From: Fischerella sp. PCC 9431
Lineage (GTDB): Bacteria > Cyanobacteriota > Cyanobacteriia > Cyanobacteriales > Nostocaceae
DNA: 64,000 bases
Assembly (NCBI RefSeq): GCF_000447295.1
Contig: NZ_KE650771.1
Coordinates: 6,374,295-6,438,294, forward strand
Direction of reading: 5' to 3'
Positions within the stretch are counted from its first letter, which is position 1; every line of letters starts with the position of its first letter. The notes below the pieces were generated by a model that had not been told where the DNA came from, did no database searches, and worked only from the letters and a program-made list of their open reading frames with translations. This document shows positions 1 through 64,000 of this stretch, piece by piece. A program made the translations under genes and the position numbers.

Positions 1-181
1 AATCTAAATTGGTATCAATCTGCCATTTATGCAGCAAATTTGTGACCTTTTTGAGCAAATTTTCCCTGAATAAGAATGATTGCTGTTGAGGTTGGTGCTG
101 TTGTAATTTGGAAGTAGCAAAACTTTGCCACTTTTCACCTAAAGTAGCGATCGCTTTGCGAGATTGTTTTGCTTGCGCCAT
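1..181 (-). CDS. Partial unknown protein, N-terminal 60 residues
   Basis: An open frame starts at an ATG at 181 and runs off the left edge, so only the N-terminus (MAQAKQSRKAIATLGEKW...) is visible. The start is rich in Lys, Gln and Arg and shows no signal peptide or membrane segment. I do not recognise the family. It lies directly downstream of the chaperone-like small gene, in the same direction, and overlaps its 3' end by 47 bases. It therefore belongs to the eCIS gene string, and by position could be the next tail or baseplate gene. A start further downstream cannot be excluded. The frame contains a GCGATCGC (HIP1) octamer at 147-154. Confidence 0.5.
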   Translation of the reverse strand, partial: MAQAKQSRKAIATLGEKWQSFATSKLQQHQPQQQSFLFRENLLKKVTNLLHKWQIDTNLD

Positions 182-344
182 AACTCATTTGTTCATTCTT
201 AACTGCTAACTGATTAATAATTTCTTGCACCCATTCCTTTCGCTCTCGGTGTTCCATATTCATAATTTGCTCGTAAGACCAATGAAAATGGAATGCAATA
301 CAGGCTACCTCCTGACGGAGCAAATCCAGAGGGTAGCCTAGAAT
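135..344 (-). CDS. Small eCIS/phage-tail protein, DUF6760-like
   Basis: A short protein carrying the block GYPLD-LLRQEVACIAFHFHW-SYEQIMNMEHRERKEWV. From family memory this is typical of the small DUF6760 proteins found between tail-chaperone and baseplate genes in eCIS and phage-like clusters. The frame has no ATG or GTG. Its first stop upstream is at 363-365, the first candidate start is an ATT at 342-344, and the next is a TTG at 321-323. The TTG would cut off the conserved GYPLD. I therefore place the start at the ATT, or the product may be made by frameshifting from the upstream gene, whose stop (338-340) overlaps this frame by one register (-1). The role is presumably in tail assembly. 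Identity is fairly safe; the start is not. Confidence 0.6.
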   Translation of the reverse strand: MLGYPLDLLRQEVACIAFHFHWSYEQIMNMEHRERKEWVQEIINQLAVKNEQMSYGASKTISQSDRYFR

Positions 345-703
345 TCCCCCAAGGCTTGGATCTCAACAGTAAACTCTTGGTTGCAGTGGGGACAAATTGC
401 AGCTTGCGATCGCACCCCATTGGCATTAATCTCGTTGTATAACTCCTGCAAGTAGGTCAAATCCGAAGCAAACAAACCTTCGATTATTTTCGGATTAATT
501 GCTTCCAAGGAACCCAATCTTACAATTACCCGTGACATCAAAATCACAACGAGATAAGCAGGATTTGACTGCACGCGAGGATCTTTGAGGGGAACAATTT
601 CATCAGCTGTCGTCGCTAAGCGCATTACCCCTTGGCGATGCAAATTTCCTTCCTTGTCTACATAACCTTTTGGTAATGTAAATTCATACTCAGTTTGGAA
701 CAT
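338..703 (-). CDS. eCIS tail-assembly (chaperone-like) protein
   Basis: A 121-residue protein beginning MFQTEYEFTLPKGYVDKEGNLHRQGVMRLA. A conserved middle (TTADEIVPLKDPRVQSNPAYLVVILMSRVIVRLG) is followed by a C-terminal CPHCNQEF segment that looks like half of a zinc knuckle. I recognise this as the 'phage tail assembly protein' usually encoded just after the tube gene in cyanobacterial and actinobacterial eCIS clusters. The exact role is inferred; its position and the overlapping small gene downstream resemble the tail-assembly chaperone pair of long-tailed phages. It lies 246 bases downstream of the tube gene, and its stop overlaps the start region of the next gene. No signal peptide or membrane segment is visible, so it should act in the cytoplasm. 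Confidence 0.65.
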   Translation of the reverse strand: MFQTEYEFTLPKGYVDKEGNLHRQGVMRLATTADEIVPLKDPRVQSNPAYLVVILMSRVIVRLGSLEAINPKIIEGLFASDLTYLQELYNEINANGVRSQAAICPHCNQEFTVEIQALGEF

Positions 704-723
704 GTTTCATTGGTTGTTTAGTA

Positions 724-760
724 GATTGGGGATTGGGGATCGGGGATTGGGGATTGGGGA
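724..760. repeat. Heptanucleotide tandem repeat (GGGGATT type)
   Basis: About five copies of a 7-base unit (GATTGGG, with one GATCGGG variant) in the 246-base gap between the tube gene and the assembly-protein gene. Such short tandem repeats are common between genes in heterocystous cyanobacteria. No gene was found in this gap. Confidence 0.8.
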
Positions 761-949
761 TAAAGTTCAGTAGCAAACCCATAACCCAATCAATGTTTAT
801 TTATGTTTATCTGTATGCATCTGCGATTGAGGTTTCATGATCTCGTTGTGTGATTTATCACATGGGGTTTTAGCTTCAAAACAGATGCACCAGACTTAGA
901 TTTTCATCGCAAGGTTCATGGGATTTTTCCATGAGTGATTCGTGAATAA

Positions 950-1381
950 TTAAGCTGCTGCTCTTTCTAATCTTTCACAGCAAATTGTAATGCTATCAAT
1001 GGCAACATCGTTTCCCTTAGCATCTAAGCTAGGCGCTTCGTACTGACTAGGCCAAGCGTAGAAGAAATTCCAACGCACCTTTTCCTGTCCTGCATCGTCG
1101 AGAATAATAATTGAGCCATTCCGGCGCTGCACTTCGCCATCCACTGCTGCTTTATGCCAATCGTAGAGTTCGCGGGAGTCGGTTAAGCCCCATTTGAGGG
1201 AGATTTCTGGGTAACTCACTAATCCCCGCAACTTGCGTACAGTGGTTAAGTCACCACCTTCACGGTATTCTACTACTTCGACACTGGAACCAAAGCCACT
1301 GCACTCATAGAATCCTGCTTGCACAATACCGTCAATTTCAACGAGAAAGCGAAAGTTGCGGTATGGATCTACTCTAGGCAT
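950..1381 (-). CDS. eCIS tail tube protein (gp19-like)
   Basis: A 143-residue member of the T4 gp19-like tail tube family, homologous in architecture to Afp1/Pvc1. It forms the inner tube that the contracting sheath drives into a membrane. The family start (MPRVDPYRNFRFLVEIDGIVQAGFYECSGFGSSVEVVEYREGG) is present, with the typical KLRGLVSYPEISLKWGLTDSRELYDW and the C-terminal beta region (VRWNFFYAWPSQYEAPSLDAKGNDVAIDSITICCERLE). The length is normal for the family. It lies downstream of the sheath gene in the same direction, the order seen in other eCIS operons. Only one tube paralogue is visible here; the remaining tube, baseplate and spike genes are presumably to the left of the window. Confidence 0.9.
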   Translation of the reverse strand: MPRVDPYRNFRFLVEIDGIVQAGFYECSGFGSSVEVVEYREGGDLTTVRKLRGLVSYPEISLKWGLTDSRELYDWHKAAVDGEVQRRNGSIIILDDAGQEKVRWNFFYAWPSQYEAPSLDAKGNDVAIDSITICCERLERAAA

Positions 1382-1554
1382 AGCACTAAATCCTTTAATG
1401 ATTAGTTGTTTGTTGTTTGTGATTTGGTTATTACTCTCAAGAAATTCTGTCTCTACCTAGCACCTACAGTTCTCAAAGATTTAAGCACGCTTGGTGCTTA
1501 CTACAAACCTATCAACATTAATGAGACAGACTACTGTAGTTCATGTCAGTTAAA

Positions 1555-1610
1555 GTTCGTAGTAAGGGCTTTAGCCCTTGCAATTGAGCGATAAATCGCT
1601 CACTACAAAC
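1555..1610. repeat. Palindromic intergenic element, copy 1
   Basis: The element has ends GTTCGTAGT and ACTACAAAC, which are imperfect inverted repeats. Inside are two small hairpins (AAGGGCTTTAGCCCTT and GAGCGATAAATCGCTC). It lies just downstream of the sheath gene. Copy 2 at 6873-6929 carries the same core in the opposite orientation, and a partial copy lies at 26036-26080. The hairpins could act as transcription terminators for the sheath mRNA. The 254-base gap holding this element contains no convincing gene. Confidence 0.75.
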
Positions 1611-1635
1611 CCCTCATAATTAATGACATAGACCA

Positions 1636-2811
1636 CTAGCCTCCGGTGGTTTGCTGAATGCGGAAGATGACAAATTCGGCAGGTTTGACAATGGCGACAC
1701 CAATTTCAGTGACGACTTGACCTAATTCCCTGACTTCTGGCGGATTGGTTTCCGCATCACATTTGACGAAAAAGGCTTGTGCTGGAGTCTCGCCAAACAA
1801 CGCGCCATCACGCCACTGATTAAGCAGAAAATCACCTACTGACCGCTTGATACGTTGCCACAGTCCCGGATTGTTGGGTTCAAAGACGACGAATTGAGTA
1901 CCTGCATCAATCGACTCTCGCAAGAAGTTTAAGTAGCGTCTGGTGCTAATGTAGCGGATGTCATTGTTATCTCCACCTAGAGTACGCGCACCCCAAATTC
2001 TCATATTGCCATTGAAGGCGCGAATCACGTTGATACCAGCTTGGTTTAACTGTCCTTGATCTGCTCTACTCAGTTGTCGCCCTAGACTAACTACACCACG
2101 AATTACTTCATTCGCAGGGGCTTTAAACACTCCCCGTTCGCCATCTACTCGTGCATAAACACCTGCAATATGCCCACTTGGTGGCTGAGAAATAATGTTT
2201 CCAGAAGCGGGGTCTGAGACATTAATCCAGGGAAAATAGAGGGCTGCATAATCGCTATCTTTGGTGGGTTGAGCGCCATTTTCACCGGAAGTTGCACCTT
2301 TAATGGCATCAGGTGTCAAAGCGCTGGGATTAGCTGTACCATCGAGGATTGCTACTCGATCTTTCATATCAGTACAGTGGTCGATGATGGCTTCTTGCTG
2401 AGTTTTGCTAGTGACTCCTGGCACTGCAACCATTGCTATTTCATCAATTGGTTTAAATTTCTCTAAGGCATCTGCTAAATTAGTCAGATTACTACTAGCT
2501 GCAACCCGTATTACCCAACAACGTGTACCGCCATTGTTGAAGAAGCCGTAAACGGCGTGAGCAAGAGTAGAATTTGAGGCTTGGAAGTCACCAAAATTAT
2601 TTTTGAACTGTTCCCAACTGGTAAGTAGTTGTGGTTCGTTAGCAGGTGCGACTTTCTGCTTTTCTGTTTCGCTACCCGCTTTTAAGGGCATATCAACGTT
2701 ATTCGGAACCACGCCAATAAACCCTGCTGTTGAGGTTCCTACTCCAGCAATTGGTCTGGCTAATGGTTCAACTTCTTCAACGTAAACGCCTGGTGCTAGA
2801 TAATTTGGCAT
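1636..2811 (-). CDS. eCIS contractile sheath protein
   Basis: A 391-residue tail sheath protein (phage_sheath family, Afp2-4/Pvc2-4 type). The start PNYLAPGVYVEEVEPLARPIAGVGTSTAGFIGVVPNN is diagnostic, as is the C-terminal ATP-independent assembly core (VFEPNNPGLWQRIKRSVGDFLLNQWRDGALFGETPAQAFFVKCDAETNPPE...QVVTEIGVAIVKPAEFVIFRIQQ). The sheath surrounds the gp19-like tube and contracts to fire it. The domain set is compact, without the large insertions of some sheath paralogues. It is upstream of the tube gene in the same direction. The stop codon and the bases after it (TAGTGGTC...CATTAAT) resemble those of the DUF4255 gene at 6964, see findings. The start at the ATG of MPNYLAPG agrees with the family. 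Confidence 0.92.
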   Translation of the reverse strand: MPNYLAPGVYVEEVEPLARPIAGVGTSTAGFIGVVPNNVDMPLKAGSETEKQKVAPANEPQLLTSWEQFKNNFGDFQASNSTLAHAVYGFFNNGGTRCWVIRVAASSNLTNLADALEKFKPIDEIAMVAVPGVTSKTQQEAIIDHCTDMKDRVAILDGTANPSALTPDAIKGATSGENGAQPTKDSDYAALYFPWINVSDPASGNIISQPPSGHIAGVYARVDGERGVFKAPANEVIRGVVSLGRQLSRADQGQLNQAGINVIRAFNGNMRIWGARTLGGDNNDIRYISTRRYLNFLRESIDAGTQFVVFEPNNPGLWQRIKRSVGDFLLNQWRDGALFGETPAQAFFVKCDAETNPPEVRELGQVVTEIGVAIVKPAEFVIFRIQQTTGG

Positions 2812-2977
2812 ACTGTTTGTCCTTGACCCGAATGCAGAATGAGAAAGTGATTAGTAATTTGCATGAATCTTTACTTTAGGTAATGATCAATTACTAATAT
2901 TATTTAGTAGTATTAATAGTTGATGGTTAACTGGTGATAGACTTCCCCATCTTCTTGAACTGACGCAGCAGTAGGCT

Positions 2978-3526
2978 TTAGGCTAGCTGGAAATCAATGG
3001 TTATTTCTTGTCCAGCAATAAAAGTTTGTGTTTTTGTGGCAGTGGCAAAACCTCTGGCTGTAACCTCAAGTGTCTGAGTGCTAGCTGGCAACTCAGAAAA
3101 AAGATATTTACCCTCTTTATCAGTTACAGTTTGGATGCTACTACCATGCAACTTGAGAATTGCTCCAGCTATGGCTTGATTATTATCTTGGCGCGTAACT
3201 TTTCCTGTCAGTTGAGTTGGTTGTAGCTTGATGTTTGCTTGAGAATCAAAAATTGGTTGGCCATTTGTAGCATCAGCTACTCTCACTGGCACAGGATCGC
3301 TTGTTCCGTAATATTTGCCCAACTGGGAACCAGAAATGACTAATTCATATTGCCCAACTGGTAAATCCAACAAATAGAAGGAACCATCTTCACGAGTTTG
3401 GGTACGCAGATTTTGTTCTGTGACTGTTACCTGAATACCTGGAATTCCTTGTCCTGTAATGGCATTAGTTACAGACCCTGCGATCGCTACTCGATGGCGA
3501 ATCTCTTCTAGTACTAAGCTGGACAT
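2978..3526 (-). CDS. Carboxypeptidase-regulatory-like double beta-sandwich protein
   Basis: A 182-residue protein made of two tandem transthyretin/CarboxypepD_reg-like repeats. The first is at about residues 12-70 (VAIAGSVTNAITGQGIPGIQVTVTEQNLRTQTREDGSFYLLDLPVGQYELVISG). The second is at about 105-180 (LTGKVTRQDNNQAIAGAILKLHGSSIQTVTDKEGKYLFSELPASTQTLEVTARGF). Each has the G-x-V-T...G..I.G..V...T..DG.Y.F..LP.G.Y pattern. There is no signal peptide. Proteins of this kind occur in eCIS clusters beside sheath genes, where they are thought to be structural or adhesive decorations; that role is inferred. It is upstream of the sheath gene with 166 bases between. The domain assignment is safe, the function is not. 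Confidence 0.7.
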   Translation of the reverse strand: MSSLVLEEIRHRVAIAGSVTNAITGQGIPGIQVTVTEQNLRTQTREDGSFYLLDLPVGQYELVISGSQLGKYYGTSDPVPVRVADATNGQPIFDSQANIKLQPTQLTGKVTRQDNNQAIAGAILKLHGSSIQTVTDKEGKYLFSELPASTQTLEVTARGFATATKTQTFIAGQEITIDFQLA

Positions 3527-3626
3527 AAAATCACCGAAAAATTAAAGAAAATTGCGTTTTTTGTGTCATAAATTATCAAAACTAGAGATTAATTGCATCC
3601 TACAGATTAAGTGAATACTTGGATAC

Positions 3627-3678
3627 AAGTTTGTATTAAAACTACTGGATTTGTTACAAAACACAACAGTGTGGGGAA
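3627..3678. repeat. 52-bp direct repeat, left copy
   Basis: This stretch (starting AAGTTTGTATTAAAACTACT and ending AGTGTGGGGAA) recurs without mismatch at 4859-4910 in the same orientation. The two copies bracket the toxin-like pseudogene, the immunity-like gene and the MITE, about 1.2 kb in all. They may mark a duplication or recombination event that brought in or can delete this segment. Confidence 0.85.
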
Positions 3679-3803
3679 GTTCCGAGGGCGATCGCTCTCG
3701 GAACTTCATGTTTTGATGTAGGGTGCGTTGCTTTGTTAAGGTATCCTATAAGATTTGCGATCGCTTAACTTTTCATATAAGCAACACCAGAGGCGCTCCC
3801 ACT

Positions 3804-4172
3804 TCATGCCACTTTCTCGGTATTTTGTACGGTTGATGCGGCCAACATTGGATCGATATCTTGGCTTTTGTCTCGTTGAATAAACTCATCCAAAAGTTGA
3901 AAGAAATAATCAAACCCTGCTTTCTCATCAATACAGGTGAGCAAAATAATTTTGTCCCAAGCGTTAACAGTACGGATTGATAAGCGATTTTGCAACCAGG
4001 GTTGAAAGTTTTTGTAAAAGTCAATTTCGGCTTCAATATTGGTAATACCTACTTCCGATCGCGCAAAGCGATAGCCAAGTATAAACATTCGCAAATTTGT
4101 AATAGAAGCAGTTCCTAGATATAGTCCTGGTTTGCTTTTGATTTTTTCCAATAGCTCAAATAATGTACTCAT
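3804..4172 (-). CDS. Putative immunity protein for the adjacent papain-fold toxin
   Basis: A 122-residue soluble protein beginning MSTLFELLEKIKSKPGLYLGTASITNLRMFILGYRFARSE. It continues with W-x-x-x-L and a C-terminal DEKAGFDYFFQLLDEFIQ. The I-K-x-(K/R)-P-G-(L/M)-Y-(L/I)-G...GY pattern recalls small immunity proteins found next to polymorphic toxin genes; I recall the pattern but cannot name the family with certainty. I chose the ATG at 4172 rather than 4184 because GGAG lies 8 bases before it. It begins 24 bases after the stop of the toxin-like pseudogene, in the same direction, the order expected of a toxin-immunity pair. The open frame is intact while its toxin partner is broken. Confidence 0.5.
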   Translation of the reverse strand: MSTLFELLEKIKSKPGLYLGTASITNLRMFILGYRFARSEVGITNIEAEIDFYKNFQPWLQNRLSIRTVNAWDKIILLTCIDEKAGFDYFFQLLDEFIQRDKSQDIDPMLAASTVQNTEKVA

Positions 4173-4195
4173 TCTTCGCTCCACTGATCGCTTCT

Positions 4196-4579
4196 TTAAA
4201 ATTCTTCAATCACTTCCACTTCAAATTCATTGGAGAGAGAGGTAAAATCTTTAACCCAATTTTCAGGTACAAGCCCTTGTCTTGAAAGGTTGTCAAAGAT
4301 TTTTCCATAAACTTCAACACCGTAGTGAACACCATTTTCAGTAATACTTTCAGAGCAGCCCTGTTGTTCCAGGCGATCACTGAGGATAAAATCTTCATGG
4401 TCGTATCGGGTGGATATTCGCCAAAGTTTTCCCGGTACTCCGCGTTGTTTGAGCTATCTTTTGAGCGTGCTGGCACATTCTTGACAGTGAATTAGTGGAA
4501 ATCGGATGACAAGATTACCGATGGCTTCGTAAAGTTCAGCAATAGCTGCATCATCTACGGGTTTTGTCAGGTAAAGCAC
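4196..4579 (-). pseudogene. Papain-fold toxin (Tox-PL-2-like) interrupted by an in-frame TAG
   Basis: Reading from a GTG at 4579 (GGAG directly before it), the frame encodes VLYLTKPVDDAAIAELYEAIG...RFPLIHCQECASTLKR, then a TAG at 4454-4456. The same frame continues for 85 codons (LKQRGVPGKLWRISTRYDHEDFI...SITENGVHYGVEVYGKIFDNLS...WVKDFTSL) to a TAA at 4196-4198. Together these match my memory of the papain-fold toxin 2 family. The nucleophile region is CxECA, the catalytic His is in NGVHYGV, and the acidic or amide residue is in FDNL. The protein family cleaves or deamidates unknown targets. No second frame is needed to restore the whole domain, so a single base substitution would account for the break. 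Suppression or a sequencing error is possible. It stands alone, without a DUF4157 or other N-terminal trafficking domain. Confidence 0.65.
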
Positions 4580-4741
4580 CTCCGATAAAAAAGTTGATTT
4601 TATTGTAGCGTCTGAACGATGTCTGGCGAAAACAAGCCTAGCTTCTATGCATTTTCAGTCAGACGGCGATCGCCGAGTTTTTTTGAGAATGCGATCGCAC
4701 TTGGGAGAGGCGATCGCACTTAAGTAACATCCATTCATACG

Positions 4742-4859
4742 TAGTGGACTGACACAGCTAAAATGTTGCATTAGATTTTTGAATTATTCACGATTCATTG
4801 ATATAAATCAATGTTTTCATGTTTTCCTAATGCACAAATTTAGCTGTGTCAGTCCACTA
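4742..4859. mobile_element. IS630/Tc1-type MITE, about 116 bp
   Basis: Perfect 20-base terminal inverted repeats (AGTGGACTGACACAGCTAAA at 4743-4762 and its complement at 4839-4858) extend imperfectly to about 32 bases. The ends abut TA dinucleotides at 4742-4743 and 4858-4859, which fits the TA target duplication of IS630/Tc1 elements. It has no coding capacity, so it would need a transposase in trans. It sits directly against the right copy of the 52-bp direct repeat. Confidence 0.75.
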
Positions 4860-4910
4860 AGTTTGTATTAAAACTACTGGATTTGTTACAAAACACAACA
4901 GTGTGGGGAA
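4859..4910. repeat. 52-bp direct repeat, right copy
   Basis: Identical to 3627-3678 in the same orientation. It directly adjoins the right end of the MITE, whose TA target shares its first base. It marks the border between the toxin/immunity pair and the DUF4157 effector gene. Confidence 0.85.
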
Positions 4911-5069
4911 ATTTGGAAATTTGGAGTGCGATCGTTCTCATCAATTGCCACAAAATATTGTTGATAGGAAGTGATGATCGCAACCGATAATAAGTTTCTT
5001 CCACTACTGCAAAAGCGATCGCCATACAGGCTCATTGACCACTCCGAGCGCACAGATGCACTACTCCTG

Positions 5070-6815
5070 TCAGATGCTAGTAAAGCTAATATCTATACCT
5101 CCTGCCGATGTTGTTGTGATTTTCTCAATGGTTTTCTCGATTTGGTCGAGGTGATCCATAAGGAAGTAGGGACTGCTTCTCGCATTCGGTGTACCAAGGA
5201 TGGCGAAGAATTCTTCCTCAGTCGGTCTCCACTCCTTGTTTGTTTTCCAGTCTTGGCCGTCGGGATAGGACATATACACAACCTCATTCGTCTCGTCATT
5301 GATAACAGTGTCCCGTTTAATAGTAGAGATATTCTTCAGAGCATCTATCACTCTGCTCTCCATAAGTAGATCACTTCGGAAGTGCGACCGCGCTGCGAGT
5401 TGAAACTGCTGCCATAGGATCTCCGAGTTATTCAAACCCTTTCCCGCCTCCAGTGCCTTGTCATCGTAACTGGTGACTTTACCAGTATCCCGGTCTACAT
5501 GCGCTGCGAAGTTCCATGCTGCTTTGATGGAGCCGCTAGAGATGTCAAATTCATTGCTGTAGTTGCCTGTGTACATATCCGTTCCCACAGTTGGTTTGGG
5601 CGATTTGAGGGGATCGTAGCCCTCTGTGTTTACCCTGTAGTTAGTACCACCGAGGAGTATTGGGTCTGTGTTGGAATAGTTTTCACTGAACTTTTTGTCA
5701 TAGTCACTGCGCTTGATTTTGTTTTTACTCTCCACATCCGCTTTCTTATCGATGTCCTTGTAGTCCGTAATAGTCTGCTGTAATTTGTCCCAATAGCGCT
5801 GGCCTTTATCCTTATTGTCGTCGAAAGTATTCTTTAGATGCTCCCAGATTGCATTACCCTTCTCGGAATCGGTTGTTTTACCTGAAAGTACACTTTTAGG
5901 AAGCTTATGTCCGACCGTGAATTTGCTAATCAGAGTGCTATCGTCGGGCTTGGTAGTCTTCTTACACTGTATCACGGAGGCAAGTGCGGGCATCGGTGCA
6001 ATCAACAGATTGCTTGGCTGTCTACTACTCGCACTCTTCAACACCCCGTCGGAATGCATTCTAAATGCACCAATGCCCTCGCCAAGGGTTTGCAATTTCC
6101 CCTGAATTGACTCATCCGGCTTCAACCAAGAGGAAGATCGAAGCACTTCCCCTATCACTGGAAACTGTGAACGCTTTATATGGAGAGCTTTTGCACCCAT
6201 CACATCAGCTTCTTTCTCTAATCCCCGATGATCATTAATCGCCACACCTTTTGCCTGTATCGTCGGCTTTACTCGCCCCTGCTTTTGCTGCACTACATGC
6301 CACGCTTCATGGGAGAGATGTGTTTCCTGCCTTGGTGCTACATAAATATCCGTCCCTTGGGTATACGCCAACGCCTGCACTTCGGCTGGTTTAGCGGAAT
6401 TGTAATGAACTTTCACATCATCCATCGATATGCCAGAAAGGTTTTCAATTCCCGCTTTCAGATTATCCGGCAATCCAGTTTTATTTTCCTGCTGCACACC
6501 GTGAGGGGCTGATTCTCCTTTAAAGCTTTGCCCAGTATTTTCCCTCGCCATCTGCACCACTTGACTGACATGACTATTGCCAAATTGCTGTTGCATTTGC
6601 AGCATTAATTGCGGATTAGCCGCTATTTGGTTGGCAGGAATACCATTCAATATTTGGGCATGAACACCAGCATTAGGTATATTTCCCAATCCAGAAAATT
6701 GCTGCACCAATGGATTTTGCTGATCTAAAAGACTCTCTTGTTCTTCCAATCCCTTACTTGTCTGCAATTTATTTTGAGACTTAGTAGAATCTTGCTTCTG
6801 CTTAGACTGGTGCAT
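5070..6815 (-). CDS. eCIS-associated DUF4157 effector with unrecognised C-terminal domain
   Basis: A 581-residue protein if started at the ATG at 6815, which is preceded by AAGAGGATAAAT. A TTG/ATG-type extension to 6899 would be translated from the palindromic repeat and is unlikely. Residues about 114-185 form a DUF4157 domain (LSGISMDDVKVHYNSAKPAEVQALAYTQGTDIYVAPRQETHLSHEAWHVVQQKQG), with the HEAWH zinc-protease-like motif at about 169-173. DUF4157 is the hallmark trafficking domain of eCIS cargo proteins. The N-terminus (about 1-60) is Gln/Lys/Ser-rich and probably disordered. The C-terminal 300 residues (GHKLPKSVLSGK..., SNEFDISSGSIKAAWNFAAHVD, NNSEILWQQFQLAARSHFRSDLL, SSPYFLMDHLDQIEKTIEKI) match nothing I know and are the likely toxic part. 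No immunity gene directly follows it, as expected if the target is another organism. Confidence 0.8.
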   Translation of the reverse strand: MHQSKQKQDSTKSQNKLQTSKGLEEQESLLDQQNPLVQQFSGLGNIPNAGVHAQILNGIPANQIAANPQLMLQMQQQFGNSHVSQVVQMARENTGQSFKGESAPHGVQQENKTGLPDNLKAGIENLSGISMDDVKVHYNSAKPAEVQALAYTQGTDIYVAPRQETHLSHEAWHVVQQKQGRVKPTIQAKGVAINDHRGLEKEADVMGAKALHIKRSQFPVIGEVLRSSSWLKPDESIQGKLQTLGEGIGAFRMHSDGVLKSASSRQPSNLLIAPMPALASVIQCKKTTKPDDSTLISKFTVGHKLPKSVLSGKTTDSEKGNAIWEHLKNTFDDNKDKGQRYWDKLQQTITDYKDIDKKADVESKNKIKRSDYDKKFSENYSNTDPILLGGTNYRVNTEGYDPLKSPKPTVGTDMYTGNYSNEFDISSGSIKAAWNFAAHVDRDTGKVTSYDDKALEAGKGLNNSEILWQQFQLAARSHFRSDLLMESRVIDALKNISTIKRDTVINDETNEVVYMSYPDGQDWKTNKEWRPTEEEFFAILGTPNARSSPYFLMDHLDQIEKTIEKITTTSAGGIDISFTSI

Positions 6816-6872
6816 ATTTATCCTCTTGAGTTTATTGCTGCTCCTAATGATCTGTCCCATTAATTTTGTGAG

Positions 6873-6929
6873 GTTTGTAGTGAGCGATTTATCGCTCAAT
6901 TTTTAAGGACTAAAGTCCTTACTACGAAC
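6873..6929. repeat. Palindromic intergenic element, copy 2
   Basis: This has the same core as 1555-1610 but inverted: GTTTGTAGTGAGCGATTTATCGCTC, an AT spacer, AAGGACTAAAGTCCTT, then ACTACGAAC. It lies between the DUF4255 gene and the DUF4157 effector gene. It supplies the DNA of the spurious 28-codon N-terminal extension of the effector frame. The bases just to its right, up to the DUF4255 stop codon, also resemble those flanking copy 1. Confidence 0.75.
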
Positions 6930-6963
6930 TTATACAACTCATCAAAATTAATGATATGGACCA

Positions 6964-7539
6964 CTAGGATTCTTGCTGATTGAGCAATTCCATTTTGATG
7001 ACTTTCTCCGTTACCAAATCAACTTCTACTGGTGTTGGTTCCACCGCAACTGTAATTCGGTAACTAAAACCCGCCTTCAAACGCCATTCATTTGCCCCCC
7101 AGAAATCCCAAGTATTAGGTGTATCTTGAGGTAGGGCAAACCAAGCACGAAGGGGACGCGATTGATTCCGCATTTGTCCTACAAGTACCTCTTGAGGCAA
7201 TAGAGGATAGTTCACTAAAGCTTTCATCACATTGCCCAAAAGACGATGCTCGATATCGACATCCTTTGCCCAGACTGTAAGCTGGTAGGTTAAATCCATC
7301 CGTACCGGATCTCTGGTTTGAGTACCATTTGCACCGTTGCGAGTGATGTAACGTTCTGGATCTCGAAATTCCAAATTCTCGCGGATGTCGTAGAGAAAAC
7401 AATTAATTGCAGGTTTATTTCCTAGCTGATTTTCCCAATCAGTGTTGGGTCGCTCAAACATGATGTCGATCGCACTAGGATCAATCGGCACTTTTTGAAT
7501 TAGCAGTTGTTTGAGGGTTTCGTCAAGATCGTGGATCAT
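6964..7539 (-). CDS. eCIS cap/tail-terminator protein, DUF4255 (Pvc16-like)
   Basis: A 191-residue protein of the Pvc16_N/DUF4255 family. It has the typical start IHDLDETLKQLLIQKVPIDPSAIDIMFERPNTDWENQLGNKPAINCFLYDIRENLEFR and the block DPVRMDLTYQLTVWAKDVDIEHRLLGNVMKALVNYPLLPQEVL. It ends with the beta segment GFSYRITVAVEPTPVEVDLVTEKVI. In Afp and PVC particles the homologue caps the tube/sheath end away from the baseplate and sets tail length. The length is slightly below that of many homologues but includes the whole conserved domain. It lies downstream of the AAA+ ATPase gene in the same direction, with the effector gene after it. Cytoplasmic until particle assembly. Confidence 0.88.
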   Translation of the reverse strand: MIHDLDETLKQLLIQKVPIDPSAIDIMFERPNTDWENQLGNKPAINCFLYDIRENLEFRDPERYITRNGANGTQTRDPVRMDLTYQLTVWAKDVDIEHRLLGNVMKALVNYPLLPQEVLVGQMRNQSRPLRAWFALPQDTPNTWDFWGANEWRLKAGFSYRITVAVEPTPVEVDLVTEKVIKMELLNQQES

Positions 7540-7694
7540 TTCATATTTGGTAATGAGAATGAAGAATCAAATATTTAGAAATTAAAGGATTTTTTAGCCC
7601 TATTTTCTGTATTCTCACTGAGAAGTGACTTCCTTATTCTTCTATTCATCATAGTCCTTGGCAAGAAAATTCAGTTAAATCACCGAGACATTAT

Positions 7695-9818
7695 TTACGT
7701 TTCTTGATACCAAAACTCTTCTTCACTCACTAAGCGTCCCATTTTCTGAAACTCTCGTTTAGTTGCCTTCAACAAATGTGACATCCTTACCGATTGCTCC
7801 TGTTGTGCGGCAAGAAAGGCAGCAGCAAGGGCGATATTGCGAATATTCCCCCCTGCTAGTTTGAACTTACGTGCTAGTAGTGATAAATCTACTTCCTGGG
7901 ATAAAGGAATTTCTTGCGGGAAAATACGTTGCCAAATTTGCAGGCGATATTCTTCTTCAGGAAAGGGAAACTCGACAATGAAACGAATTCTGCGAGTAAA
8001 AGCATCATCAAGATTCTGACGCAGATTAGTAGTGAGGATAGTAATGCCTTGATACTCCTCCATTTTCTGCAACAAATAGGCAACTTCCAAATTAGCATAG
8101 CGATCGTGAGCATCTTTAACTTCCGATCGCTTACCAAAAATGGCATCAGCTTCATCAAACAGAAGAATAGCGTTGGTGTTTTCAGCAGCAGTAAAAATGC
8201 GCTCTAAATTTTTCTCCGTTTCCCCGATATACTTGCTCACAACTTGCGAAAGATCGATTTTGTAGAGATCAAGTTGTAGGTCATTGGCAATAATTTCTGC
8301 TGCCATCGTTTTACCTGTACCTGGTAAACCGGAAAATAGCACATTTAATCCTTTACCGAGAGATAATTTACTGGCAAAACCCCATTTCTCATAGACAAGG
8401 TGCTGATACTTAGCTTGATTGCAGATATCTTGTAGCTGTTCAAGTTGATCTGGCAGTAACACAATATCATCCCAAATGTACTTTGGCTCAATCTTCTTGG
8501 CTAATGCTGCTAACTGATGACCAGATTGACTACGAGCGGCTGCAAACAGATGATCAGTGGTCAGTTGCATTGACTTCTCATCGGGAAACTTCTGTGGTAT
8601 TTGAGTTGTCATATCCCAGAGAGCCTGATTGAAAGCAGTGATCACAGCATCAGTAATTTGGTCTATTGTCAGGCGAAAACGTTCTGCTAAAGCATCTAAG
8701 TCATCGTCAGTTATTTGCATACCCACTGCTGCTAATTTTTGCTGCCAATGACGACGACGTTGAGTAAAATCTGGTAAGGTAAAAGTAACATTAATGACTC
8801 CTAAAGGCTGATGCTCAGAAGGAAACCACGACTGCACACCAGATAAGATGACAACTCCAGGATATTCTGCTAGTTGGTCAAATAAGTATTGAGAGGAGCT
8901 ATATTGCTCTTGAGTACGTAGAGTATCTACCCCCTCTAAGTACAGTAAGGCATTCTGAAATCGAGCTTCCCGCAACAGTAGTTTTATAGTTGATTGCCAG
9001 TTTATCTTCTCTGCTGAGGCCAGAACGAGATCTGCAATGAGTAAAGTGATACCAGCTTTGGTAGCTAAGGCTTCAGCAGTGCGGCGTTTCAAAGTTTTCT
9101 GAGAGCCAGAAAAGTAAAAATACAGAGATTGATTTGTATTCCTGGCTAAATTTACTAGTAGGGGCAATGACTGTTGAATTGACTCAGCGATGGGTAAATT
9201 ATTCAAAGGAGCAGTTGTAGTTAAAAACCAACAGAAGGATGCTAAACGCTCATCTAGTCCCCGTTGTGCGAGTAGGAAACGGACAACTTGTGCGTCAAGT
9301 TTCAGATAATGAGACAGCTGAGGTGGTTGGAGTTGACGAGAATCGGTTAACAGGTGAAGTAAACCATGACGCAGCAAGGGAGCATCAGCACTGAAAGAGT
9401 TATATCGTGCTAGTTTGGCTGCTGGTGAGGGACAAAGAAGATTCAATGCTAAATCAAGCGTTGGTCGTTTGCGAGTGACATCATCTTGTAAATAGGCGTA
9501 TAAACGTTCGTATTTAAGGTCAATTTCTGGTGCTAGGGCGATTAGTATGATGTCCAATTCAAAAGCTGATAGTTCAAAAGCTTGCTGCAACCAAGCAAAC
9601 CGAGAGTTGCTACTGATAGATTGTAGTTCAAGCTCACTCCTAAATAGAGGCATTCCTGGTTGACGATTTAGGAGTTGCTTTATGTCTTTTTGGTTGATAT
9701 ACAGACCTCGATAGGGGTCAGTTGCAGCCTCGGTTCCATAGACAAATTGGGCTTGGGTTATGGCATTTTCTAAGAGTTGGTCAATGCGTTGCAATGCCAA
9801 GAGCAGATCGTCAAACAT
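7695..9818 (-). CDS. eCIS AAA+ ATPase (Afp15/Pvc15-like)
   Basis: A 707-residue AAA+ ATPase. The C-terminal AAA module carries Walker A GLPGTGKT (about residues 490-497), Walker B LLFDEAD (about 549-555), a conserved ERYANLEVAYLLQKMEEY-like helix (DRYANLEVAYLLQKMEEY), sensor ITILTTN and the arginine-finger region DDAFTRRIRF. The first 450 residues contain a winged-helix-like N-domain and a degenerate AAA-like module (NLARNTNQSLYFYFSGSQKTLKRRTAEALATKAG). This layout is that of the ATPase found in every eCIS type, which is needed for particle maturation or cargo loading; the mechanism is not settled. It lies 24 bases from the downstream end of the ParA-like gene, suggesting one transcript with it. 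Confidence 0.9.
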   Translation of the reverse strand: MFDDLLLALQRIDQLLENAITQAQFVYGTEAATDPYRGLYINQKDIKQLLNRQPGMPLFRSELELQSISSNSRFAWLQQAFELSAFELDIILIALAPEIDLKYERLYAYLQDDVTRKRPTLDLALNLLCPSPAAKLARYNSFSADAPLLRHGLLHLLTDSRQLQPPQLSHYLKLDAQVVRFLLAQRGLDERLASFCWFLTTTAPLNNLPIAESIQQSLPLLVNLARNTNQSLYFYFSGSQKTLKRRTAEALATKAGITLLIADLVLASAEKINWQSTIKLLLREARFQNALLYLEGVDTLRTQEQYSSSQYLFDQLAEYPGVVILSGVQSWFPSEHQPLGVINVTFTLPDFTQRRRHWQQKLAAVGMQITDDDLDALAERFRLTIDQITDAVITAFNQALWDMTTQIPQKFPDEKSMQLTTDHLFAAARSQSGHQLAALAKKIEPKYIWDDIVLLPDQLEQLQDICNQAKYQHLVYEKWGFASKLSLGKGLNVLFSGLPGTGKTMAAEIIANDLQLDLYKIDLSQVVSKYIGETEKNLERIFTAAENTNAILLFDEADAIFGKRSEVKDAHDRYANLEVAYLLQKMEEYQGITILTTNLRQNLDDAFTRRIRFIVEFPFPEEEYRLQIWQRIFPQEIPLSQEVDLSLLARKFKLAGGNIRNIALAAAFLAAQQEQSVRMSHLLKATKREFQKMGRLVSEEEFWYQET

Positions 9819-9842
9819 AGCATTTCTATATTGATACCTTCG

Positions 9843-10619
9843 CTAATTATGAAGTGCTATCTGCTTGGCGATCGCATTTACTTCCTGTGTCCACGGATGA
9901 TTAGGGTAGCACAAGCTGAAAATATCCTTACTACCCAGATAAAACATTTCTTCACAGACAGGTAGAACACCAGCTACGGTTGTACCATAGGTTGAAGAGA
10001 TTTGTTGCCGCAAAGCTTGAAAGTTAAAAGCAGGTAAAGCCTTATTAACTACTAGCATGATATTAGGAACATTTAACTTGCGTGCCACATCCACGGCTAC
10101 GGCTGTACCTTGGTAGTCTTGCTGATCTGGTCGCAGGATAACAACAAGAATATCAGAAATGATGATAGACAGCAGAGTTTCTTCATTAATGCCAGGGTGA
10201 GTATCAATAAAAAGATAGTCGAGTTTCAAACGTTTAGTTAAATGCTGGAAACCATCATTAAGTAACCGCGCATCGTATCCTTCACGCAGAATGCGAGAGA
10301 TTTCACTTGTTTTAATACTAGAGGGAATCAGAAAAATATTACCTTTTATTTTCGCATTTTTTTGCCTCATTTTAATTAATGGTGTAACATCGTAAGCAGC
10401 TTTTTCAATTGGACAGCGACCCCATAAATAATCATTTAGGGTATAGCCTAATTTATCCTCTTCTAGACCGAAAAGAACATGGATGCCAGGCGATTGAATA
10501 TCTGTATCAACAATACCAACTCGCTTACCAGAACGAGCAATGAGAGTAGCAATATTAGCAGTTGTATTTGATTTGCCTGTTCCGCCACGAAATGAATGAA
10601 TAGAAATGATTTTAGACAT
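9843..10619 (-). CDS. MinD/ParA-type ATPase at the head of the eCIS gene string
   Basis: A 258-residue ATPase of the MinD/ParA superfamily. It has the deviant Walker A SFRGGTGKSNTTANIA (residues about 9-24), the switch aspartates in GIVDTDIQSPGIHVLFGL and the Walker B-like LDYLFIDTHPGINEETLL. It lacks the usual ParB or MinE partner. The first gene of the minus-strand eCIS string as seen here, it ends 24 bases before the AAA+ ATPase start. ParA/MinD proteins position plasmids, chemoreceptor arrays and carboxysomes, so a job in placing or distributing injection particles is attractive but is my inference. The KGG lysine is replaced by Arg (RGGTGKS), while the P-loop lysine remains, so ATP binding is expected. 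Confidence 0.75.
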   Translation of the reverse strand: MSKIISIHSFRGGTGKSNTTANIATLIARSGKRVGIVDTDIQSPGIHVLFGLEEDKLGYTLNDYLWGRCPIEKAAYDVTPLIKMRQKNAKIKGNIFLIPSSIKTSEISRILREGYDARLLNDGFQHLTKRLKLDYLFIDTHPGINEETLLSIIISDILVVILRPDQQDYQGTAVAVDVARKLNVPNIMLVVNKALPAFNFQALRQQISSTYGTTVAGVLPVCEEMFYLGSKDIFSLCYPNHPWTQEVNAIAKQIALHN

Positions 10620-11302
10620 AAAATATCCTTAATTCAAATATTACTTAATCCTTGTTAAGTTTCATCTACAATCGTAATAAAAAACAATTAACACTGGTTA
10701 ATATAAATGTTTTAGCGCTAAATAAAGACTAAATTACTTACTAATAATTCTCCGATTATTGGATATAAAACCACTAATATTTAACAGTCATTAATTAGTT
10801 TATTATTCATTTTTTAATACTATTTTCTTGAATTAACCTTTTACAATTATTTATTTTTAATATTTTTATCTTATAACAATACCAAAACAATAACATCTGA
10901 AAAATGTCTTGAATATTTTTTAAACGAAATATATAAACTGTCTCTAACTTTCGTTGATTATTTAAGTAAAATTAACTATAACTTTTGTCATAGCTAATTT
11001 AGTTGTTGGTTGGTTATTAAGAATAGTCCTTGTCTCCCTTTCCGTTAACTGGTATCTTGCTCCAACCCCATATCCCGCCTCAGAATTAAGAAGTGAGGCT
11101 AATAGCAGAAGTCAGTTTTTACGGACTGTCCTATAGCGTTTCTCAATCTAGTGAGATACATTTTTAAAGCTACTTGTTTTGATATCAAAGGTTTAGCTGT
11201 ACTTCAGTTGCCTGAGAAACGCTATAGTTAGATTTATCTGATTTTAGCTATTAGCCAATAAATTTATTTATTTGTGGGATATGGGGTTGATGCAAGATAT
11301 GA
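10620..11302. other. AT-rich intergenic region with one MITE
   Basis: This 680-base gap separates the ParA-like gene (minus, starting at 10619) from the end of the histidine kinase gene. The left 400 bases are very AT-rich and must contain the promoter of the eCIS ATPase genes, although I cannot single out -35/-10 boxes. The right half holds the inverted-repeat element at 11131-11227. No gene was found. Confidence 0.6.
11131..11227. mobile_element. MITE with 15-base inverted repeats, 97 bp
   Basis: The ends are CTATAGCGTTTCTCA (11131-11145) and its exact complement (11213-11227), 97 bases in total with no coding capacity. The form is that of a non-autonomous insertion element. I see no convincing target duplication and cannot assign the parent IS family. 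Confidence 0.6.
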
Positions 11303-12589
11303 TTAAACAAGTCCCTTCTGGAGAGTAGGATTTGTTCTGCTTGGAACTGGGGCTAATTCTAAAGGTGTATTAGCAGGAAATTCTGATAAGGGTAGTCTGA
11401 CAGTTAAACTACAACCAGACCCCAACTCAGTTTCAATTTGGAAGTGACCTTTTAAAAGTGCAACTCTTTGTTGCATTTGTTGGAGTCCAAATCCTATTGG
11501 TTGCTGTTCTGATTGAAATCCTCTGCCATTATCTTCAATAGTGAGATAGACTTGCTCTGGAATTGCGCTTATCTGAATATGGACTGCTGTTGCTTGTGCA
11601 TGTTTATAGATATTTGTCAATGCCTCTTGCACGAGAAGGTAGAGTGTTTTACTAACTTCTACAGGTAATACAAAAGCTAAACTCAACTGAGTAGTAGGTA
11701 AAATACCTGTGGAATGATGAAATTCCCGTACCAAGAACATGATTGCCATTTGAAGCGATCGCTCTCTTGGTACATCTACACGCAGTGTATTGACTGAACG
11801 GCGAACCTCTTGCATAGCAAAAGAGCCGAGCCGTTTGGACTCCACAATATAACGATAAGCTTGCTCTAGATCAACTTGCCAATATCTCAAAGCGGTCTGG
11901 AGTTGAATATTCATCACAGCTAGAGCATGTCCAAGAGAATCGTGAATATTATGAGCGGTATGATTACGTTCGCGCACAACTGCTAAGTCTTCAACTTGCA
12001 CAATATACTGCTGTAGTTGCTTATGAAGAATTGCTAGCTGTTCTTGGATCTGGCGTTCACGCATGACTGTATTTATCAAATGCAGCAAAAACAATAATCC
12101 TGTACCAAACATGAGTGCATGGGTCAATTGATTCAACCAAAAATTTCCTTGCTCTAAGGATGATAAAGATAAACTCATGCTGCTGACAGATTGAATTTGT
12201 AGACCCAAAAATAGGACAAAAACCAAACCAGCTAACAGGTAGCGTTCTGATAACTCAAACAAGAAGCTACTGCGGATTACTACTACAATCAGCAATAATG
12301 GCCACAGCTGTAAATACCCTAACGCTGCTCCAAGCAAAATCAATCCAAATTCAATGATTGTATAAAATACTTTGTACAATGTTTTGCCATAGGGTAGTAT
12401 GAACCCCATCAAGCCGAAGACAAGCAAAATCAAGAAAGATGGAATTGATAAATTAGGATTTCGAGAAAAAACAATTGACATCAAGGAGTTAGCTACAGCG
12501 CAAGTCGCCACTAACCCCCATTCGGTGTAGAGCAAAAAACGAAATGGATTTGAGCGGACAGGAAATGAGAGACTCATAGAAAGTGGCAA
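11303..12589 (-). CDS. Membrane sensor histidine kinase, NarL/DesK type
   Basis: A 428-residue kinase. Five or six hydrophobic helices fill residues about 15-175, with no recognisable input domain. A coiled linker follows, then a HisKA_3 dimerisation box with the phosphorylated His in NIHDSLGHALAVMNIQLQTA (H216). The ATPase domain has the N-box QEALTNIYKHA (about 321-331), G1 DNGRGF (353-358) and GFGLQQMQQRV. This family normally phosphorylates LuxR/NarL-type response regulators, but none is encoded within the window. The stimulus may be membrane-borne, as in DesK. The kinase at 14605-15612 is similar in its catalytic half, so the two may act on the same regulator. Confidence 0.88.
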   Translation of the reverse strand: MPLSMSLSFPVRSNPFRFLLYTEWGLVATCAVANSLMSIVFSRNPNLSIPSFLILLVFGLMGFILPYGKTLYKVFYTIIEFGLILLGAALGYLQLWPLLLIVVVIRSSFLFELSERYLLAGLVFVLFLGLQIQSVSSMSLSLSSLEQGNFWLNQLTHALMFGTGLLFLLHLINTVMRERQIQEQLAILHKQLQQYIVQVEDLAVVRERNHTAHNIHDSLGHALAVMNIQLQTALRYWQVDLEQAYRYIVESKRLGSFAMQEVRRSVNTLRVDVPRERSLQMAIMFLVREFHHSTGILPTTQLSLAFVLPVEVSKTLYLLVQEALTNIYKHAQATAVHIQISAIPEQVYLTIEDNGRGFQSEQQPIGFGLQQMQQRVALLKGHFQIETELGSGCSLTVRLPLSEFPANTPLELAPVPSRTNPTLQKGLV

Positions 12590-12766
12590 CTACTGCTAAA
12601 ACTAACCTTGTTACCTACTTATTTTGAATCTTTTAAATTTAATTTCAAGAGCAAATAACAACTTCAAGACTTTTGTTAGAGTATTTGCTTTCTCATCAAC
12701 GAAAGTTATAGAGAAATTTACTTGTATAATTTTTTTTGTTAATTATGATACATAAAAATCCTGTAG

Positions 12767-13621
12767 TTAAAATAAACGAGCAGGTTTATTCTGTAATTGA
12801 GAAGCGATCGCCATGACTCGATCTACCACAGCAATCATATATTTATAATTTGGTACTTCTCCATTGGGTACATACTTCACTTCTTGAGCAAAAACTGAAG
12901 GGAAATCATTTAAGACTTGACGGATATATTCTTGATTTTTACGTTCCACATTTGGTCCAACCAAAAGCATACCAGGTGGAATTGAATGAGGATCTTTGAA
13001 GAGTATGCGAAGCTGATGATTTTTTGAAAGTGAATCATAAATCTCTAACTCTGCAATTGAAACTGCACCAGCATTTGCTTTTCCTTGGTCTACCCATTCT
13101 AAAACTGTTGTGGGTGTGGGTGCAAATAATATTTCAGCCAGTGTTAAACCATAAAGATTATAAAGGGGTAAATAATACCCTGTTGCTGAACCTGGCTGAC
13201 CTAATACCAGAGTTTGATCTTCTAGCATTTTTAAATCACCCAGTGAGCTATCCTTACGTACAACAATAATTGAGCGCAAGTTACTATCACCAACTAAAGG
13301 AAAAAGTGGAGTATATCGATAACGCGAGATTGCAAGAGCTGCTAAACCAGGTGGAGCAAATACTAATGACCAACTGCGATCTTTTAAACGCTCAATTGCT
13401 TGATTTTCATTGAAAGCAGGCTCTAGTAGAACATACACTTTTATTTTTTCAGCCAAGTACTTATTAAACTGAGTGTATTGATTAATGATCTCTTCTCCAC
13501 CACCGTAGTTAATGACACCAATGGTTAATTCACCTCCCCAATCAGCTTTAGATTTACAAGCGCTTATAATTAAAGATAATAGAAATAAAAAAAAGTTGCG
13601 GCGTGAAATTTTCTTTAACAT
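12767..13621 (-). CDS. PhnD-like periplasmic substrate-binding lipoprotein
   Basis: A 284-residue protein with a lipoprotein signal (KKISRRNFFLFLLSLIISAC, lipobox Cys at 22). It continues with a type 2 periplasmic binding fold of the PhnD/phosphite-phosphonate family (GELTIGVINYGGGEEIINQYTQFNKYLAEKI..., WSLVFAPPGLAALAISRYRYTPLFPLVG...IIVVRKDSSLGDLKMLEDQTLVLGQPGSATGYYLPLYNLYG). No ABC permease or ATPase gene is adjacent. The divergent neighbour on the plus strand encodes a DUF3365 membrane sensor, so this protein may serve as a sensory ligand-binder rather than a transporter component; that is inference. The ligand cannot be told from the sequence. The 84-base gap to 13706 must hold both divergent promoters. 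Confidence 0.8.
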   Translation of the reverse strand: MLKKISRRNFFLFLLSLIISACKSKADWGGELTIGVINYGGGEEIINQYTQFNKYLAEKIKVYVLLEPAFNENQAIERLKDRSWSLVFAPPGLAALAISRYRYTPLFPLVGDSNLRSIIVVRKDSSLGDLKMLEDQTLVLGQPGSATGYYLPLYNLYGLTLAEILFAPTPTTVLEWVDQGKANAGAVSIAELEIYDSLSKNHQLRILFKDPHSIPPGMLLVGPNVERKNQEYIRQVLNDFPSVFAQEVKYVPNGEVPNYKYMIAVVDRVMAIASQLQNKPARLF

Positions 13622-13705
13622 ATTTAATAATTATTAAATTTAAAATCAAAATGAATTTGCAAATTAAGGTATTAGAATAATGTGTCAATTAAATGATAAA
13701 AAACT

Positions 13706-14608
13706 ATGTTCAAAAACTTAAAAATTGGTACTAAGATAAACTTAATTTTAATAGTAGTTTTTATTCTTAGTATTTTAGTGACTAGTACTACCCTGTCAAC
13801 TTTACTACAGCATAGCGCGCAAAATGAAGTTACTTCTAAAGCAATAATTCTCATGCGTACAATGAATTCCGTGAGAAAATATACACAAGAACGCATTAAT
13901 CCTTTACTCAAATCTAGATTAGAAACAGACACACAATTTATCTCGGAAACAGTACCAGCTTTCTCTGCAATTAAAGTTTTTGAAAATTTTCGTAAAGACG
14001 ATGAATTTAAAAGTTTTATATACAGAGAGGCGGCAATAAATCCTACTAATTTGCGAGATAAAGCTGATGGCTTTGAAACCGAAATTTTACAACGCTTTCG
14101 TACCAATTCTAAAATTCAAGAAATTACTGGTTTTCGCAGCCTGCCTCAAGGACAGATATTTTATATTGCAAGACCACTAGCTATTACAGAACCGAGTTGT
14201 CTTGAGTGCCATTCAACAGTAGAGAAAGCGCCTAAGAGTTTGCTTGCAAGCTATGGTAGAAAAAATGGTTTTGGTTGGCAACTTAATGAAATTGTTGCTG
14301 CTCAAATAATTTCCGTTCCTTCTCAAGAAGTTTTTGACGATGCTGATCATAATTGGTCTATGATCATGGGACTTATGATTGCTATCTTTGCTATTGTAAT
14401 TCTTGTGCTGAATTTATTAATAAAAAGAGTTATTGTTCAGCGAATTAAAAGCATAGAAAAAATAGCACAGCAAGTCAGTATGGGTAAAATGAATATTGAT
14501 TTTGAAGAAAAATACAATGATGAAATTGGTGGACTAGCAGTGGCGTTTAATCGTATGAAATATAGTTTGGAAATAGCTCTAAACCTCCTTAAAAAAAATG
14601 AGAACTAA
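13706..14608 (+). CDS. Tll0287-like (DUF3365) haem sensor with HAMP domain
   Basis: A 300-residue membrane protein. One N-terminal transmembrane helix (about 11-33) is followed by a periplasmic DUF3365/Tll0287-like domain (about 40-205) with a c-type haem motif CLECH at 165-169. A second transmembrane helix (about 217-240) leads into a HAMP linker (about 240-293, RIKSIEKIAQQVSMGKMNIDFEEKYNDEIGGLAVAFNRM). It ends right after HAMP, so it carries no kinase of its own. It could signal by contacting the soluble kinase encoded convergently at 14605-15612, with which it overlaps by four bases. Tll0287-type domains are thought to sense redox state or small ligands through the haem. The start at 13706 gives a standard short cytoplasmic N-terminus (MFKNLKIGTKIN). 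Confidence 0.85.
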   Translation: MFKNLKIGTKINLILIVVFILSILVTSTTLSTLLQHSAQNEVTSKAIILMRTMNSVRKYTQERINPLLKSRLETDTQFISETVPAFSAIKVFENFRKDDEFKSFIYREAAINPTNLRDKADGFETEILQRFRTNSKIQEITGFRSLPQGQIFYIARPLAITEPSCLECHSTVEKAPKSLLASYGRKNGFGWQLNEIVAAQIISVPSQEVFDDADHNWSMIMGLMIAIFAIVILVLNLLIKRVIVQRIKSIEKIAQQVSMGKMNIDFEEKYNDEIGGLAVAFNRMKYSLEIALNLLKKNEN

Positions 14609-15612
14609 TTTAATTGAGAGAGTAAATTTTGCTGAAATTTACGGGCTTTATGGGGATTTGAAATTTCCAATGCTAAAATTTTTACGAGTTCTGTACAGGA
14701 AATATTAGGGTTGCTTTTGATAACTTTTTGAACAAGAAAAGATGCTATTGGACCAATTAATTCAGCTAAATGATACTCACATTGAGCTATAAATCTCTCC
14801 TTAGAAGCTATATTTTCTAGTTTTATTTCCTGTTTGATAGTCTCTTGTTGAAAAGATTTTGATATTTTTATCTCTGAAATCGGAAGCTCAGTTAATGGTA
14901 GTTCAACAGTTAGTTTACAGCCATTTCCTAGCTCAGTTTCTATATTGAAATTACCTTGTAAGGCTGTCACTCTTTCTTTGATACCCTGGATACCAAAACC
15001 TGTTTTTCTTTGTGATAACCTGAAACCTTGACCATTGTCTGTCACTACAAGTAATACACTGTTGAGATTGGCATTCACCAAAATCTCCACTTTTGTTGCT
15101 TGTGCATATTTACATATATTTGTCAAAGATTCTTGTACAATCCGATAGATAGTTGTCACTACCTTAATAGGTAGAGGAATAGATAAGCTGATGCTGGTAG
15201 AAGGTAAAATGCCAGTAGTTTGATGAAAATTTTTAATGACAGGAGTGATAAGTTCTTCTAGGGATTTTTCTTGAGTCTCATTTGTACGTAACGCAGAGAC
15301 AGATTGACGAACTTCATGAATAGCAACAGATCCTAATTTTTGAGCTTCTGTGAGAAACTGTTCTGCTTGAGAGGGGTCAATATGCCAAAGTTTACGAGCC
15401 GTTTGTAGCTGAATGTTAAGACTAGTTAACGCATTACCTAAAGAATCATGAATTTCACGAGCAATACGTTTGCGTTCTTGTACCGCAGCAAGCTCTTCAA
15501 TTTCTAGAAGATACTGTCTTAGCTCTTTGTATTGCAGTAATAAATCGGTGTAATGCTTATATACCACGGTATTAACCATCTCATTTAATACTAATGGACT
15601 ATTCAACAACAC
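14605..15612 (-). CDS. Soluble NarL-type histidine kinase with extra C-terminal domain
   Basis: A 335-residue kinase with no membrane segment. A coiled N-terminus (about 10-50) precedes the HisKA_3 box ERKRIAREIHDSLGNALTSLNIQLQTA (phosphorylated His about 56). The HATPase region has QESLTNICKYA, DNGQGF and GFGIQGIKERV. After the kinase (from about residue 265) comes a helical domain, CEYHLAELIGPIASFLVQKVIKS...CTELVKILALEISN...ARKFQQNLL. I associate this pattern with the C-termini of various cyanobacterial kinases, where its function is unknown. The start is a GTG at 15612; an in-frame stop lies just upstream at 15625-15627. Its 3' end overlaps the DUF3365 gene by four bases (convergent). No response regulator gene is nearby. 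Confidence 0.82.
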   Translation of the reverse strand: MLLNSPLVLNEMVNTVVYKHYTDLLLQYKELRQYLLEIEELAAVQERKRIAREIHDSLGNALTSLNIQLQTARKLWHIDPSQAEQFLTEAQKLGSVAIHEVRQSVSALRTNETQEKSLEELITPVIKNFHQTTGILPSTSISLSIPLPIKVVTTIYRIVQESLTNICKYAQATKVEILVNANLNSVLLVVTDNGQGFRLSQRKTGFGIQGIKERVTALQGNFNIETELGNGCKLTVELPLTELPISEIKISKSFQQETIKQEIKLENIASKERFIAQCEYHLAELIGPIASFLVQKVIKSNPNISCTELVKILALEISNPHKARKFQQNLLSQLN

Positions 15613-16297
15613 ACATTGGTTTGTTTAATTGCAACTTTGATGAGATTACTCCTTTTAATCCTTTTAAAATGAAAATCATATTCTTACCCCACAAGACTAG
15701 TTAGTTAATTTCCGGATTTCATCGCAAAATGCAGATATGAAATTACGGCTTTTATAGGAGCCTGTGTGTACCTATCTGAGGAAGATTGGGGATTTATGCA
15801 GCTATTCAAGAAATTGATATTTCTTTACATAATGATTATTTGTTTGCTAATTTGGCTCATATATTACTTACACTTGGAAATAAGTAGTTGCACAAAATTA
15901 AATTCGTTCGTAGAGGTACGGAACTCTTAACTCTTAACAAGAAAAGAACGTGTGTAATTAATTCTGTGTAAGTACTTATGTCATATCAGCATTGAACAAT
16001 TAAAGGTCAGTACAACATCGTTGACTGCTTTTTCTGTTTAGGGATTTTTAGTGCAACTTTTATTGTTCATCTGTCGGGTCAGTTGGGTATGATGTAGATA
16101 TTGCTCTAGTAACCTGTGACATTTTTATCTACTGATAGAATACTGTTACTGAAGCTTTTTTAGACTTTTTCAACATCCTCTAATCTCTATAATCCCTAGC
16201 AGTGAGATAATATTTAAACCATACACACAGAGTTCCTCTTTACCTTAATAAATTTTTGTAACACAATCCAATACATTCAGTTGCTGTAACTAGCATC
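15613..16297. other. Divergent intergenic region before parA
   Basis: This 685-base gap lies between the soluble kinase (minus) and parA (plus). It is AT-rich and contains no open frame that resembles a gene. It should hold the promoters for both flanking genes. I found no clear ParA/ParB operator or iteron array in it. Confidence 0.5.
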
Positions 16298-17080
16298 ATG
16301 GCTTACAAGATTGCAATTTTTAATATGAAGGGAGGAGTTGGCAAATCTGCTACTGCAACAAACCTGGCAGATGGAATCTCCCGATTTCACCACAAAAAAG
16401 TTTTGTTAGTGGATATTGATCCCCAGGGAACTTCAAGCGCTTCTCTTGGGATTGAAATTTGGAAACTGGAGACTCAATTGAAGGATGTTCTTCAAAGTGA
16501 TTCTCCAAGCGAGCGAAAGCAACGTCTTAAGCAAGCGATCATCAAGAGAGATTCGCATCAAGTTGATGTTTTACCATCCAATATATTGCTTGCCGTTGAA
16601 GAACTACAAATTTCAGGATTACCTGGACGAGAGAATTTACTAAAGCGAACCTTGAGTGAAATTGATAGTGAGTATGACTTCATACTGATTGATTGTCCAC
16701 CTAATATTGGGGTGTTTTCAATTAATGCACTTAAGGCAAGTGATAGTGTTATTGTCCCTGTTGATATGAGCTATGTTGGATTACTAGGAGTTCAGGGCGT
16801 TGAATACGCCTTTAATCTGGTTAAGAATTTTTTAGATCATGAAGTAAATGTCTTGGGTGTACTCGCTACGAAATTTGACGGACGGCAGAAGATCAGCAAA
16901 GATGTATTGACGTATTTACAAGAGTATTTTCAAGAAAGTATGTTTAAAACAATTATTCCGATAACTGTACGCATTTCCGAAGCTCCCAGTTTTGGAGTCT
17001 CGATTTTTGACCACGACCCAAAAGGTGCAGGAGCAAAAGCATACAGAGAGTTAATGAATGAGTTACTTCAGCGTATCTGA
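16298..17080 (+). CDS. parA: ParA-type partition ATPase
   Basis: A 260-residue ParA/Soj ATPase. It has the deviant Walker A FNMKGGVGKSATATNLADGI (about 8-27), the switch motif LLVDIDPQGTSSASLG and Walker B ILIDCPPNIGVFSINAL. The C-terminus is EAPSFGVSIFDHDPKGAGAKAYRELMNELL, typical of chromosomal-type and plasmid Ib/Soj-like proteins that lack an N-terminal DNA-binding domain. It moves DNA by an ATP-dependent gradient together with ParB bound at parS. The parB gene follows on the same strand after 163 bases, so the two form one partition operon. The length is normal and all catalytic residues are present. Confidence 0.92.
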   Translation: MAYKIAIFNMKGGVGKSATATNLADGISRFHHKKVLLVDIDPQGTSSASLGIEIWKLETQLKDVLQSDSPSERKQRLKQAIIKRDSHQVDVLPSNILLAVEELQISGLPGRENLLKRTLSEIDSEYDFILIDCPPNIGVFSINALKASDSVIVPVDMSYVGLLGVQGVEYAFNLVKNFLDHEVNVLGVLATKFDGRQKISKDVLTYLQEYFQESMFKTIIPITVRISEAPSFGVSIFDHDPKGAGAKAYRELMNELLQRI

Positions 17081-17203
17081 GGTTTTAGGAATCTCTAAAA
17101 AATAAAATATTGATACCTTATCAACTCTTTTTTGGGTGAAACCAAGACCAGATCAACAGTGGGCTTGTCGAATCATCCAACAAGTTTGCATAATTTTTTT
17201 CTA

Positions 17204-17219
17204 ACAACGTTGTCGGAAA
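17204..17219. promoter_or_regulatory. Candidate ParB-binding palindrome upstream of parB
   Basis: The palindrome ACAACGTTGT followed by CGGAAA lies 24 bases before the parB start. The same 16 bases, ACAACGTTGTCGGAAA, occur again inside parB at 17740-17755. Two identical copies of a palindrome in and next to parB make it a candidate parS or operator site. It differs from the classical parS consensus. Confidence 0.4.
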
Positions 17220-17243
17220 AATATCCAGGATTTGTAAGTTTTT

Positions 17244-18194
17244 ATGTCTAAAAGAGGTCTTGGTAATAATCCCTTCAAAGGTGGCTCCACAAAGAGCATT
17301 TTTACTCCAACAGAACTAACTCAAACAGATGTTGAAAATTCTATGGTTATTAATATAACCAGGATTCAACTATCGGCTCAACAACCCCGTCGCTACTTCG
17401 ATCCTCAAAAATTGCAGCAACTGGCTGAGTCCATCAAAGTACATGGTATCCTGGAGCCACTATTAGTTCGCCCAATTTCGGATGAGTACTACGAGTTAGT
17501 CGCGGGAGAACGCCGTTATCGTGCAGCCCAAGAAGTTGGACTTAGTGAAGTTCCTGTAGTAATTCGGGAAATGACTCAATTGCAGGCAATGGAACTAGCA
17601 CTTATTGAAAATTTGCAGCGAGAAGATCTTAATCCCATCGAAGAAACAGAAGGAATTATTGCACTTTTAGCTACTAAATTGGATCTTCCTTCTACTGAAA
17701 TTCCTCAGTTATTATATCGGTTGGCAAAAAGAGGTTCTGACAACGTTGTCGGAAATGAGTCAACACTGTCAATAGTAGAGTCCATCTTTACTTTAGTTGG
17801 TAAACTTAGTTGGGAATCCTTTGCAAGTCATCGTTTGCCTTTATTAAACCTGCCTCACTCAATTCTAGAAGCACTTCGCTCAGGTAAAATTGAGTACACA
17901 AAAGCGAGAGCGCTGGCACGAATTAAAGACCCTATTTTACTAGATCAACTTTTGAATCAAGCAATTGCAGAACAATGGTCACTCAGTCAAATTCGTACAG
18001 CTATCCATCATCACATCCAACCAATTCAGTCAGAAGAAGCAATTGACTCGAAAGAAATCGCTACTTTAAAACAACAATTCAATCAAGTCTCTAAAACATT
18101 GAAATCATCGAGAATTTGGGCAGATCCGGAAAAACGTCAGCGACTACAGCAACTGCTGGCCGAACTTCAAGAATTAGCAAAGGGAACCACATGA
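17244..18194 (+). CDS. parB: ParB-type partition protein / CTPase
   Basis: A 316-residue ParB/Spo0J-family protein. The ParB/Srx N-domain (about 30-125) contains IQLSAQQPRRYFDPQKLQQLAESIKVHGILEPLLVRP, the CTP-binding GERRYRAA box and ENLQREDLNPIEETEGI. A central helix-turn-helix region (about 130-240) with LPLLNLPHSILEALRSGKIEYTKARALARI follows, then a basic C-terminal dimerisation tail. It binds centromere sites and clamps along DNA using CTP. It works with the upstream ParA. A palindromic D-N-V-V codon run inside the gene (17740-17755) duplicates the palindrome upstream of the start. The start at 17244 gives the basic MSKRGLGNNPFKGG N-terminus typical of the family. Confidence 0.92.
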   Translation: MSKRGLGNNPFKGGSTKSIFTPTELTQTDVENSMVINITRIQLSAQQPRRYFDPQKLQQLAESIKVHGILEPLLVRPISDEYYELVAGERRYRAAQEVGLSEVPVVIREMTQLQAMELALIENLQREDLNPIEETEGIIALLATKLDLPSTEIPQLLYRLAKRGSDNVVGNESTLSIVESIFTLVGKLSWESFASHRLPLLNLPHSILEALRSGKIEYTKARALARIKDPILLDQLLNQAIAEQWSLSQIRTAIHHHIQPIQSEEAIDSKEIATLKQQFNQVSKTLKSSRIWADPEKRQRLQQLLAELQELAKGTT

Positions 18195-18284
18195 GTCCAT
18201 AGAAACTTACTAAAAATAAATCAGCAAACACCATATTCATCTATCCCTGGGATTTATATATTTTTCAAGAGTTTCACATCGACT

Positions 18285-18366
18285 AAAAAATTAGCCTAGC
18301 CTTATTTAACAACGCTACATGGCAACACATTTAGCAGTTAATCATTGAAGGCTGGGCTAATTTTTT
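18285..18366. terminator. Bidirectional terminator between parB and the ParR-like gene
   Basis: Inverted arms of 19 bases (18285-18303 and 18348-18366) pair with one mismatch around a 44-base loop. The arms begin with six A and end with six T, so each strand has a GC stem followed by a U-run. It separates parB (plus) from the convergent minus-strand ParR-like gene. Confidence 0.6.
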
Positions 18367-18421
18367 GTATCACGCCCTCATATACTGGTACGTACACGAA
18401 ATTACTACACACCTTTTTGGT

Positions 18422-18676
18422 TCACGCAAACATATCAAGGTCAACATCTATTGTTGTTTCATCTTCTGGTGTTGGAGTCTCCTCAACTATTGGTACAGGT
18501 GCTTTCAAAGTGAGAGGAGTCTGTGGTAATAACCCTCTTTTGTAATCCCAATAAAAATTGATCATATGGTAGAGCGCATCAATAAATTTTTCGCCTCTCT
18601 CTGCTGCTACTGCTCGAACTATTTCAGCTTCTCTGGTTCTAATCCGCGCTTTTTCCCACTTTGGTTCGTTACTCAT
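18422..18676 (-). CDS. Small ParR-like partner of the ParM-like protein
   Basis: An 84-residue basic-then-acidic protein: MSNEPKWEKARIRTREAEIVRAVAAERGEKFIDALYHMINFYWDYKRG, followed by a Pro/Thr/Glu-rich acidic tail ending IDVDLDMFA. The N-terminal part could form a ribbon-helix-helix or similar small DNA-binding fold, but I do not recognise a family directly. It starts three bases after the ParM-like stop, in the same direction. In ParMRC plasmid systems this is where the adaptor ParR, which binds the centromere and caps the filament, is encoded. The acidic C-terminus would then contact the filament. The assignment rests on position and size. Confidence 0.6.
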   Translation of the reverse strand: MSNEPKWEKARIRTREAEIVRAVAAERGEKFIDALYHMINFYWDYKRGLLPQTPLTLKAPVPIVEETPTPEDETTIDVDLDMFA

Positions 18677-18679
18677 TAC

Positions 18680-19633
18680 CTACACTCCTTTTTTCGCCGC
18701 TTGCTGCATCGCCAGCTTGAACATCCCCCGCACTGAAGCCATCTCTGGGCGCTCGCTCACCACTTCTAATCCCTTAGATGTCAGCACTTTTGCAAAACCT
18801 GGTAAGCTTACACCACCTCCAATACAAATTACCCTGTAACCAGACTTTGTTAGTCTCACTGCTTCGTAACTGTGTTCTTTAAGATTTTCATTCCACCACT
18901 GCACTAGGCATTGCTGATATATTTCTTTGATATTGCACCCCTCTACAACAAAAGAGCCTAGTTCTATTTGTTCGCGGATTTTTCGCACATCACCTGTGTA
19001 ACCGTAATTCTTACCTTTCATCGCTGAAGTGATCATTAGGTACAGTTGATTCACTCCGATGTTAGATACTAATGTCTCTTGCGGACGCTTGCGAATATAA
19101 GGAGTCAGTAGAGTTGTTCCTGCTCCGAAATCGAGGGTCGCTATTCTTTCTTCGCTGTAGTCTACAATTGCACCAAATCCTTCTGGCACTACTAAAAGTA
19201 CTTCTGTCGATAATTCCACATCTTTACCTGCCAAACACACCTGATGGCAAACCTCTAACTTCCCCTTGATTTCTTCCTTATGAGACTGCCAAGCGTGAGA
19301 GGACACTACTATATAATTTTTCATCACACTCGGAAGTTGGGGAAAGTGTGCCAAAGCACCTAAATACAGTTTCTGAATCTCTTTAATCTTGGCGCTTTTA
19401 TCCATGACTGTCGCTCGTCCTGTTGGAGATTTTGCTGCACCATACCCTACACAGAATACTTCTGTATTGTTAAGAGTCCTATCTTTAATCACGACATTGC
19501 CTAAGCTATCTGATGGACTGCATTGAGTATCGATGTAACTCTCTATGCGGTCTTCGTAATCTTCAGTTGCTACTTTTATGCTGGAGTTGGCTAAATCTAA
19601 AGCTATTTTAAAATTCTGTTTCGGACGTGCCAT
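18680..19633 (-). CDS. ParM/StbA-type actin-like ATPase
   Basis: A 317-residue actin-fold protein. It carries phosphate-1 motif FKIALDLANSSIKVA near the N-terminus, phosphate-2 ATLDFGAGTTLLTPY at about 185-199 and adenosine motif VICIGGGVSLPGF at about 270-282. Such proteins form filaments that push plasmid copies apart (ParM, StbA, Alp families). I chose the ATG at 19633 (MARPKQNF), preceded by GGAAGAT. The frame is open to 19723, but that extension would be translated from the tandem CATATGTA repeats that look like a centromere or operator. It forms an operon with the small downstream gene. Its presence beside a complete ParAB set is unusual and points to a plasmid. Confidence 0.85.
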   Translation of the reverse strand: MARPKQNFKIALDLANSSIKVATEDYEDRIESYIDTQCSPSDSLGNVVIKDRTLNNTEVFCVGYGAAKSPTGRATVMDKSAKIKEIQKLYLGALAHFPQLPSVMKNYIVVSSHAWQSHKEEIKGKLEVCHQVCLAGKDVELSTEVLLVVPEGFGAIVDYSEERIATLDFGAGTTLLTPYIRKRPQETLVSNIGVNQLYLMITSAMKGKNYGYTGDVRKIREQIELGSFVVEGCNIKEIYQQCLVQWWNENLKEHSYEAVRLTKSGYRVICIGGGVSLPGFAKVLTSKGLEVVSERPEMASVRGMFKLAMQQAAKKGV

Positions 19634-19698
19634 ATCTTCCATATCCTGAAGTGTAAGAGTAAAAAGGATTACAGAATAAGTGTATACCATTAGCATGT

Positions 19699-19720
19699 CA
19701 TATGTACGCCATATGTATGC
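19699..19720. promoter_or_regulatory. Candidate parC iterons upstream of the ParM-like gene
   Basis: Two adjoining 11-base repeats, CATATGTACGC and CATATGTATGC, sit 66 bases upstream of the ParM start. A third related copy (CATATGTGGTA, 19965-19975) and several GATGTCA/TGACAT words lie a further 250 bases upstream. In ParMRC systems the adaptor binds such repeats at the operon promoter, which serve both as centromere and as autoregulatory operator. Confidence 0.45.
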
Positions 19721-19723
19721 CAT

Positions 19724-20774
19724 TTAAAATTTGGAAAAATCAATAAGACTGTTAACTGGGTTGCAAATCTCTAGCAACTTATCCCTAATATTTGAAAATA
19801 TCAAAGTGACTTAAAAGCTTACTGGGCTTGACTTACATTAATTCATTCCTATTGTTGTTCATCAATAAACACATGAAGTGTTTGACTGATTTTTTCGGAT
19901 GCAAGTGTGTAATAACTTGATTTATTTCGTTTGATGTCACTTTTTTGATGTCAAATGCGACTGACATATGTGGTACAAATGACATACAAAAAATAAATCC
20001 ATTAAAAATTCTTGGGAAAATAATTTAGTTTTTTTCTAATATAAATATAAAAATTTTTATTTATATAAATTTATAGACAATCCGCAATTTTTTTATACTT
20101 TATTAATTTAATCATACAATTCGTTTAGGGATAAAGCATCAGGCTAATCAAAAATATATTGAATAAAATATAAATTTCTTTTTGCATTAAATTAACTTTG
20201 CAGTTACACAAAAATTATTTTTTTGTCAGACATAAACTCCTAAGTATTCAAAAGCTTAAATGCGCTAATACCTTTAATTGGTTAGCTTTTGAGCTTACAT
20301 ATAACTTAGATGAGAGAACGATTTTTATATGTTATGCATTATTATAATTAAAATTTAAATATGAAAAATAAGATTAAATATTAATTTAATCTAAATATAA
20401 TTTAGATAAACTTTGTTTAACAATTTTAGTTTGTTATTAAATAATTGATGTATGTGACTATTTTATATTTTTTAATAATAAAAAATCTGCTTTGCAATTC
20501 TAAAAATTACTGAAAACTGTAGTTTAAATCAGGTTAGTTACTATTAAAAATTAAACCGATTATAGTATTTATACTTAATTGTGGTTCTTTATAAATTTGA
20601 TTGCTGGTGCTACCTCTAGTGTTTTGACTGATTTGTAGTATAAAAGTAGTGTTTAGATTACCAATTTATACGCAGGCGTATTAGTTCTCCGCTTTAAGGT
20701 GAGAGACACTAGGGTTTGCACTTTTTTGCAACGGGGAAGTTTAGACTGCGATCTGGTTTCGGTCACCCTGACTA
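19724..20774. other. AT-rich non-coding region, about 1 kb
   Basis: This is the longest stretch without a gene in the window. The part from 19980 to 20600 is extremely AT-rich with long A/T runs. The left end carries CATATG and TGACAT words related to the candidate centromere repeats. AT-rich DNA with short repeats next to partition genes is where a replication origin could lie, but no replication initiator gene is in view, so that is only a possibility. Confidence 0.5.
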
Positions 20775-20870
20775 TTAATCTCGCCAAATTTCATTTACAA
20801 TACTTCCATCTCTACCAAGTAACTGAATATGCAAAGGCATTTGTCCTGCTGCGTGAGTTGAACAACTCAA
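20775..20870 (-). pseudogene. C-terminal remnant of an unknown protein
   Basis: Directly behind devC, in another frame, about 31 codons read LSCSTHAAGQMPLHIQLLGRDGSIVNEIWRD and then a stop at 20775-20777. The text looks protein-like (no repeats, balanced residues) but has no start of its own, because its frame enters devC. It may be the end of a gene whose 5' part was lost, perhaps the event that removed the missing DevA gene. I cannot name the source protein. Confidence 0.25.
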
Positions 20871-20871
20871 A

Positions 20872-22038
20872 CTAAAAAATATCAGCAGGATCAGCAGAGC
20901 CTAACTTACGCATTGTAATTGCTCCTGATGCAATGCACATTATAAAAGTCAAAGACAAAATCAGTGTGCCACGTTCCACTGTCATCATGACAGGAAGAAA
21001 CGTTGCTTGGGCAATGAGTCCGTAAAGCCCAAAGGAAATTGCAAATCCTGGAATAAAGCCCAAAATAGCTAGAATAACAGCTTCTTGAAGTACAAGCCCA
21101 ATTAAAAAGCGATCGCTATAACCCATAGCCTTGAGGGTAGCGTATTCAGGTAAATGATCAGAAACATCAGAATAAAGAATCTGATAAACAATAACTGTCC
21201 CTACTAAAAAGCCGACTATAGTTCCAAATCCAAAAATCACACCGATAGGTCTGGTTTGACCCCAGTAGTCTTTCTCTCTTTGGATAAATTCTTGCTTAGT
21301 GAGAATCAGCACATCATTTGGCAATTTTGCTCTTAAATTTGTTTGCGCTTTTTTAATATCCGTACCGGGTTTCAGCTTGATCAAACCGACATCAATCTCA
21401 TCCGGTTGACGTTCTGGAAACAAACGCAAAAAGGTAGAGTCACTAACAATCAAATTACCATCAGCTGCAAATGTGCTTCCCATTGTGAAAACACCAACTA
21501 CTTGAATTTGTATGTCATTTATTTGTGCCGAAAACGAATTTGTTTGCTGAATTTTGCTACTAACATTACCTAGATTTGGTCGTGCTGTTCGGTCATAAAG
21601 GGCATAATTTAACAATTTGATTTTACCTAGCTGTGGTGTAGCATCTGGTACATCCATTGATGGTTTACTGGGATTAAAACCATAAACTTGCACCTGCCAA
21701 AATGTCCGATTATCAGGATTACGCCAACTTCCTATTCCTAGATATAAAACATTGATGGAAGCGACTCCGTCTTTACCGAGAGCTTGAAACAGCCTGGAGC
21801 GTGAAAAAGGCTTAATGGTTTGTACATTATCAGATATGGCATTAATCAAGAACAGATCACCTTGTAACAGACTATGCATCGCCGTAGCAGAAGCAAAAGC
21901 AGCCTCCATGAGACCAAGCTGAAAAAACATGAGAATATCAGCAAAAGCAATTCCAGCTAAGGCGACAATGAGGCGACTTTTTTCTCGTTTGACTTGTAGC
22001 CACGCTAGAGGTGTTCTGCGAAATAACTTACGCAACAT
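20872..22038 (-). CDS. devC: DevC-type ABC exporter permease
   Basis: A 388-residue permease of the DevC/MacB-FtsX family. An N-terminal transmembrane helix (PLAWLQVKREKSRLIVALAGIAFADILMFFQLGLMEAAF) is followed by a periplasmic domain (about 60-250) and three C-terminal helices (IGVIFGFGTIVGFLVGTVIVYQILYSDV, LIGLVLQEAVILAILGFIPGFAISFGLYGL, GTLILSLTFIMCIASGAITMRKLGSADPADIF). I chose the ATG at 22038 (MLRKLFRRTPLAW) because the longer frame begins with a TTG. It follows the DevB gene by 37 bases. In the usual devBCA operon the ATPase DevA comes next. Here it is missing and only AT-rich DNA follows, so the permease must borrow an ATPase, for example the one at 31740-32498. Confidence 0.85.
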   Translation of the reverse strand: MLRKLFRRTPLAWLQVKREKSRLIVALAGIAFADILMFFQLGLMEAAFASATAMHSLLQGDLFLINAISDNVQTIKPFSRSRLFQALGKDGVASINVLYLGIGSWRNPDNRTFWQVQVYGFNPSKPSMDVPDATPQLGKIKLLNYALYDRTARPNLGNVSSKIQQTNSFSAQINDIQIQVVGVFTMGSTFAADGNLIVSDSTFLRLFPERQPDEIDVGLIKLKPGTDIKKAQTNLRAKLPNDVLILTKQEFIQREKDYWGQTRPIGVIFGFGTIVGFLVGTVIVYQILYSDVSDHLPEYATLKAMGYSDRFLIGLVLQEAVILAILGFIPGFAISFGLYGLIAQATFLPVMMTVERGTLILSLTFIMCIASGAITMRKLGSADPADIF

Positions 22039-22075
22039 AAATCTTAAAACATAAATTTTAAAGAGTATCAAGCGA

Positions 22076-23269
22076 TTATTTTGGCGTTTGCGGTTGAATT
22101 GCTACCTGCACCTGTAAGTTAGTCAAACTAGCTACTTTGGGGGTGTCCTTGGGATTCACACTAATTCTGACTTCGATAACACGCCGATCAAGGTTTTCTC
22201 CGGGTTGATCACTGAAGACTTTTTGTTGGATAACTTGCAGTCCAACTTGACGAACCGTTCCACGCGCTTCCCCAGAAAACGCTTCACCTGTAATGACTGC
22301 GACTTGACCAACGCTAATCTTACTGATATCGCTCTGATAAACTTCTGCAACCACTTCCATTTGGTCAGTTTTCCCCAAATCAACAATTCCTTCAGAGGCG
22401 ATCGCTTCACCTGCATGAGTATGAATTTCTAGGACTTGTCCTGTGATCGGTGCATATATGTAGGCCTCTTGCAACTCAGCTTTAGCCCGTTTGACTGCTG
22501 CATTTGCTTGATCGACCTCTGTTTGTGCTAACTGGACATCTACAGGACGAACCTCAGAAATTTGGTTGAGTGTAGCTTTAGCTCGATTGATTTGGGCGCG
22601 CAACGTATCAGCAGTACGATTGCGGTTGGCGTTGACTTCCTTGAGTTGTGCTTGAGCAGTTTCCAGCGTCAGTCGCCTTTGATCGAGATCAGAAGCTGCG
22701 ATCGCACCTTCTTGATACAACGACAAATACCGATTATATTCTGCTTGTGCAATATTAACCTCAGATTGCCGTCGGGCTATGGTTGCTGCTTGAGTTGCAA
22801 TTTCGCCTTGCAACTCTTGTTCAAGACGAATAATTTCTGCTTTTTGAGCTGAAATCTCTCCAGATTTTGCTCCTGCTTTGACCTGAGCTAGTTTTGCTTG
22901 AGCAACTTTGACTTGTTCTTGTGCTTCTAATAAAACTGTTTGCAGGCGGTCATGACTTGCTAAACTAGCAATCACTTCACCTTTATTAACGCGATCGCCC
23001 CGTTTTACCAAAAGTTGAGCAACTCGATCATTTCTAAGTGTTGTCGGTGTAGATACTTGCACTACCTCTGAAACAGGTTCCAATCGTCCTAAAGCCGTGA
23101 TTGGTTCAGGAGTGGGAGCAGCAACTACAGGTTCAACAGGTTTGCGTCCAAATTTTGAAATACTATAGTAGAATGATCCTCCGGCCAAAGCAGTAGCTAC
23201 AATTACGAGTGCAATTATCGGCCAATTGATAGCCCTTAGCCATTTCAGTTCCTTTGTATCCTTTGCCAT
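22076..23269 (-). CDS. devB: DevB-type membrane fusion protein (HlyD family)
   Basis: A 397-residue periplasmic adaptor. It has one N-terminal transmembrane helix (WPIIALVIVATALAGGSFYYSISKF, about 14-38), a lipoyl/barrel-sandwich half (TALGRLEPVSEVVQVSTP..., LLVKRGDRVNKGEVIASL) and a long coiled-coil hairpin (about 125-265, with QEQVKVAQAKLAQVKAG and AELQEAYIYAPITGQVLEIHTHAGEAI at its end). A beta-barrel domain completes it. It links the DevC permease to a TolC-like outer membrane channel. In heterocyst formers DevBCA exports envelope glycolipids; other paralogues export other lipids or peptides, and the substrate here is unknown. It is preceded by an eight-base gap to the DUF6220-like membrane gene, suggesting one transcript. 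Confidence 0.87.
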   Translation of the reverse strand: MAKDTKELKWLRAINWPIIALVIVATALAGGSFYYSISKFGRKPVEPVVAAPTPEPITALGRLEPVSEVVQVSTPTTLRNDRVAQLLVKRGDRVNKGEVIASLASHDRLQTVLLEAQEQVKVAQAKLAQVKAGAKSGEISAQKAEIIRLEQELQGEIATQAATIARRQSEVNIAQAEYNRYLSLYQEGAIAASDLDQRRLTLETAQAQLKEVNANRNRTADTLRAQINRAKATLNQISEVRPVDVQLAQTEVDQANAAVKRAKAELQEAYIYAPITGQVLEIHTHAGEAIASEGIVDLGKTDQMEVVAEVYQSDISKISVGQVAVITGEAFSGEARGTVRQVGLQVIQQKVFSDQPGENLDRRVIEVRISVNPKDTPKVASLTNLQVQVAIQPQTPK

Positions 23270-23276
23270 CTTTGGA

Positions 23277-23732
23277 TCATTGCTTAGTTAAATTAACATC
23301 GCTTTCATCATCTAGCTTAGGAAATATGAAGCGCTGGGTGCGATGAACTAAAGTTGTGGAAGCAGAAAACAGCGTGAACCCAATTAATGGGTGTAACACA
23401 CCTAAAGGTAAGGGCAAAGGTAAAGGTGGATTCAAGTGAATTGTAATAAACTGTAGTGCAAGAAGTACTGGCATACTTACCGTCAGCCCTCGCACTCGTT
23501 TAGGAAATGGACTCAAGAAAACCAATCCTAACAACAGTAGTGTCAATCCACTGTAACCACGCACCAGCCAAACATGAACTTTCCACCACTCAGGATCGTA
23601 AAAATACGCTAATCCAACAGTCAAGACTTGAAGATTTAAACAGACATTAAAAAGCACAACTACTGAGAAAAAACCGATCTGCATCCAATAGGTAGAAGTC
23701 CGTACACTGTTAGAACTAGAAGTTATTGCCAT
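23277..23732 (-). CDS. Four-helix membrane protein, DUF6220-like
   Basis: A 151-residue integral membrane protein with four hydrophobic helices: MQIGFFSVVVLFNVCLNLQVLTVGLAYF, YSGLTLLLLGLVFLSPF, LTVSMPVLLALQFITIHL and LGVLHPLIGFTLFSASTTLV. The LHPLIGF and Q-F-I-T-I-H segments recall DUF6220-type proteins. The function is unknown. It is the first gene of the string that continues with devB and devC, with eight bases between, so it could be an accessory subunit of that exporter. The 382-base gap upstream holds a 36-base palindrome at 23803-23838 and no other gene. Moderate confidence in the family, high in membrane topology. Confidence 0.65.
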   Translation of the reverse strand: MAITSSSNSVRTSTYWMQIGFFSVVVLFNVCLNLQVLTVGLAYFYDPEWWKVHVWLVRGYSGLTLLLLGLVFLSPFPKRVRGLTVSMPVLLALQFITIHLNPPLPLPLPLGVLHPLIGFTLFSASTTLVHRTQRFIFPKLDDESDVNLTKQ

Positions 23733-23802
23733 ACTAAAGTAGTCCTTTAATCACAATCTTGCAGCAGCTTTTCGTTCCGCCAAGAAATAAATTTTAAAGA
23801 CT

Positions 23803-23838
23803 GATAGCAAAAGTCAGTTTAAACTGACTCATGCTATC
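23803..23838. promoter_or_regulatory. 36-base palindrome upstream of the exporter string
   Basis: A nearly perfect palindrome centred on AGTCAGTTTAAACTGACT, with outer arms GATAGCA and TGCTATC. It lies 71 bases before the start of the DUF6220-like gene, in the 382-base gap 23733-24114. It may be an operator for a dimeric repressor or an RNA hairpin in the 5' leader. It lacks a following T-run, so a simple terminator is less likely. Confidence 0.5.
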
Positions 23839-24114
23839 AACCTGAGAATTTATTCCCAGGGGGTATAGGAGGTAAGCGCAAGATCTAAGTTAAGTTAAAA
23901 CTACGATAGTCCTGATTGCTTAAATATGCCTAGTCCTCGATCGGGTACAAACTTGATTTTTATTACAAAAAGTCGCGATATTTTGAGAAAAATTGAGAAA
24001 GAATAAAAAAGTTGTTGGAATCAGGAACAGTCAACCAAACTTGATTAAATCGTGTCCTTCTAGCTGTCGTTTCTCTCCTCGCAGCAACGCTTTATAGTGA
24101 AACGGTATTATTAT

Positions 24115-24639
24115 TTAGGATTTTTGTGCAACTTCTTGCCACTCCTGCACAACATTTTGAGGAATTGAAAGATTGAGAAAGCGTTCTGCACCCAAAGGTA
24201 TACCAATTACCAATGCTGTAGTTGGCAATTGAGGCAAAATATTCTTGAAATCATACTGAGCAATCGTCGGTGCTGGTGCTTCTTCTACAAAAATATCGGG
24301 AGCAGTCAAGACTTTACCTGTATCAGTAATAATCTTCAACGGTAAAGGATGAAACAGTTCTTGAGAACCAGGAAATCCCACCAATCGGAGATTTATTGCA
24401 GATATTTGACTACCATTAGCATGAACTCGTTTAAACATAACAACCCGCCAAGGATTTCCCAATTCATCATTTAATTTTTGTTGTGAGCGATACAGGACTT
24501 CTCCTGGGGCCTCTTCTAATTGCATAACAGCAGCAATCACCTGTTGAGATGTTAAACTTGCCCAACCCAGGAATATATACACTGTAATTATCCCTAGCAA
24601 TATGAGCCACCAAAACGTTTTTAAGAGACGACGTAACAT
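24115..24639 (-). CDS. DUF3122 domain protein, membrane-anchored
   Basis: A 174-residue protein with one N-terminal transmembrane helix or uncleaved signal (TFWWLILLGIITVYIFLGWASLTSQ). A periplasmic or lumenal DUF3122 domain follows (EAPGEVLYRSQQKLNDELGNPWRVVMFKRV..., LRLVGFPGSQELFHPLPLKIITDTGK, QYDFKNILPQLPTTALVIGIPLG...FLNLSIPQNVVQEWQEVA). The family is almost confined to cyanobacteria and its function is not known. It starts 54 bases after the D1-like gene stop, in the same direction, so the two may be co-transcribed. This makes a thylakoid-related role possible but unproven. Confidence 0.75.
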   Translation of the reverse strand: MLRRLLKTFWWLILLGIITVYIFLGWASLTSQQVIAAVMQLEEAPGEVLYRSQQKLNDELGNPWRVVMFKRVHANGSQISAINLRLVGFPGSQELFHPLPLKIITDTGKVLTAPDIFVEEAPAPTIAQYDFKNILPQLPTTALVIGIPLGAERFLNLSIPQNVVQEWQEVAQKS

Positions 24640-24693
24640 TATATTTACCTCGTTGTGCTAGGTAAGTTGAATTACAGGAAAACTTTTAATTTT

Positions 24694-25764
24694 TCAACTG
24701 ACTAAAATTGGTGTACCGCTAGATAGAATCAGTGGGAAATTATGGGTATTAGGAGCGTGCATTGCTTGTATACCAAGATTAGCTCGATTGAGGATATCAG
24801 CATCTGTAGGAATCACTTCACCCCGACTATCTAAGATAGAGTGATTGAAGTTAAAGCCATTCAGGTTAAAAGCTACAGAACAAATACCTAATGCAGCAAA
24901 CCAAATACCTATTGTTGGCAAAGCAGCTAGCAGAAAATTAAAAATGCGGTGATTTTGACTAGCAAAAGGTGGAATCAACAGGCGACCTAAAAAACCATAA
25001 TGTCCTGCTAAGTAGCTGTAAGTCCTTTGCTGTTGACCAAATTGGTATCCAGTGTTGATAGGTTCGTTTTCATCGGTATTGCAAATTAGGCTCGAAGTGA
25101 CTAACGAACCATGCAAGGAACTTAAAAGTGCGCCACCAAAGACTCCAGCAACCCCCAACATATGGAACGGATGCATAAGAATATTGTGATTTGCTTGTAC
25201 GGCCATCATAAAGTGGAATGTCCCTGCGATTCCCAAAGGTAAACCCTCAGCAAAGCTACCTTGACCAATAGGATAAACTAGCAAAACAGCTGTTGCTGCG
25301 GCAACATTTGCGGAAAAAGCAATAGCAATCCAAGGACGCATACCAAGGCGATAGCTAAGTTCCCAAAGTCTTCCTAAGTAGCACCAAATCCCAATTAAAA
25401 AGTGCAGCACAATTAACTGATAAGGACCACCATTATAAAGCCATTCATCTAAGGAAGCAGCTTCCCAAAGAGGATAAAAATGCAAACCAACCGCAGCAGA
25501 AGTTGGCACAACAGCAGCAGTAATCAAATTGTTGCCAGCCATCAAAGAACCTTTTATTGGCTCTCTAATACCTTCCATATCTACTCCAGGGGCAACAATA
25601 AAAGCGAGAATGAAACAAATAGCAGCAGCGAGCAAAGTAGGAATCATCAGCACCCCAAACCAGCCGATATAAATTCGATTGTTAGTGCTGGTAATCCACG
25701 CGCAAAATCGGTTCCATAGATTAGAAAAATCAAATTCTTTTCGACGTTGAATAATTGTCGTCAT
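24694..25764 (-). CDS. Strongly divergent photosystem II D1 protein (rogue-type PsbA)
   Basis: A 356-residue D1 protein with the five-helix core. Conserved landmarks are [46 protein letters not shown] (YZ, Tyr161), the P680 ligand region [14 protein letters not shown] (His198) and HGSLVTSSL (His215). Aligned by eye to ordinary D1, many cofactor ligands are changed: Asp170 to Glu, Glu189 to Asn, Glu333 to Ala, Asp342 to Ile and Ala344 to Ser. His332 and His337 remain. Gln130 is Leu, and the non-haem iron ligand His272 is Asn. Such a protein should not build a working oxygen-evolving cluster. It resembles rogue or sentinel D1 forms thought to make inactive PSII. I chose the ATG at 25764, with AGGAGG before it. 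Confidence 0.88.
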
Positions 25765-26035
25765 CGTTTCTACCTCCTCTGAAAAGAGAATGTGCATAAA
25801 TTTTGAAAATGAGTTAAACACGCAATATTTTAGTTTTTTATCCAGTTAACTCTGTATATTTCGTGGTTGCAAAGTCTGGTAGCAGTTCGTGTTTTAATTG
25901 CTGAGTTTTTGAGCGATTAAATTTCCGGAATATTCTCTATACATTCTAGAAAAAGTGTTAGTAATAATTACGAGCTAGTCAAAGATCTTTGCAATCCTTT
26001 GTAGATGTTTACTAAAATTAAATTCATTGGTGGAA

Positions 26036-26080
26036 GTTCGTAGTGAGGACTAAAGTCCTCAAAATAAGGGCTAAAGCCCC
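26036..26080. repeat. Palindromic intergenic element, partial copy 3
   Basis: Starts GTTCGTAGTGAGGACTAAAG and continues with GTCCTC and a second hairpin AAGGGCTAAAGCCCC. It shares the end and hairpin types with the copies at 1555 and 6873, but its second end is not recognisable. It lies just downstream of the HlyD gene at 26099 and could serve as its terminator. Confidence 0.6.
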
Positions 26081-26098
26081 TTGCGTAAATCCTGTTAA

Positions 26099-27502
26099 CT
26101 ATCGAGAAATAACACGCTTTCCATCATCAATTTGCTCGCTGGGATGAAGAATTACTACTTCCCCTTGCTTAAGTCCCCGTTTAATTTCAGCTTCAAAATC
26201 GCTATGCTGTCCAAGTTCAATCTGCCGTCGATTAGCTTTGCCATTGTTAACCACAAAGGTACACCAGGATTTACCACAGCGAAACAGTGAACTCAATGGC
26301 ACTTTCAACACATCTTTACCATCCCAGATCACAATCTGTACGTCAACGCGATAAGCATCACCAAATGAGTGTGGTTGCTCAGTAAAATCACCAATGACGT
26401 TGACACGCTGTTCTTCAACACCAAGGGCAGAAACTTTAGTAAATGCAGCAGGCTCTATATATCTGACTTTTGCTCGAATTGCTTTTGTTTGGGTTCCTTG
26501 GTCGATGAGAATTTGGTCATCTGGTTTAATTTTAATGGCATCACTGGAAAGCAGATCAATGACTAACTCCAGATTTGAGATATTGCCAATATTTAAAAGT
26601 GGAGTGCCAGATGTCACATACTGGGCGCTTTTTTTTTGTACTCGCAATACTTGTCCACTCACAGGTGAATGGATTTCTGTACGAGCTGCTTCATCTTTTA
26701 ACTTGGCGAGTTCGGCTTCGACGCTAGCAATCCGAGCATCGTAAACTTTGAGCAAATAATCCGGGTCTCTTTGTTGCTGTTGTAATACACTTAAGGCAGC
26801 CTGTGCTACCTCAACTTCATTTGCACTTGCTTTTGCAGCCAGCTTTGCAGCTTCCCATTCTTTGGCTTTGGTAGTTTGATGGAGTTGAGCAAGTTCCCAA
26901 TCTTTGCGAGGAATTACCCCAGATGCTTGCAGTTCTTGAGCGCGTTCGGCATCCCGTCGTGCTTGTTCAAGTGCTGCTTGTGCTTGTACAATTTTGGCCT
27001 CAGCCTGTCGCTGATTTGCTATTGCTGCTTGAATTCTTTGGCGTGCTTGTTCTAAATTTGCTTCCTTTGGTCGCTGCGTTGCGACGCCTTGGCGCTGTGC
27101 TTGCCACTCTGTTAGTCTTCCCAAGGCTTCTTTGACTGAAGATGTGAGGGGAAGAGGGTCAATTCTAGCAACTATATCTCCTTGCTTGATTTTATCACCT
27201 TCATCTAGTTCAATGCGGGCAAGACGACCATCAACGGGGGCGGAAATGCTAAAGCGATCGCGTACTCTTGTTTTACCTTCAGCATTAACTGTAACTTGCA
27301 ATTCACCACGACTCACAAGCCCAGTATCAACCGGAATGGGGGCTGGACGAAATGCCTGTACAATCAAAATGAAGGTGGCCAGTGCGATCACAGCATAAAT
27401 CAACAGCTTCGGTGAGATTTTTGGCAGACGCTTCCTCAAAGCCTTAGTTTTTGGGTTTAATTTGTGGTTAGTTGGTTGGTCAGGCAAAGGTAATAGCTTC
27501 AT
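26099..27502 (-). CDS. HlyD/MacA-type membrane fusion protein of a second exporter
   Basis: A 467-residue periplasmic adaptor. It has an N-terminal helix (LLIYAVIALATFILIVQAF), a lipoyl half-motif (NAEGKTRVRDRFSISAPVDGRLARIELDEGDKIKQGDIVARIDP), a long Ala/Gln-rich coiled coil (about 125-265) and the second lipoyl half (RTEIHSPVSGQVLRVQKKSAQYVTSGTPLLNIG). Barrel and membrane-proximal domains end in LKVPLSSLFRCGKSWCTFVVNNGKANRRQIELG. It belongs with the FtsX-like permease 94 bases upstream and, by family logic, with the MacB/LolD-type ATPase at 31740-32498. The coiled coil indicates contact with a TolC-like channel. The CGKSWC pair of cysteines is a visible oddity. Confidence 0.85.
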   Translation of the reverse strand: MKLLPLPDQPTNHKLNPKTKALRKRLPKISPKLLIYAVIALATFILIVQAFRPAPIPVDTGLVSRGELQVTVNAEGKTRVRDRFSISAPVDGRLARIELDEGDKIKQGDIVARIDPLPLTSSVKEALGRLTEWQAQRQGVATQRPKEANLEQARQRIQAAIANQRQAEAKIVQAQAALEQARRDAERAQELQASGVIPRKDWELAQLHQTTKAKEWEAAKLAAKASANEVEVAQAALSVLQQQQRDPDYLLKVYDARIASVEAELAKLKDEAARTEIHSPVSGQVLRVQKKSAQYVTSGTPLLNIGNISNLELVIDLLSSDAIKIKPDDQILIDQGTQTKAIRAKVRYIEPAAFTKVSALGVEEQRVNVIGDFTEQPHSFGDAYRVDVQIVIWDGKDVLKVPLSSLFRCGKSWCTFVVNNGKANRRQIELGQHSDFEAEIKRGLKQGEVVILHPSEQIDDGKRVISR

Positions 27503-27553
27503 AACCAGGCTATGCGATCGCGATCAGGAAATGCTGATCTGGCTATGATATAG

Positions 27554-27586
27554 AGGTTAATCAAAAAAGTTGAGGAACTTGTGAAG
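27554..27586 (+). promoter_or_regulatory. Shared upstream element, copy 1 (TGAGGAACTTGTGAAG)
   Basis: AGGTTAA, an A-rich spacer and TTGAGGAACTTGTGAAG lie in the 94-base gap before the HlyD gene. The same arrangement recurs at 30911-30943, the core recurs at 34419-34434, and an inverted related copy lies at 34467-34497. The repetition before separate transcription units suggests a binding site or a small repeat family. Confidence 0.45.
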
Positions 27587-27596
27587 CATTTCTTGC

Positions 27597-29963
27597 TTAC
27601 TCCCTTGTCTTCAACACAGCAATTAAATCCAAATTCACCAATTGGCGGCGAACAATTGCTCCAGAAACAATCGCGGCTATAGTCACTACCACAAATGCAA
27701 AGGCAAAAGTCGCCCTAGTTACAACTAAAGGAAAACGGTACAGTTCTGAATTATACGCAGAAGACATCAAAGCACAAAAACCAAACCCAATCGCAAATCC
27801 CAAGGGAATCGCCGCCAGTGTCAGCACTGCTTGTTCACCTAATAAAATTACTGCAATTTCTGCTTGCGTGAAACCAATTACCCGCAGCGTTGCTAGTTCC
27901 CGACTGCGTTCTGATAAAGCAATACGGGCGGCATTGTAAATCACCCCAAAGGCAATAATACAAGCAAAAATTACCAATATAGTAGTAAAAATACTGAGAC
28001 TACCTGCAATAGTTTCTTGAAAACGAGCGATCGCCATTTTCCGTATCGATACTCCGCTCACTGCTGGTGTCCGTTTTAGCAGCGCATACAGTCGGTCAAT
28101 TTCCAGGGAGTCAGCAGCCAGATATGCTCCAGATATGGTTGCTCCCTCTTGCATTAACCGATTCAACGCCTGGATATTCATGTACGCAGAAACACCAATA
28201 AGTTCATCAACTAGCCCCGCAACAGCAACAGTACGAGTCGGTCTTTCTCCTTCCAAAACCTCTACTGTTAGCACGTCACCAGGTTTGACTCCCAAAATTT
28301 CTGCTAGCTTGGTCGTCAGCATAACTCCATTTTCTGATAGCATTGCTGCATGTAAATGGCGATTCACCAACCGCCGCAGTTTGCCCCCTACTTCCAATCC
28401 CGTCAAAGCAATTCGATAGGTACGATGTTCAAAACGCAACTTTGCGGGTACGGTGCGAAATGGTTCGGCACGCAAAACACCCGGTAAATGGGCGATTTCA
28501 TAACGCGCACGGTTCGGACGCGGTTCGTTAAACACAACCGTCACATCCTCCCGTTGAACATTGCGATATTGTACATCAATCATATATTGCATCGCATCGG
28601 TGGAGTAACGACCAACAACCAACATCGCAACCGCCAGAGAAATGCCTACAATCGACAGCAAAGCCTGGATTGGCTTGCGTTCCAAATTCCGCAGGATGAT
28701 TCGACTCACAGGTGAAACAAAAGACTGAAAACCCAAGCGTTCGATGATGGTGCGGCGAAAGCGGGCGGGTGGTTCGGGACGCATGGCGATCGCGGGAGGG
28801 AGGGAAACTGCTTTCTGCACAGCTATAAATGCGCCGATGACAGCAGCACCGACACTGATAAAAATAGCACCAGCCACCACACTGATCCCCGCTTCGTAAC
28901 GCAGGAGGGGAAAGCAGAAAAACCGCGTATAATTTTTAGTGACAGCCGCACCAAACCACAACCCTAAAGCTGTTCCCAGGAATGCACCTGTCAATGCGAT
29001 CGCCAGCACAAACTTGAGATAATGTAAACCAATGCTTAAATTGTTGTAGCCAAAAGCTTTGAGAACGGCGATTTGGTCGCGCTGGGTGGCAATAATCCGA
29101 GAAAGCAGGATGTGCAATAAAAACGCGGCTATACCCAAAAAGATGAACGGTACTAGAGTTGCAGTTCCTCGCAATTGAGTAATTTCCTCTGAGAGAAAAC
29201 GATTAGAAAGCTGGTCTTTGCGTCCGTAAGCCCCAAAACCGCCATACTTTTCCAAAAGCCGATCAAGGTGAAAAATCACATCTGCTTCAATTGCACCCCG
29301 CATTAGTGTCAGCGTTACATCATTAAACGCCCCATCCATATTAAAAGCAGTTCCCAATGCTTCCCGTCCCATCCACAAAACACCAAACCGCTTGTTATCA
29401 GGGAAAATATCGCCTGTTCCCTGAATCGAGTAAACATACTCTGGCGACAGCGCTACCCCGACAATTCGCAACTTTTGCCAGCGTCCGTTGATGACTGCAC
29501 CCACAGAATCACCCAAATTTAGGTTATGTGCCTTGGCAAAGTTCTCACTAATTAATACCTCATCGCTGCGTCCTGGTACGATATAGCGTCCTTTACGCAA
29601 ATAGAGGTTATTGAGCATCGGCATTTGGCGCTCTGGTATTGATATTAACCGCCCCGTTGCAGGTTCATTCTGGCCGGAGATGTCGAGGCTAACATCTGCG
29701 ATCACCCGCGTTTGTACCTGTGCCACTCCGGGAATTTCTCTAATCTGCGCTGATAGCGATTCAGGTGCGCGTTTAAGTTGGGCGAATACTTGAGCAAAAT
29801 GATATTGCTGGTAATAAGTGGCTTGGGTGAGTTTAAGCGATTCGTAAGCACTCAACATTGAGACAAAACTGGCAATTCCACAAGCGACAACGAGGGCGAT
29901 CGCGATTATTTGACCACGCAAGCGTGAAAGATCACGGATCAGTTTTTTGTCGAGTGCTTTCAT
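27597..29963 (-). CDS. Large FtsX-family exporter permease
   Basis: A 788-residue permease with two FtsX modules. The order is an N-terminal helix ([21 protein letters not shown]), a periplasmic domain (about 60-265), three helices (about 268-390, including [21 protein letters not shown]), a further helix ([18 protein letters not shown]), a second periplasmic domain (about 450-650) and three C-terminal helices ([44 protein letters not shown]...). This ten-helix layout is typical of exporters that work with MacB/LolD-type ATPases. Its HlyD partner is directly downstream. The expected ATPase gene is 1.8 kb upstream, separated by a truncated DUF262 gene and an opposing nuclease-like gene. The substrate is unknown. 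Confidence 0.86.
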
Positions 29964-29979
29964 GGTAATTGCCGTCTCA

Positions 29980-30651
29980 TCAAGGAGTTAAAGTCTCGAA
30001 AATTAGGTAAGAATTAGCTTCATCTGCGACTAATATTAAAATTGATACTAATTTATCTCTGATACACTCTTCAAGTTCGATTAAAACTTCCACAAAATCA
30101 CCTGATTTTTTTATTCGTTTTTGAACTTCTCGGTACATGGATAAATATGCGTCAACTATTAATTTGTTTGATTTGTCTATATTTCTCTTTTTAGATAAAT
30201 CGCGCAAGTTGGTAATTGCTTTATATTCAACAATATATTCTTGATAGAACTGATTATTTCTGTAATTAAGGACTAGCTTAGATTCCGTTTTACGAGTTCG
30301 CAGATTTAATGAGCCTAAATACTTGTTTGAAATAGTTTGAGCTAACTGCTCATCTCCTTTTTCTTTAGCTATATTTCTAAGTACGCACATCAATATTGAT
30401 ATAGTTGTTACACGCTGCTGCCCATCTATAAGCATTAACTCAGGCTTTTTTGAGTTATTTACAACAACTGAACCAACAAAGTGTTCGCTACGTTTTTCGT
30501 CCAGCGTCTCAGTGATATCATTCCAAAGTTGTTCAACTTGTGATTCTGTCCATGAATAATCTCTTTGGAAACTAAGCACTGTGTAATATTTATTACCTGT
30601 AAGTAATTCCCCAAAACTCATTAATCGGCTATCAATACTGGACGTTGGCAT
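29980..30651 (-). pseudogene. Truncated DUF262 gene (GmrSD-like N-terminal half)
   Basis: 223 residues of a DUF262 protein. The N-terminal hallmark YTVLSFQRDYSWTESQVEQLWNDI is present, followed by HFVGSVVV and the nucleotide-handling motif LMLIDGQQRVTTISILMCVLRNI. The frame stops right after LIFETLTP, where intact relatives continue (FETLN-R-G...) with several hundred more residues including a DUF1524/HNH nuclease part. The 3' end is therefore lost, and the remaining coding sequence ends 16 bases before the FtsX gene. Intact proteins of this family are type IV restriction or phage-defence enzymes cutting modified DNA. The half left here could still bind NTP, but nuclease activity is not expected. 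The 397-base gap upstream (30652-31048) holds the repeat at 30911 and no further gene. Confidence 0.75.
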
Positions 30652-30910
30652 TTGAAAATCCTGAATGTTTATGAATCATGTATGGTATCTAAGTACTAGG
30701 TTAACAAGTTTACTTGGGAATGTGTACACCCCGCTATATAAAACACAAGTCTACCGGAGTAGCGTTGCATTAATTACATCGCAAATATCACCAAAATGCT
30801 TTATTCTTAGTAGTCAAAGATTAGATTTCTTTATGCTACATTCAGTAACTATTTTTGCGATAGCCACAAACTTTTACCTATCACGCTTGAGTGTGAGATG
30901 AGTAATCTTA

Positions 30911-30943
30911 AGGTTAAACAAAAAACTTGAGGAACTTGTGAGG
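30911..30943 (+). promoter_or_regulatory. Shared upstream element, copy 2
   Basis: AGGTTAAACAAAAAACTTGA continues with GGAACTTGTGAGG, nearly identical to the copy at 27554. It lies between the truncated DUF262 gene (minus) and the nuclease-like gene (plus), 106 bases before the latter's start. Confidence 0.45.
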
Positions 30944-31048
30944 GTTGGTAAGATTAAGGGGAGATGGAGTTAAGATTGAGGTGTATAGCCAATATTAAGA
31001 GAGATTAAAGATATTAGAAAAATAGATTCTGGTTCAAGAGGTGGAAAA

Positions 31049-31663
31049 ATGGCTTACAGCGATTTTAGTCTTGCTAAGGTGAAAAAGGATTTTGGCTTAA
31101 CTTTCGATGAAACTCGTAATTTATTTGCTGATATACAACCTGTGAAACCATCTGATACATTAGCAACTATTTTGAAGGATTATATTCCTTTGGCTACTTC
31201 AATTGCCACAGAAAAAGCTCGCTCTGAGTTTTTAATTGCACCTATTTTGGCGGAGCTCAGACGATTATTCAATAACAAAATATCGCTGTTTTCTGGAAAT
31301 GAATTTAATGTTGATGCCAGCAAAGGTTTACAAGGTTTTTGCGATTATATTATCAGTGCTTCTCAGGAACAATTATTCATTTCTGCTCCGGTAATGTTTA
31401 TTTTTGAGGCTAAAAAGGAAGATATTATTGGTGGTCTTGGTCAATGTGTGGCGGCGATGATTGCAGCACAGTTATTTAATCAAAATCAAGGGAATGAAGT
31501 GGAACGAATTTATGGGTCGGTTACGAGTGGAACTAATTGGAAGTTTTTGTTTATAGAAGGAAATGCTGTTTATATTGATTCCGTTGAGTACTATATTAAA
31601 GAAGTTGATCAGATTTTAGGGATTTTAATGGAACCTTTTCAGCCTGTTTTGACTGTTGTGTAA
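31049..31663 (+). CDS. PD-(D/E)XK nuclease-like protein
   Basis: A 204-residue soluble protein starting MAYSDFSLAKVKKDFGLTFDETRNLFADIQPVKPSDTLATILKDYIPLATSIATEKARSEFLIAPILAEL. A restriction-endonuclease-like core follows: GLQGFCDYIISASQEQLFISAPVMFIFEAKKEDIIGGLGQCVAAMIAAQLFN. The D...E-x-K pairing (Asp in FCDY, FEAKKED) fits the PD-(D/E)XK active site. This small family is widespread and often multi-copy in filamentous cyanobacteria, with no proven role. It is the only plus-strand gene inside the second exporter locus and lies between the truncated DUF262 gene and the ATPase gene, so it probably came in with the DNA that split that operon. A role as part of a defence or mobile unit is possible. 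Confidence 0.65.
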   Translation: MAYSDFSLAKVKKDFGLTFDETRNLFADIQPVKPSDTLATILKDYIPLATSIATEKARSEFLIAPILAELRRLFNNKISLFSGNEFNVDASKGLQGFCDYIISASQEQLFISAPVMFIFEAKKEDIIGGLGQCVAAMIAAQLFNQNQGNEVERIYGSVTSGTNWKFLFIEGNAVYIDSVEYYIKEVDQILGILMEPFQPVLTVV

Positions 31664-31739
31664 GGTAAGGGGAACAAGAAACAGGGAAAAAGCTTTTATG
31701 GCTAGCGCCAAGCTGCGCTAACATGCATCCGATAGCTAC

Positions 31740-32498
31740 TTACCATTCCAACTCTCCAGGTGCAACCTTACTCTCATTTTGCTGGACGCTGGTAATTTGA
31801 CCGCTTCTCATTGTCACTACCCTGTCAGCCATCCCTGCAATACCTGCGTTGTGAGTAATCACCGCAGTTGTTGTACCCAACTCATGATTAACCTGTGCCA
31901 GTGCTTCCAACACCAGCTTACCTGTTTGGTAATCTAGCGCCCCGGTGGGTTCGTCGCACAACAGCACCTCTGGACGTTTAGCGATCGCCCGCGCAATAGC
32001 TACCCGTTGTTGTTCGCCACCAGACATCTGCGCGGGAAAATGATTTAGGCGATCGCTCAATCCCACCAATTCTAAAGCTTCTTCTGGTCGCATTGGTTTA
32101 CGAGCAACTTCAGTGACTAATGCTACATTCTCTTTTGCCGTCAGGCTGGGAATCAAATTATAAAATTGAAAAATAAACCCGACACAATGACGGCGAAACT
32201 GAGTTAATTCTGCATCGCTAGCGTGTGTGATTTCACGTCCCCGAAAATACACACGACCGCTAGTAGGTATATCAAGCCCACCAAGAATATTCAGCAAAGT
32301 TGATTTACCGCTTCCTGATGCTCCTAGCAGTACTACAAATTCACCTTCATATAAGTCTAGGTCAACTCCTCGCAAAGCATGAACTTCCACCTCACCCATG
32401 TGATACACCTTAGTGATATTTTCTACATGGAAGATAACTTGCGGCAATGCGGTTAGATTGAGGTGAAATTGGGGATTTTTATTCACCTGCTTGCTCAT
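31740..32498 (-). CDS. MacB/LolD/DevA-type ABC exporter ATPase
   Basis: A 252-residue ABC ATPase with all motifs: Walker [10 protein letters not shown]-loop [18 protein letters not shown], signature [15 protein letters not shown], Walker [14 protein letters not shown] and the H-loop ITHN. The [10 protein letters not shown] and CDEPTGALD wording places it in the MacB/LolD/DevA subfamily, which works with FtsX-type permeases. It most likely energises the FtsX/HlyD pair at 26099-29963, from which it is separated by an insertion. It could also serve the DevBC pair at 20872-23269, which lacks a DevA. It begins 47 bases after the decarboxylase gene in the same direction. Cytoplasmic face of the inner membrane. 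Confidence 0.88.
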
Positions 32499-32545
32499 AA
32501 TTACGCCCAGACTTAGATGAATATGGATAAGCTGAAACTGTAGTA

Positions 32546-34360
32546 TTATTTAAAGCCACGACCGGTATGTGGAACGTGGATAAGTTTCTTGGGCTTGTGA
32601 GTTACGTAAATATCATCAGCTTCAAGTTCTGGCTGTTCTTCCTCCTGCTTAGGAAAAGCACCAGGCTGACTAAGATCTTGGATCAATTCATCAATTAAGG
32701 CAGTGGTAACGTGTGCCATGATGAAAATATGGGAATACTCACGCTTTTGACCTTTCACATACAAAGTCTCGCCCGATAGAGAATATTTAAAGACAATATC
32801 GTCACTAGCACGTTTGAAACGGATAGTAAGTGATAGTGGCGTGTGTGCGACCCACAAGTCCTCGCCCAACTTTTCTGCTAGCGCCTTTAATTGTAAGTAT
32901 GTATAAGTAACAATATTTTCTGTATAAAGCACCTGATCAACCTGGGCTGCGTAAGAATTTTTTGCCAAGTAGTCCCAGAAAAGCATCGCTGAGAAGCCGT
33001 TGCGAGAGCCAGCAAATGTAGTATCCTGAGAACCGATATATTCTGGATTGTCGGGTGGGCGTAGCTGATACTTTGTTTTGGTCATATAAATACCGCATGG
33101 TAACGGTGTGCCGATCCACTTGTGTCCACTCATGGCGATCGAATGTACAAAGGATAGACGAAAGTCAAAGTTCGGGGCGCGCTGTGAGATTCTGCCCATG
33201 TTATATGCCATTTCAATAAATGGCATATACGCAGCACCGAGCGCACCATCCACATGGAACCAGTAGCCATTGCGAATATCATACTTGGTCGGATCTTCGG
33301 GATCATAATATACCTTGCGATTATCAAGACCATATTTTTTTAAAATCGGAAGCAAAGCTTTGCCTGCTGCTTCTACATCGTCGTAGGCTCCTTTAAATGT
33401 GGTGCCGTAGTTAAAGCACACGAGAATAGGATATCCCTTGGCAGCAAAAAACTCGACGAGCTTGCACAGAGATTCAATATCAATCGAGCCAGACCCATCG
33501 TTTCCGCCTTGGGATGGCACCTCTTTTGGCCAGGGCTGACCGGGTGCTAATGGATTTTCCTGTGGATATTTTTCAGTACCAACCTCGTAGAAATTCTGAA
33601 TAGCCATTACGCGCATGGCTTTGATAATTGAGTAGTGGGTGTCTTCTGAATAAAATGCAACGGGAGTGTGGGCGTTCGGGTTTTCCTCTAAAACAGGTGC
33701 TTGCTGATAGATGAGGCGGCGCGGTACTGAGCGTGACTGACCTGACAAACTGGCCTTTTTGGCTTCTTCTTCAACTGTAGGGTCATTGAGTAAAAACTTA
33801 CCAGCTAAATAATCACGTCCATTCCACAAACCGTACAAGTTACCTTCCGTGCAACCCATCGTGAGGATATAGCCCCAGTAAGACTCTGGGTCATTAGGAT
33901 CGTGTGGCCAACGTGTATTCCACAGCGAGGCGTAATAATCTAGAACCGCACGCTCCATAAACTTGCTGTTGACGGTGAAATTACCACTTTGGAAAGGGTC
34001 GCCGACGTTATTGATGTGATAATTGAGGTACTGCTTCAAATCTTGTTCGTAGTTGAAGCTTTGATTGACTTGATAGCCAAGGAAATAAGTTTTCTGTACA
34101 GACTCATAATTCTGCAATTGTCTTAGAGCAGCTGTTCGTTGTTCAAAAGTCAAACCTGTTGAAGGTAGAGCGAAGTTTTTGCAACTAATACCAGGTACTG
34201 TCGGGTACGTAGAGCATGAATCTTTTGTGGGAGGTGAGACCATCGCTGCGCCACCAAGCATGTCTGAATCAAAGACAGTCTGCTGCCAAAATTCGAGTTT
34301 TGAGGTGAAAAACAGAGCATTATCTAGATTTTCTTGGTTATTTTCGTCACTTATGCTCAT
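32546..34360 (-). CDS. PLP-dependent group II amino acid decarboxylase
   Basis: A 604-residue PLP enzyme of the group II (histidine/tyrosine/glutamate decarboxylase) fold. The PLP-pocket region is [26 protein letters not shown] (about 190). The substrate/cofactor His-Asp region is [13 protein letters not shown] and [16 protein letters not shown]. The Schiff-base lysine is in [22 protein letters not shown]. The protein is longer than typical histidine decarboxylases, with an extended N-terminus (about 100 residues) and a charged C-terminal tail. The amine it makes is not evident from sequence. I chose the ATG at 34360 (GGAGGAG before it); the longer frame uses that ribosome site as codons after a TTG. 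The exporter ATPase gene follows after 47 bases, hinting that the amine or a derivative is exported. Confidence 0.8.
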
Positions 34361-34418
34361 AATCTCCTCCAAAGGGTTTGATTCTGAGTTCGATAAATAT
34401 AGTTATAGAAAAATAACA

Positions 34419-34497
34419 TGAGGAACTTGTGAAGAGATTTTTAACAAGGTAAGTGGCGAGCCATATCCTCACAAATTCATCAAGTTTTTTGCCTAAC
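34419..34497. repeat. Shared upstream element, copies 3 (direct) and 4 (inverted)
   Basis: TGAGGAACTTGTGAAG at 34419-34434 repeats the cores of 27571 and 30928. At 34467-34497 the reverse strand reads AGGCAAAAAACTTGATGAATTTGTGAGG, an inverted related copy. Both lie in the 166-base divergent gap between the decarboxylase (minus) and the protease gene (plus), so they could govern either. Confidence 0.45.
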
Positions 34498-34526
34498 TTC
34501 AAAACAGGGTTAAACAGCCAAAAATT

Positions 34527-34988
34527 ATGAATTATAATGTGATTGCAATTGGTTACGGTAATGAGTTGTGTAGTGATGATGGAATTGGGCAACGAGTAGC
34601 TAAAGCATTGCATCTATCAAATGTGAAATCTATTGCTGTCCACCAACTCACGCCCGAACTTGCTGAAGCTTTAGTAAATGCTGATTTTGCAGTCTTTATC
34701 GATGCTTGTTTAATATCGGAAACTTCTCAGGTGCAAGTACAATTGCTCTCACCTGAATCTTTCAACATTATTGCTGGACATACAGCCGATCCGCGATCGC
34801 TTCTTGCTTTGACTCAAGCTGTTTACGGTTATTGTCCCCAAGCTTGGTGGATAAAAGTGCCAGGAGTAAACTTTGAATTTGGCGATCGCTTATCACCAAC
34901 TGCTGAAATTGGAGTGGCGATCGCTTTACAACAAATTACCCGAATTAGTGTTGCTGTGAGCAGAACAACCCCATCTATAAAAAGGTGA
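34527..34988 (+). CDS. Hydrogenase-maturation-type protease
   Basis: A 153-residue peptidase of the HycI/HupW/HoxW family. It carries the nickel-site motif IGYGNELCSDDGIGQRVA near the N-terminus and the central VFIDACL region. Conserved His in AGHTADPRSLLALTQAVYG and the C-terminal IKVPGVNFEFGDRLSPTAEIGVAIALQQI are also present. These enzymes clip the C-terminus of the large NiFe hydrogenase subunit after nickel is inserted. No hydrogenase structural genes are in the window, so its partner is elsewhere or it is a stray member. The active-site Glu/Asp and His are visible. A small membrane protein gene follows 90 bases later on the same strand. Confidence 0.8.
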   Translation: MNYNVIAIGYGNELCSDDGIGQRVAKALHLSNVKSIAVHQLTPELAEALVNADFAVFIDACLISETSQVQVQLLSPESFNIIAGHTADPRSLLALTQAVYGYCPQAWWIKVPGVNFEFGDRLSPTAEIGVAIALQQITRISVAVSRTTPSIKR

Positions 34989-35078
34989 ATGTGTCAAGTT
35001 TGGTTAACTTCACAAGTTATTCAGATTCTTTATCTAAGTTGGAGGTGAGGCAATGACAAAAGAATTCTGGGAGCAATT

Positions 35079-35501
35079 ATGGCAGTCAGTTATCGGGAAA
35101 GAATCATTACTTTGTGGTCAGTTTTTCTACTAGGTACACTATTTCATACACAACTAGGCTTAATCCCGCTTTTTCATGGTTTGCCCGTTATCGAATCTCA
35201 AAGAGCCACAACCATCTATGATATTTCTGCAATTATGTGGTTGATGTTGGGTTTTTTTGTAGTACCAATGCTGGCCATGATTCTCACTGCTTTTACTGAT
35301 TCTAAGCGTTATCGTAGAATTCATTTTGGTTTAACTGTCTTTTATAGCATCATGAATTTACTACATGTGCTTTTAGACTTATTTGTCCAGCTGGTTCTCT
35401 GGTATCAAATAGCTTTGATAGTATTTTTATTATTGGTAGGATTATTATTAAACTTTACTGCTTTCCAGTGGATACGGTTGCCATTGAAAGCTAATGAATA
35501 G
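35079..35501 (+). CDS. Small four-helix membrane protein of unknown function
   Basis: A 140-residue integral membrane protein with four hydrophobic helices: ITLWSVFLLGTLFHTQLGLIPLF, IMWLMLGFFVVPMLAMILTAF, FGLTVFYSIMNLLHVLLDLFVQLVL and QIALIVFLLLVGLLLNFTAFQWI. A short charged loop (TDSKRYRRIHF) is visible. I do not recognise a family. The ATG at 35079 has GGGAG before it. It follows the hydrogenase-protease-like gene, and the two may share a transcript. The 95-base gap to the next gene contains two overlapping GCGATCGC-type sites and ends the non-NRPS part of the window. Confidence 0.55.
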   Translation: MAVSYRERIITLWSVFLLGTLFHTQLGLIPLFHGLPVIESQRATTIYDISAIMWLMLGFFVVPMLAMILTAFTDSKRYRRIHFGLTVFYSIMNLLHVLLDLFVQLVLWYQIALIVFLLLVGLLLNFTAFQWIRLPLKANE

Positions 35502-35596
35502 TGAGAAATTCGGAGCAGACTCAATTGCGATCGCTTTGAAGAATTGCGATCGCACTGGTTTCCACTTATTCGTATTTCCTAGGCCTATGATTAATT

Positions 35597-35815
35597 TTAA
35601 GTAGATGATTGCTCCATTTTTTTCCTCAAACTTAAGGGTCTCATATCAGTCCACAGTTCTTTAATGTATTCTAGGCATTCTGATTTGAGTCCACATTTAC
35701 CTACATCTTTCCAACCAAGGGCATTTTCTCGGTCAGCAGGCCAAATAGAATATTGTTCCTCATCATTAACTACAACTTTATAAATTGTTGTATCTTCTGA
35801 AGTTGTTTGCATCAT
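35597..35815 (-). CDS. MbtH-like protein
   Basis: A 72-residue MbtH-like protein with the family signature: Y-K-V-V-V-N-D-E-E-Q-Y-S-I-W-P, then GWKDVGKCGLKSECLEYIKELWTDMRPLSLRKKM. The conserved S-x-W-P, G-W, G-x-K-x-E-C-L-x-Y-I and W-T-D-M-R-P-x-S residues are all present. MbtH-like proteins bind NRPS adenylation domains and help them fold and activate amino acids. It is the last gene of the NRPS string, 38 bases after the aminotransferase gene, so it is probably co-transcribed and serves the synthetases upstream. Confidence 0.93.
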   Translation of the reverse strand: MMQTTSEDTTIYKVVVNDEEQYSIWPADRENALGWKDVGKCGLKSECLEYIKELWTDMRPLSLRKKMEQSST

Positions 35816-35852
35816 TTTATATCCTATTAATTTCTATTATTTAACTTAAATT

Positions 35853-37307
35853 TTAAACAGAAGCACAAGAAGGTAGAAAACCTCCAGATTTTAATTGTTC
35901 TACACTATCCTTAACCGCTTGAAGAATGTAATTGATATCTTCATCTGTATGGGCTGTAGATAAATAACCGCTAACACCTAAAAGATGAACTCCCTGAGCA
36001 AGTAAATGATATTTTAATAAGTCCATAGCTAATGAAGCAGCAGAATTTTCTTCAGAAATTTCTAAAGATGCAGAACCAAAGAGTGAGCCAAAGTTTGCCA
36101 TTTGTAGGGGTAGACCTTCTATTGTTAAATAATTATTTAAAGCAGCGACGAATTTTGTTGTACGTTCATTCAATTTTTGATGCAATGATGAGCCTTCACT
36201 TTGCAGATATTTCAGAACTGCTTTTGCAGCTATCATTGCTAAGGGATGCTTACAAAAAGTACCCGCAAAAAATGTTTTTTTCGTTTGAGGGTAAGAATCA
36301 TCGCCATAGTTCCACACACCTCCATCAATTGCATCCATATATTTACTTTTACCAGCAATCAACCCTATTGGCATTCCACCGCCAACAATTTTTCCATAAG
36401 TAGCTATATCTGCTTGTAAACCAAAATAAGCTTGCGCGCCACCAGGATGAATGCGAAATCCTGTCACCATTTCATCAAAAATTAAAGCGATTTCAGTTGC
36501 TTGTGTTAATTCCCGTAACTGGTGCAGAAATTCCTTTGGCTGTAAACCCGGTCTACTAGTTTGTACAGGAACTACTAAAACTGCTGCTAAGTCTTGCTGA
36601 TGAGTTTTAATAATTTCTAATGATTCAGGATTGCCATACTCTAACACCAAAACATCATTAACAAAGTTTGGTAATACTCCAGGTGTTAATGGTATTGCAG
36701 AGTGATTATTTTCTACTTTATTAGCTTTAATTAAAGTGCCATCAAAATGACCATGATAAGAACCTGAAAAAATAACGATTTTGTTACGTCCTGTAACTGC
36801 TCTAGCAATGCGAATAGCAGACATGACTGCTTCTGTACCTGTATTGCTAAAACAAACTCTTTCCATACCAGTGAGTTGAGCAACTAACTCAGCTACCTCA
36901 CCAACAACTTCTGATTGAGGGCCAATTTGAATTCCTTTATCCAGTTGAGCGATTAAAGCTTCTTTAATAAAAGATGGGTTATGACCAAAAAGATTGATAC
37001 CCAACCCCATGATTACATCTACATATTCATTACCGTCTACATCCCAAATTTTAGAACCCAAAGAACAATGAGCAACTATGGGATAATACATTTCTTTGAA
37101 GAGTAAATTAAAATCTCCTAAATTTTTATCATCAGCTAAAAATGGGCGGGAATTTTGTGAAATTTGCTTTGATTTTTTCGTGCGATCGCTGTAGCGATTG
37201 ATAAAATCTCGCAAATACTTTTGTTGCTGGTTAGTAAGTCCTGCTGTAGCTAACAGCTTGGTTAAATTGTCTGAATGTTGAGGTAATGTAACTTTTGGTG
37301 CATTCAT
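35853..37307 (-). CDS. GSA-type aminotransferase acting after reductive release (predicted)
   Basis: A 484-residue class III PLP aminotransferase of the glutamate-1-semialdehyde type. It shows CSLGSKIWDVDGNEYVDVIMGLGINLFGH, the PLP site FSNTGTEAVMSAIRIARAVTGR, SYHGHFDGTLI, the Asp in LIFDEMVTGFR, the lysine in ATYGKIVGGGMPIGLIAG and KKTFFAGTFCKHPLAM. The last wording matches aminotransferase domains in microcystin-type synthetases. About 60 extra N-terminal residues precede the fold. It lies immediately downstream of the NRPS that ends in a thioester reductase. In myxochelin biosynthesis such a stand-alone enzyme (MxcL) converts the aldehyde released by the reductase into an amine. I infer the same here for a prolinal-ended peptide. 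Confidence 0.82.
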   Translation of the reverse strand: MNAPKVTLPQHSDNLTKLLATAGLTNQQQKYLRDFINRYSDRTKKSKQISQNSRPFLADDKNLGDFNLLFKEMYYPIVAHCSLGSKIWDVDGNEYVDVIMGLGINLFGHNPSFIKEALIAQLDKGIQIGPQSEVVGEVAELVAQLTGMERVCFSNTGTEAVMSAIRIARAVTGRNKIVIFSGSYHGHFDGTLIKANKVENNHSAIPLTPGVLPNFVNDVLVLEYGNPESLEIIKTHQQDLAAVLVVPVQTSRPGLQPKEFLHQLRELTQATEIALIFDEMVTGFRIHPGGAQAYFGLQADIATYGKIVGGGMPIGLIAGKSKYMDAIDGGVWNYGDDSYPQTKKTFFAGTFCKHPLAMIAAKAVLKYLQSEGSSLHQKLNERTTKFVAALNNYLTIEGLPLQMANFGSLFGSASLEISEENSAASLAMDLLKYHLLAQGVHLLGVSGYLSTAHTDEDINYILQAVKDSVEQLKSGGFLPSCASV

Positions 37308-37362
37308 TAAATTTTTTCTGTTGATTTAATAATTAGCTGTTGAATTTTGTACTTTTTCGATT

Positions 37363-40300
37363 TCACACTTGATTAGCCAATAAGCCCTGGTTAATCAGAT
37401 GCGAAAAGTAAACGTTTAGTAACTGATCGTCTACTGGAGGACAAGTAATCGAAGTATCTACTAAGCCATTAATAACGTTTTGGTTATCCAACTGTAAAAA
37501 TTCTGAACTGGAATTTTCTCTTTGAGCTTGTCTTGCTGGGAAAAATGGCACTAATGAATATAAAGGATGCTCTCGTGAACCTTGAGTAATATTGAGTAAT
37601 TTTTCTCGCCAACGATCATAACAAATTTGCTCAATTGGATAACCTAATGAGCGAATGTGTTCTATTAGCTGGCTAGAATGGAGTGTTTGATGGTGTACTA
37701 AGTGAAAGTTTTTACCTAAAGATTCATCCTGCTGAGATAAATGAACTATTGCTTTGCTGGCATAATCAATAGGAATTATATTCTCTCTAATATCTCCATC
37801 GGATACGCTTCCAAGTTGGATACAACCAATTATCAATTTGTACAAAAAGTCATTGACATTAAAGACACCAGTTTGACTATGACCTGATATTCTTGATAGT
37901 CTATAAATACAAACTGGAATACCCCGTTCTCTAGCAATGTTTACTATTTTCTCAGCGACCCATTTAGTCTGAACATAACCATTATCAAGCTCTTGGATAT
38001 CATCTATACTGTCTTCTTCTCTAAAGAGTTTAACTCCTAACTTCCGCAATGAAGACAAAACACCAACAGTAGAAATAAAATGTACAGGTTTGACTTTTGT
38101 TTTACTTGCTAGTCTTAAAACTTCTTGGGTACCAATAACATTAGCTGCTTTCAGTATGGAGTAAGGATAAATATGATGAACCCAAGCACCATTATGATAG
38201 ATAACATCAACTGTACTTGCGATTTGTTGAAACTCATCTTCAGAAAGTCCCAAAAGTGGCTCAGACAAATCTCCTATTACTGGAATAATTCTGGTGTTGA
38301 AATTGTCGTTCCAAATTAGATAGTCTGCAAGAGACTTTTGGAGCTTTTTCTTACCTTCCTCGGCATTTGCTGAACGTACTAGGCAGTAGATCTCAGCTTG
38401 AGTTTGCTGTAAAAGTTCATAAAGTAAAAAAGCACCTAGAAAACCAGTTGCACCTGTCAAAAATATGCGGTTTGGCTTAGTTCTTGCAACCACGGGGTAA
38501 TATTCTGGAATAATAGTAGAATCCAGAATAGCTTCATCTTTCAGATTCTCAACAATTTCTTGGCTAACAGTTGTAGAGGCTTGAGCATGTATAATTTGCT
38601 CTATTCTCTCGGCTAACGCTGCCACAGTGGGTGACTCAAACAAAACCCGTAAGGGTAGATCCACCTGTAAAGTTTCCTGGATATTGAGCATTAGCCTAGT
38701 TGTTAGCAAGGAATGCCCCCCTAGTTCAAAAAAGTTGTCATGAATGCAGACTTTCTCTAGTCCGAGAACCTGAGACCAGATTCTAGCTAATGTTTTCTCA
38801 ATCTCACTACGAGGATTTACAAAAGCTGCTTCAATTTCGGATCTTTTAGTTTCAGGTGCTGGTAATCTCCGACTGTCTACTTTTCCACTCGGTGTTAGGG
38901 GTAGCGACTCTAGCACTACAAAAGCTGACGGCATCATATAGCTAGGTAAATGTTGCTGTATAAGGCCGCGCAATTCATCTACTTTCAGAATATTTTGCAT
39001 ATTTTCTTTGTTAGGGACGATATAAGCAACTAGACGTTTGTCCTCTGGAATGTCTTCACGAACAATGACTATTGCCTGTCGCACTAGCAGATGTTGTTCT
39101 AAAACAGCTTCTATTTCCCTTGGCTCAATACGGAAGCCGCGAATCTTTGTTTGCTGATCAATACGACCCAGAAATTCAATGTTGCCATTTGGCAGATACC
39201 GCGCTTGGTCACCCGTTTTGTATAGCCTCTCACCCAATTTGGGAGAGAATGGGTTGGGAATAAACTTTTCTGCCGTCAGATCAGAACGATTTAGGTAACC
39301 CCTTGCCAAGCTTACTCCACCAATATACAGTTCCCCTGGAACATTGACCGGAACAGGCTGCAACTGAGAGTCCAGCAAGTAAATTTGGGTGTTGGCTATC
39401 GGGCTACCAATGGCAGGCAAAACTGGCCAATTCTTAGGTAAGCCTGTAAGGTTAAATGCGGTAACTACATGGCTTTCGGAAGGCCCGTAGTGATTATGCA
39501 AAGTACAGTTTTGCAGCTGTTTAAACCAATTAGAAATTGATGAAGTAATGCGTAACTGTTCGCCAGCTACAATTACCTCTCGCAAACTAGGGGGTATAAT
39601 ACCTTGAGCTTCACCGACCTCTGCTATCTGTTTGAGAGCAACAAAGGGAAGAAATAGTCTTTCAATGCAAGTCTCATTAATATAGTTGAGCAAACTCAAT
39701 GGATCTCGTCGCATTTCTTCTGAGATCAACACAAGAGTTCCGCCAGAGGCAAAAGTAGAGAATATTTCCTGGAAAGAAACGTCAAAGCTGATAGGAGTAA
39801 ACTGTAGGGTTTTGCCAGCTGCACCAATCACTGTGTGTTCTAATTGCCAAGTAATTAAGTTAACCAGAGGTAGGTGAAGCATGGCCACACCTTTGGGTTG
39901 GCCTGTGGAACCAGAGGTGTAGATAACATATGCCAGGTTGTTTGCGGTGACGGCACTGTCGAGATTAGAGATACTATACTGAGCGATTGTTTGCTGATGG
40001 CTATCGAGACAAATGCAATGTATGTTGTGTGTTGGTAAAGTCTCTAAGAGATGATTTTGAGTAAGCAGGATAGAAGCTTGGGAGTTTTCCAGCATGAATT
40101 TGAGACGTTCTTCTGGATACAAGGGATCGAGAGGCAAGTAAGCACTTCCAGCTTTGAGAATGGCAAGGAGTGCGATCGCCAGATCCACAGATCGCTCCAT
40201 GCAAATTCCGACTATTACTTCTGGTCCTACTCCCAGAGTTTGCAGATAATTTGCCAATTGGTTTGCGCGAGAATTTAGTTCCCGATATATTAGTTGTTGG

Positions 40301-41877
40301 TTTTGAAACACCACCGCAACTGCATCAGGTGTTTTCTCTACCTGAGCTTCAAATAATTGATGAATGCACTGCTCTTGAGGGTAATCAATTTCAGTATTAT
40401 TCCACTCTACTAATATTTGATGTTGCTCATTTGCTGTTAACAGTGGTAAGCCTGACAGACGCTGCTGGGGATTAGCAACAATTCCCTCTAACAAAACCTG
40501 AAAATGACCCAACATGCGGGTAATTGTGGCATTATCAAATATATCTGTTTTGTATTCTAAAATTCCTTGCAATCCTTCGTCAGTTTCTGATAGGAAAAAA
40601 ACAATATCAAATTTTGCAGTATTTTTTTCTGTTGTTAATGGTTGTAACGTTAATTCTGGCAACCGGATAACTTCTGTTGTTGCATTCTCCAGTACGAACA
40701 TAACTTGAAACAAGGGACTATGGCTTAAATCCCGCCCTGGTTGTAGCTCTTCTACTAACCGTTCAAAGGGCAACTCTTGATGAGCATAAGCAGCCAAAGT
40801 TACTTCACGTACCTGCTGCAATAGTTCTCGAACAGTGAGATTATTAGCCAGATTGGTACGCAGTACCAAAGTATTGATAAAAAAGCCGATTAGCCCTTCT
40901 ATTTCTGAACGATTGCGGTTTGCAATGGGAGTACCTACTATAATGTCTTCCTGCTGGGTGTAGCGGTACAGCAATACTTTAAATGCGGCCAGCAGAGTCA
41001 TAAATAAAGTGACTCCCTCTTGTTGAGAGAGGTTTTTGAGTGCTGCTGTCAGCGACTGAGACAGTAAAAAAAATTCGTTTGCACCTCGGTTAGTTTGAAT
41101 TGCTGGACGTGGGCGATCTGTAGGTAACTCTAATACTGGTAAATCGCCGCCTAACTGTTGCTTCCAATAGTTTAACTGGGTGTTTAAAACTTCTCCTTGT
41201 AACCATTGGCGTTGCCAAACTGCAAAATCAACATACTGAATAGGTAATTCCGGTAAATTGTGCGGCTGACCACTACTGTAGGCTGTGTAAAGTGTAGTCA
41301 TTTCGCGGATAAGTATTCCTGCTGACCAACCATCGGAAACGATATGGTGCATGGTAAACAAGATTACATGATCTGTCTCACCCAGACGTAACAGACTAAC
41401 TCGTAGTAGTAAGTCTTTTTCTAGGTTGAAGGGTGTTTGTGCCTCTAAGGTTACCAGACGCAAGGCTTCTGTTTCCTGTTCGGTTTCGGGAGTAGTCTGC
41501 AAATCAATGATTTGTAGTGGTAGCTTGGCTGTTGCATCAATTACTTGAACTGGTTCTCCATCTACTACTGCAAATGTAGTGCGTAAGATTTCATGACGAC
41601 GCACTATTTCATTGATGCTGTTTTCTAGGGCTGCTACATTTAATTTGCCTTTTAAGCGGATGGCGGTGGGGATGTTATAGGCACTGCTTTGGGGTTCTAA
41701 TTGGCTAATGAACCATAGCCTTTGTTGGGCAAATGATAAGGGAAAAGTCTGAGTATCTCGGTTGTGGGGTTTAATTTTGGTTTCTGAAACTTTGCCTTTT
41801 TGCTGGTTGAGTTTTTGCAGTAAAAGTGCGCGCTTTTCTGGAGATAGTTCAGCAATTTTTTGCAGCAGGTTACTCAT
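37363..41877 (-). CDS. NRPS C-A(Pro)-PCP-TD, terminal module with reductase
   Basis: A 1504-residue synthetase. The condensation domain is at about 45-480 (PLSFAQQRLWFISQLEP, intact MHHIVSDGWSAG). The adenylation domain is at about 490-1000 (YVIYTSGSTGQPKGVAM, NHYGPSESHVV). PCP is at about 1030-1100 (NFFELGGHSLLTTRLM). The thioester reductase is at about 1140-1480, with the NADPH motif FLTGATGFLG and the Y-x-x-x-K pair in YVQTKWVAEK. The specificity residues read D-V-Q-F-I-A-H-V-V-K, the code I associate with proline. The domain order makes this the last module: it adds Pro and releases the peptide as an aldehyde (or alcohol). It lies 22 bases after the His-like module gene and 55 bases before the aminotransferase gene. 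Confidence 0.92.
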   Translation of the reverse strand: MSNLLQKIAELSPEKRALLLQKLNQQKGKVSETKIKPHNRDTQTFPLSFAQQRLWFISQLEPQSSAYNIPTAIRLKGKLNVAALENSINEIVRRHEILRTTFAVVDGEPVQVIDATAKLPLQIIDLQTTPETEQETEALRLVTLEAQTPFNLEKDLLLRVSLLRLGETDHVILFTMHHIVSDGWSAGILIREMTTLYTAYSSGQPHNLPELPIQYVDFAVWQRQWLQGEVLNTQLNYWKQQLGGDLPVLELPTDRPRPAIQTNRGANEFFLLSQSLTAALKNLSQQEGVTLFMTLLAAFKVLLYRYTQQEDIIVGTPIANRNRSEIEGLIGFFINTLVLRTNLANNLTVRELLQQVREVTLAAYAHQELPFERLVEELQPGRDLSHSPLFQVMFVLENATTEVIRLPELTLQPLTTEKNTAKFDIVFFLSETDEGLQGILEYKTDIFDNATITRMLGHFQVLLEGIVANPQQRLSGLPLLTANEQHQILVEWNNTEIDYPQEQCIHQLFEAQVEKTPDAVAVVFQNQQLIYRELNSRANQLANYLQTLGVGPEVIVGICMERSVDLAIALLAILKAGSAYLPLDPLYPEERLKFMLENSQASILLTQNHLLETLPTHNIHCICLDSHQQTIAQYSISNLDSAVTANNLAYVIYTSGSTGQPKGVAMLHLPLVNLITWQLEHTVIGAAGKTLQFTPISFDVSFQEIFSTFASGGTLVLISEEMRRDPLSLLNYINETCIERLFLPFVALKQIAEVGEAQGIIPPSLREVIVAGEQLRITSSISNWFKQLQNCTLHNHYGPSESHVVTAFNLTGLPKNWPVLPAIGSPIANTQIYLLDSQLQPVPVNVPGELYIGGVSLARGYLNRSDLTAEKFIPNPFSPKLGERLYKTGDQARYLPNGNIEFLGRIDQQTKIRGFRIEPREIEAVLEQHLLVRQAIVIVREDIPEDKRLVAYIVPNKENMQNILKVDELRGLIQQHLPSYMMPSAFVVLESLPLTPSGKVDSRRLPAPETKRSEIEAAFVNPRSEIEKTLARIWSQVLGLEKVCIHDNFFELGGHSLLTTRLMLNIQETLQVDLPLRVLFESPTVAALAERIEQIIHAQASTTVSQEIVENLKDEAILDSTIIPEYYPVVARTKPNRIFLTGATGFLGAFLLYELLQQTQAEIYCLVRSANAEEGKKKLQKSLADYLIWNDNFNTRIIPVIGDLSEPLLGLSEDEFQQIASTVDVIYHNGAWVHHIYPYSILKAANVIGTQEVLRLASKTKVKPVHFISTVGVLSSLRKLGVKLFREEDSIDDIQELDNGYVQTKWVAEKIVNIARERGIPVCIYRLSRISGHSQTGVFNVNDFLYKLIIGCIQLGSVSDGDIRENIIPIDYASKAIVHLSQQDESLGKNFHLVHHQTLHSSQLIEHIRSLGYPIEQICYDRWREKLLNITQGSREHPLYSLVPFFPARQAQRENSSSEFLQLDNQNVINGLVDTSITCPPVDDQLLNVYFSHLINQGLLANQV

Positions 41878-41899
41878 GTAATTTTTAACTCCTAGTGAA

Positions 41900-44800
41900 C
41901 TATTGGCTGTCGGTTAGTATTAATTGGATATCTTCGTCGGATAATTCTTCTAATTCAGCAAGCGATCGCGCTAAACTTTCATCATCGACTTGCTCGGCTA
42001 GTTTTTGGGTAACAATTACAGAGAAATCAGCTACTGTAGGATTTGAAAAAACATCCTGTATGAATAATTCCACACCCAAAATATCCCGCATTCGAGATAT
42101 CAATTGAGTCACCAACAGAGAATGTCCACCCAAGGCAAAAAAGTTATTGTATATACCTACTTTTTCTATTCTTAATACTTCTGCCCAAATAGCTGCCAAC
42201 TGTTCCTCAAGAGAATTGCGGGGGGCAACATAAGATTCATCAATCCATGTATTGACCTGATCCGGTGCGGGTAAAGCCCGTCTATCTACCTTGCCATTTG
42301 CTGTTAATGGTAAAGCCTGCAAAGATACAAAAACCGCAGGTATCATGAAATCAGGTAGTTTTTCTTGTAGAAAACTACGCAGTTCATTCGCTCTAGAATT
42401 TGATTCTGGTTGAAGAACTATATAAGCAACCAAATTTTGATTACCTGATACATCTTCACGCGCAATAACTACTGTTTCCTTAACTTCAGGATGTTGATTC
42501 AGAGCAGTTTCAATCTCACCTAATTCAATCCGAAAACCGCGAATTTTTACTTGGTTGTCAATGCGTCCTAAAAACTCAATATTGCTATCATTGAGATATC
42601 GCGCTAAATCCCCAGTTTTATACAGACGCATTCCTGGTTTTTGGCTAAAGGGGTGAGGAATGAATTTCTCAGATGTAATTGCAGGCTGATTTAAATAACC
42701 TCTGGCTAAACCTTCACCACTAATATAAATTTCGCCAGTAACGCCAACAGGAACTGGATGTAAGTGAGAGTCTAGTATATATATTTGTGTATTTGCTATG
42801 GGAGAACCAATAGATATTTGCGTTCCAGTTGCTAAAGATTGACAATGGTATACACTACTCCAAACAGTTGCTTCTGTCGGCCCGTACTCGTTAAATAAAG
42901 ATGCTTCCAACTGCAACCGAGAGTGATGTTGTAACAATTCGGGTGGACAAGCTTCACCTGCAACTATGACAGAACATAGGGAATTTAACTGTGCTGGTTT
43001 TGCTTGTTGCAAGATTAAAGCGTATAGAGAAGGAAGGCTTAATAAATGGGAAATACGATTTTGGAAAATTAACTCTACGAGTTTAGGTACTTCCCGTTGC
43101 ACACCCTCTGCTGGTAAATGTAGAGTTCCACCACAAGAAAGTGTCCAAAAAATACCTGCAACTGAACTATCAAACGCAAAGGATGAGAGCAATAAAAAGT
43201 TAGTGACAGGTTCTTGATAGTAGGAAATACGTGCAGTTGTGGAGTGAACTAGGTTATGATGTGCGATCGCAACTCCTTTGGGTTGACCTGTAGAACCAGA
43301 AGTGTAGATTACATAAGCCAAGTTCTCAGGAGATGCTGTAAAAATAGGGTTTTCCTGACTCTCTTGTGCGATAGTCTCCCAATCTGTATCTAAACAAATT
43401 ATCTGTGCATTATGCTGGGGTAAGCTTTTTAATAAATGCTGCTGAGTCAGTAATATAGATACTTGTGTATCTTCTAGCATAAAAGCTAAACGCTCTTGGG
43501 GATAGTGCGGATCGAGAGGAATATAAACACCACCAGCTTTGAGAATACCCAAAATACCAATGAGCATTTCGAGCGATCGCTCAACACTAATTCCCACTAA
43601 TACTTCTGCACCTACCCCCAAGCTTTGCAAGTAATGAGCTAGTTGATTTGCACGCCTATTCAGTTCAGTATAAGTAAGTTGCTGGTTGTTAAATACAATG
43701 GCGATATTATCTGGTGTGCGTTCTACTTGCTCTACAAATAGCTGATGAATAAACTTATTTTTTGGATAATTAGTCTCAGTTTTATTGAACTCAAATAGAA
43801 TTTGGTGTAAAGTGCGATCGCTTAAAATATTGAGCCTACTAATTACCTCTTCTGGGTTATTAATAACAGTGGCTATTAACTGATTAAAATTCTCTGCTAT
43901 GAGTTCAATACTCTCGTCATTAAATAAATTAGAGTCATAATGAAACTCTAGATTCAAAACCTCAGCTTGCTGTTTACAAGAAAGCTTAATTTTAAACCTT
44001 TCGATACAAGTGTAGTGCTGCTCAATAGAAAACTTTACATTCCTCACATAATAAATAACAGATTCTTGTTGAAAATCAAACCCAAAAGGCAAATAAGTTA
44101 ATTGTGTAGCAGAAGAATTAATTTGCTCCCAGCTAAAACATTCTTGCCATTTATTTATTTCTTCTACCGATTCATTTACTTGTTGTAAAACTTTGCTAAA
44201 ACTTAAATTCTCTTCTAAATGAGAGTGTAGCGGAAGATACTTAGCAAACAAACCTAACGCACTTTTTAACTCATCATATTTTCTACCATCTATCCCTACA
44301 CCTATAATAATTTCTGATTTTTCAAGCAACCGCCACAGTAAAACTTGCCAGCAAGCCAGAAGAAATATAGAACTCGAAATATTAGATTTTTTAGCTATAT
44401 TTTCTATTTTTTGCACCAAATCATTATCGATTAATGAATTGATAGCTTTTGGCTCAAACTCATGCTTATCTGAATTATTAATTTCATAAGGGAGCTTTAC
44501 AGTATCAACAATAGATAAGTTTTGCTGTAACCAATATTTTCTGCCAATATCTGTTTCTTCTGCTTCCAATATTTGGTTTTGCCATTCTGAAAAATCTGCA
44601 TATTGTAGCGGTTCTTCAGATAATTCACTGTTCAAATCACCTGAGTAAGCACTAGCAACTTCTCGCATTAAATTATGCAGAGTGATAGTATCACTACAAA
44701 TTGCAGGTAAACTCAGATATAAAAGATGCTTATCTGAGGAGAGAGTAATCAAAGCAGTCTGTAAATTGAAACCATTCTCTAAATCAAAAGGTAGACATTT

Positions 44801-45130
44801 CAAATTTTGAACGATTATCTTAAATTTACTATCTTGTTCCTCAACAGTTAAATTGCTCAGATTGTATGTTTGTTCTAAAGTTATTTTGCTATTTGTAATC
44901 ACCTGAACCGGGATAGTCATCCCTGGAAGACAACGAAAATAGGTGCGGAGTATTTCATGGCGATTAACAACAGCTTGTAAAGCTAATTCTAAGCGTTGTA
45001 TATCAAGATTGCCTGTAATTGAAATCACACAATCACTGCAATATACAGATTGATGATCATGTTGTTGTAAAGACCATAAATGCTCTTGTTGCGGAGAAAG
45101 CCGAAATCCTTCTATAGCGGTTGCTTGCAT
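41900..45130 (-). CDS. NRPS C*-A(His-like)-PCP with non-canonical condensation domain
   Basis: A 1076-residue synthetase. The N-terminal condensation-like domain (about 1-430, GFRLSPQQEHLWSLQ) has LYLSLPAICSDTITL where the HHxxxDG motif should be, so it should not make a peptide bond. The adenylation domain (about 440-950, YVIYTSGSTGQPKGVAI, FNEYGPTEATVW) gives D-S-A-S-I-A-E-V-W-K. This resembles the His-type codes with DS...AEV. PCP at about 980-1045 (NNFFALGGHSLLVTQLI). An acidic helical tail (ELEELSDEDIQLIL) probably docks to the next synthetase. It lies right after the TauD-type hydroxylase gene. The same C* type begins the Asp module at 55315, which also follows a TauD domain. I infer C* is an interface domain that recruits the hydroxylase to act on the bound residue. 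Confidence 0.85.
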   Translation of the reverse strand: MQATAIEGFRLSPQQEHLWSLQQHDHQSVYCSDCVISITGNLDIQRLELALQAVVNRHEILRTYFRCLPGMTIPVQVITNSKITLEQTYNLSNLTVEEQDSKFKIIVQNLKCLPFDLENGFNLQTALITLSSDKHLLYLSLPAICSDTITLHNLMREVASAYSGDLNSELSEEPLQYADFSEWQNQILEAEETDIGRKYWLQQNLSIVDTVKLPYEINNSDKHEFEPKAINSLIDNDLVQKIENIAKKSNISSSIFLLACWQVLLWRLLEKSEIIIGVGIDGRKYDELKSALGLFAKYLPLHSHLEENLSFSKVLQQVNESVEEINKWQECFSWEQINSSATQLTYLPFGFDFQQESVIYYVRNVKFSIEQHYTCIERFKIKLSCKQQAEVLNLEFHYDSNLFNDESIELIAENFNQLIATVINNPEEVISRLNILSDRTLHQILFEFNKTETNYPKNKFIHQLFVEQVERTPDNIAIVFNNQQLTYTELNRRANQLAHYLQSLGVGAEVLVGISVERSLEMLIGILGILKAGGVYIPLDPHYPQERLAFMLEDTQVSILLTQQHLLKSLPQHNAQIICLDTDWETIAQESQENPIFTASPENLAYVIYTSGSTGQPKGVAIAHHNLVHSTTARISYYQEPVTNFLLLSSFAFDSSVAGIFWTLSCGGTLHLPAEGVQREVPKLVELIFQNRISHLLSLPSLYALILQQAKPAQLNSLCSVIVAGEACPPELLQHHSRLQLEASLFNEYGPTEATVWSSVYHCQSLATGTQISIGSPIANTQIYILDSHLHPVPVGVTGEIYISGEGLARGYLNQPAITSEKFIPHPFSQKPGMRLYKTGDLARYLNDSNIEFLGRIDNQVKIRGFRIELGEIETALNQHPEVKETVVIAREDVSGNQNLVAYIVLQPESNSRANELRSFLQEKLPDFMIPAVFVSLQALPLTANGKVDRRALPAPDQVNTWIDESYVAPRNSLEEQLAAIWAEVLRIEKVGIYNNFFALGGHSLLVTQLISRMRDILGVELFIQDVFSNPTVADFSVIVTQKLAEQVDDESLARSLAELEELSDEDIQLILTDSQ

Positions 45131-45181
45131 TTTAATTACTCTTGAATTTATTTTTATTTATACTGATTGATGTTTGTGGTT

Positions 45182-46234
45182 TTATACTGCAACTGAGGGA
45201 GTATAAGGTTCAGCCATTCCTACTAAAATTTTTCTGGGTGGAACAAAAGGATTACGAGCATGGATTGCTAACATATTATCGAGCATCAATACATCTCCCT
45301 TTTCCCAAGTAAAGCTCACCATTTGCTGTTGATAAGCTTGACGAAGATGCTCTAAAACTTCAGGTTCAATTACGGAACCATCACCATAATATGTATTGGT
45401 TGGTAAATCTTCCTCTTTGAAAGAAAATAATAAACTATTACGAATTTTTGGTTCTAGTGTGGAGACATGGAAAAAAGTTGCATGGTTAAACCAAACCATT
45501 TCCCCAGTTATGGGATGTTTGATAATAGCTGGCCCTACTTGACGAGTTCTTAATTTATCGCCCTCTTTCCATTCAAAATCAATTCTATTTTTCTGACAAT
45601 ATTCTTCTACTTTGGCTTTTTCTGAGTTTTGAAAAACCGTTTGCCAAGGTAAGCCAAATCCATCACCAAAGTTACGCATATACATAACTTTTTTTTCAAT
45701 GAATTTTTCTTTGATTTTGGGGTCAATATTAGCGAAAACTTGACGACAATTACCAATAGGTGTTTCTCCCCCTTGTGCTGGTGGAGTTTGGCAAAAGAAG
45801 AATATTTTTAAAGGAAAGGTAGGCGAATAAGCGTGTTCATTGTGAGGAAATATACTTTGGTCAGCAGGATAATCGGTAGAAGTGTAAATTCTACCTGCAA
45901 CTTGAGTGCGTGGTGAGGCTCGATAGCGATATTCCAATGCTTCTCCACAAATAGCGGCTATAATTTTTTCAAATTCTGCTATTGATGTGACATTAAAACC
46001 ACGAAAGAGAATTGCTGTGTATTTTGATAACTCTGCTTGTAAAAAGTCTCGATTACTTTTAGCCCAAGCGAGTAAATCTACTCCTTTAACTGCTGGTTTA
46101 ATAACAAAAGGGAAGTTAGGGCTATGGTTCAGATACTCTGTTTTAATTAAGTCATTCTCAGCAACATTAACTGCTTTGCGTCTGATATTACCTAATTTTA
46201 ATGAACCACTTTGCTGATTTTGATTTGTTAGCAT
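45182..46234 (-). CDS. SyrP/TauD-type Fe(II)/2-oxoglutarate hydroxylase, stand-alone
   Basis: A 350-residue TauD-fold oxygenase of the SyrP-like group acting on PCP-bound amino acids. The iron ligands are H-N-E in FPHNEHAYSPTFPLKIFFFC and the distal His in LAIHARNPFVPPRKILVGM. The same motif also carries the 2-oxoglutarate-binding Arg. Other family landmarks are FPFVIKPAVKGVDLLAWA, AILFRGFNVTSIAEFE and YYGDGSVIEPEVLEHLRQAYQQQMVSFTWEKGDVLMLDN. Its N-terminus (KLGNIRRKAV) repeats the last residues of the upstream NRPS (KLGNIKRRSV), as if a fused C-TauD had split. A fused relative exists at 59977. The gene order puts it before the His-like module, so beta-hydroxylation of His is the likely reaction. 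Confidence 0.85.
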   Translation of the reverse strand: MLTNQNQQSGSLKLGNIRRKAVNVAENDLIKTEYLNHSPNFPFVIKPAVKGVDLLAWAKSNRDFLQAELSKYTAILFRGFNVTSIAEFEKIIAAICGEALEYRYRASPRTQVAGRIYTSTDYPADQSIFPHNEHAYSPTFPLKIFFFCQTPPAQGGETPIGNCRQVFANIDPKIKEKFIEKKVMYMRNFGDGFGLPWQTVFQNSEKAKVEEYCQKNRIDFEWKEGDKLRTRQVGPAIIKHPITGEMVWFNHATFFHVSTLEPKIRNSLLFSFKEEDLPTNTYYGDGSVIEPEVLEHLRQAYQQQMVSFTWEKGDVLMLDNMLAIHARNPFVPPRKILVGMAEPYTPSVAV

Positions 46235-46286
46235 TGCTTATATCCTGTATTTGTTCAGTCAAATATTGCAAATTAATCAAAATAGT

Positions 46287-49200
46287 TTACTTAACAGATC
46301 TCCGTTTAATATTGCCCAATTTTTGTTGTAAAGAGTTTTGATAAGTTGTTTCTTGAGCAAGCCTGTCTTTTTTGTCTGCCTGCGTTAATATTTCTTTGAG
46401 TTCATTGATTTTTATGGTCGGCTTATTGACAATCTGGCTCAAAATGATTTCAAAATTTTTGAGCATCCTATCGATTGTTTTAGCAGCAAACAAATCTGTG
46501 CTATATTTCAACAATCCCATCAGACCTTGCTGTGTATCTTTGATCTCAAAGAGTAAATCAAAGGTTGCTGTTTTAGTTTCTGTTTCTAATGTCTGGAAAG
46601 TTAAACCTGGAATATTTAGAGCAGTTGTGGGCGTATTTTGAAGAATTAATTTTACTTGAAATAATGGTGTACTGTGTAAATTACGCTCTGGGTTGATAGC
46701 TTCTACAAGTTTGTCAAATGGTAAGTCTTGATGTGCATAAGCATCTAAAGTAACTGAACGAACTCTTTTTAGTAATTCTTGAAAATTAAGATTACCATCA
46801 AACTTTGTACGTAATACTAATTGATTGACAAAAAATCCAATTAAATTCTCAGTTTCTCCTTGGTTACGGTTAGCAGCATCTGTACCAATCACAATGTCAT
46901 GTTGCTCACTGTAGTAGTGCATTAAGGTTGCAAAAGCCGCTTGCAAGGTCATGAAAAGCGTTACACCCTGTTGATTACTCAGGCTTTTGATTTGTTGAGA
47001 TAATGTGGTAGAAAGTGTGAAAGATTGCGCTGATCCTTGATATGTTGGTGTTAGAGGCCGAGGATAGTCTGTCGGTAATTTGAGAGTTGGTAAATTTTGC
47101 AGTTGTTGTTGCCAGTAACTAAGTAGTTGTTCTAAAACTTCTCCCTGTAACCATTGATGTTGCCAAATAGCAAAGTCGGCGTATTGAATTGGTAGTTCTG
47201 GGAGTGGAGATAGCTGATCAAGAGAAAATGCTTCATATAAATCTACTAATTCTTTAATTAATATTCCCATAGACCAACCATCAGAAATAATGTGGTGCAT
47301 CGTGAACAGCAGCACATATTCTGTTTCGGATAGGCGTAAAATTGTAATTCTTAAAAGTGGTTTTATATGTAAATTAAACGGTTTTTCTGCTTCTTGTTTA
47401 ACTAACTTTTGGACTGTCTTTTCTCTTTCATGATTTAATAATTTGCTCAAGTCTATAATAGGCAATTCTAAATCAAAACATGGGTAAATAACTTGGATTG
47501 GTTGCCCATATTCTACAATGAAATTTGTGCGGAGAATTTCATGACGGCGAATAATTTCATTTAGACTTTGTTCTAAGGCTGGAATATTCAATGAACCCAT
47601 AACACGCACAGCGTTAAAAACGTTATAGGCAGTATTATTTGCTTCTAATTGGTGGAGATACCATAACCTTTGTTGGGCATAAGAAAGGGGAATATTGCCT
47701 GATCTAGAAATCTGGATTATATTGGGTAGTCTGACTTTTAATTCTGCTTTTTTAGTTTTATCAATTTCTTTGGCTAATTCTGCTATTGTTGGTGATTCAA
47801 ATAAACAACGCAGTGGCAATTCTACTTTAAAAGCTTTACGAATTTGAGAAATAACACGAGTTGCTAATAAAGAGTGACCACCTAATTCAAAAAAGTTATC
47901 GTGAATCTCTACTTGTTTGATACCTAAAATTTCTGTCCAAATACCAGCAAGCATTTCTTGCACTGGTGTCAAAGCTAGGAAAGTATTTTCTTCTGACTGC
48001 TGTATAGTGTCAGGTGCAGGTAAGGCGCGACGGTCAATTTTGCCATTGGGGGTCAGAGGAAATTTATCTAACACAACAAAGGCACTTGGTATCATGTAAT
48101 CTGGTAATTTAGTTTTTAAGAAGTTACGTAGTTCTAATACAGAAATATTTGTTGACTGGGCAACAATATAAGCCACAAGGCGTTTATCATCTTGTCTATC
48201 TTCTCTGACTATAACTACAGTTTCTCGAATTTCGGGATTTTGATGAATTGCTGTCTCAATTTCCCCCATTTCAATACGAAAGCCCCGAATTTTAACTTGA
48301 TGATCAATGCGTCCCAGGTATTCAATATCACCATTAGGAAGATAACGAGCTAAATCACCTGTTTTGTATAAAACCTGTCCTGATTTAAAAGGGCTATAAA
48401 TAAACTTTTCTTGCGTCAGTTCAGGTTTATTCCAATAACCACGTGCCAATCCCACGCCACCAATGTGTAACTCACCACTCACTCCAATGGGAACAGGTTG
48501 TAAATGTTTATCTAAGATATATATTTGTGTATTAGCAATTGGGCGACCAATAGGAACTATTGTCTCATTACTATTAGGTTGACAAGCCCAATAAGTTACA
48601 TCAATAGCCGCTTCTGTTGGTCCATAAAGGTTGTGTAATTCGGCATTTAATCTCTCAAAAAAGCGTTGTTGTAGTTGAAAAGATAGAGCCTCACCACTAC
48701 AAATTATCCGTTTAATACTATCACACTTGTTGAGTTCTGTTTCTTCAAGAAATACTTGCAACATTGAGGGAACAAAGTGAAGAGTAGTAATTTTTTCTTG
48801 AGCAATTAGTTCAACTAAATATCTACTATCTTGATGTCCACTTGGTTTCGCTATGACTAAACTCGCACCTGTTAACAAAGGCCAGAAAAATTCCCAAACC
48901 GAAACATCAAAGCTGAATGGGGTTTTTTGTAAAATGCGATCGCTTGCTGTTAGTTGATATGTATCTTGCATCCACAATAGACGGTTACACAAGCCTTTGT
49001 GGGTGTTCATTACGCCTTTGGGCTTTCCTGTAGAACCAGAGGTGTAAATCACATAAGCTAAGTTTTCAGATGTAGCATTGCTAATTGGGTTCGCTGTGCT
49101 TTGGGTGAGGAATAAATTTTCCTCCTGGTCTAGATATACAGTATGGGCGTTGTGTGCGGGTAATATTTCTAATAGATGTTTTTGGGTTAATAGTACCGAA

Positions 49201-51095
49201 ACTTGGGCATCTGTCAACATATAACCTAAGCGTTCTTGTGGATAAGCTGGATCTAGGGGAACATAAGTACCACCCGCTTTGAGAATGCCTAAAAGTCCAA
49301 CTACCATTTCTAGCGATCGCTCTACACAAATCCCTACTAATACCTCTGGTCCTACTCCCAGTTTTTGCAAGTAATGAGCGAGTTGATTTGCTTTAATGTT
49401 CAGTTTCCGATAGGTCAATTGCTCATTCTCGAATACCACAGCAACAGCATCAGGTGTTTTCTCAACCTGTGCTTCAAATAATTGATGAATGCACTGGTCT
49501 TGAGGATAATCAACTTGTGTATTATTCCACTCTACTAATAGTTGATGTTGCTCATTTGCTGTTAATAGCGGTAATTCTGACAGGCGTTGTTCAGGGTTGG
49601 TAACAATCCTCTCTAACAATACTTGAAAATGACCCCACATTCGGGTAATTCTGCCAGCATTAAATATATCTGTGTTGTATTCTAAATCTCCCTGTAATCC
49701 TGTCTCTGTTTCTGATAAGGAGAGAGTTAAATCAAATTTGGCAGTATTTTTTTCTAATCTTAATTCTTGTAAAGCTAATTCTGGTAACTTGATAGGTTCT
49801 GTTGTAGCATTTTGCAGCACGAACATTATCTGAAATAAGGGGTTATAACTCAAATTTCGCCCTGGTTGTAGTTCTTCTACCAACCTTTCAAAGGGCAAGT
49901 CTTGATGAGCATAAGCCCCTAAAGTTACTTCACGTACCTGCTGCAACAGTTCTTGAAAAGTGGGGTTATTGCCAAGGTTTGTACGCAGTACTAAAGTGTT
50001 GACAAAAAAGCCAATCAGCCCTTCAATTTCTGAGCGATCGCGGTTCGCAATGGGAGTGCCTACTATAATGTCTTCCTGCTGTGTGTAACGATATAGCAAC
50101 ACTTTAAATGCTGCTAGCAAGGTCATATATAAGGTAACTCCTTCCTGGTTTGACAGGTTTTTGAGTTTATCAGTTAAGGACTTGGATAATTGAAAACGCT
50201 GTGTTGCACCGTTATTAGATTGAATTGCAGGTCGAGGGCGATCGCTTGGTAATTCTAAAATAGGTAAGTTACCATCCAACTGCTGTTTCCAATAATTGAG
50301 TTGGGTTTGCAAAACCTCGCCTTGCAAACATTTTCTTTGCCAAATAGCAAAGTCTGCATATTGAATTGTGAGTTCGGGAAGTGAGGAAAGCTGACCTTGG
50401 CAAAAGGCTGTATACAGTGTGGTCAGTTCTTTGATTAAGATTCCGATTGACCAACCATCAAAAACAATATGGTGCATGGTCAACAACACTACATGATCTG
50501 TTTCTGCTAGTTGGATTAGGCTTGCTCTGATTAAAGGCCCTTTTACTAAGTCAAAGGGTTTTTGTGCTTCTAAAGCAGCCAGGTTTAAAACCTCTTGCTG
50601 TTTTTGCTCTTCCGCAAGTGTCTGCAAGTCCATAACTGCCAAATCAAAGTAGTCACTATTGCCAATTACTTGTATTGGTTCCCCATCGACAATAGTAAAT
50701 GTAGTTCTTAATATTTCATGCCGTCTGATAATTTCATTCAAGCTTTTAGACAGTGCAACTATATTTAGTTTACCTGTGAGTCTGATTGCTGCGGGTATAT
50801 TGTAAGCACTGCCATTTGGTTCTAGTTGGCTTAAAAACCAAAGTCGCTGCTGGGCAAAAGACAGAGGTATATTTTCCTGGCGTGAGTCAGGTTGAATAAA
50901 TTCTGAAGATGATTGTAAAGCCTGATTTGCTTGGCTAATAAAAGCTAAAATTTCTGTTTTGCGTGCTGCCAATTCCGCTTTAATATTTGGTGTGAGAGCT
51001 TTTTTTGGCGCACTACAACGCAGGCGATCGCCTTCAGCCCATATTTTGATATCCTGGCTGCAAAGGTAAGACAAAAATTCTGTTACTGTTTTCAT
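46287..51095 (-). CDS. NRPS TubC-C-A(Ser)-PCP-C
   Basis: A 1602-residue synthetase. The TubC-type docking domain (about 1-58, MKTVTEFLSYLCSQDIKIWAEGDRLRCSAPK) is followed by C1 (about 70-510, intact MHHIVFDGWSIG) and the adenylation domain (about 520-1020, YVIYTSGSTGKPKGVMN, HNLYGPTEAAIDV). PCP comes next (about 1060-1130, NNFFELGGHSLLATRVI), then a second intact condensation domain C2 (about 1145-1575, MHHIISDGWSMG). The specificity residues give D-V-W-H-I-S-L-I-D-K, the serine code. C2 would join Ser to the next residue, which is supplied by the separate C*-A-PCP protein. The start ATG overlaps the stop of the preceding synthetase gene (ATGA), so translation is coupled. Confidence 0.92.
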   Translation of the reverse strand: MKTVTEFLSYLCSQDIKIWAEGDRLRCSAPKKALTPNIKAELAARKTEILAFISQANQALQSSSEFIQPDSRQENIPLSFAQQRLWFLSQLEPNGSAYNIPAAIRLTGKLNIVALSKSLNEIIRRHEILRTTFTIVDGEPIQVIGNSDYFDLAVMDLQTLAEEQKQQEVLNLAALEAQKPFDLVKGPLIRASLIQLAETDHVVLLTMHHIVFDGWSIGILIKELTTLYTAFCQGQLSSLPELTIQYADFAIWQRKCLQGEVLQTQLNYWKQQLDGNLPILELPSDRPRPAIQSNNGATQRFQLSKSLTDKLKNLSNQEGVTLYMTLLAAFKVLLYRYTQQEDIIVGTPIANRDRSEIEGLIGFFVNTLVLRTNLGNNPTFQELLQQVREVTLGAYAHQDLPFERLVEELQPGRNLSYNPLFQIMFVLQNATTEPIKLPELALQELRLEKNTAKFDLTLSLSETETGLQGDLEYNTDIFNAGRITRMWGHFQVLLERIVTNPEQRLSELPLLTANEQHQLLVEWNNTQVDYPQDQCIHQLFEAQVEKTPDAVAVVFENEQLTYRKLNIKANQLAHYLQKLGVGPEVLVGICVERSLEMVVGLLGILKAGGTYVPLDPAYPQERLGYMLTDAQVSVLLTQKHLLEILPAHNAHTVYLDQEENLFLTQSTANPISNATSENLAYVIYTSGSTGKPKGVMNTHKGLCNRLLWMQDTYQLTASDRILQKTPFSFDVSVWEFFWPLLTGASLVIAKPSGHQDSRYLVELIAQEKITTLHFVPSMLQVFLEETELNKCDSIKRIICSGEALSFQLQQRFFERLNAELHNLYGPTEAAIDVTYWACQPNSNETIVPIGRPIANTQIYILDKHLQPVPIGVSGELHIGGVGLARGYWNKPELTQEKFIYSPFKSGQVLYKTGDLARYLPNGDIEYLGRIDHQVKIRGFRIEMGEIETAIHQNPEIRETVVIVREDRQDDKRLVAYIVAQSTNISVLELRNFLKTKLPDYMIPSAFVVLDKFPLTPNGKIDRRALPAPDTIQQSEENTFLALTPVQEMLAGIWTEILGIKQVEIHDNFFELGGHSLLATRVISQIRKAFKVELPLRCLFESPTIAELAKEIDKTKKAELKVRLPNIIQISRSGNIPLSYAQQRLWYLHQLEANNTAYNVFNAVRVMGSLNIPALEQSLNEIIRRHEILRTNFIVEYGQPIQVIYPCFDLELPIIDLSKLLNHEREKTVQKLVKQEAEKPFNLHIKPLLRITILRLSETEYVLLFTMHHIISDGWSMGILIKELVDLYEAFSLDQLSPLPELPIQYADFAIWQHQWLQGEVLEQLLSYWQQQLQNLPTLKLPTDYPRPLTPTYQGSAQSFTLSTTLSQQIKSLSNQQGVTLFMTLQAAFATLMHYYSEQHDIVIGTDAANRNQGETENLIGFFVNQLVLRTKFDGNLNFQELLKRVRSVTLDAYAHQDLPFDKLVEAINPERNLHSTPLFQVKLILQNTPTTALNIPGLTFQTLETETKTATFDLLFEIKDTQQGLMGLLKYSTDLFAAKTIDRMLKNFEIILSQIVNKPTIKINELKEILTQADKKDRLAQETTYQNSLQQKLGNIKRRSVK

Positions 51096-53833
51096 AGTTC
51101 GATTTGCTCTCTATCTTCTACCAATTGCAAAGGTACAGCCTGTAGTTGTTGCACTGTCAAAATTCCTTCAATCTGTTCAACCAGATTTTTAACTGTTGGG
51201 TTTTCAAATAAGCTACGTAAAGGTAAATCAACTTTAAAAGCTTCACGCAATCGAGAAATTACTTGTGTAGCTAACAGCGAATGTCCGCCTAAATCGAAGA
51301 AGTTATCATTAATTCCTACTTGTTCTCGCCTTAAAATATCAGCCCAAATATCAGCTACTATCTGTTCTGTCGGTGTACGAGGTAAAACAAAACTAACTTC
51401 GAGTTCGCTTTGAGATGTCTGTGGTACGGGTAATGCTTTGCGGTCTACCTTGCCACTAGGAGTCAAAGGCAGCGATTCCATCAGCATGAAAGCTGAAGGC
51501 ACCATGTATTCTGGTAATCTTTCTTTCAAAAACTGGCGTAACTGCGGTATTTCTAATGATGAATCAGAAATCTTAGGCACTATGTAAGCTACTAAACGCT
51601 TGTCACCAGGAGTATCTTCCCACACGACTACGACATTTTCGCCGACAGCAGGATGTTGACTCAACAATGCTTCAATCTCTCCCAATTCGATCCGGAAGCC
51701 GCGAATTTTAACTTGATGGTCAATGCGCCCGAAAAACTCAATATTGCCATCAGGCAACCACCTACCCAAATCACCAGTTTTGTAAATGAAATCTGTATCA
51801 ATTCCAGGTAAAGGCTTGGCAGTATCTTTAAATGGGTTAGCTACAAAACTACGCTGGGTACTGGCTTGATTTTTCCAGTATCCCTGTCCAACTCCAAATC
51901 CTGAGACACAAATTTCTCCCAATGCCCCAATTGGTAATAATTGCATTTGAGGATCAAGGATATACAGATTTAAGTTAGCTAGGGGTTTACCAATGGGAAC
52001 TGTGCGTTGGTTTTCTGGTAAAGGTTGATCGATGATGAATTGGGTGATATCGTCAGATGCTTCCGTAGGGCCGTAAGCGTTAACAACCTTAATTTGAGGA
52101 TATATTTCTAACCACCGATTTGCTAATTCTACTGATGCTGATTCTCCAGTGATTATCATCCATTGCAAATGAGGCAACAATCTTTCATCAACTGCTAACT
52201 GAGAAATATGATCTAATAAACCTGTAAGTACAACTGGGACAAGTTCAACAATTGTAATTTTTCTTTGTTTAATAATTTGGAATAATTTCTCTGGATGACA
52301 AACAGTTTCTGTGTTAACTATGGCAGTTTTTCCGCCAATGAGAATGGGAGCTAAAAATTGCCATACAGAGATATCTGATGAAGCTGGAGCAGTCTGAATA
52401 AATGTTAAATTTTCATTTAATTCTAAAGCTGCAAATTGAGCGTAAATATGATTAATTGCCCCACCGTGCCGAATAATTGCTCCTTTGGGTAATCCCGTTG
52501 AACCAGAAGTATAAATCATGTAAGCTGGAGCAATACAGTGAGTATTAATTTCTAGATTTGCTATTGGCAAATTTTCTAACTCAATTGGTGTGTAAATATT
52601 GATAGCAGCAGGTATCTTTAGCTTTGAATGATTTGGTTTCTCATCTAAAAAAATCAAATATCTTAACTGCTGACAAGTTTCCCAACTATCCGTTAAGAGA
52701 TTTACACTAGATGAATCTGTTAACAGTATCCTCACTTCACTGTTCGAGAGCATATAGTTAATTCTCTCTGGAGGATAACTAATATCAATAGGCACATATG
52801 CTCCGCCTGCTTTCAATATTGCAAGTATGCCAATTAAAAAATTAATATCCCGTTGTTTTGCAATAGCTATAAGCTCTCCCGATTTAAATCTTAAATTGTG
52901 GAGTAACCTAGCTAGTTGATTGACTCGTTCATTAAGTTGTTGATAAGTTAACTCTGTCTTGTCATCAACTGCTGCAATTCGGTTTGGTGTCCGTAGAACT
53001 TGTTCTTCAAATAATTGATGAAGAGTTTTGTCTACAGGAAAATTATAATTATTATTGTTAAAGTCTTTTAAAATTTGAGCATTATCTTCTTCTGATAAGA
53101 AAGTAACTTCTGAGATTGGAGCTTCTAGATTTTGAACAAAACTCTTAATTAAGCTAAGATAATATTTAATAATTAGCCTGATACTTTCTTCTTTAAAAAG
53201 CAATTCATTATATTTAATTTCTCCAATAATGGAATTTTGGATTACATCAAAACTGATAGTTATATCATTTTTAAGATTAGCAACACAATCTGAATCATGA
53301 ATATTTTTTAATAAAACTACTATATCAAATATAGGGCAACGATTCTGAATTTTTGGTAAATTTAACAGTTTATTTAATTCATCAAAAGAATAATCTTGAT
53401 GACTATATGCGCCGATTACTGTATCTTTAACATGTAAGAGAAAATCTTTGCAGATAAGCTGACTTATGACTTGAGAACGTAGGACAACAGCTTGATTTTT
53501 TACTCTTGTATCATATTTTTTATAAATAGGTGAGCCTATGATAATATCACTGTTTCCAGTATACTTTTGCAGCAATATATTTAATGAAGCTACGAGTATA
53601 AAATATATGGACAAGTCAGAGCCATTAGCTAATTTAATAATATGTGTTGATAAAGTACTTGGTAATTGGAATGAAATGCTGTTAGTTTGAAAATCATCTA
53701 ATTTAGATCTTACATAGTCAGTAATAAAATTTGTTTCTGGTAGTTCTCCAGACAATTTGCTGAACCAATATATTTTATTGAAAAAAATTTGCTCTGAAGA
53801 AGTTGTTGTATCTCTAATTTGATAGTTAATCAT
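51092..53833 (-). CDS. NRPS half-C-A(Dab)-PCP
   Basis: A 913-residue synthetase. Residues about 1-250 correspond only to the C-terminal lobe of a condensation domain (FYFILVASLNILLQKYTGNSDIIIGSPI, AYSHQDYSFDELNKLL). The HHxxxDG-bearing N-lobe is absent. The adenylation domain (about 265-790) has YMIYTSGSTGLPKGAII and NAYGPTEASDD. PCP lies at about 820-890 (NNFFDLGGHSLLATQVI). The code reads D-I-W-E-I-T-A-D-D-K; the three acidic residues E278, D330 and D331 suit a basic diamino acid. The neighbouring upstream gene encodes a diaminobutyrate aminotransferase, so I predict 2,4-diaminobutyrate (Dab). The missing C-lobe half means another protein must make the bond to the preceding residue. Confidence 0.85.
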   Translation of the reverse strand: MINYQIRDTTTSSEQIFFNKIYWFSKLSGELPETNFITDYVRSKLDDFQTNSISFQLPSTLSTHIIKLANGSDLSIYFILVASLNILLQKYTGNSDIIIGSPIYKKYDTRVKNQAVVLRSQVISQLICKDFLLHVKDTVIGAYSHQDYSFDELNKLLNLPKIQNRCPIFDIVVLLKNIHDSDCVANLKNDITISFDVIQNSIIGEIKYNELLFKEESIRLIIKYYLSLIKSFVQNLEAPISEVTFLSEEDNAQILKDFNNNNYNFPVDKTLHQLFEEQVLRTPNRIAAVDDKTELTYQQLNERVNQLARLLHNLRFKSGELIAIAKQRDINFLIGILAILKAGGAYVPIDISYPPERINYMLSNSEVRILLTDSSSVNLLTDSWETCQQLRYLIFLDEKPNHSKLKIPAAINIYTPIELENLPIANLEINTHCIAPAYMIYTSGSTGLPKGAIIRHGGAINHIYAQFAALELNENLTFIQTAPASSDISVWQFLAPILIGGKTAIVNTETVCHPEKLFQIIKQRKITIVELVPVVLTGLLDHISQLAVDERLLPHLQWMIITGESASVELANRWLEIYPQIKVVNAYGPTEASDDITQFIIDQPLPENQRTVPIGKPLANLNLYILDPQMQLLPIGALGEICVSGFGVGQGYWKNQASTQRSFVANPFKDTAKPLPGIDTDFIYKTGDLGRWLPDGNIEFFGRIDHQVKIRGFRIELGEIEALLSQHPAVGENVVVVWEDTPGDKRLVAYIVPKISDSSLEIPQLRQFLKERLPEYMVPSAFMLMESLPLTPSGKVDRKALPVPQTSQSELEVSFVLPRTPTEQIVADIWADILRREQVGINDNFFDLGGHSLLATQVISRLREAFKVDLPLRSLFENPTVKNLVEQIEGILTVQQLQAVPLQLVEDREQIEL

Positions 53834-53889
53834 TCTATCTATCCTTTAATCTCTGACAGACAATTATTAGCAATAATTTGTGAAAAATT

Positions 53890-55185
53890 TTACTGAGCGG
53901 TAGCTTCGTCAAAAGCTTGCTTGATAATTGAGCATCCTTTTTGGAGAATGGGCATTTCAATTGTCAAAGGTGGTAATATTTTTATGACAGTATCATTTCT
54001 GCCAACGCGTTCAACTATTAAGCCTAATTCAAAGCAACGTGAGCTTATCTGTTTTGCTAAACTACTACCGCCAAAATTAGCAATATCAATTCCCCAAATC
54101 ATCCCAAGACCACGTATTTTAATTTTTTCACTAATTGCTGCTATTTCCTCATTGAGGAAATTTTTTAGAAAAAATTCTTTAATTTTGACATCCTGTTCAA
54201 TATTAGCATTTTCCCTATACTCTAGAGCTGCTGTTCCCGCTATAAATGCCAATTGATTTCCTCTAAAAGTACCAGTATGCTCTCCAGGCTCCCAAATATC
54301 TAAATCTGGTTTAATTAATATTAGTGACATGGGAAATCCATAACCACTAATTGATTTTGAAAGTATAACCATATCAGGAACAATATCTGCTCTTTCAAAA
54401 GAAAAGAATGAACCAGTTCTACCACAGCCAACTTGTATATCATCACAAATTAATAACATTCCATGCTGAGTACACAAGTTTCTCAACCTTTGCATCCATT
54501 CAATTGGTGCTATAACAATTCCACCTTCAGCCTGTACAGTTTCAAAGATAATTGCAGATGGTTTTTCAATTCCTGAATTAACATCATTCAAAATAGAATC
54601 AATATATTCTATAGTGTCGAAAGTTTCCATAAATCCATAGGGATATGGCATAAATGTCACATCATTAGCAGTACCAATTATTCCTGCTTTAATTCCAAGG
54701 TTGCCAGTCACAGATAAACTACCTAATGTCATTCCGTGATAAGCACCCATAAAGGAAAATAAGCCGGGTCTTTTTGTGACTTTTCTAGCTAATTTTAAAG
54801 CTGCTTCTACTGCATTTGTGCCTGTGGGACCACAAAATTGAATTTTATAATCTAAATTTTTTGGACTGAGAATTAATTCATTGAATTTTGCAATAAAGCT
54901 TTCTTTTGCCGATGTATACATATCTAAACCATGTGCAACTCCATCTGCCTCTAAATAAGATATGACTTTCTGTTTAATAAAGTCATTATTATGACCATAA
55001 TTTAAAGCGCCTGCACCGGCCAAAAAATCTATGTATTCCTTTCCAGATTGAGAATAGATAATGGAACCTTTAGCTCGCTGAAATACATCAGGAAAATTTC
55101 GGCAATAACTTCTGACGTTTGATTCATATTTGGCAAAAATGTTATTGTTATTAACATTTACTTCTTGTTTTTCAAAAACATCCAT
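53890..55185 (-). CDS. Diaminobutyrate-2-oxoglutarate aminotransferase (EctB family)
   Basis: A 431-residue class III aminotransferase of the EctB/DABA type. It carries YESNVRSYCRNFPDVFQRAKGSIIYSQSGKEYIDFLAGAGALNYGHNN, FCGPTGTNAVEAALKLARKVT, the HGMTLG turn, ICDDIQVGCGRTGSFFSFE with the PLP-binding Asp and the lysine of MVILSKSISGYGFPMSL. It makes L-2,4-diaminobutyrate from aspartate semialdehyde and glutamate. In ectoine pathways the gene is followed by ectA and ectC; neither is present. Instead it lies 56 bases before the synthetase whose adenylation domain has an acidic pocket, so it most likely feeds Dab to that module. Soluble, normal length. Confidence 0.9.
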   Translation of the reverse strand: MDVFEKQEVNVNNNNIFAKYESNVRSYCRNFPDVFQRAKGSIIYSQSGKEYIDFLAGAGALNYGHNNDFIKQKVISYLEADGVAHGLDMYTSAKESFIAKFNELILSPKNLDYKIQFCGPTGTNAVEAALKLARKVTKRPGLFSFMGAYHGMTLGSLSVTGNLGIKAGIIGTANDVTFMPYPYGFMETFDTIEYIDSILNDVNSGIEKPSAIIFETVQAEGGIVIAPIEWMQRLRNLCTQHGMLLICDDIQVGCGRTGSFFSFERADIVPDMVILSKSISGYGFPMSLILIKPDLDIWEPGEHTGTFRGNQLAFIAGTAALEYRENANIEQDVKIKEFFLKNFLNEEIAAISEKIKIRGLGMIWGIDIANFGGSSLAKQISSRCFELGLIVERVGRNDTVIKILPPLTIEMPILQKGCSIIKQAFDEATAQ

Positions 55186-55314
55186 GTGTATATCTCCGTA
55201 AAATTATTATTTGTCAAAATGATTAATGCTGTAAATTTTACTCTTCCTGGATATATATGCCTGAGAACAGGCAAATTTTATTTTTATTCATTGAAGCCGA
55301 TTTATAATTACAAC

Positions 55315-58300
55315 TTAATCACAAAAATTAAATGTTGCTTCTTGTTCCAATATCGATGCAAATTGCTGCTCTTGTTCTGTCAGTAACTCTAAATCCCCAA
55401 GACAGACATCAGGATTATTTACTATGTTTTTTAGCAAGATATTAAAATGTTTCAAAATGCCATTAATAGTGGCAATATCAACACGATTAAAATCGTAATT
55501 TATGCCGATTACCAAAGGAGAATCTGGAATGACAACAACAGTGATAGGATAATTAATTTTGTAAAAGTTGCTGGAATCTGGAACTTGGATACTTCTTTGT
55601 CCTTCTTTTAAGGATTCGGGTATTGGCAAGTTTTCAAAGACGACGATGCTATCAAATAAAGACATACCTCGTGGTACTTGGCTCCAAGCTTGAAGTTCTA
55701 CCAGAGAAGTGTATTCGTACTGACGCATTTCCAGTAATTGAGACTGAAGCTGTTGAAGCCACATAAGCAAAGGTTGCTGAAGATCTACCTTAACTCTTAC
55801 AGGTAAGGTGTTGACTAACATCCCTACAATTGATTCTGCTCCTGCAAGTTCTGGTGGACGGCCTGAAACTGTACATCCGTAAACTACTTCTTTTTGACCG
55901 CTATAGCAGCCCAGAAGAAAAGCCCAGGCTCCTTGAATAATTGTGTTCAGTGTTATTCGATGCTGCTTGGCGAAGGAATACAATGCTGCTGTTGTTTCTG
56001 TTGAGAGCGTAATTTGTTGGTCGTCGTATTTTTCTTCTTGGTTGGATAAACCATCAATGTATAGATTTGTTAGAGATGTGGGTACTTGAAATCCACTTAG
56101 TAAGCGTCGCCAAAATACTTCTGCTTGAGATATATTTTGCTGTTGTAGCCACTCAATGTAGTTGCGGAAGGAAGTGCTGGGGGCTAAGTCTCCATCTTGA
56201 CCTTGACAAAGCGCTTCGTAAATTTGCACTACTTCGCCTAATATCAATGGTATTGACCATCCATCAGCAACGATAAAATGTCTACTCCAAACAAACTCAT
56301 AATATTCGTCGCCAAAACGAAATAGAGTCAGGCGCATCAAAGGTACTTGGGACAAATCAAAACCACAAGCGCGATCGCTTGCCAAAAATGACTTTAATTG
56401 ACGTTGCTGTTCATTGGGATCTATAACCCGCCAGTCTTGCTGTTGGACAGGAACGTTTACTTTTTTGTATACCACTTCTAATGGTTGCTTAAGATCTTGC
56501 CAATGAAAGCTGGTGCGTAAGATTGTGTGTCTTTCTACTACTTGCTGCCAAGCCTGCTCAAAAGCTTCAACGTTGAGGACTCCTTGCAAAGCAAGCCGCG
56601 TTTGAAATAAATAAAGTCCTAATTCAGGAGCATACAAACTATGGAAGAGGATGCCTTTTTGTACTGGTGTGAGTTCGTAAATATCTTCGATGTTTTCTAT
56701 TGGTAGCCCAGCAGTTAACTTGTCCAGCAAAGAATAGTCAATAGCGCTCCGAGATGACGAACTAGGTGTTGGCGTTGAGCTTTGGGAGATATTGGCAACA
56801 GCCGCTAGCCCAGCGACTGTAGGTTTCTCGAACATCTGTTTGGGTGTGATTTTTATCCCAGCTTGGTTAGCTCTGGCGGCGATTTGAATTGTCATGATAG
56901 AATCCCCGCCTAGTTCAAAGAAATTATCATTGATGCCGACTCGCTCAATTTGCAGCACTTGCGCCCAAATGTTGGCAATTGTTTCTTCTGTGGGAGTGCG
57001 GGGTGGCGTGAATGTCTGTGCTAACTCTGGTCTAGCTTGATCGGGATCTGGCAATGCTTGACGATCAACTTTACCATTAGATGTGAGAGGCAGCTTCTTC
57101 AGTTGCACAAAAGCTGAGGGGATCATGTAATCTGGCAGTTTTTGCTTGAGGAAGTTGCGGAGATCGCTGACCGCAATTGTAGGTTGATGTGGAACAAAAT
57201 ACGCAATTAAACGTTTGTTGTCTGATTCGTCTGCCCGTGCGATAACGGCTGTTTCTCTGATAGCAGAATGTTGTTGCAGTACTGATTCAATTTCACCCAG
57301 TTCGATGCGATAACCGCGAATCTTGACTTGCTGGTCAATACGCCCTAAGAACTCGATGTTGCCATCAGGAAGATAACGAGCTAAATCTCCTGTTTTGTAT
57401 AATCGCGCACCCGGTTCATGACTAAAGGGATTGGCAAAAAATTTTTGTTTTGTAAGTTCGGCTTGGTTGAGATAACCTCGTGCTAAACTATCTCCGCCAA
57501 TGTGTATTTCTCCTGGTACGCCAATTGGTAAAGGTTGTAGATGATGGTCGAGAATATAAATTTGAATATTGCCCAGTGGACGACCTAAAGGTACTGTCTC
57601 TGATGATTCTGGAGTCAATTCATCATTGAGCAAATAGGTGAGAACACCAACAGTTGCTTCTGTAGGCCCGTAATGGTTGATAATTTGGCAGTTTGGCGCG
57701 TATTGCTGAAGTTTTGCAACTAAGTTCCAAGAGAGTGGTTCACCACCAAGTATTAGGTAATTTCTGGGTAAGATTTTTTCTGGCTGGGAAGCAGTTAACA
57801 GCGCGTTGACATGGGAAGGTACAATTTTAAGGCAGTCAATTGGATGGCGATCGCAATATTCTAGTAAGGCTTCTGGATTAGTTGCCCGTTCATGAGAAAT
57901 TACATGCAGACATCCGCCTGTACAGAGAGCGAGGAAGATGGCAGTGTTACCTAAATCTGCTGCAATGGTAGAAATTGTAGCAAAATTAGCTTGCTCTGGT
58001 AGTTTTAATTTATCTAAAATTCCCTGCACATAGTTGAGCAGTTGCCGCTGCTCAACAGCAACACCTTTTGGTTTACCTGTAGAACCAGATGTAAACAGCA
58101 CATAGACTAAGTTCTCAATTTTCGTGCTGCTTATGGGATTAACATCTGGGCATTGTGCAATCATATCCCAGTCTGTGTCTATGCAGACTACTTGAGCAAC
58201 ATCAATTGCTAGAGCATCTGCTAATTGATGTTGTGTTAATAAAATAGCTGCTTGGGCATCTTGCAATCGGAAGGACAAGCTTTCTTTTGGTAATACCGGG

Positions 58301-59904
58301 TCTAGTGGTAGATAGGCTCCTCCTGCTTTGAGAATAGCTAACAGTCCAATCATCATGTCTAAGGAGCGTTCTATACACAGCCCAACTACAACTTCAGGTT
58401 TTACTCCCAGTTGTCGCAAATAGTGGGCTAGTTGATTGGCTTTGCTATTCAGTTGGGTATAAGTAAGTTGCTCATTTTCATAGACAACAGCAATTTGATT
58501 TGGTGTTGTAGCTGCTTGTTCGGCAAATATTTCGTGAATACACTTAGCTGATATGTAATCTCTGCGTGTTTGATTAAACTCGAAGAGGAGTTGTTGGCGA
58601 TCGCTTGGTGAAAGAATTTCTAATTGAGAGATAAGAGTTTGTGGTTCGGCAAGCGCACTGTTTAACAAAGTGTGAAACTGTCTAGCTAAACGTTGAACAG
58701 CCTCAGATGAGTAATAATTTACATCATAATAAAATTCGGCAACTAAAGAGCGATCGCTTGAAGTACAGTCCAGTTTAACTTTGAATGGTTCAATACAGCT
58801 ATACAGTTTATCGATAGCAAATGATACACCAGCAGTAGAACATTTTTCAGGCAATTGCCTAAACTCAAAACCGATAGGAAAAGCTAAAAAGTTATTTTCT
58901 TGAGATTCTGGCACAAAATAGTCTTGCCATTCAGTAGCATTTTCTAATATTTGTGCTACTGCTGTTAATACTTCTATAAAGTTTAAGTTAGGTGTAAATT
59001 TAGTTTTAATTGGTAGCCAAGTTGCTAATAGTCCTAATGTATCATGAAGCTCTTCATATTCACGGCGATCGCTTGCTTTACCAATGACTATTTCTGACTC
59101 TCCTGTGAGCCTCCAAATTATGATTTTCCAACAAGTTAGTAAGATAATATCAAGTGTTATATTATAGTTTTGAGCAAAGTAATAAATTTTGTCATATAAT
59201 TCTTGGCTAATAACTAACTGATAACTATAAATGACAAATTGCTTACTCTTTCCTTGCCGTTCATGAGGTAATTTTAAGCTTGGTAAAGCACTAATTTTTT
59301 GTTGAGCCCAATATTCTTGAGCTTCTGCTGCATCTTCATCTGTGATTAATTGATTTTGCCATTCAGAAAATTGTACATACTGTACATATTTCTCGTTTAA
59401 TACTTTACCTTGGCAATATTGCTCGTAAGCTTGACTAATTTGTTTAACTAAATTTTTGATGGTTTTAGTATCAGCACATATTGCAGGTAACGAAATTATT
59501 AAAACATGCTGATTTTCTGATAGTTTGATTAAATTCAAATACAGTGGTGAGGGTTGAGAGATATTTTGATGTTCCTGTCTAGCTGCCCAAAATAATTCTT
59601 GAATTTTTGTAGAAATATTTTCCTGAGAACAATTACTTAAATCTAGATAGTTCCAAGTAAATAAATTCTGATCTGCAACTACCATCACTGGAGTTTTTAC
59701 TCCTGGTAGGCAATAAAAACTTGTTCTCAGGATGTCGTGATGATTAACAATTTGCTCAATAGCCTTTTGTAGAATCTCTAGTTGGAGATTACCTTCAATC
59801 AAAATACTAGCTTGTGAATAGAAAGCGGAACTATTTTGTTGTAAATTCCATAGTCTTTTTTGTTGAGGTGCGAGCCGAAAGCCGCTAATAGTTTCTGTTT
59901 GCAT
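55315..59904 (-). CDS. NRPS C*-A(Asp)-PCP-C(dual-type, HF variant)
   Basis: About 1529 residues from the Met at 59904 (MQTETISGFRLAPQQ), chosen by likeness to the start of the gene at 45130. The order is C* (about 1-440), with ISLPAICADTKTI in place of HHxxxDG; an adenylation domain (about 450-960, YVLFTSGSTGKPKGVAV, NHYGPTEATVG); PCP (about 1000-1070, NNFFELGGDSIMTIQIA); and a dual-type C domain (about 1085-1520, IYELTPVQKGILFHSLYAPE). The second C domain shows SRHFIVADGWS, so the catalytic second His is Phe. The specificity code D-L-T-K-I-G-H-V-G-K is the Asp type. It directly follows the fused TauD domain of the upstream synthetase, so beta-hydroxyaspartate is the predicted product. The PCP has GGDS, usual before dual C domains. 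Confidence 0.9.
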   Translation of the reverse strand: MQTETISGFRLAPQQKRLWNLQQNSSAFYSQASILIEGNLQLEILQKAIEQIVNHHDILRTSFYCLPGVKTPVMVVADQNLFTWNYLDLSNCSQENISTKIQELFWAARQEHQNISQPSPLYLNLIKLSENQHVLIISLPAICADTKTIKNLVKQISQAYEQYCQGKVLNEKYVQYVQFSEWQNQLITDEDAAEAQEYWAQQKISALPSLKLPHERQGKSKQFVIYSYQLVISQELYDKIYYFAQNYNITLDIILLTCWKIIIWRLTGESEIVIGKASDRREYEELHDTLGLLATWLPIKTKFTPNLNFIEVLTAVAQILENATEWQDYFVPESQENNFLAFPIGFEFRQLPEKCSTAGVSFAIDKLYSCIEPFKVKLDCTSSDRSLVAEFYYDVNYYSSEAVQRLARQFHTLLNSALAEPQTLISQLEILSPSDRQQLLFEFNQTRRDYISAKCIHEIFAEQAATTPNQIAVVYENEQLTYTQLNSKANQLAHYLRQLGVKPEVVVGLCIERSLDMMIGLLAILKAGGAYLPLDPVLPKESLSFRLQDAQAAILLTQHQLADALAIDVAQVVCIDTDWDMIAQCPDVNPISSTKIENLVYVLFTSGSTGKPKGVAVEQRQLLNYVQGILDKLKLPEQANFATISTIAADLGNTAIFLALCTGGCLHVISHERATNPEALLEYCDRHPIDCLKIVPSHVNALLTASQPEKILPRNYLILGGEPLSWNLVAKLQQYAPNCQIINHYGPTEATVGVLTYLLNDELTPESSETVPLGRPLGNIQIYILDHHLQPLPIGVPGEIHIGGDSLARGYLNQAELTKQKFFANPFSHEPGARLYKTGDLARYLPDGNIEFLGRIDQQVKIRGYRIELGEIESVLQQHSAIRETAVIARADESDNKRLIAYFVPHQPTIAVSDLRNFLKQKLPDYMIPSAFVQLKKLPLTSNGKVDRQALPDPDQARPELAQTFTPPRTPTEETIANIWAQVLQIERVGINDNFFELGGDSIMTIQIAARANQAGIKITPKQMFEKPTVAGLAAVANISQSSTPTPSSSSRSAIDYSLLDKLTAGLPIENIEDIYELTPVQKGILFHSLYAPELGLYLFQTRLALQGVLNVEAFEQAWQQVVERHTILRTSFHWQDLKQPLEVVYKKVNVPVQQQDWRVIDPNEQQRQLKSFLASDRACGFDLSQVPLMRLTLFRFGDEYYEFVWSRHFIVADGWSIPLILGEVVQIYEALCQGQDGDLAPSTSFRNYIEWLQQQNISQAEVFWRRLLSGFQVPTSLTNLYIDGLSNQEEKYDDQQITLSTETTAALYSFAKQHRITLNTIIQGAWAFLLGCYSGQKEVVYGCTVSGRPPELAGAESIVGMLVNTLPVRVKVDLQQPLLMWLQQLQSQLLEMRQYEYTSLVELQAWSQVPRGMSLFDSIVVFENLPIPESLKEGQRSIQVPDSSNFYKINYPITVVVIPDSPLVIGINYDFNRVDIATINGILKHFNILLKNIVNNPDVCLGDLELLTEQEQQFASILEQEATFNFCD

Positions 59905-59976
59905 ATTGAGGGTGAGGGAATTTTTTAACACAGAGGGGCGTGGAGTGCGTGCAGAGTAAACGCAGAGTTTTAGTTT

Positions 59977-62900
59977 TTAAGGAGTTTTAATATCTTTACC
60001 ATTAGTCATTTCTCCCATTGCAACAACGATTTTACGCTGACCAACAAAGGGATTTCTGCCGTGAGCAGCCAGCATATTATCTAGCATAATAATGTCACCT
60101 TTTTGCCAAGGGAAGCTAGTGTGCGATCGCTGATATACTGCATTAATTTCGGCGATTTCGTTTTCTGTAATCGGTGTACCGTCACCAAAGTAAACGTTAC
60201 GAGGTAATTTTGATTCACCAAATATTGATAGTAGTGATTCTCTAACACCTGTATCTAAATATGAGATATGGTGTAATTGAATTTGGTTGAAAAATACAGG
60301 TTCGCCAGTTTTGGGATGTACTGCTAAAGCTGGGCGAATTTGTCGAGTTACTAAGCCATTATCATCATACCATTCAAATTCCATTCCCGCTTGACGGCAA
60401 TAATTTTCTACTTCATTTTTATCTGTGGTCTGGAAAAAGTTCTGCCAACTAACATCTAAACCCTCAGCAAAATTTCTCACATACATTAACTGTTTGTTGG
60501 CTAATTTTTCTCGCAATTGCAGACTGAGTAATTGATAAGCTTTACGACAGTCAACAATTGGGGTTTCTCCACCGATCGCCGCAGGTTGAACACAGTAAAA
60601 CCAAATTTTCAAGGGGAAGCAATGTAAATGAGAGCTTTCATTATGAAAAAGGATCGCTTTATCTGCTGGGTAAGGAGTAGAACCATAAACTTTACCACCT
60701 TCATCTGTGCGCGGTAAGTCGCCATATTCAGCAAATAAATTAGAACAAATTGTTTGAGCGAAGTTTTCAAACTCTGAAACTAATTTTACATTAAAATCTC
60801 TAAATAAAATCGCTCCATGTTTAAATAATTCTGTTTCTAGATATGCTCGATTATTTTCAGCCCAAGAGATTAAATCAACTTCTGCACTATTAGGCTTAAT
60901 TAGAAGTGGAAATTTTTGCCCCTCTTGCAGATAATCTGTTTTAATTAATTGCTCTACTGACAGACTCACTGTTTTAGGAGCAATAGTCATAAACTTTTGT
61001 CTTTTAGCTGCTTTACGCTCCTGTTGTTGCATAGTTTGTTTTACCTTTTCTGCTTCTGTGAGCATTTCTAATGTATTGATCCGGCTTTGAGGTTGAGCCA
61101 CAATGCTATTGATTAATATTTGCCACTGGTTTGTAAATTGAGTGATAGTATCTACTGCAAATAAATCGGCGTTATATTGCCATTTACCTTCTATACCTTG
61201 CTCAGTTTCTGTGAGAAACAAAGCTAAATCAAATCTGGCACTTCTGCCTTCTAGTTCCAGTAAATTTAAGGTAAGTCCTGGTAATTCTAAGGCTGAGTTT
61301 GGTGTATTTTGCAAAACAAACAACACCTGGAATAACGGCACAAGATTGGTTAAATGGCGTTCAGGTTGTAATTCTCTAACTAACTCGTCAAAAGGTAAAT
61401 CTTGATGAGCATAAGCTGCTAATGTTTGGGTGCGAACACGTTGTAATAACTCTAGGAAGGTGGGATTACCACTTAAATCTGTGCGTAAGACTAATAAGTT
61501 AACGAAGAATCCGATTAATTCTTCAATTTCTGCTTGATTGCGGTTGGCAACATCAGTACCAACAACAATATCGTCTTGTTTACAGTAACGTTGCAGCAAG
61601 ATTTTAAAACTTGCTAGCAGTGTCATGAATAAGGTTACACCTGCTTGTTGAGAAAGTGATCGTACTTCTTGCACCACTGACGCAGGTATCACAAAACTAT
61701 GACTAGCACCCCAGTTAGTCTTCACTTCAGCGTAGGGACGAGTTGTGGGGAGTTGCAAAATAGGTAAGTTTGCCAATTGCTGCTTCCAGTAACTGATTAA
61801 AGCTTCTCGTCTTTCACCTTGCAAATATTGACGTTGCCAAATTGCGAAGTCTGCATACTGGATGGGTAATGCTGGTAAAGAAGAAGGTTTTCCAACAGCA
61901 AAGGCGGTATAAAGCGCTGCTATCTCCCTAATTAATATACCCTTTGACCAACCATCAAAAACGATATGGTGGATAGTAAATAATAAAATGTGTTCTTGTG
62001 CGCTTAACTGCAAAAGTGTGCATCTCAGCAAAGGTGCTTGTGTAAAATCAAAGGGATTTTGGAATTCCTTAATACTTAGATTTCGTATTTCTGCCTCTTG
62101 TTCAGCTTTAGGCAATTTGTGCAAGTCCACCACAGGTATTTTTATCTGCACCTGGGGAACAATTACCTGTAAAGGTTGCCCATCTACGGAAGTGAAGCTA
62201 GTACGTAATACTTCATGACGGCGAATAATTTCGTTTATGCTTTGCTCTAATGCCTTTATATTCAACTCACCGACAAGGCGAACTTTTGCTGGCATATTGT
62301 AAATACTGCTATCAGGATTTAGCTGTTCTAGTAACCATAATCTTGCTTGGGCAAAAGATAGAGGTAAATTGCGATCGCGCGGAACAGATTTAATAGCAGA
62401 AACACCCTGATGACTGGTTTGTTGAATATTTTTAGCTAATTCTGCAATGCTTGGAAATTCAAATAAACACTGAAGTGCTAAATCTACCCCAAAAGTTTTG
62501 CGAATACGAGAAATAACTTGAGTTGCTAATAAAGAATGTCCACCTAGTTCAAAGAAATTGTCGTAAATACCAACTTGAAAAACCCCCAGAACTTGAGTCC
62601 AAATTCCCGCTAATACTTCTTCTATCGGATGACGAGGAGCAACAAAAGTACTTGTTACTTCCCGACTAATATTTTCCGGTGCGGGTAAAGCGCGCCGATT
62701 TACCTTACCGTTGAAAGTTAAAGGTAGAAAATCTAAGAAGACAAAAACGCTGGGTATCATGTACTCAGGCAGCTTTTGCCGTAAATACTGGCGCAGTCCA
62801 TCAGTAGCGGCGTTTTCAGCAACTAAATAAGCAACTAAACGCTGATTTCCTGGTACATCTTCCCGCACTATCACTACACCTTGACGTACTGCGGGATGCT

Positions 62901-64000
62901 GTTCTAAGACCGCTTCAATTTCGCCTAATTCAATACGAAATCCTCGAAGTTTAACTTGATAATCAATGCGCCCTAAGTATTCAATTTCTCCATTGGGAAG
63001 ATAACGGGCTAAATCTCCAGTTTTGTATATACAGCTTTCTGAGCCAGAACCGAAAGGATTAGGAATAAACTTTTCCTGAGTAAGTTCAGGTTGATTAAAA
63101 TAACCCCGTGCTAAACCTGTGCCACCAATATACAGTTCTCCAGTGATACCTACAGGTACAGGTTGCAAAGACTTGTCTAAGATATAAATTTGGGTATTAG
63201 CTATAGGACGACCAATAGGAACTATAGCTTCACGCTCATCTACTTGATGAATGGTAGACCAAATAGTTGTTTCTGTAGGGCCGTATAAATTCCAGACACT
63301 AGCAGCCTTTTGACATAACTGTGAGGCTAAGTTTTGGGGTAAAGCTTCGCCACCACAGAGAATTTTGAGTTGTGTATTTCCTTCCCAGCCTGTATCTAAT
63401 AACATTCGCCAAGTTGCAGGGGTAGCTTGCATGATGGTTACAGCTGAATTATTTAGTTTTTGGAATAACTGGATGCCGTCTGTTGCAACTTCGCGACTGA
63501 CTAAAATTAATTTAGCTCCTGTTACTAAGGGAAGGAAGATTTCTAAAACCGCAATATCAAAAGATAGGGTAGTTACTGACAGTAGACTGTCTGTATTTGT
63601 TAATTGCAAATTCTGCTGCATTGCAGTGAGGAAATTTACCACACTGCGATGGATAATTTGTACACCTTTGGGTTTACCCGTAGAACCAGAAGTATAAATT
63701 ATGTAACTCAAATTACTTGAATCAACTTTGCTGTTAACTAAGTTTGCTTGATATACGGTGATGCTTTCCCATTCGCTATCTAAACAGATAACTTGGGCGT
63801 AGTGGGGTGGAAGATTTTGTAGTAAATGTTGCTGGGTTAATAAGACTGAGATTTGCGAGTCTTCCAACATGAACGCTAAACGCCCTGGAGGGAAACTAGG
63901 ATCTAGAGGGATGTATGCACCACCAGCTTTGAGAGTTCCTATGAGAGCGATAATCATGTCAAGCGATCGCTCTATACAAATCCCCACCAATACTTCTGGT
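59977..64000 (-). CDS. NRPS ...A(Gly)-PCP-C-TauD fusion, cut by the window edge
   Basis: About 1340 residues are visible and the frame is open to the right edge, so the start lies outside. The visible part begins inside an adenylation domain (to about 430; YIIYTSGSTGKPKGVQI, WNLYGPTETTIW) with code D-I-L-Q-L-G-L-I-W-K, the glycine type. PCP follows (about 470-535, NNFFELGGHSLLATQVI), then an intact C domain (about 540-975, IHHIVFDGWSKG). A SyrP/TauD hydroxylase (about 1005-1337) has H-N-E iron ligands in ILFHNESSHLHCFPLKIWFYC and the distal His in LAAHGRNPFVGQRKIVVAMGE. Glycine cannot be beta-hydroxylated, so the oxygenase must act on the next residue, Asp. A fused C-TauD is rare, and the split version at 45182-51095 supports a common origin. 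Confidence 0.9.
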   Translation of the reverse strand, partial: PEVLVGICIERSLDMIIALIGTLKAGGAYIPLDPSFPPGRLAFMLEDSQISVLLTQQHLLQNLPPHYAQVICLDSEWESITVYQANLVNSKVDSSNLSYIIYTSGSTGKPKGVQIIHRSVVNFLTAMQQNLQLTNTDSLLSVTTLSFDIAVLEIFLPLVTGAKLILVSREVATDGIQLFQKLNNSAVTIMQATPATWRMLLDTGWEGNTQLKILCGGEALPQNLASQLCQKAASVWNLYGPTETTIWSTIHQVDEREAIVPIGRPIANTQIYILDKSLQPVPVGITGELYIGGTGLARGYFNQPELTQEKFIPNPFGSGSESCIYKTGDLARYLPNGEIEYLGRIDYQVKLRGFRIELGEIEAVLEQHPAVRQGVVIVREDVPGNQRLVAYLVAENAATDGLRQYLRQKLPEYMIPSVFVFLDFLPLTFNGKVNRRALPAPENISREVTSTFVAPRHPIEEVLAGIWTQVLGVFQVGIYDNFFELGGHSLLATQVISRIRKTFGVDLALQCLFEFPSIAELAKNIQQTSHQGVSAIKSVPRDRNLPLSFAQARLWLLEQLNPDSSIYNMPAKVRLVGELNIKALEQSINEIIRRHEVLRTSFTSVDGQPLQVIVPQVQIKIPVVDLHKLPKAEQEAEIRNLSIKEFQNPFDFTQAPLLRCTLLQLSAQEHILLFTIHHIVFDGWSKGILIREIAALYTAFAVGKPSSLPALPIQYADFAIWQRQYLQGERREALISYWKQQLANLPILQLPTTRPYAEVKTNWGASHSFVIPASVVQEVRSLSQQAGVTLFMTLLASFKILLQRYCKQDDIVVGTDVANRNQAEIEELIGFFVNLLVLRTDLSGNPTFLELLQRVRTQTLAAYAHQDLPFDELVRELQPERHLTNLVPLFQVLFVLQNTPNSALELPGLTLNLLELEGRSARFDLALFLTETEQGIEGKWQYNADLFAVDTITQFTNQWQILINSIVAQPQSRINTLEMLTEAEKVKQTMQQQERKAAKRQKFMTIAPKTVSLSVEQLIKTDYLQEGQKFPLLIKPNSAEVDLISWAENNRAYLETELFKHGAILFRDFNVKLVSEFENFAQTICSNLFAEYGDLPRTDEGGKVYGSTPYPADKAILFHNESSHLHCFPLKIWFYCVQPAAIGGETPIVDCRKAYQLLSLQLREKLANKQLMYVRNFAEGLDVSWQNFFQTTDKNEVENYCRQAGMEFEWYDDNGLVTRQIRPALAVHPKTGEPVFFNQIQLHHISYLDTGVRESLLSIFGESKLPRNVYFGDGTPITENEIAEINAVYQRSHTSFPWQKGDIIMLDNMLAAHGRNPFVGQRKIVVAMGEMTNGKDIKTP

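Follow-up and report, generated by a model that had tools for sequence, protein, structure and literature searches.

A Fischerella gene cluster most likely encodes an iron-scavenging lipopeptide that appears to contain hydroxylated histidine and an unusual terminal proline

We analyzed a 64,000-nucleotide window of the Fischerella sp. PCC 9431 genome (NZ_KE650771.1, positions 6,374,295 to 6,438,294), and the genes described here, from position 35,597 on, lie on the minus strand. In transcription order, the first is a nonribosomal peptide synthetase (NRPS) gene at 59977..65535 in extended coordinates, crossing the window edge at 64000, with the profile- and code-based domain order C-A(Gly)-PCP-C-TauD hydroxylase; the fused hydroxylase is its C-terminal part, at about 59980-60945. 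The gene at 55315..59931 encodes, by domain profiles and adenylation (A) code, an interface-like C domain, A(Asp), PCP, and a C domain in which Phe replaces the second His of HHxxxDG (RHFIVADGW), and it is followed by a diaminobutyrate-2-oxoglutarate transaminase (53890..55185). The next synthetase (51092..53833) begins with the C-terminal half of a C domain (PF00668 positions 188-456 only), ahead of A(Dab) and PCP. The half domain before A(Dab) recurs in G201, G315, L049, and L108, and the HF-form C domain is conserved in the first three. At 46287..51095, a TubC-type docking domain is followed by C-A(Ser)-PCP and an active C domain, assigned by domain profiles and A code; we propose that this last domain condenses onto hydroxy-His. 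A free-standing Fe(II)/2-oxoglutarate-type hydroxylase (45182..46234), a putative His beta-hydroxylase by PF02668, HxE...H, and tree placement, then precedes a gene at 41900..45130 for an interface-like C domain lacking HHxxxD, A(His), and PCP (domain profiles and A code). The terminal module, C-A(Pro)-PCP-thioester reductase (37363..41877; profiles, A code, and TIGR01746), and a 484-amino-acid class III aminotransferase (35853..37307; PF00202) complete the series.

By alignment, the A codes in transcription order are DILQLGLIW (Gly), DLTKIGHVG (Asp), DIWEITADD (Dab), DVWHISLID (Ser), DSALIAEVW (His), and DVQFIAHVV (Pro), and the A10 lysine was found in all six domains. The six domains lie where the initial annotation had put them, and five of its codes agree with the alignment; its His-like code differs at position 4, with S in place of the aligned L. 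With the lysine, the aligned code is DSALIAEVWK, reported in the sections available of PMC12283262 as a His code accepting beta-hydroxylation, so that the 41900..45130 A domain would be predicted to activate His. The Dab assignment is supported by the transaminase, which passes the EctB equivalog cut-off (TIGR02407, 571 bits versus 552).

Both TauD hydroxylases match PF02668 and carry HxE...H, and they sit ahead of the Asp and His modules, as had been claimed. Reitz (2019) reportedly defined the interface-associated beta-hydroxylase (IBH) pair as a hydroxylase followed by a C-like domain without the catalytic motif, and in both cases here a domain lacking HHxxxD comes next. Across cyanobacterial loci (81 rows, the 291-amino-acid type discussed below left out), the domain after the hydroxylase lacked HHxxxD in 80 of the 80 seen, and the preceding C domain had it in 77 of 77. 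The layout is not universal, because three proteobacterial hydroxylases precede an active C domain. For pairing counts, six duplicate rows from contigs L016, L019, L023, L026, and L110 were removed and 12 non-cyanobacterial rows were kept apart from the cyanobacterial totals. All 23 rows at least 60% identical to the His-module hydroxylase, itself included, paired with a His code; TauD2-type hydroxylases, 16 of 18 of them fused, paired with an Asp-type code in all 16 readable cases (two were unread); and 17 of 40 less similar TauD3-type rows had an Asn-like partner code. Hydroxylase and A code thus co-vary.

The same association is evident in a hydroxylase tree of 95 of 102 rows, identical and short (<270 amino acids) rows being excluded. 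The free hydroxylase of the window falls inside a 23-row clade with support of 100/100, in which every row precedes a His code, and the fused one falls in the fused Asp clade. The His label requires 2 changes on the tree versus a shuffled mean of 23.8. The His clade includes, on a long branch, a His-coded enzyme from the alphaproteobacterium Methylocystis bryophila (L127), and four other hydroxylases with a His code form a second, separate clade. One position carries Gly in 22 of the 23 main-clade rows, the remaining row having Ser; Gly is absent from it in all 72 other tree rows. Arg occupies it in all four second-clade enzymes, and the free enzyme of cyanochelin B has Cys. Loss of a specificity Arg in His enzymes was considered and rejected, the Asp rows having Arg in 22 cases, Cys in 9, and Ala in 1, and no position separating all His from all Asp enzymes was found at the two positions recounted over all rows.

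Comparable His modules with a hydroxylase occur in 25 other cyanobacterial clusters, a frequency biased toward window-like hydroxylases because loci L014-L048 were picked by that likeness; later loci were mostly the best of 388 genomes of the order, and two of those included, G383 and G327, are near-copies. The next element was a reductase in 15, a polyketide synthase (PKS) module in 4, an E domain and then a reductase in 1, and further modules with non-Pro codes in 4; in the remaining one, L112, a frame break within the A domain leaves the next code unread. Pro between the hydroxy-His module and the reductase was therefore seen in none of the 24 other clusters with a readable next element, and Pro as a family feature was rejected. 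The claim of novelty accordingly holds for the exact composition, with Pro after hydroxy-His and a mosaic order, but not for the kind of cluster. In the loci compared, the Pro module is at most 54% identical in its A domain and up to 76% in its C domain.

Reductive release, as initially annotated, is borne out by a thioester reductase at the end of the terminal module (TIGR01746, 342 bits versus a cut-off of 213). The Pro/reductase module scores 802 bits to the MxcG equivalog, below its 2300 cut-off; it may work like MxcG but is not MxcG, and the likeness to the reductive amination of myxochelin by MxcG/MxcL lies in a reductase-ended NRPS with a partner aminotransferase. Among the 15 other clusters whose His module directly precedes the reductase, 14 have an aminotransferase gene after the reductase, the sequence of the 15th (L104) ending before that position; the same arrangement is seen in 7 clusters whose last module has an Orn-type code and a reductase. 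L164 is a further His-reductase-aminotransferase locus, with no hydroxylase in the sequence in view. The best solved chain for the window aminotransferase is mycosubtilin synthase subunit A (507 bits), and glutamate-1-semialdehyde aminomutase gives 202 bits.

Further modules had been anticipated to the right of the window, and the cluster does continue 14 kb past it, with a fatty acyl-AMP ligase (FAAL) start, one more NRPS module, a third dioxygenase, and a PKS. The first A domain there has the Asn/Asp-ambiguous code DMTKIGEVG. The dioxygenase, of 291 amino acids (71729-72604, extended coordinates), is unsupported as a beta-hydroxy-Asp enzyme, having no following interface domain and branching far away. 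It is 80% identical in G201, whose first A code is Ser-type. Elsewhere, such dioxygenases neighbor an acylase gene or one for an AMIN-domain (receptor-like) protein in L138 and L140, and an aminotransferase and a PKS in L139. Toward two beta-hydroxy-Asp residues, as in cyanochelins, the cluster offers a single Asp module served by an interface-type hydroxylase, alongside the ambiguous first module with this different dioxygenase nearby.

Abutting the FAAL gene are genes for a TonB receptor, a major facilitator superfamily (MFS) protein, an FhuF-like protein, a binding protein, FecCDE, and an acylase. The receptor, correctly described as not visible in the window, sits 14.9 kb beyond its right end (TIGR01783, 405 bits versus 223.5), and FecCD, Peripla_BP_2, FhuF, and MFS matches adjoin it; receptor and exporter candidates are thus found where the initial annotation suggested looking. 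Of seven long relative clusters, six carry a TonB-type receptor at the FAAL end; G353, whose FAAL end lies outside the sequence covered, has a receptor at the other. For the TGATAATNATTATCA Fur-type pattern, scored over 15 positions with the free one taken as matching, the best score was 13 in the window's FAAL/TonB region, a level reached by 2 of 150 shuffles, 13 in G330 (0 of 150) and G094 (1 of 150), and 11 to 12 in the other five regions. A 19-base E. coli-type Fur pattern stood out in G330 alone (0 of 150 shuffles), and with an Anabaena FurA pattern none of these regions stood out. With 24 pattern tests, uncorrected, this is no more than suggestive of Fur-type control.

The closest characterized system is cyanochelin B of Leptolyngbya sp. 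NIES-3755 (plasmid 2, AP017310.1), in which NMR established two hydroxy-Asp residues and Gly (PMC12628792, sections available). Its Asp and Gly codes are identical to those of the window, and both clusters have a FAAL start, a PKS/NRPS hybrid, Gly modules, a reductase end, adjacent TonB/ABC/MFS genes, and a fused, then a free, hydroxylase, each before an inactive C domain, with A(Asp) after both in cyanochelin B. The window cluster thus shows the cyanochelin-type traits of a FAAL-initiated PKS/NRPS hybrid, a hydroxylase before an Asp module, and adjacent TonB/transport genes. In the available text of PMC12628792, however, the structure has no His, Dab, or Pro, contains a thiazoline, and ends in ethanolamine, a reduced Gly; the available main text does not contain the word aminotransferase.

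The lipid half is matched by plasmid pNOS3756_1 of Nostoc sp. NIES-3756 (NZ_AP017296.1), with the same order of acylase (by annotation only), FecCDE, binding protein, FhuF, MFS, TonB, FAAL, A(DMTKIGEVG), 291-amino-acid dioxygenase, PKS, Gly, fused hydroxylase, and Asp. Identity is 78 to 93% for the FAAL-to-fused-hydroxylase domains and for MFS to FecC, and lower for the TonB barrel (46%), AMIN (68%), interface domain (66%), and A(Asp) (60%). The Nostoc cluster differs in an extra methyltransferase, an Asn/Asp-type code for the later hydroxylated residue, and an end of Orn-type code (DVGEIGSID), reductase, and aldo/keto reductase; no His code was read in it. The His half is matched instead by Mojavia pulchra (L014), Richelia sinica FACHB-800 (L016/G201), and PCC 7702 (L019/G315), which share a His hydroxylase 83 to 94% identical, the His code, reductase, and aminotransferase; the latter two also carry the window's unit of C(HF), Dab transaminase, and half-C. 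In all three, the reductase directly follows His, without Pro. The window cluster is thus, by these comparisons, a mosaic that is particular among the clusters compared.

The sequence itself shows the genes with their domains, codes, order, and neighbors, and the co-variation of hydroxylase and code; from this we infer the following route, including the residues, their hydroxylation, the docking, the amine end, what the acylase does, and iron as the metal. The FAAL would activate a fatty acid, to be joined to an Asn/Asp-type residue and followed by one ketoreduced PKS extension unit, Gly, beta-hydroxy-Asp, Dab, Ser, beta-hydroxy-His, and Pro. Each hydroxylase, fused or free, would modify the residue loaded on the carrier protein of the following module. 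The C-like domain behind the hydroxylase, which lacks the catalytic motif, would provide the docking, and the active C domain ahead of the hydroxylase would form the bond. The reductase would free an aldehyde that the aminotransferase converts to a terminal amine. Export would be by the MFS protein, the ferric complex would re-enter via the TonB receptor, binding protein, and FecCDE, the FhuF-like reductase would release iron, and the acylase might serve to shorten the fatty tail.

The amine end is the step most exposed to another explanation. The mycosubtilin synthase aminotransferase, to which the window enzyme is closest, is PKS-type and acts on keto groups. The window enzyme might likewise have a different target, such as a keto group, while the reductase gives a four-electron alcohol, prolinol; cyanochelin B, whose Gly module and reductase yield ethanolamine (PMC12628792, in part), and the aldo/keto reductase in the aminotransferase's place in Nostoc NIES-3756 fit this version of the siderophore. 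The recurrence of the aminotransferase after the reductase, in both His- and Orn-type clusters, makes it rather unlikely. It is improbable that the His-coded module loads or hydroxylates something else and that the free enzyme is not a His hydroxylase, for the exact code is published as His with beta-hydroxylation (PMC12283262, in part) and hydroxylase and code are tightly paired, although A-code predictions can fail and the second-clade His-code enzymes carry the Arg of Asn-paired and most Asp-paired enzymes.

Imidazole donors in the predicted peptide raise the matter of copper or zinc, and other cyanobacterial PKS/NRPS metallophores, fatuamide A and lusichelins, are described, in the partial accounts available, as binding copper. 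The cassette nevertheless encodes a ferric reductase resembling FhuF and a TonB receptor of the siderophore type, and the hydroxy-Asp half resembles an iron siderophore, so we give little weight to a metal other than chiefly iron. Least plausible is a membrane-active or signalling lipopeptide with beta-hydroxy-Asp/Asn and the transport genes as mere neighbors. Such compounds do use beta-hydroxy-Asp hydroxylases (syringomycin-type clusters were excluded, and turnercyclamycin was a false positive, in the available part of PMC12971057), and Asn-like codes accompany many TauD3-type rows, but the transport cassette makes the idea very unlikely: it adjoins the FAAL gene, its order is repeated on the Nostoc plasmid, and receptors lie beside all seven long relative clusters.

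We therefore consider it quite likely that this is an assembly line for a mixed-ligand lipopeptide siderophore of the cyanochelin kind, a reading well supported because of the uptake/export cassette, the published His code, the hydroxylase-code pairing, and the codes and layout of cyanochelin B. The same code, tree, and cyanochelin B evidence favors the proposed combination of beta-hydroxy-Asp and beta-hydroxy-His. Corrugatin-type proteobacterial siderophores use beta-hydroxy-His as a ligand, made by a hydroxylase with an interface domain. Six-coordinate iron needs three bidentate ligands, and interface-type hydroxylases account for only two of them here, while 5 of the 7 long relatives encode three. 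This weighs against the reading, as do the ambiguous first A code and the Phe in place of the second His in the C domain ahead of Dab. A tentative extension, which we hold as possible, is that the Gly-marked cyanobacterial His beta-hydroxylase clade builds a widespread, structurally unreported family of amine-ended siderophores that mix hydroxy-Asp and hydroxy-His, the window cluster being a recombinant in which a Pro-reductase module took the place of the usual terminus and an unrelated dioxygenase supplying the third ligand at the lipid end.

Among the literature matches listed, with most subscription journals outside the coverage, we found no cyanobacterial beta-hydroxy-His siderophore. The available part of PMC12971057 (eLife 2026) names the enzyme class IBH_His for proteobacterial beta-hydroxy-His siderophores and mentions several unreported hydroxylase clades, which may include that of the window. 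If the present reading is true, heterocyst-forming cyanobacteria would use beta-hydroxy-His in their iron chemistry, and the residue hydroxylated could be predicted from hydroxylase clade together with A-domain code. Beta-hydroxy-Asp confers light sensitivity on such siderophores. Beta-hydroxy-His in place of some beta-hydroxy-Asp could then alter photolysis and hence whether iron is retained by the producer or lost to neighbors, as has been asked about cyanochelin B (PMC12628792, sections available).

The NRPS cluster at the right end of the window (G000:C1:6374295-6438294, in a genome of 7.17 Mb) was followed for a further 49.7 kb to the right, and coordinates above 64000 extend the window numbering along the same contig. 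The initial annotation had read it, at 35597 to 64000, as a beta-hydroxy-Asp and beta-hydroxy-His siderophore cluster with reductive release. The cluster is real, with domains, hydroxylases, reductase, and aminotransferase present, and the reported adenylation codes were right except for one misread letter. The further modules expected beyond the right edge were also there, so that the minus-strand assembly line begins with FAAL-ACP-C-A(DMTKIGEVG)-PCP (72666 to 78050), a 291-amino-acid TauD protein (71729 to 72604), and a PKS of KS-AT-KR-PCP-E composition (65572 to 71571). It continues, all on the minus strand, with C-A(Gly)-PCP-C-TauD (59977 to 65535), C*-A(Asp)-PCP-C(HF) (55315 to 59931; C* is a C-like domain without HHxxxD), an EctB-like diaminobutyrate transaminase (53890 to 55185), half C-A(Dab)-PCP (51092 to 53833), TubC-C-A(Ser)-PCP-C (46287 to 51095), a free-standing TauD enzyme (45182 to 46234), C*-A(His)-PCP (41900 to 45130), C-A(Pro)-PCP-reductase (37363 to 41877), and the aminotransferase (35853 to 37307). 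Spacing between these genes is -4 to 157 bases. The E label in the PKS protein rests on likeness and on a position inside one 14-row E clade; PKS modules terminating in a PCP and an epimerization-type domain likewise occur in loci L031, L036, L037, and L039, in Richelia sinica FACHB-800 (G201), and in Nostoc sp. NIES-3756. A 608-amino-acid protein with a pyridoxal-dependent decarboxylase domain (32546 to 34372) lies immediately to the left and was excluded from the cluster.

Looking past 64000 for a TonB receptor and an exporter, as had been suggested, proved productive. A TonB-dependent siderophore receptor (78862 to 81912) diverges from the FAAL gene, and beyond it lie genes for an MFS protein (82065 to 83396), a FhuF-like protein (83433 to 84311), a binding protein (84605 to 85600), a FecE-like ATPase (85636 to 86433), and two FecCD permeases (86446 to 88505). 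Together with the adenylation codes common to cyanochelin B and the printed His code, this cassette leaves the siderophore reading well supported. Next comes a penicillin-amidase-family acylase (88782 to 90905), its N terminus hydrophobic by eye. Beside the cassette, translations inspected by eye include two large ABC-transporter-like proteins and an HlyD-like protein (91342 to 98425), resembling a peptide secretion system.

Ser and Pro are predicted from what are standard codes for these residues; Dab is supported by the diaminobutyrate transaminase in the cluster. The Gly and Asp nine-letter codes are identical to those of the cyanochelin B cluster, taken from the plasmid record of Leptolyngbya NIES-3755, and the paper on that compound gives Gly and two beta-hydroxy-Asp residues by NMR (PMC12628792). 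DSALIAEVWK appears in PMC12283262 as a His code able to take a beta-hydroxyl. The first residue is ambiguous: its code, DMTKIGEVG, is probably Asn-type and is similar to DLTKIGEVGK. The Asp/Asn section of PMC12283262 gives DLTKIGEVGK as a code that also fits beta-cyano-alanine.

The compared loci gave 102 TauD matches, or 96 without duplicates of the same contigs, 84 of them cyanobacterial. Across 81 cyanobacterial rows, with the 291-amino-acid type excluded, the domain after the hydroxylase was an inactive C-like domain in all 80 seen, and the C domain before it was active in 77 of 77. In a FastTree C-domain tree (138 rows, 20 sources), the post-hydroxylase domains were inactive in 35 of 35, with 2 label changes needed. 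The exception was an active C domain after the hydroxylase in three proteobacterial plasmid rows. By its domain order, the window-type arrangement is the interface-domain layout, a hydroxylase followed by an inactive C-like domain, reportedly described by Reitz et al. in 2019. PMC12230676 cites that work for interface domains.

On a hydroxylase tree of 95 rows, 27 of them labelled His, that label required 2 changes, compared with a mean of 23.8 after shuffling. The free-standing window enzyme falls in an all-His clade of 23 rows (support 100/100), of which 22 are cyanobacterial and one belongs to Methylocystis bryophila; four further rows form a second His clade, and the fused hydroxylase of 59977 to 65535 falls in the Asp clade. 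All 23 rows at least 60% identical to the window enzyme, itself counted, go with a His code; one of them, the L107 hydroxylase (61%), belongs to the second clade, and the closest named match is from Mojavia pulchra (94%). One alignment column holds Gly in 22 of the 23 main-clade rows and in 0 of 72 others; loss of Arg there, considered as a His mark, was overturned by the full row count. Beyond its two, the window cluster has no further interface-type hydroxylase; five of the seven long relatives have one, which could supply a third bidentate ligand there. The 291-amino-acid dioxygenase, found in 5 of 291 genomes at an E value of 1e-50 or better (the window's own counted), may work close to the lipid end.

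The reductase scores above its family cutoff and retains GxxGxxG and YxxxK. The aminotransferase matches a mycosubtilin synthase domain at 507 bits versus 202 bits for glutamate-1-semialdehyde aminomutase. In myxochelin B, MxcL aminates the released aldehyde, and by analogy our first choice is that the reductase would release an aldehyde for the aminotransferase to aminate. The main rival is that, instead of amination taking place, the reductase makes prolinol by a four-electron reduction of the kind that cyanochelin B undergoes. Amination of the aldehyde is nonetheless the reading we prefer. Among solved chains, the acylase comes closest to cephalosporin/glutaryl-7-ACA acylases (675 bits), with a further match to PvdQ at 233 bits. 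PvdQ cuts the acyl chain off the pyoverdine precursor, and the acylase here may similarly trim the fatty tail. Homologues, in flanks of unequal length, adjoin five of the seven long relatives (G315, G330, G094, G383, and G327) and five of seven clusters ending in an Orn-type code and reductase (L155, L156, L159, L160, and L161), and plasmids of NIES-3756 and L. boryana carry them too.

Elsewhere in the window, a photosystem II D1 protein (24694 to 25821) diverges from standard D1 in alignment to 9m5a_A, with Glu in place of Asp in GSFSDG, Asn in place of Glu in QAEHN, and, near the C terminus, Ala for Glu, Ile for Asp, and Ser for Ala. These are manganese-ligand positions, and the protein looks like a "rogue" D1. 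Its gene, together with the Mojavia pulchra match of the His hydroxylase, marks the source as a cyanobacterium, probably close to the Nostocaceae. An eCIS_core-domain protein and, nearby, an AAA ATPase carrying a winged-helix domain (5070 to 6899 and 7695 to 9818) are possibly contractile-injection-system associated, and a 223-amino-acid protein (29980 to 30651) has a GmrSD restriction-enzyme N-terminal domain.

Beyond the window, 25 cyanobacterial clusters contain a His module with its hydroxylase. What comes immediately after it is a reductase in 15 (Richelia sinica FACHB-800 among them), a PKS module in 4, an E domain and then a reductase in 1, and other modules in 4; 1 was unreadable, and none showed a Pro module there. 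Per-domain identities in 11 compared loci placed the stretch from FAAL through the fused hydroxylase, with most uptake genes, nearest to the NIES-3756 plasmid, whose cluster gave no His code. Small exceptions were the TonB barrel (77% to G201 versus 46% to NIES-3756), one C domain (84% to G330 versus 82%), and the PKS AT domain (85% to G201 versus 84%). The Asp-Dab stretch is nearest to G201 and G315 (PCC 7702), and the Ser-hydroxy-His stretch to Mojavia, with the His-module C and A almost as near to G330 and G201. In the C domain ahead of Dab, Phe replaces the second His, as in three other clusters, and a half C domain adjoins; this unit, with the transaminase (51092 to 53833 and 55315 to 59931), recurs in G201, G315, and L049, and L108 has an active C domain in its place. 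The Pro A domain has no close kin among the 11 loci (best, 54%), and its C domain is 76% identical to those in Mojavia and NIES-3756. The seven Orn-ended genomes (G229, G382, G316, G365, G339, G119, and G017) share the order hydroxylase, Asn-like code, C-A-PCP-reductase protein, and aminotransferase; that protein is 58 to 59% identical to the window's entire terminal protein, and its code is DVGE(I/V)GSID in 7 of 7, presumably Orn. The differing nearest kin of each stretch and the Orn-ended termini point to a recombining family of which the window cluster is one shuffle: this version is new, and the kind of cluster is already known.
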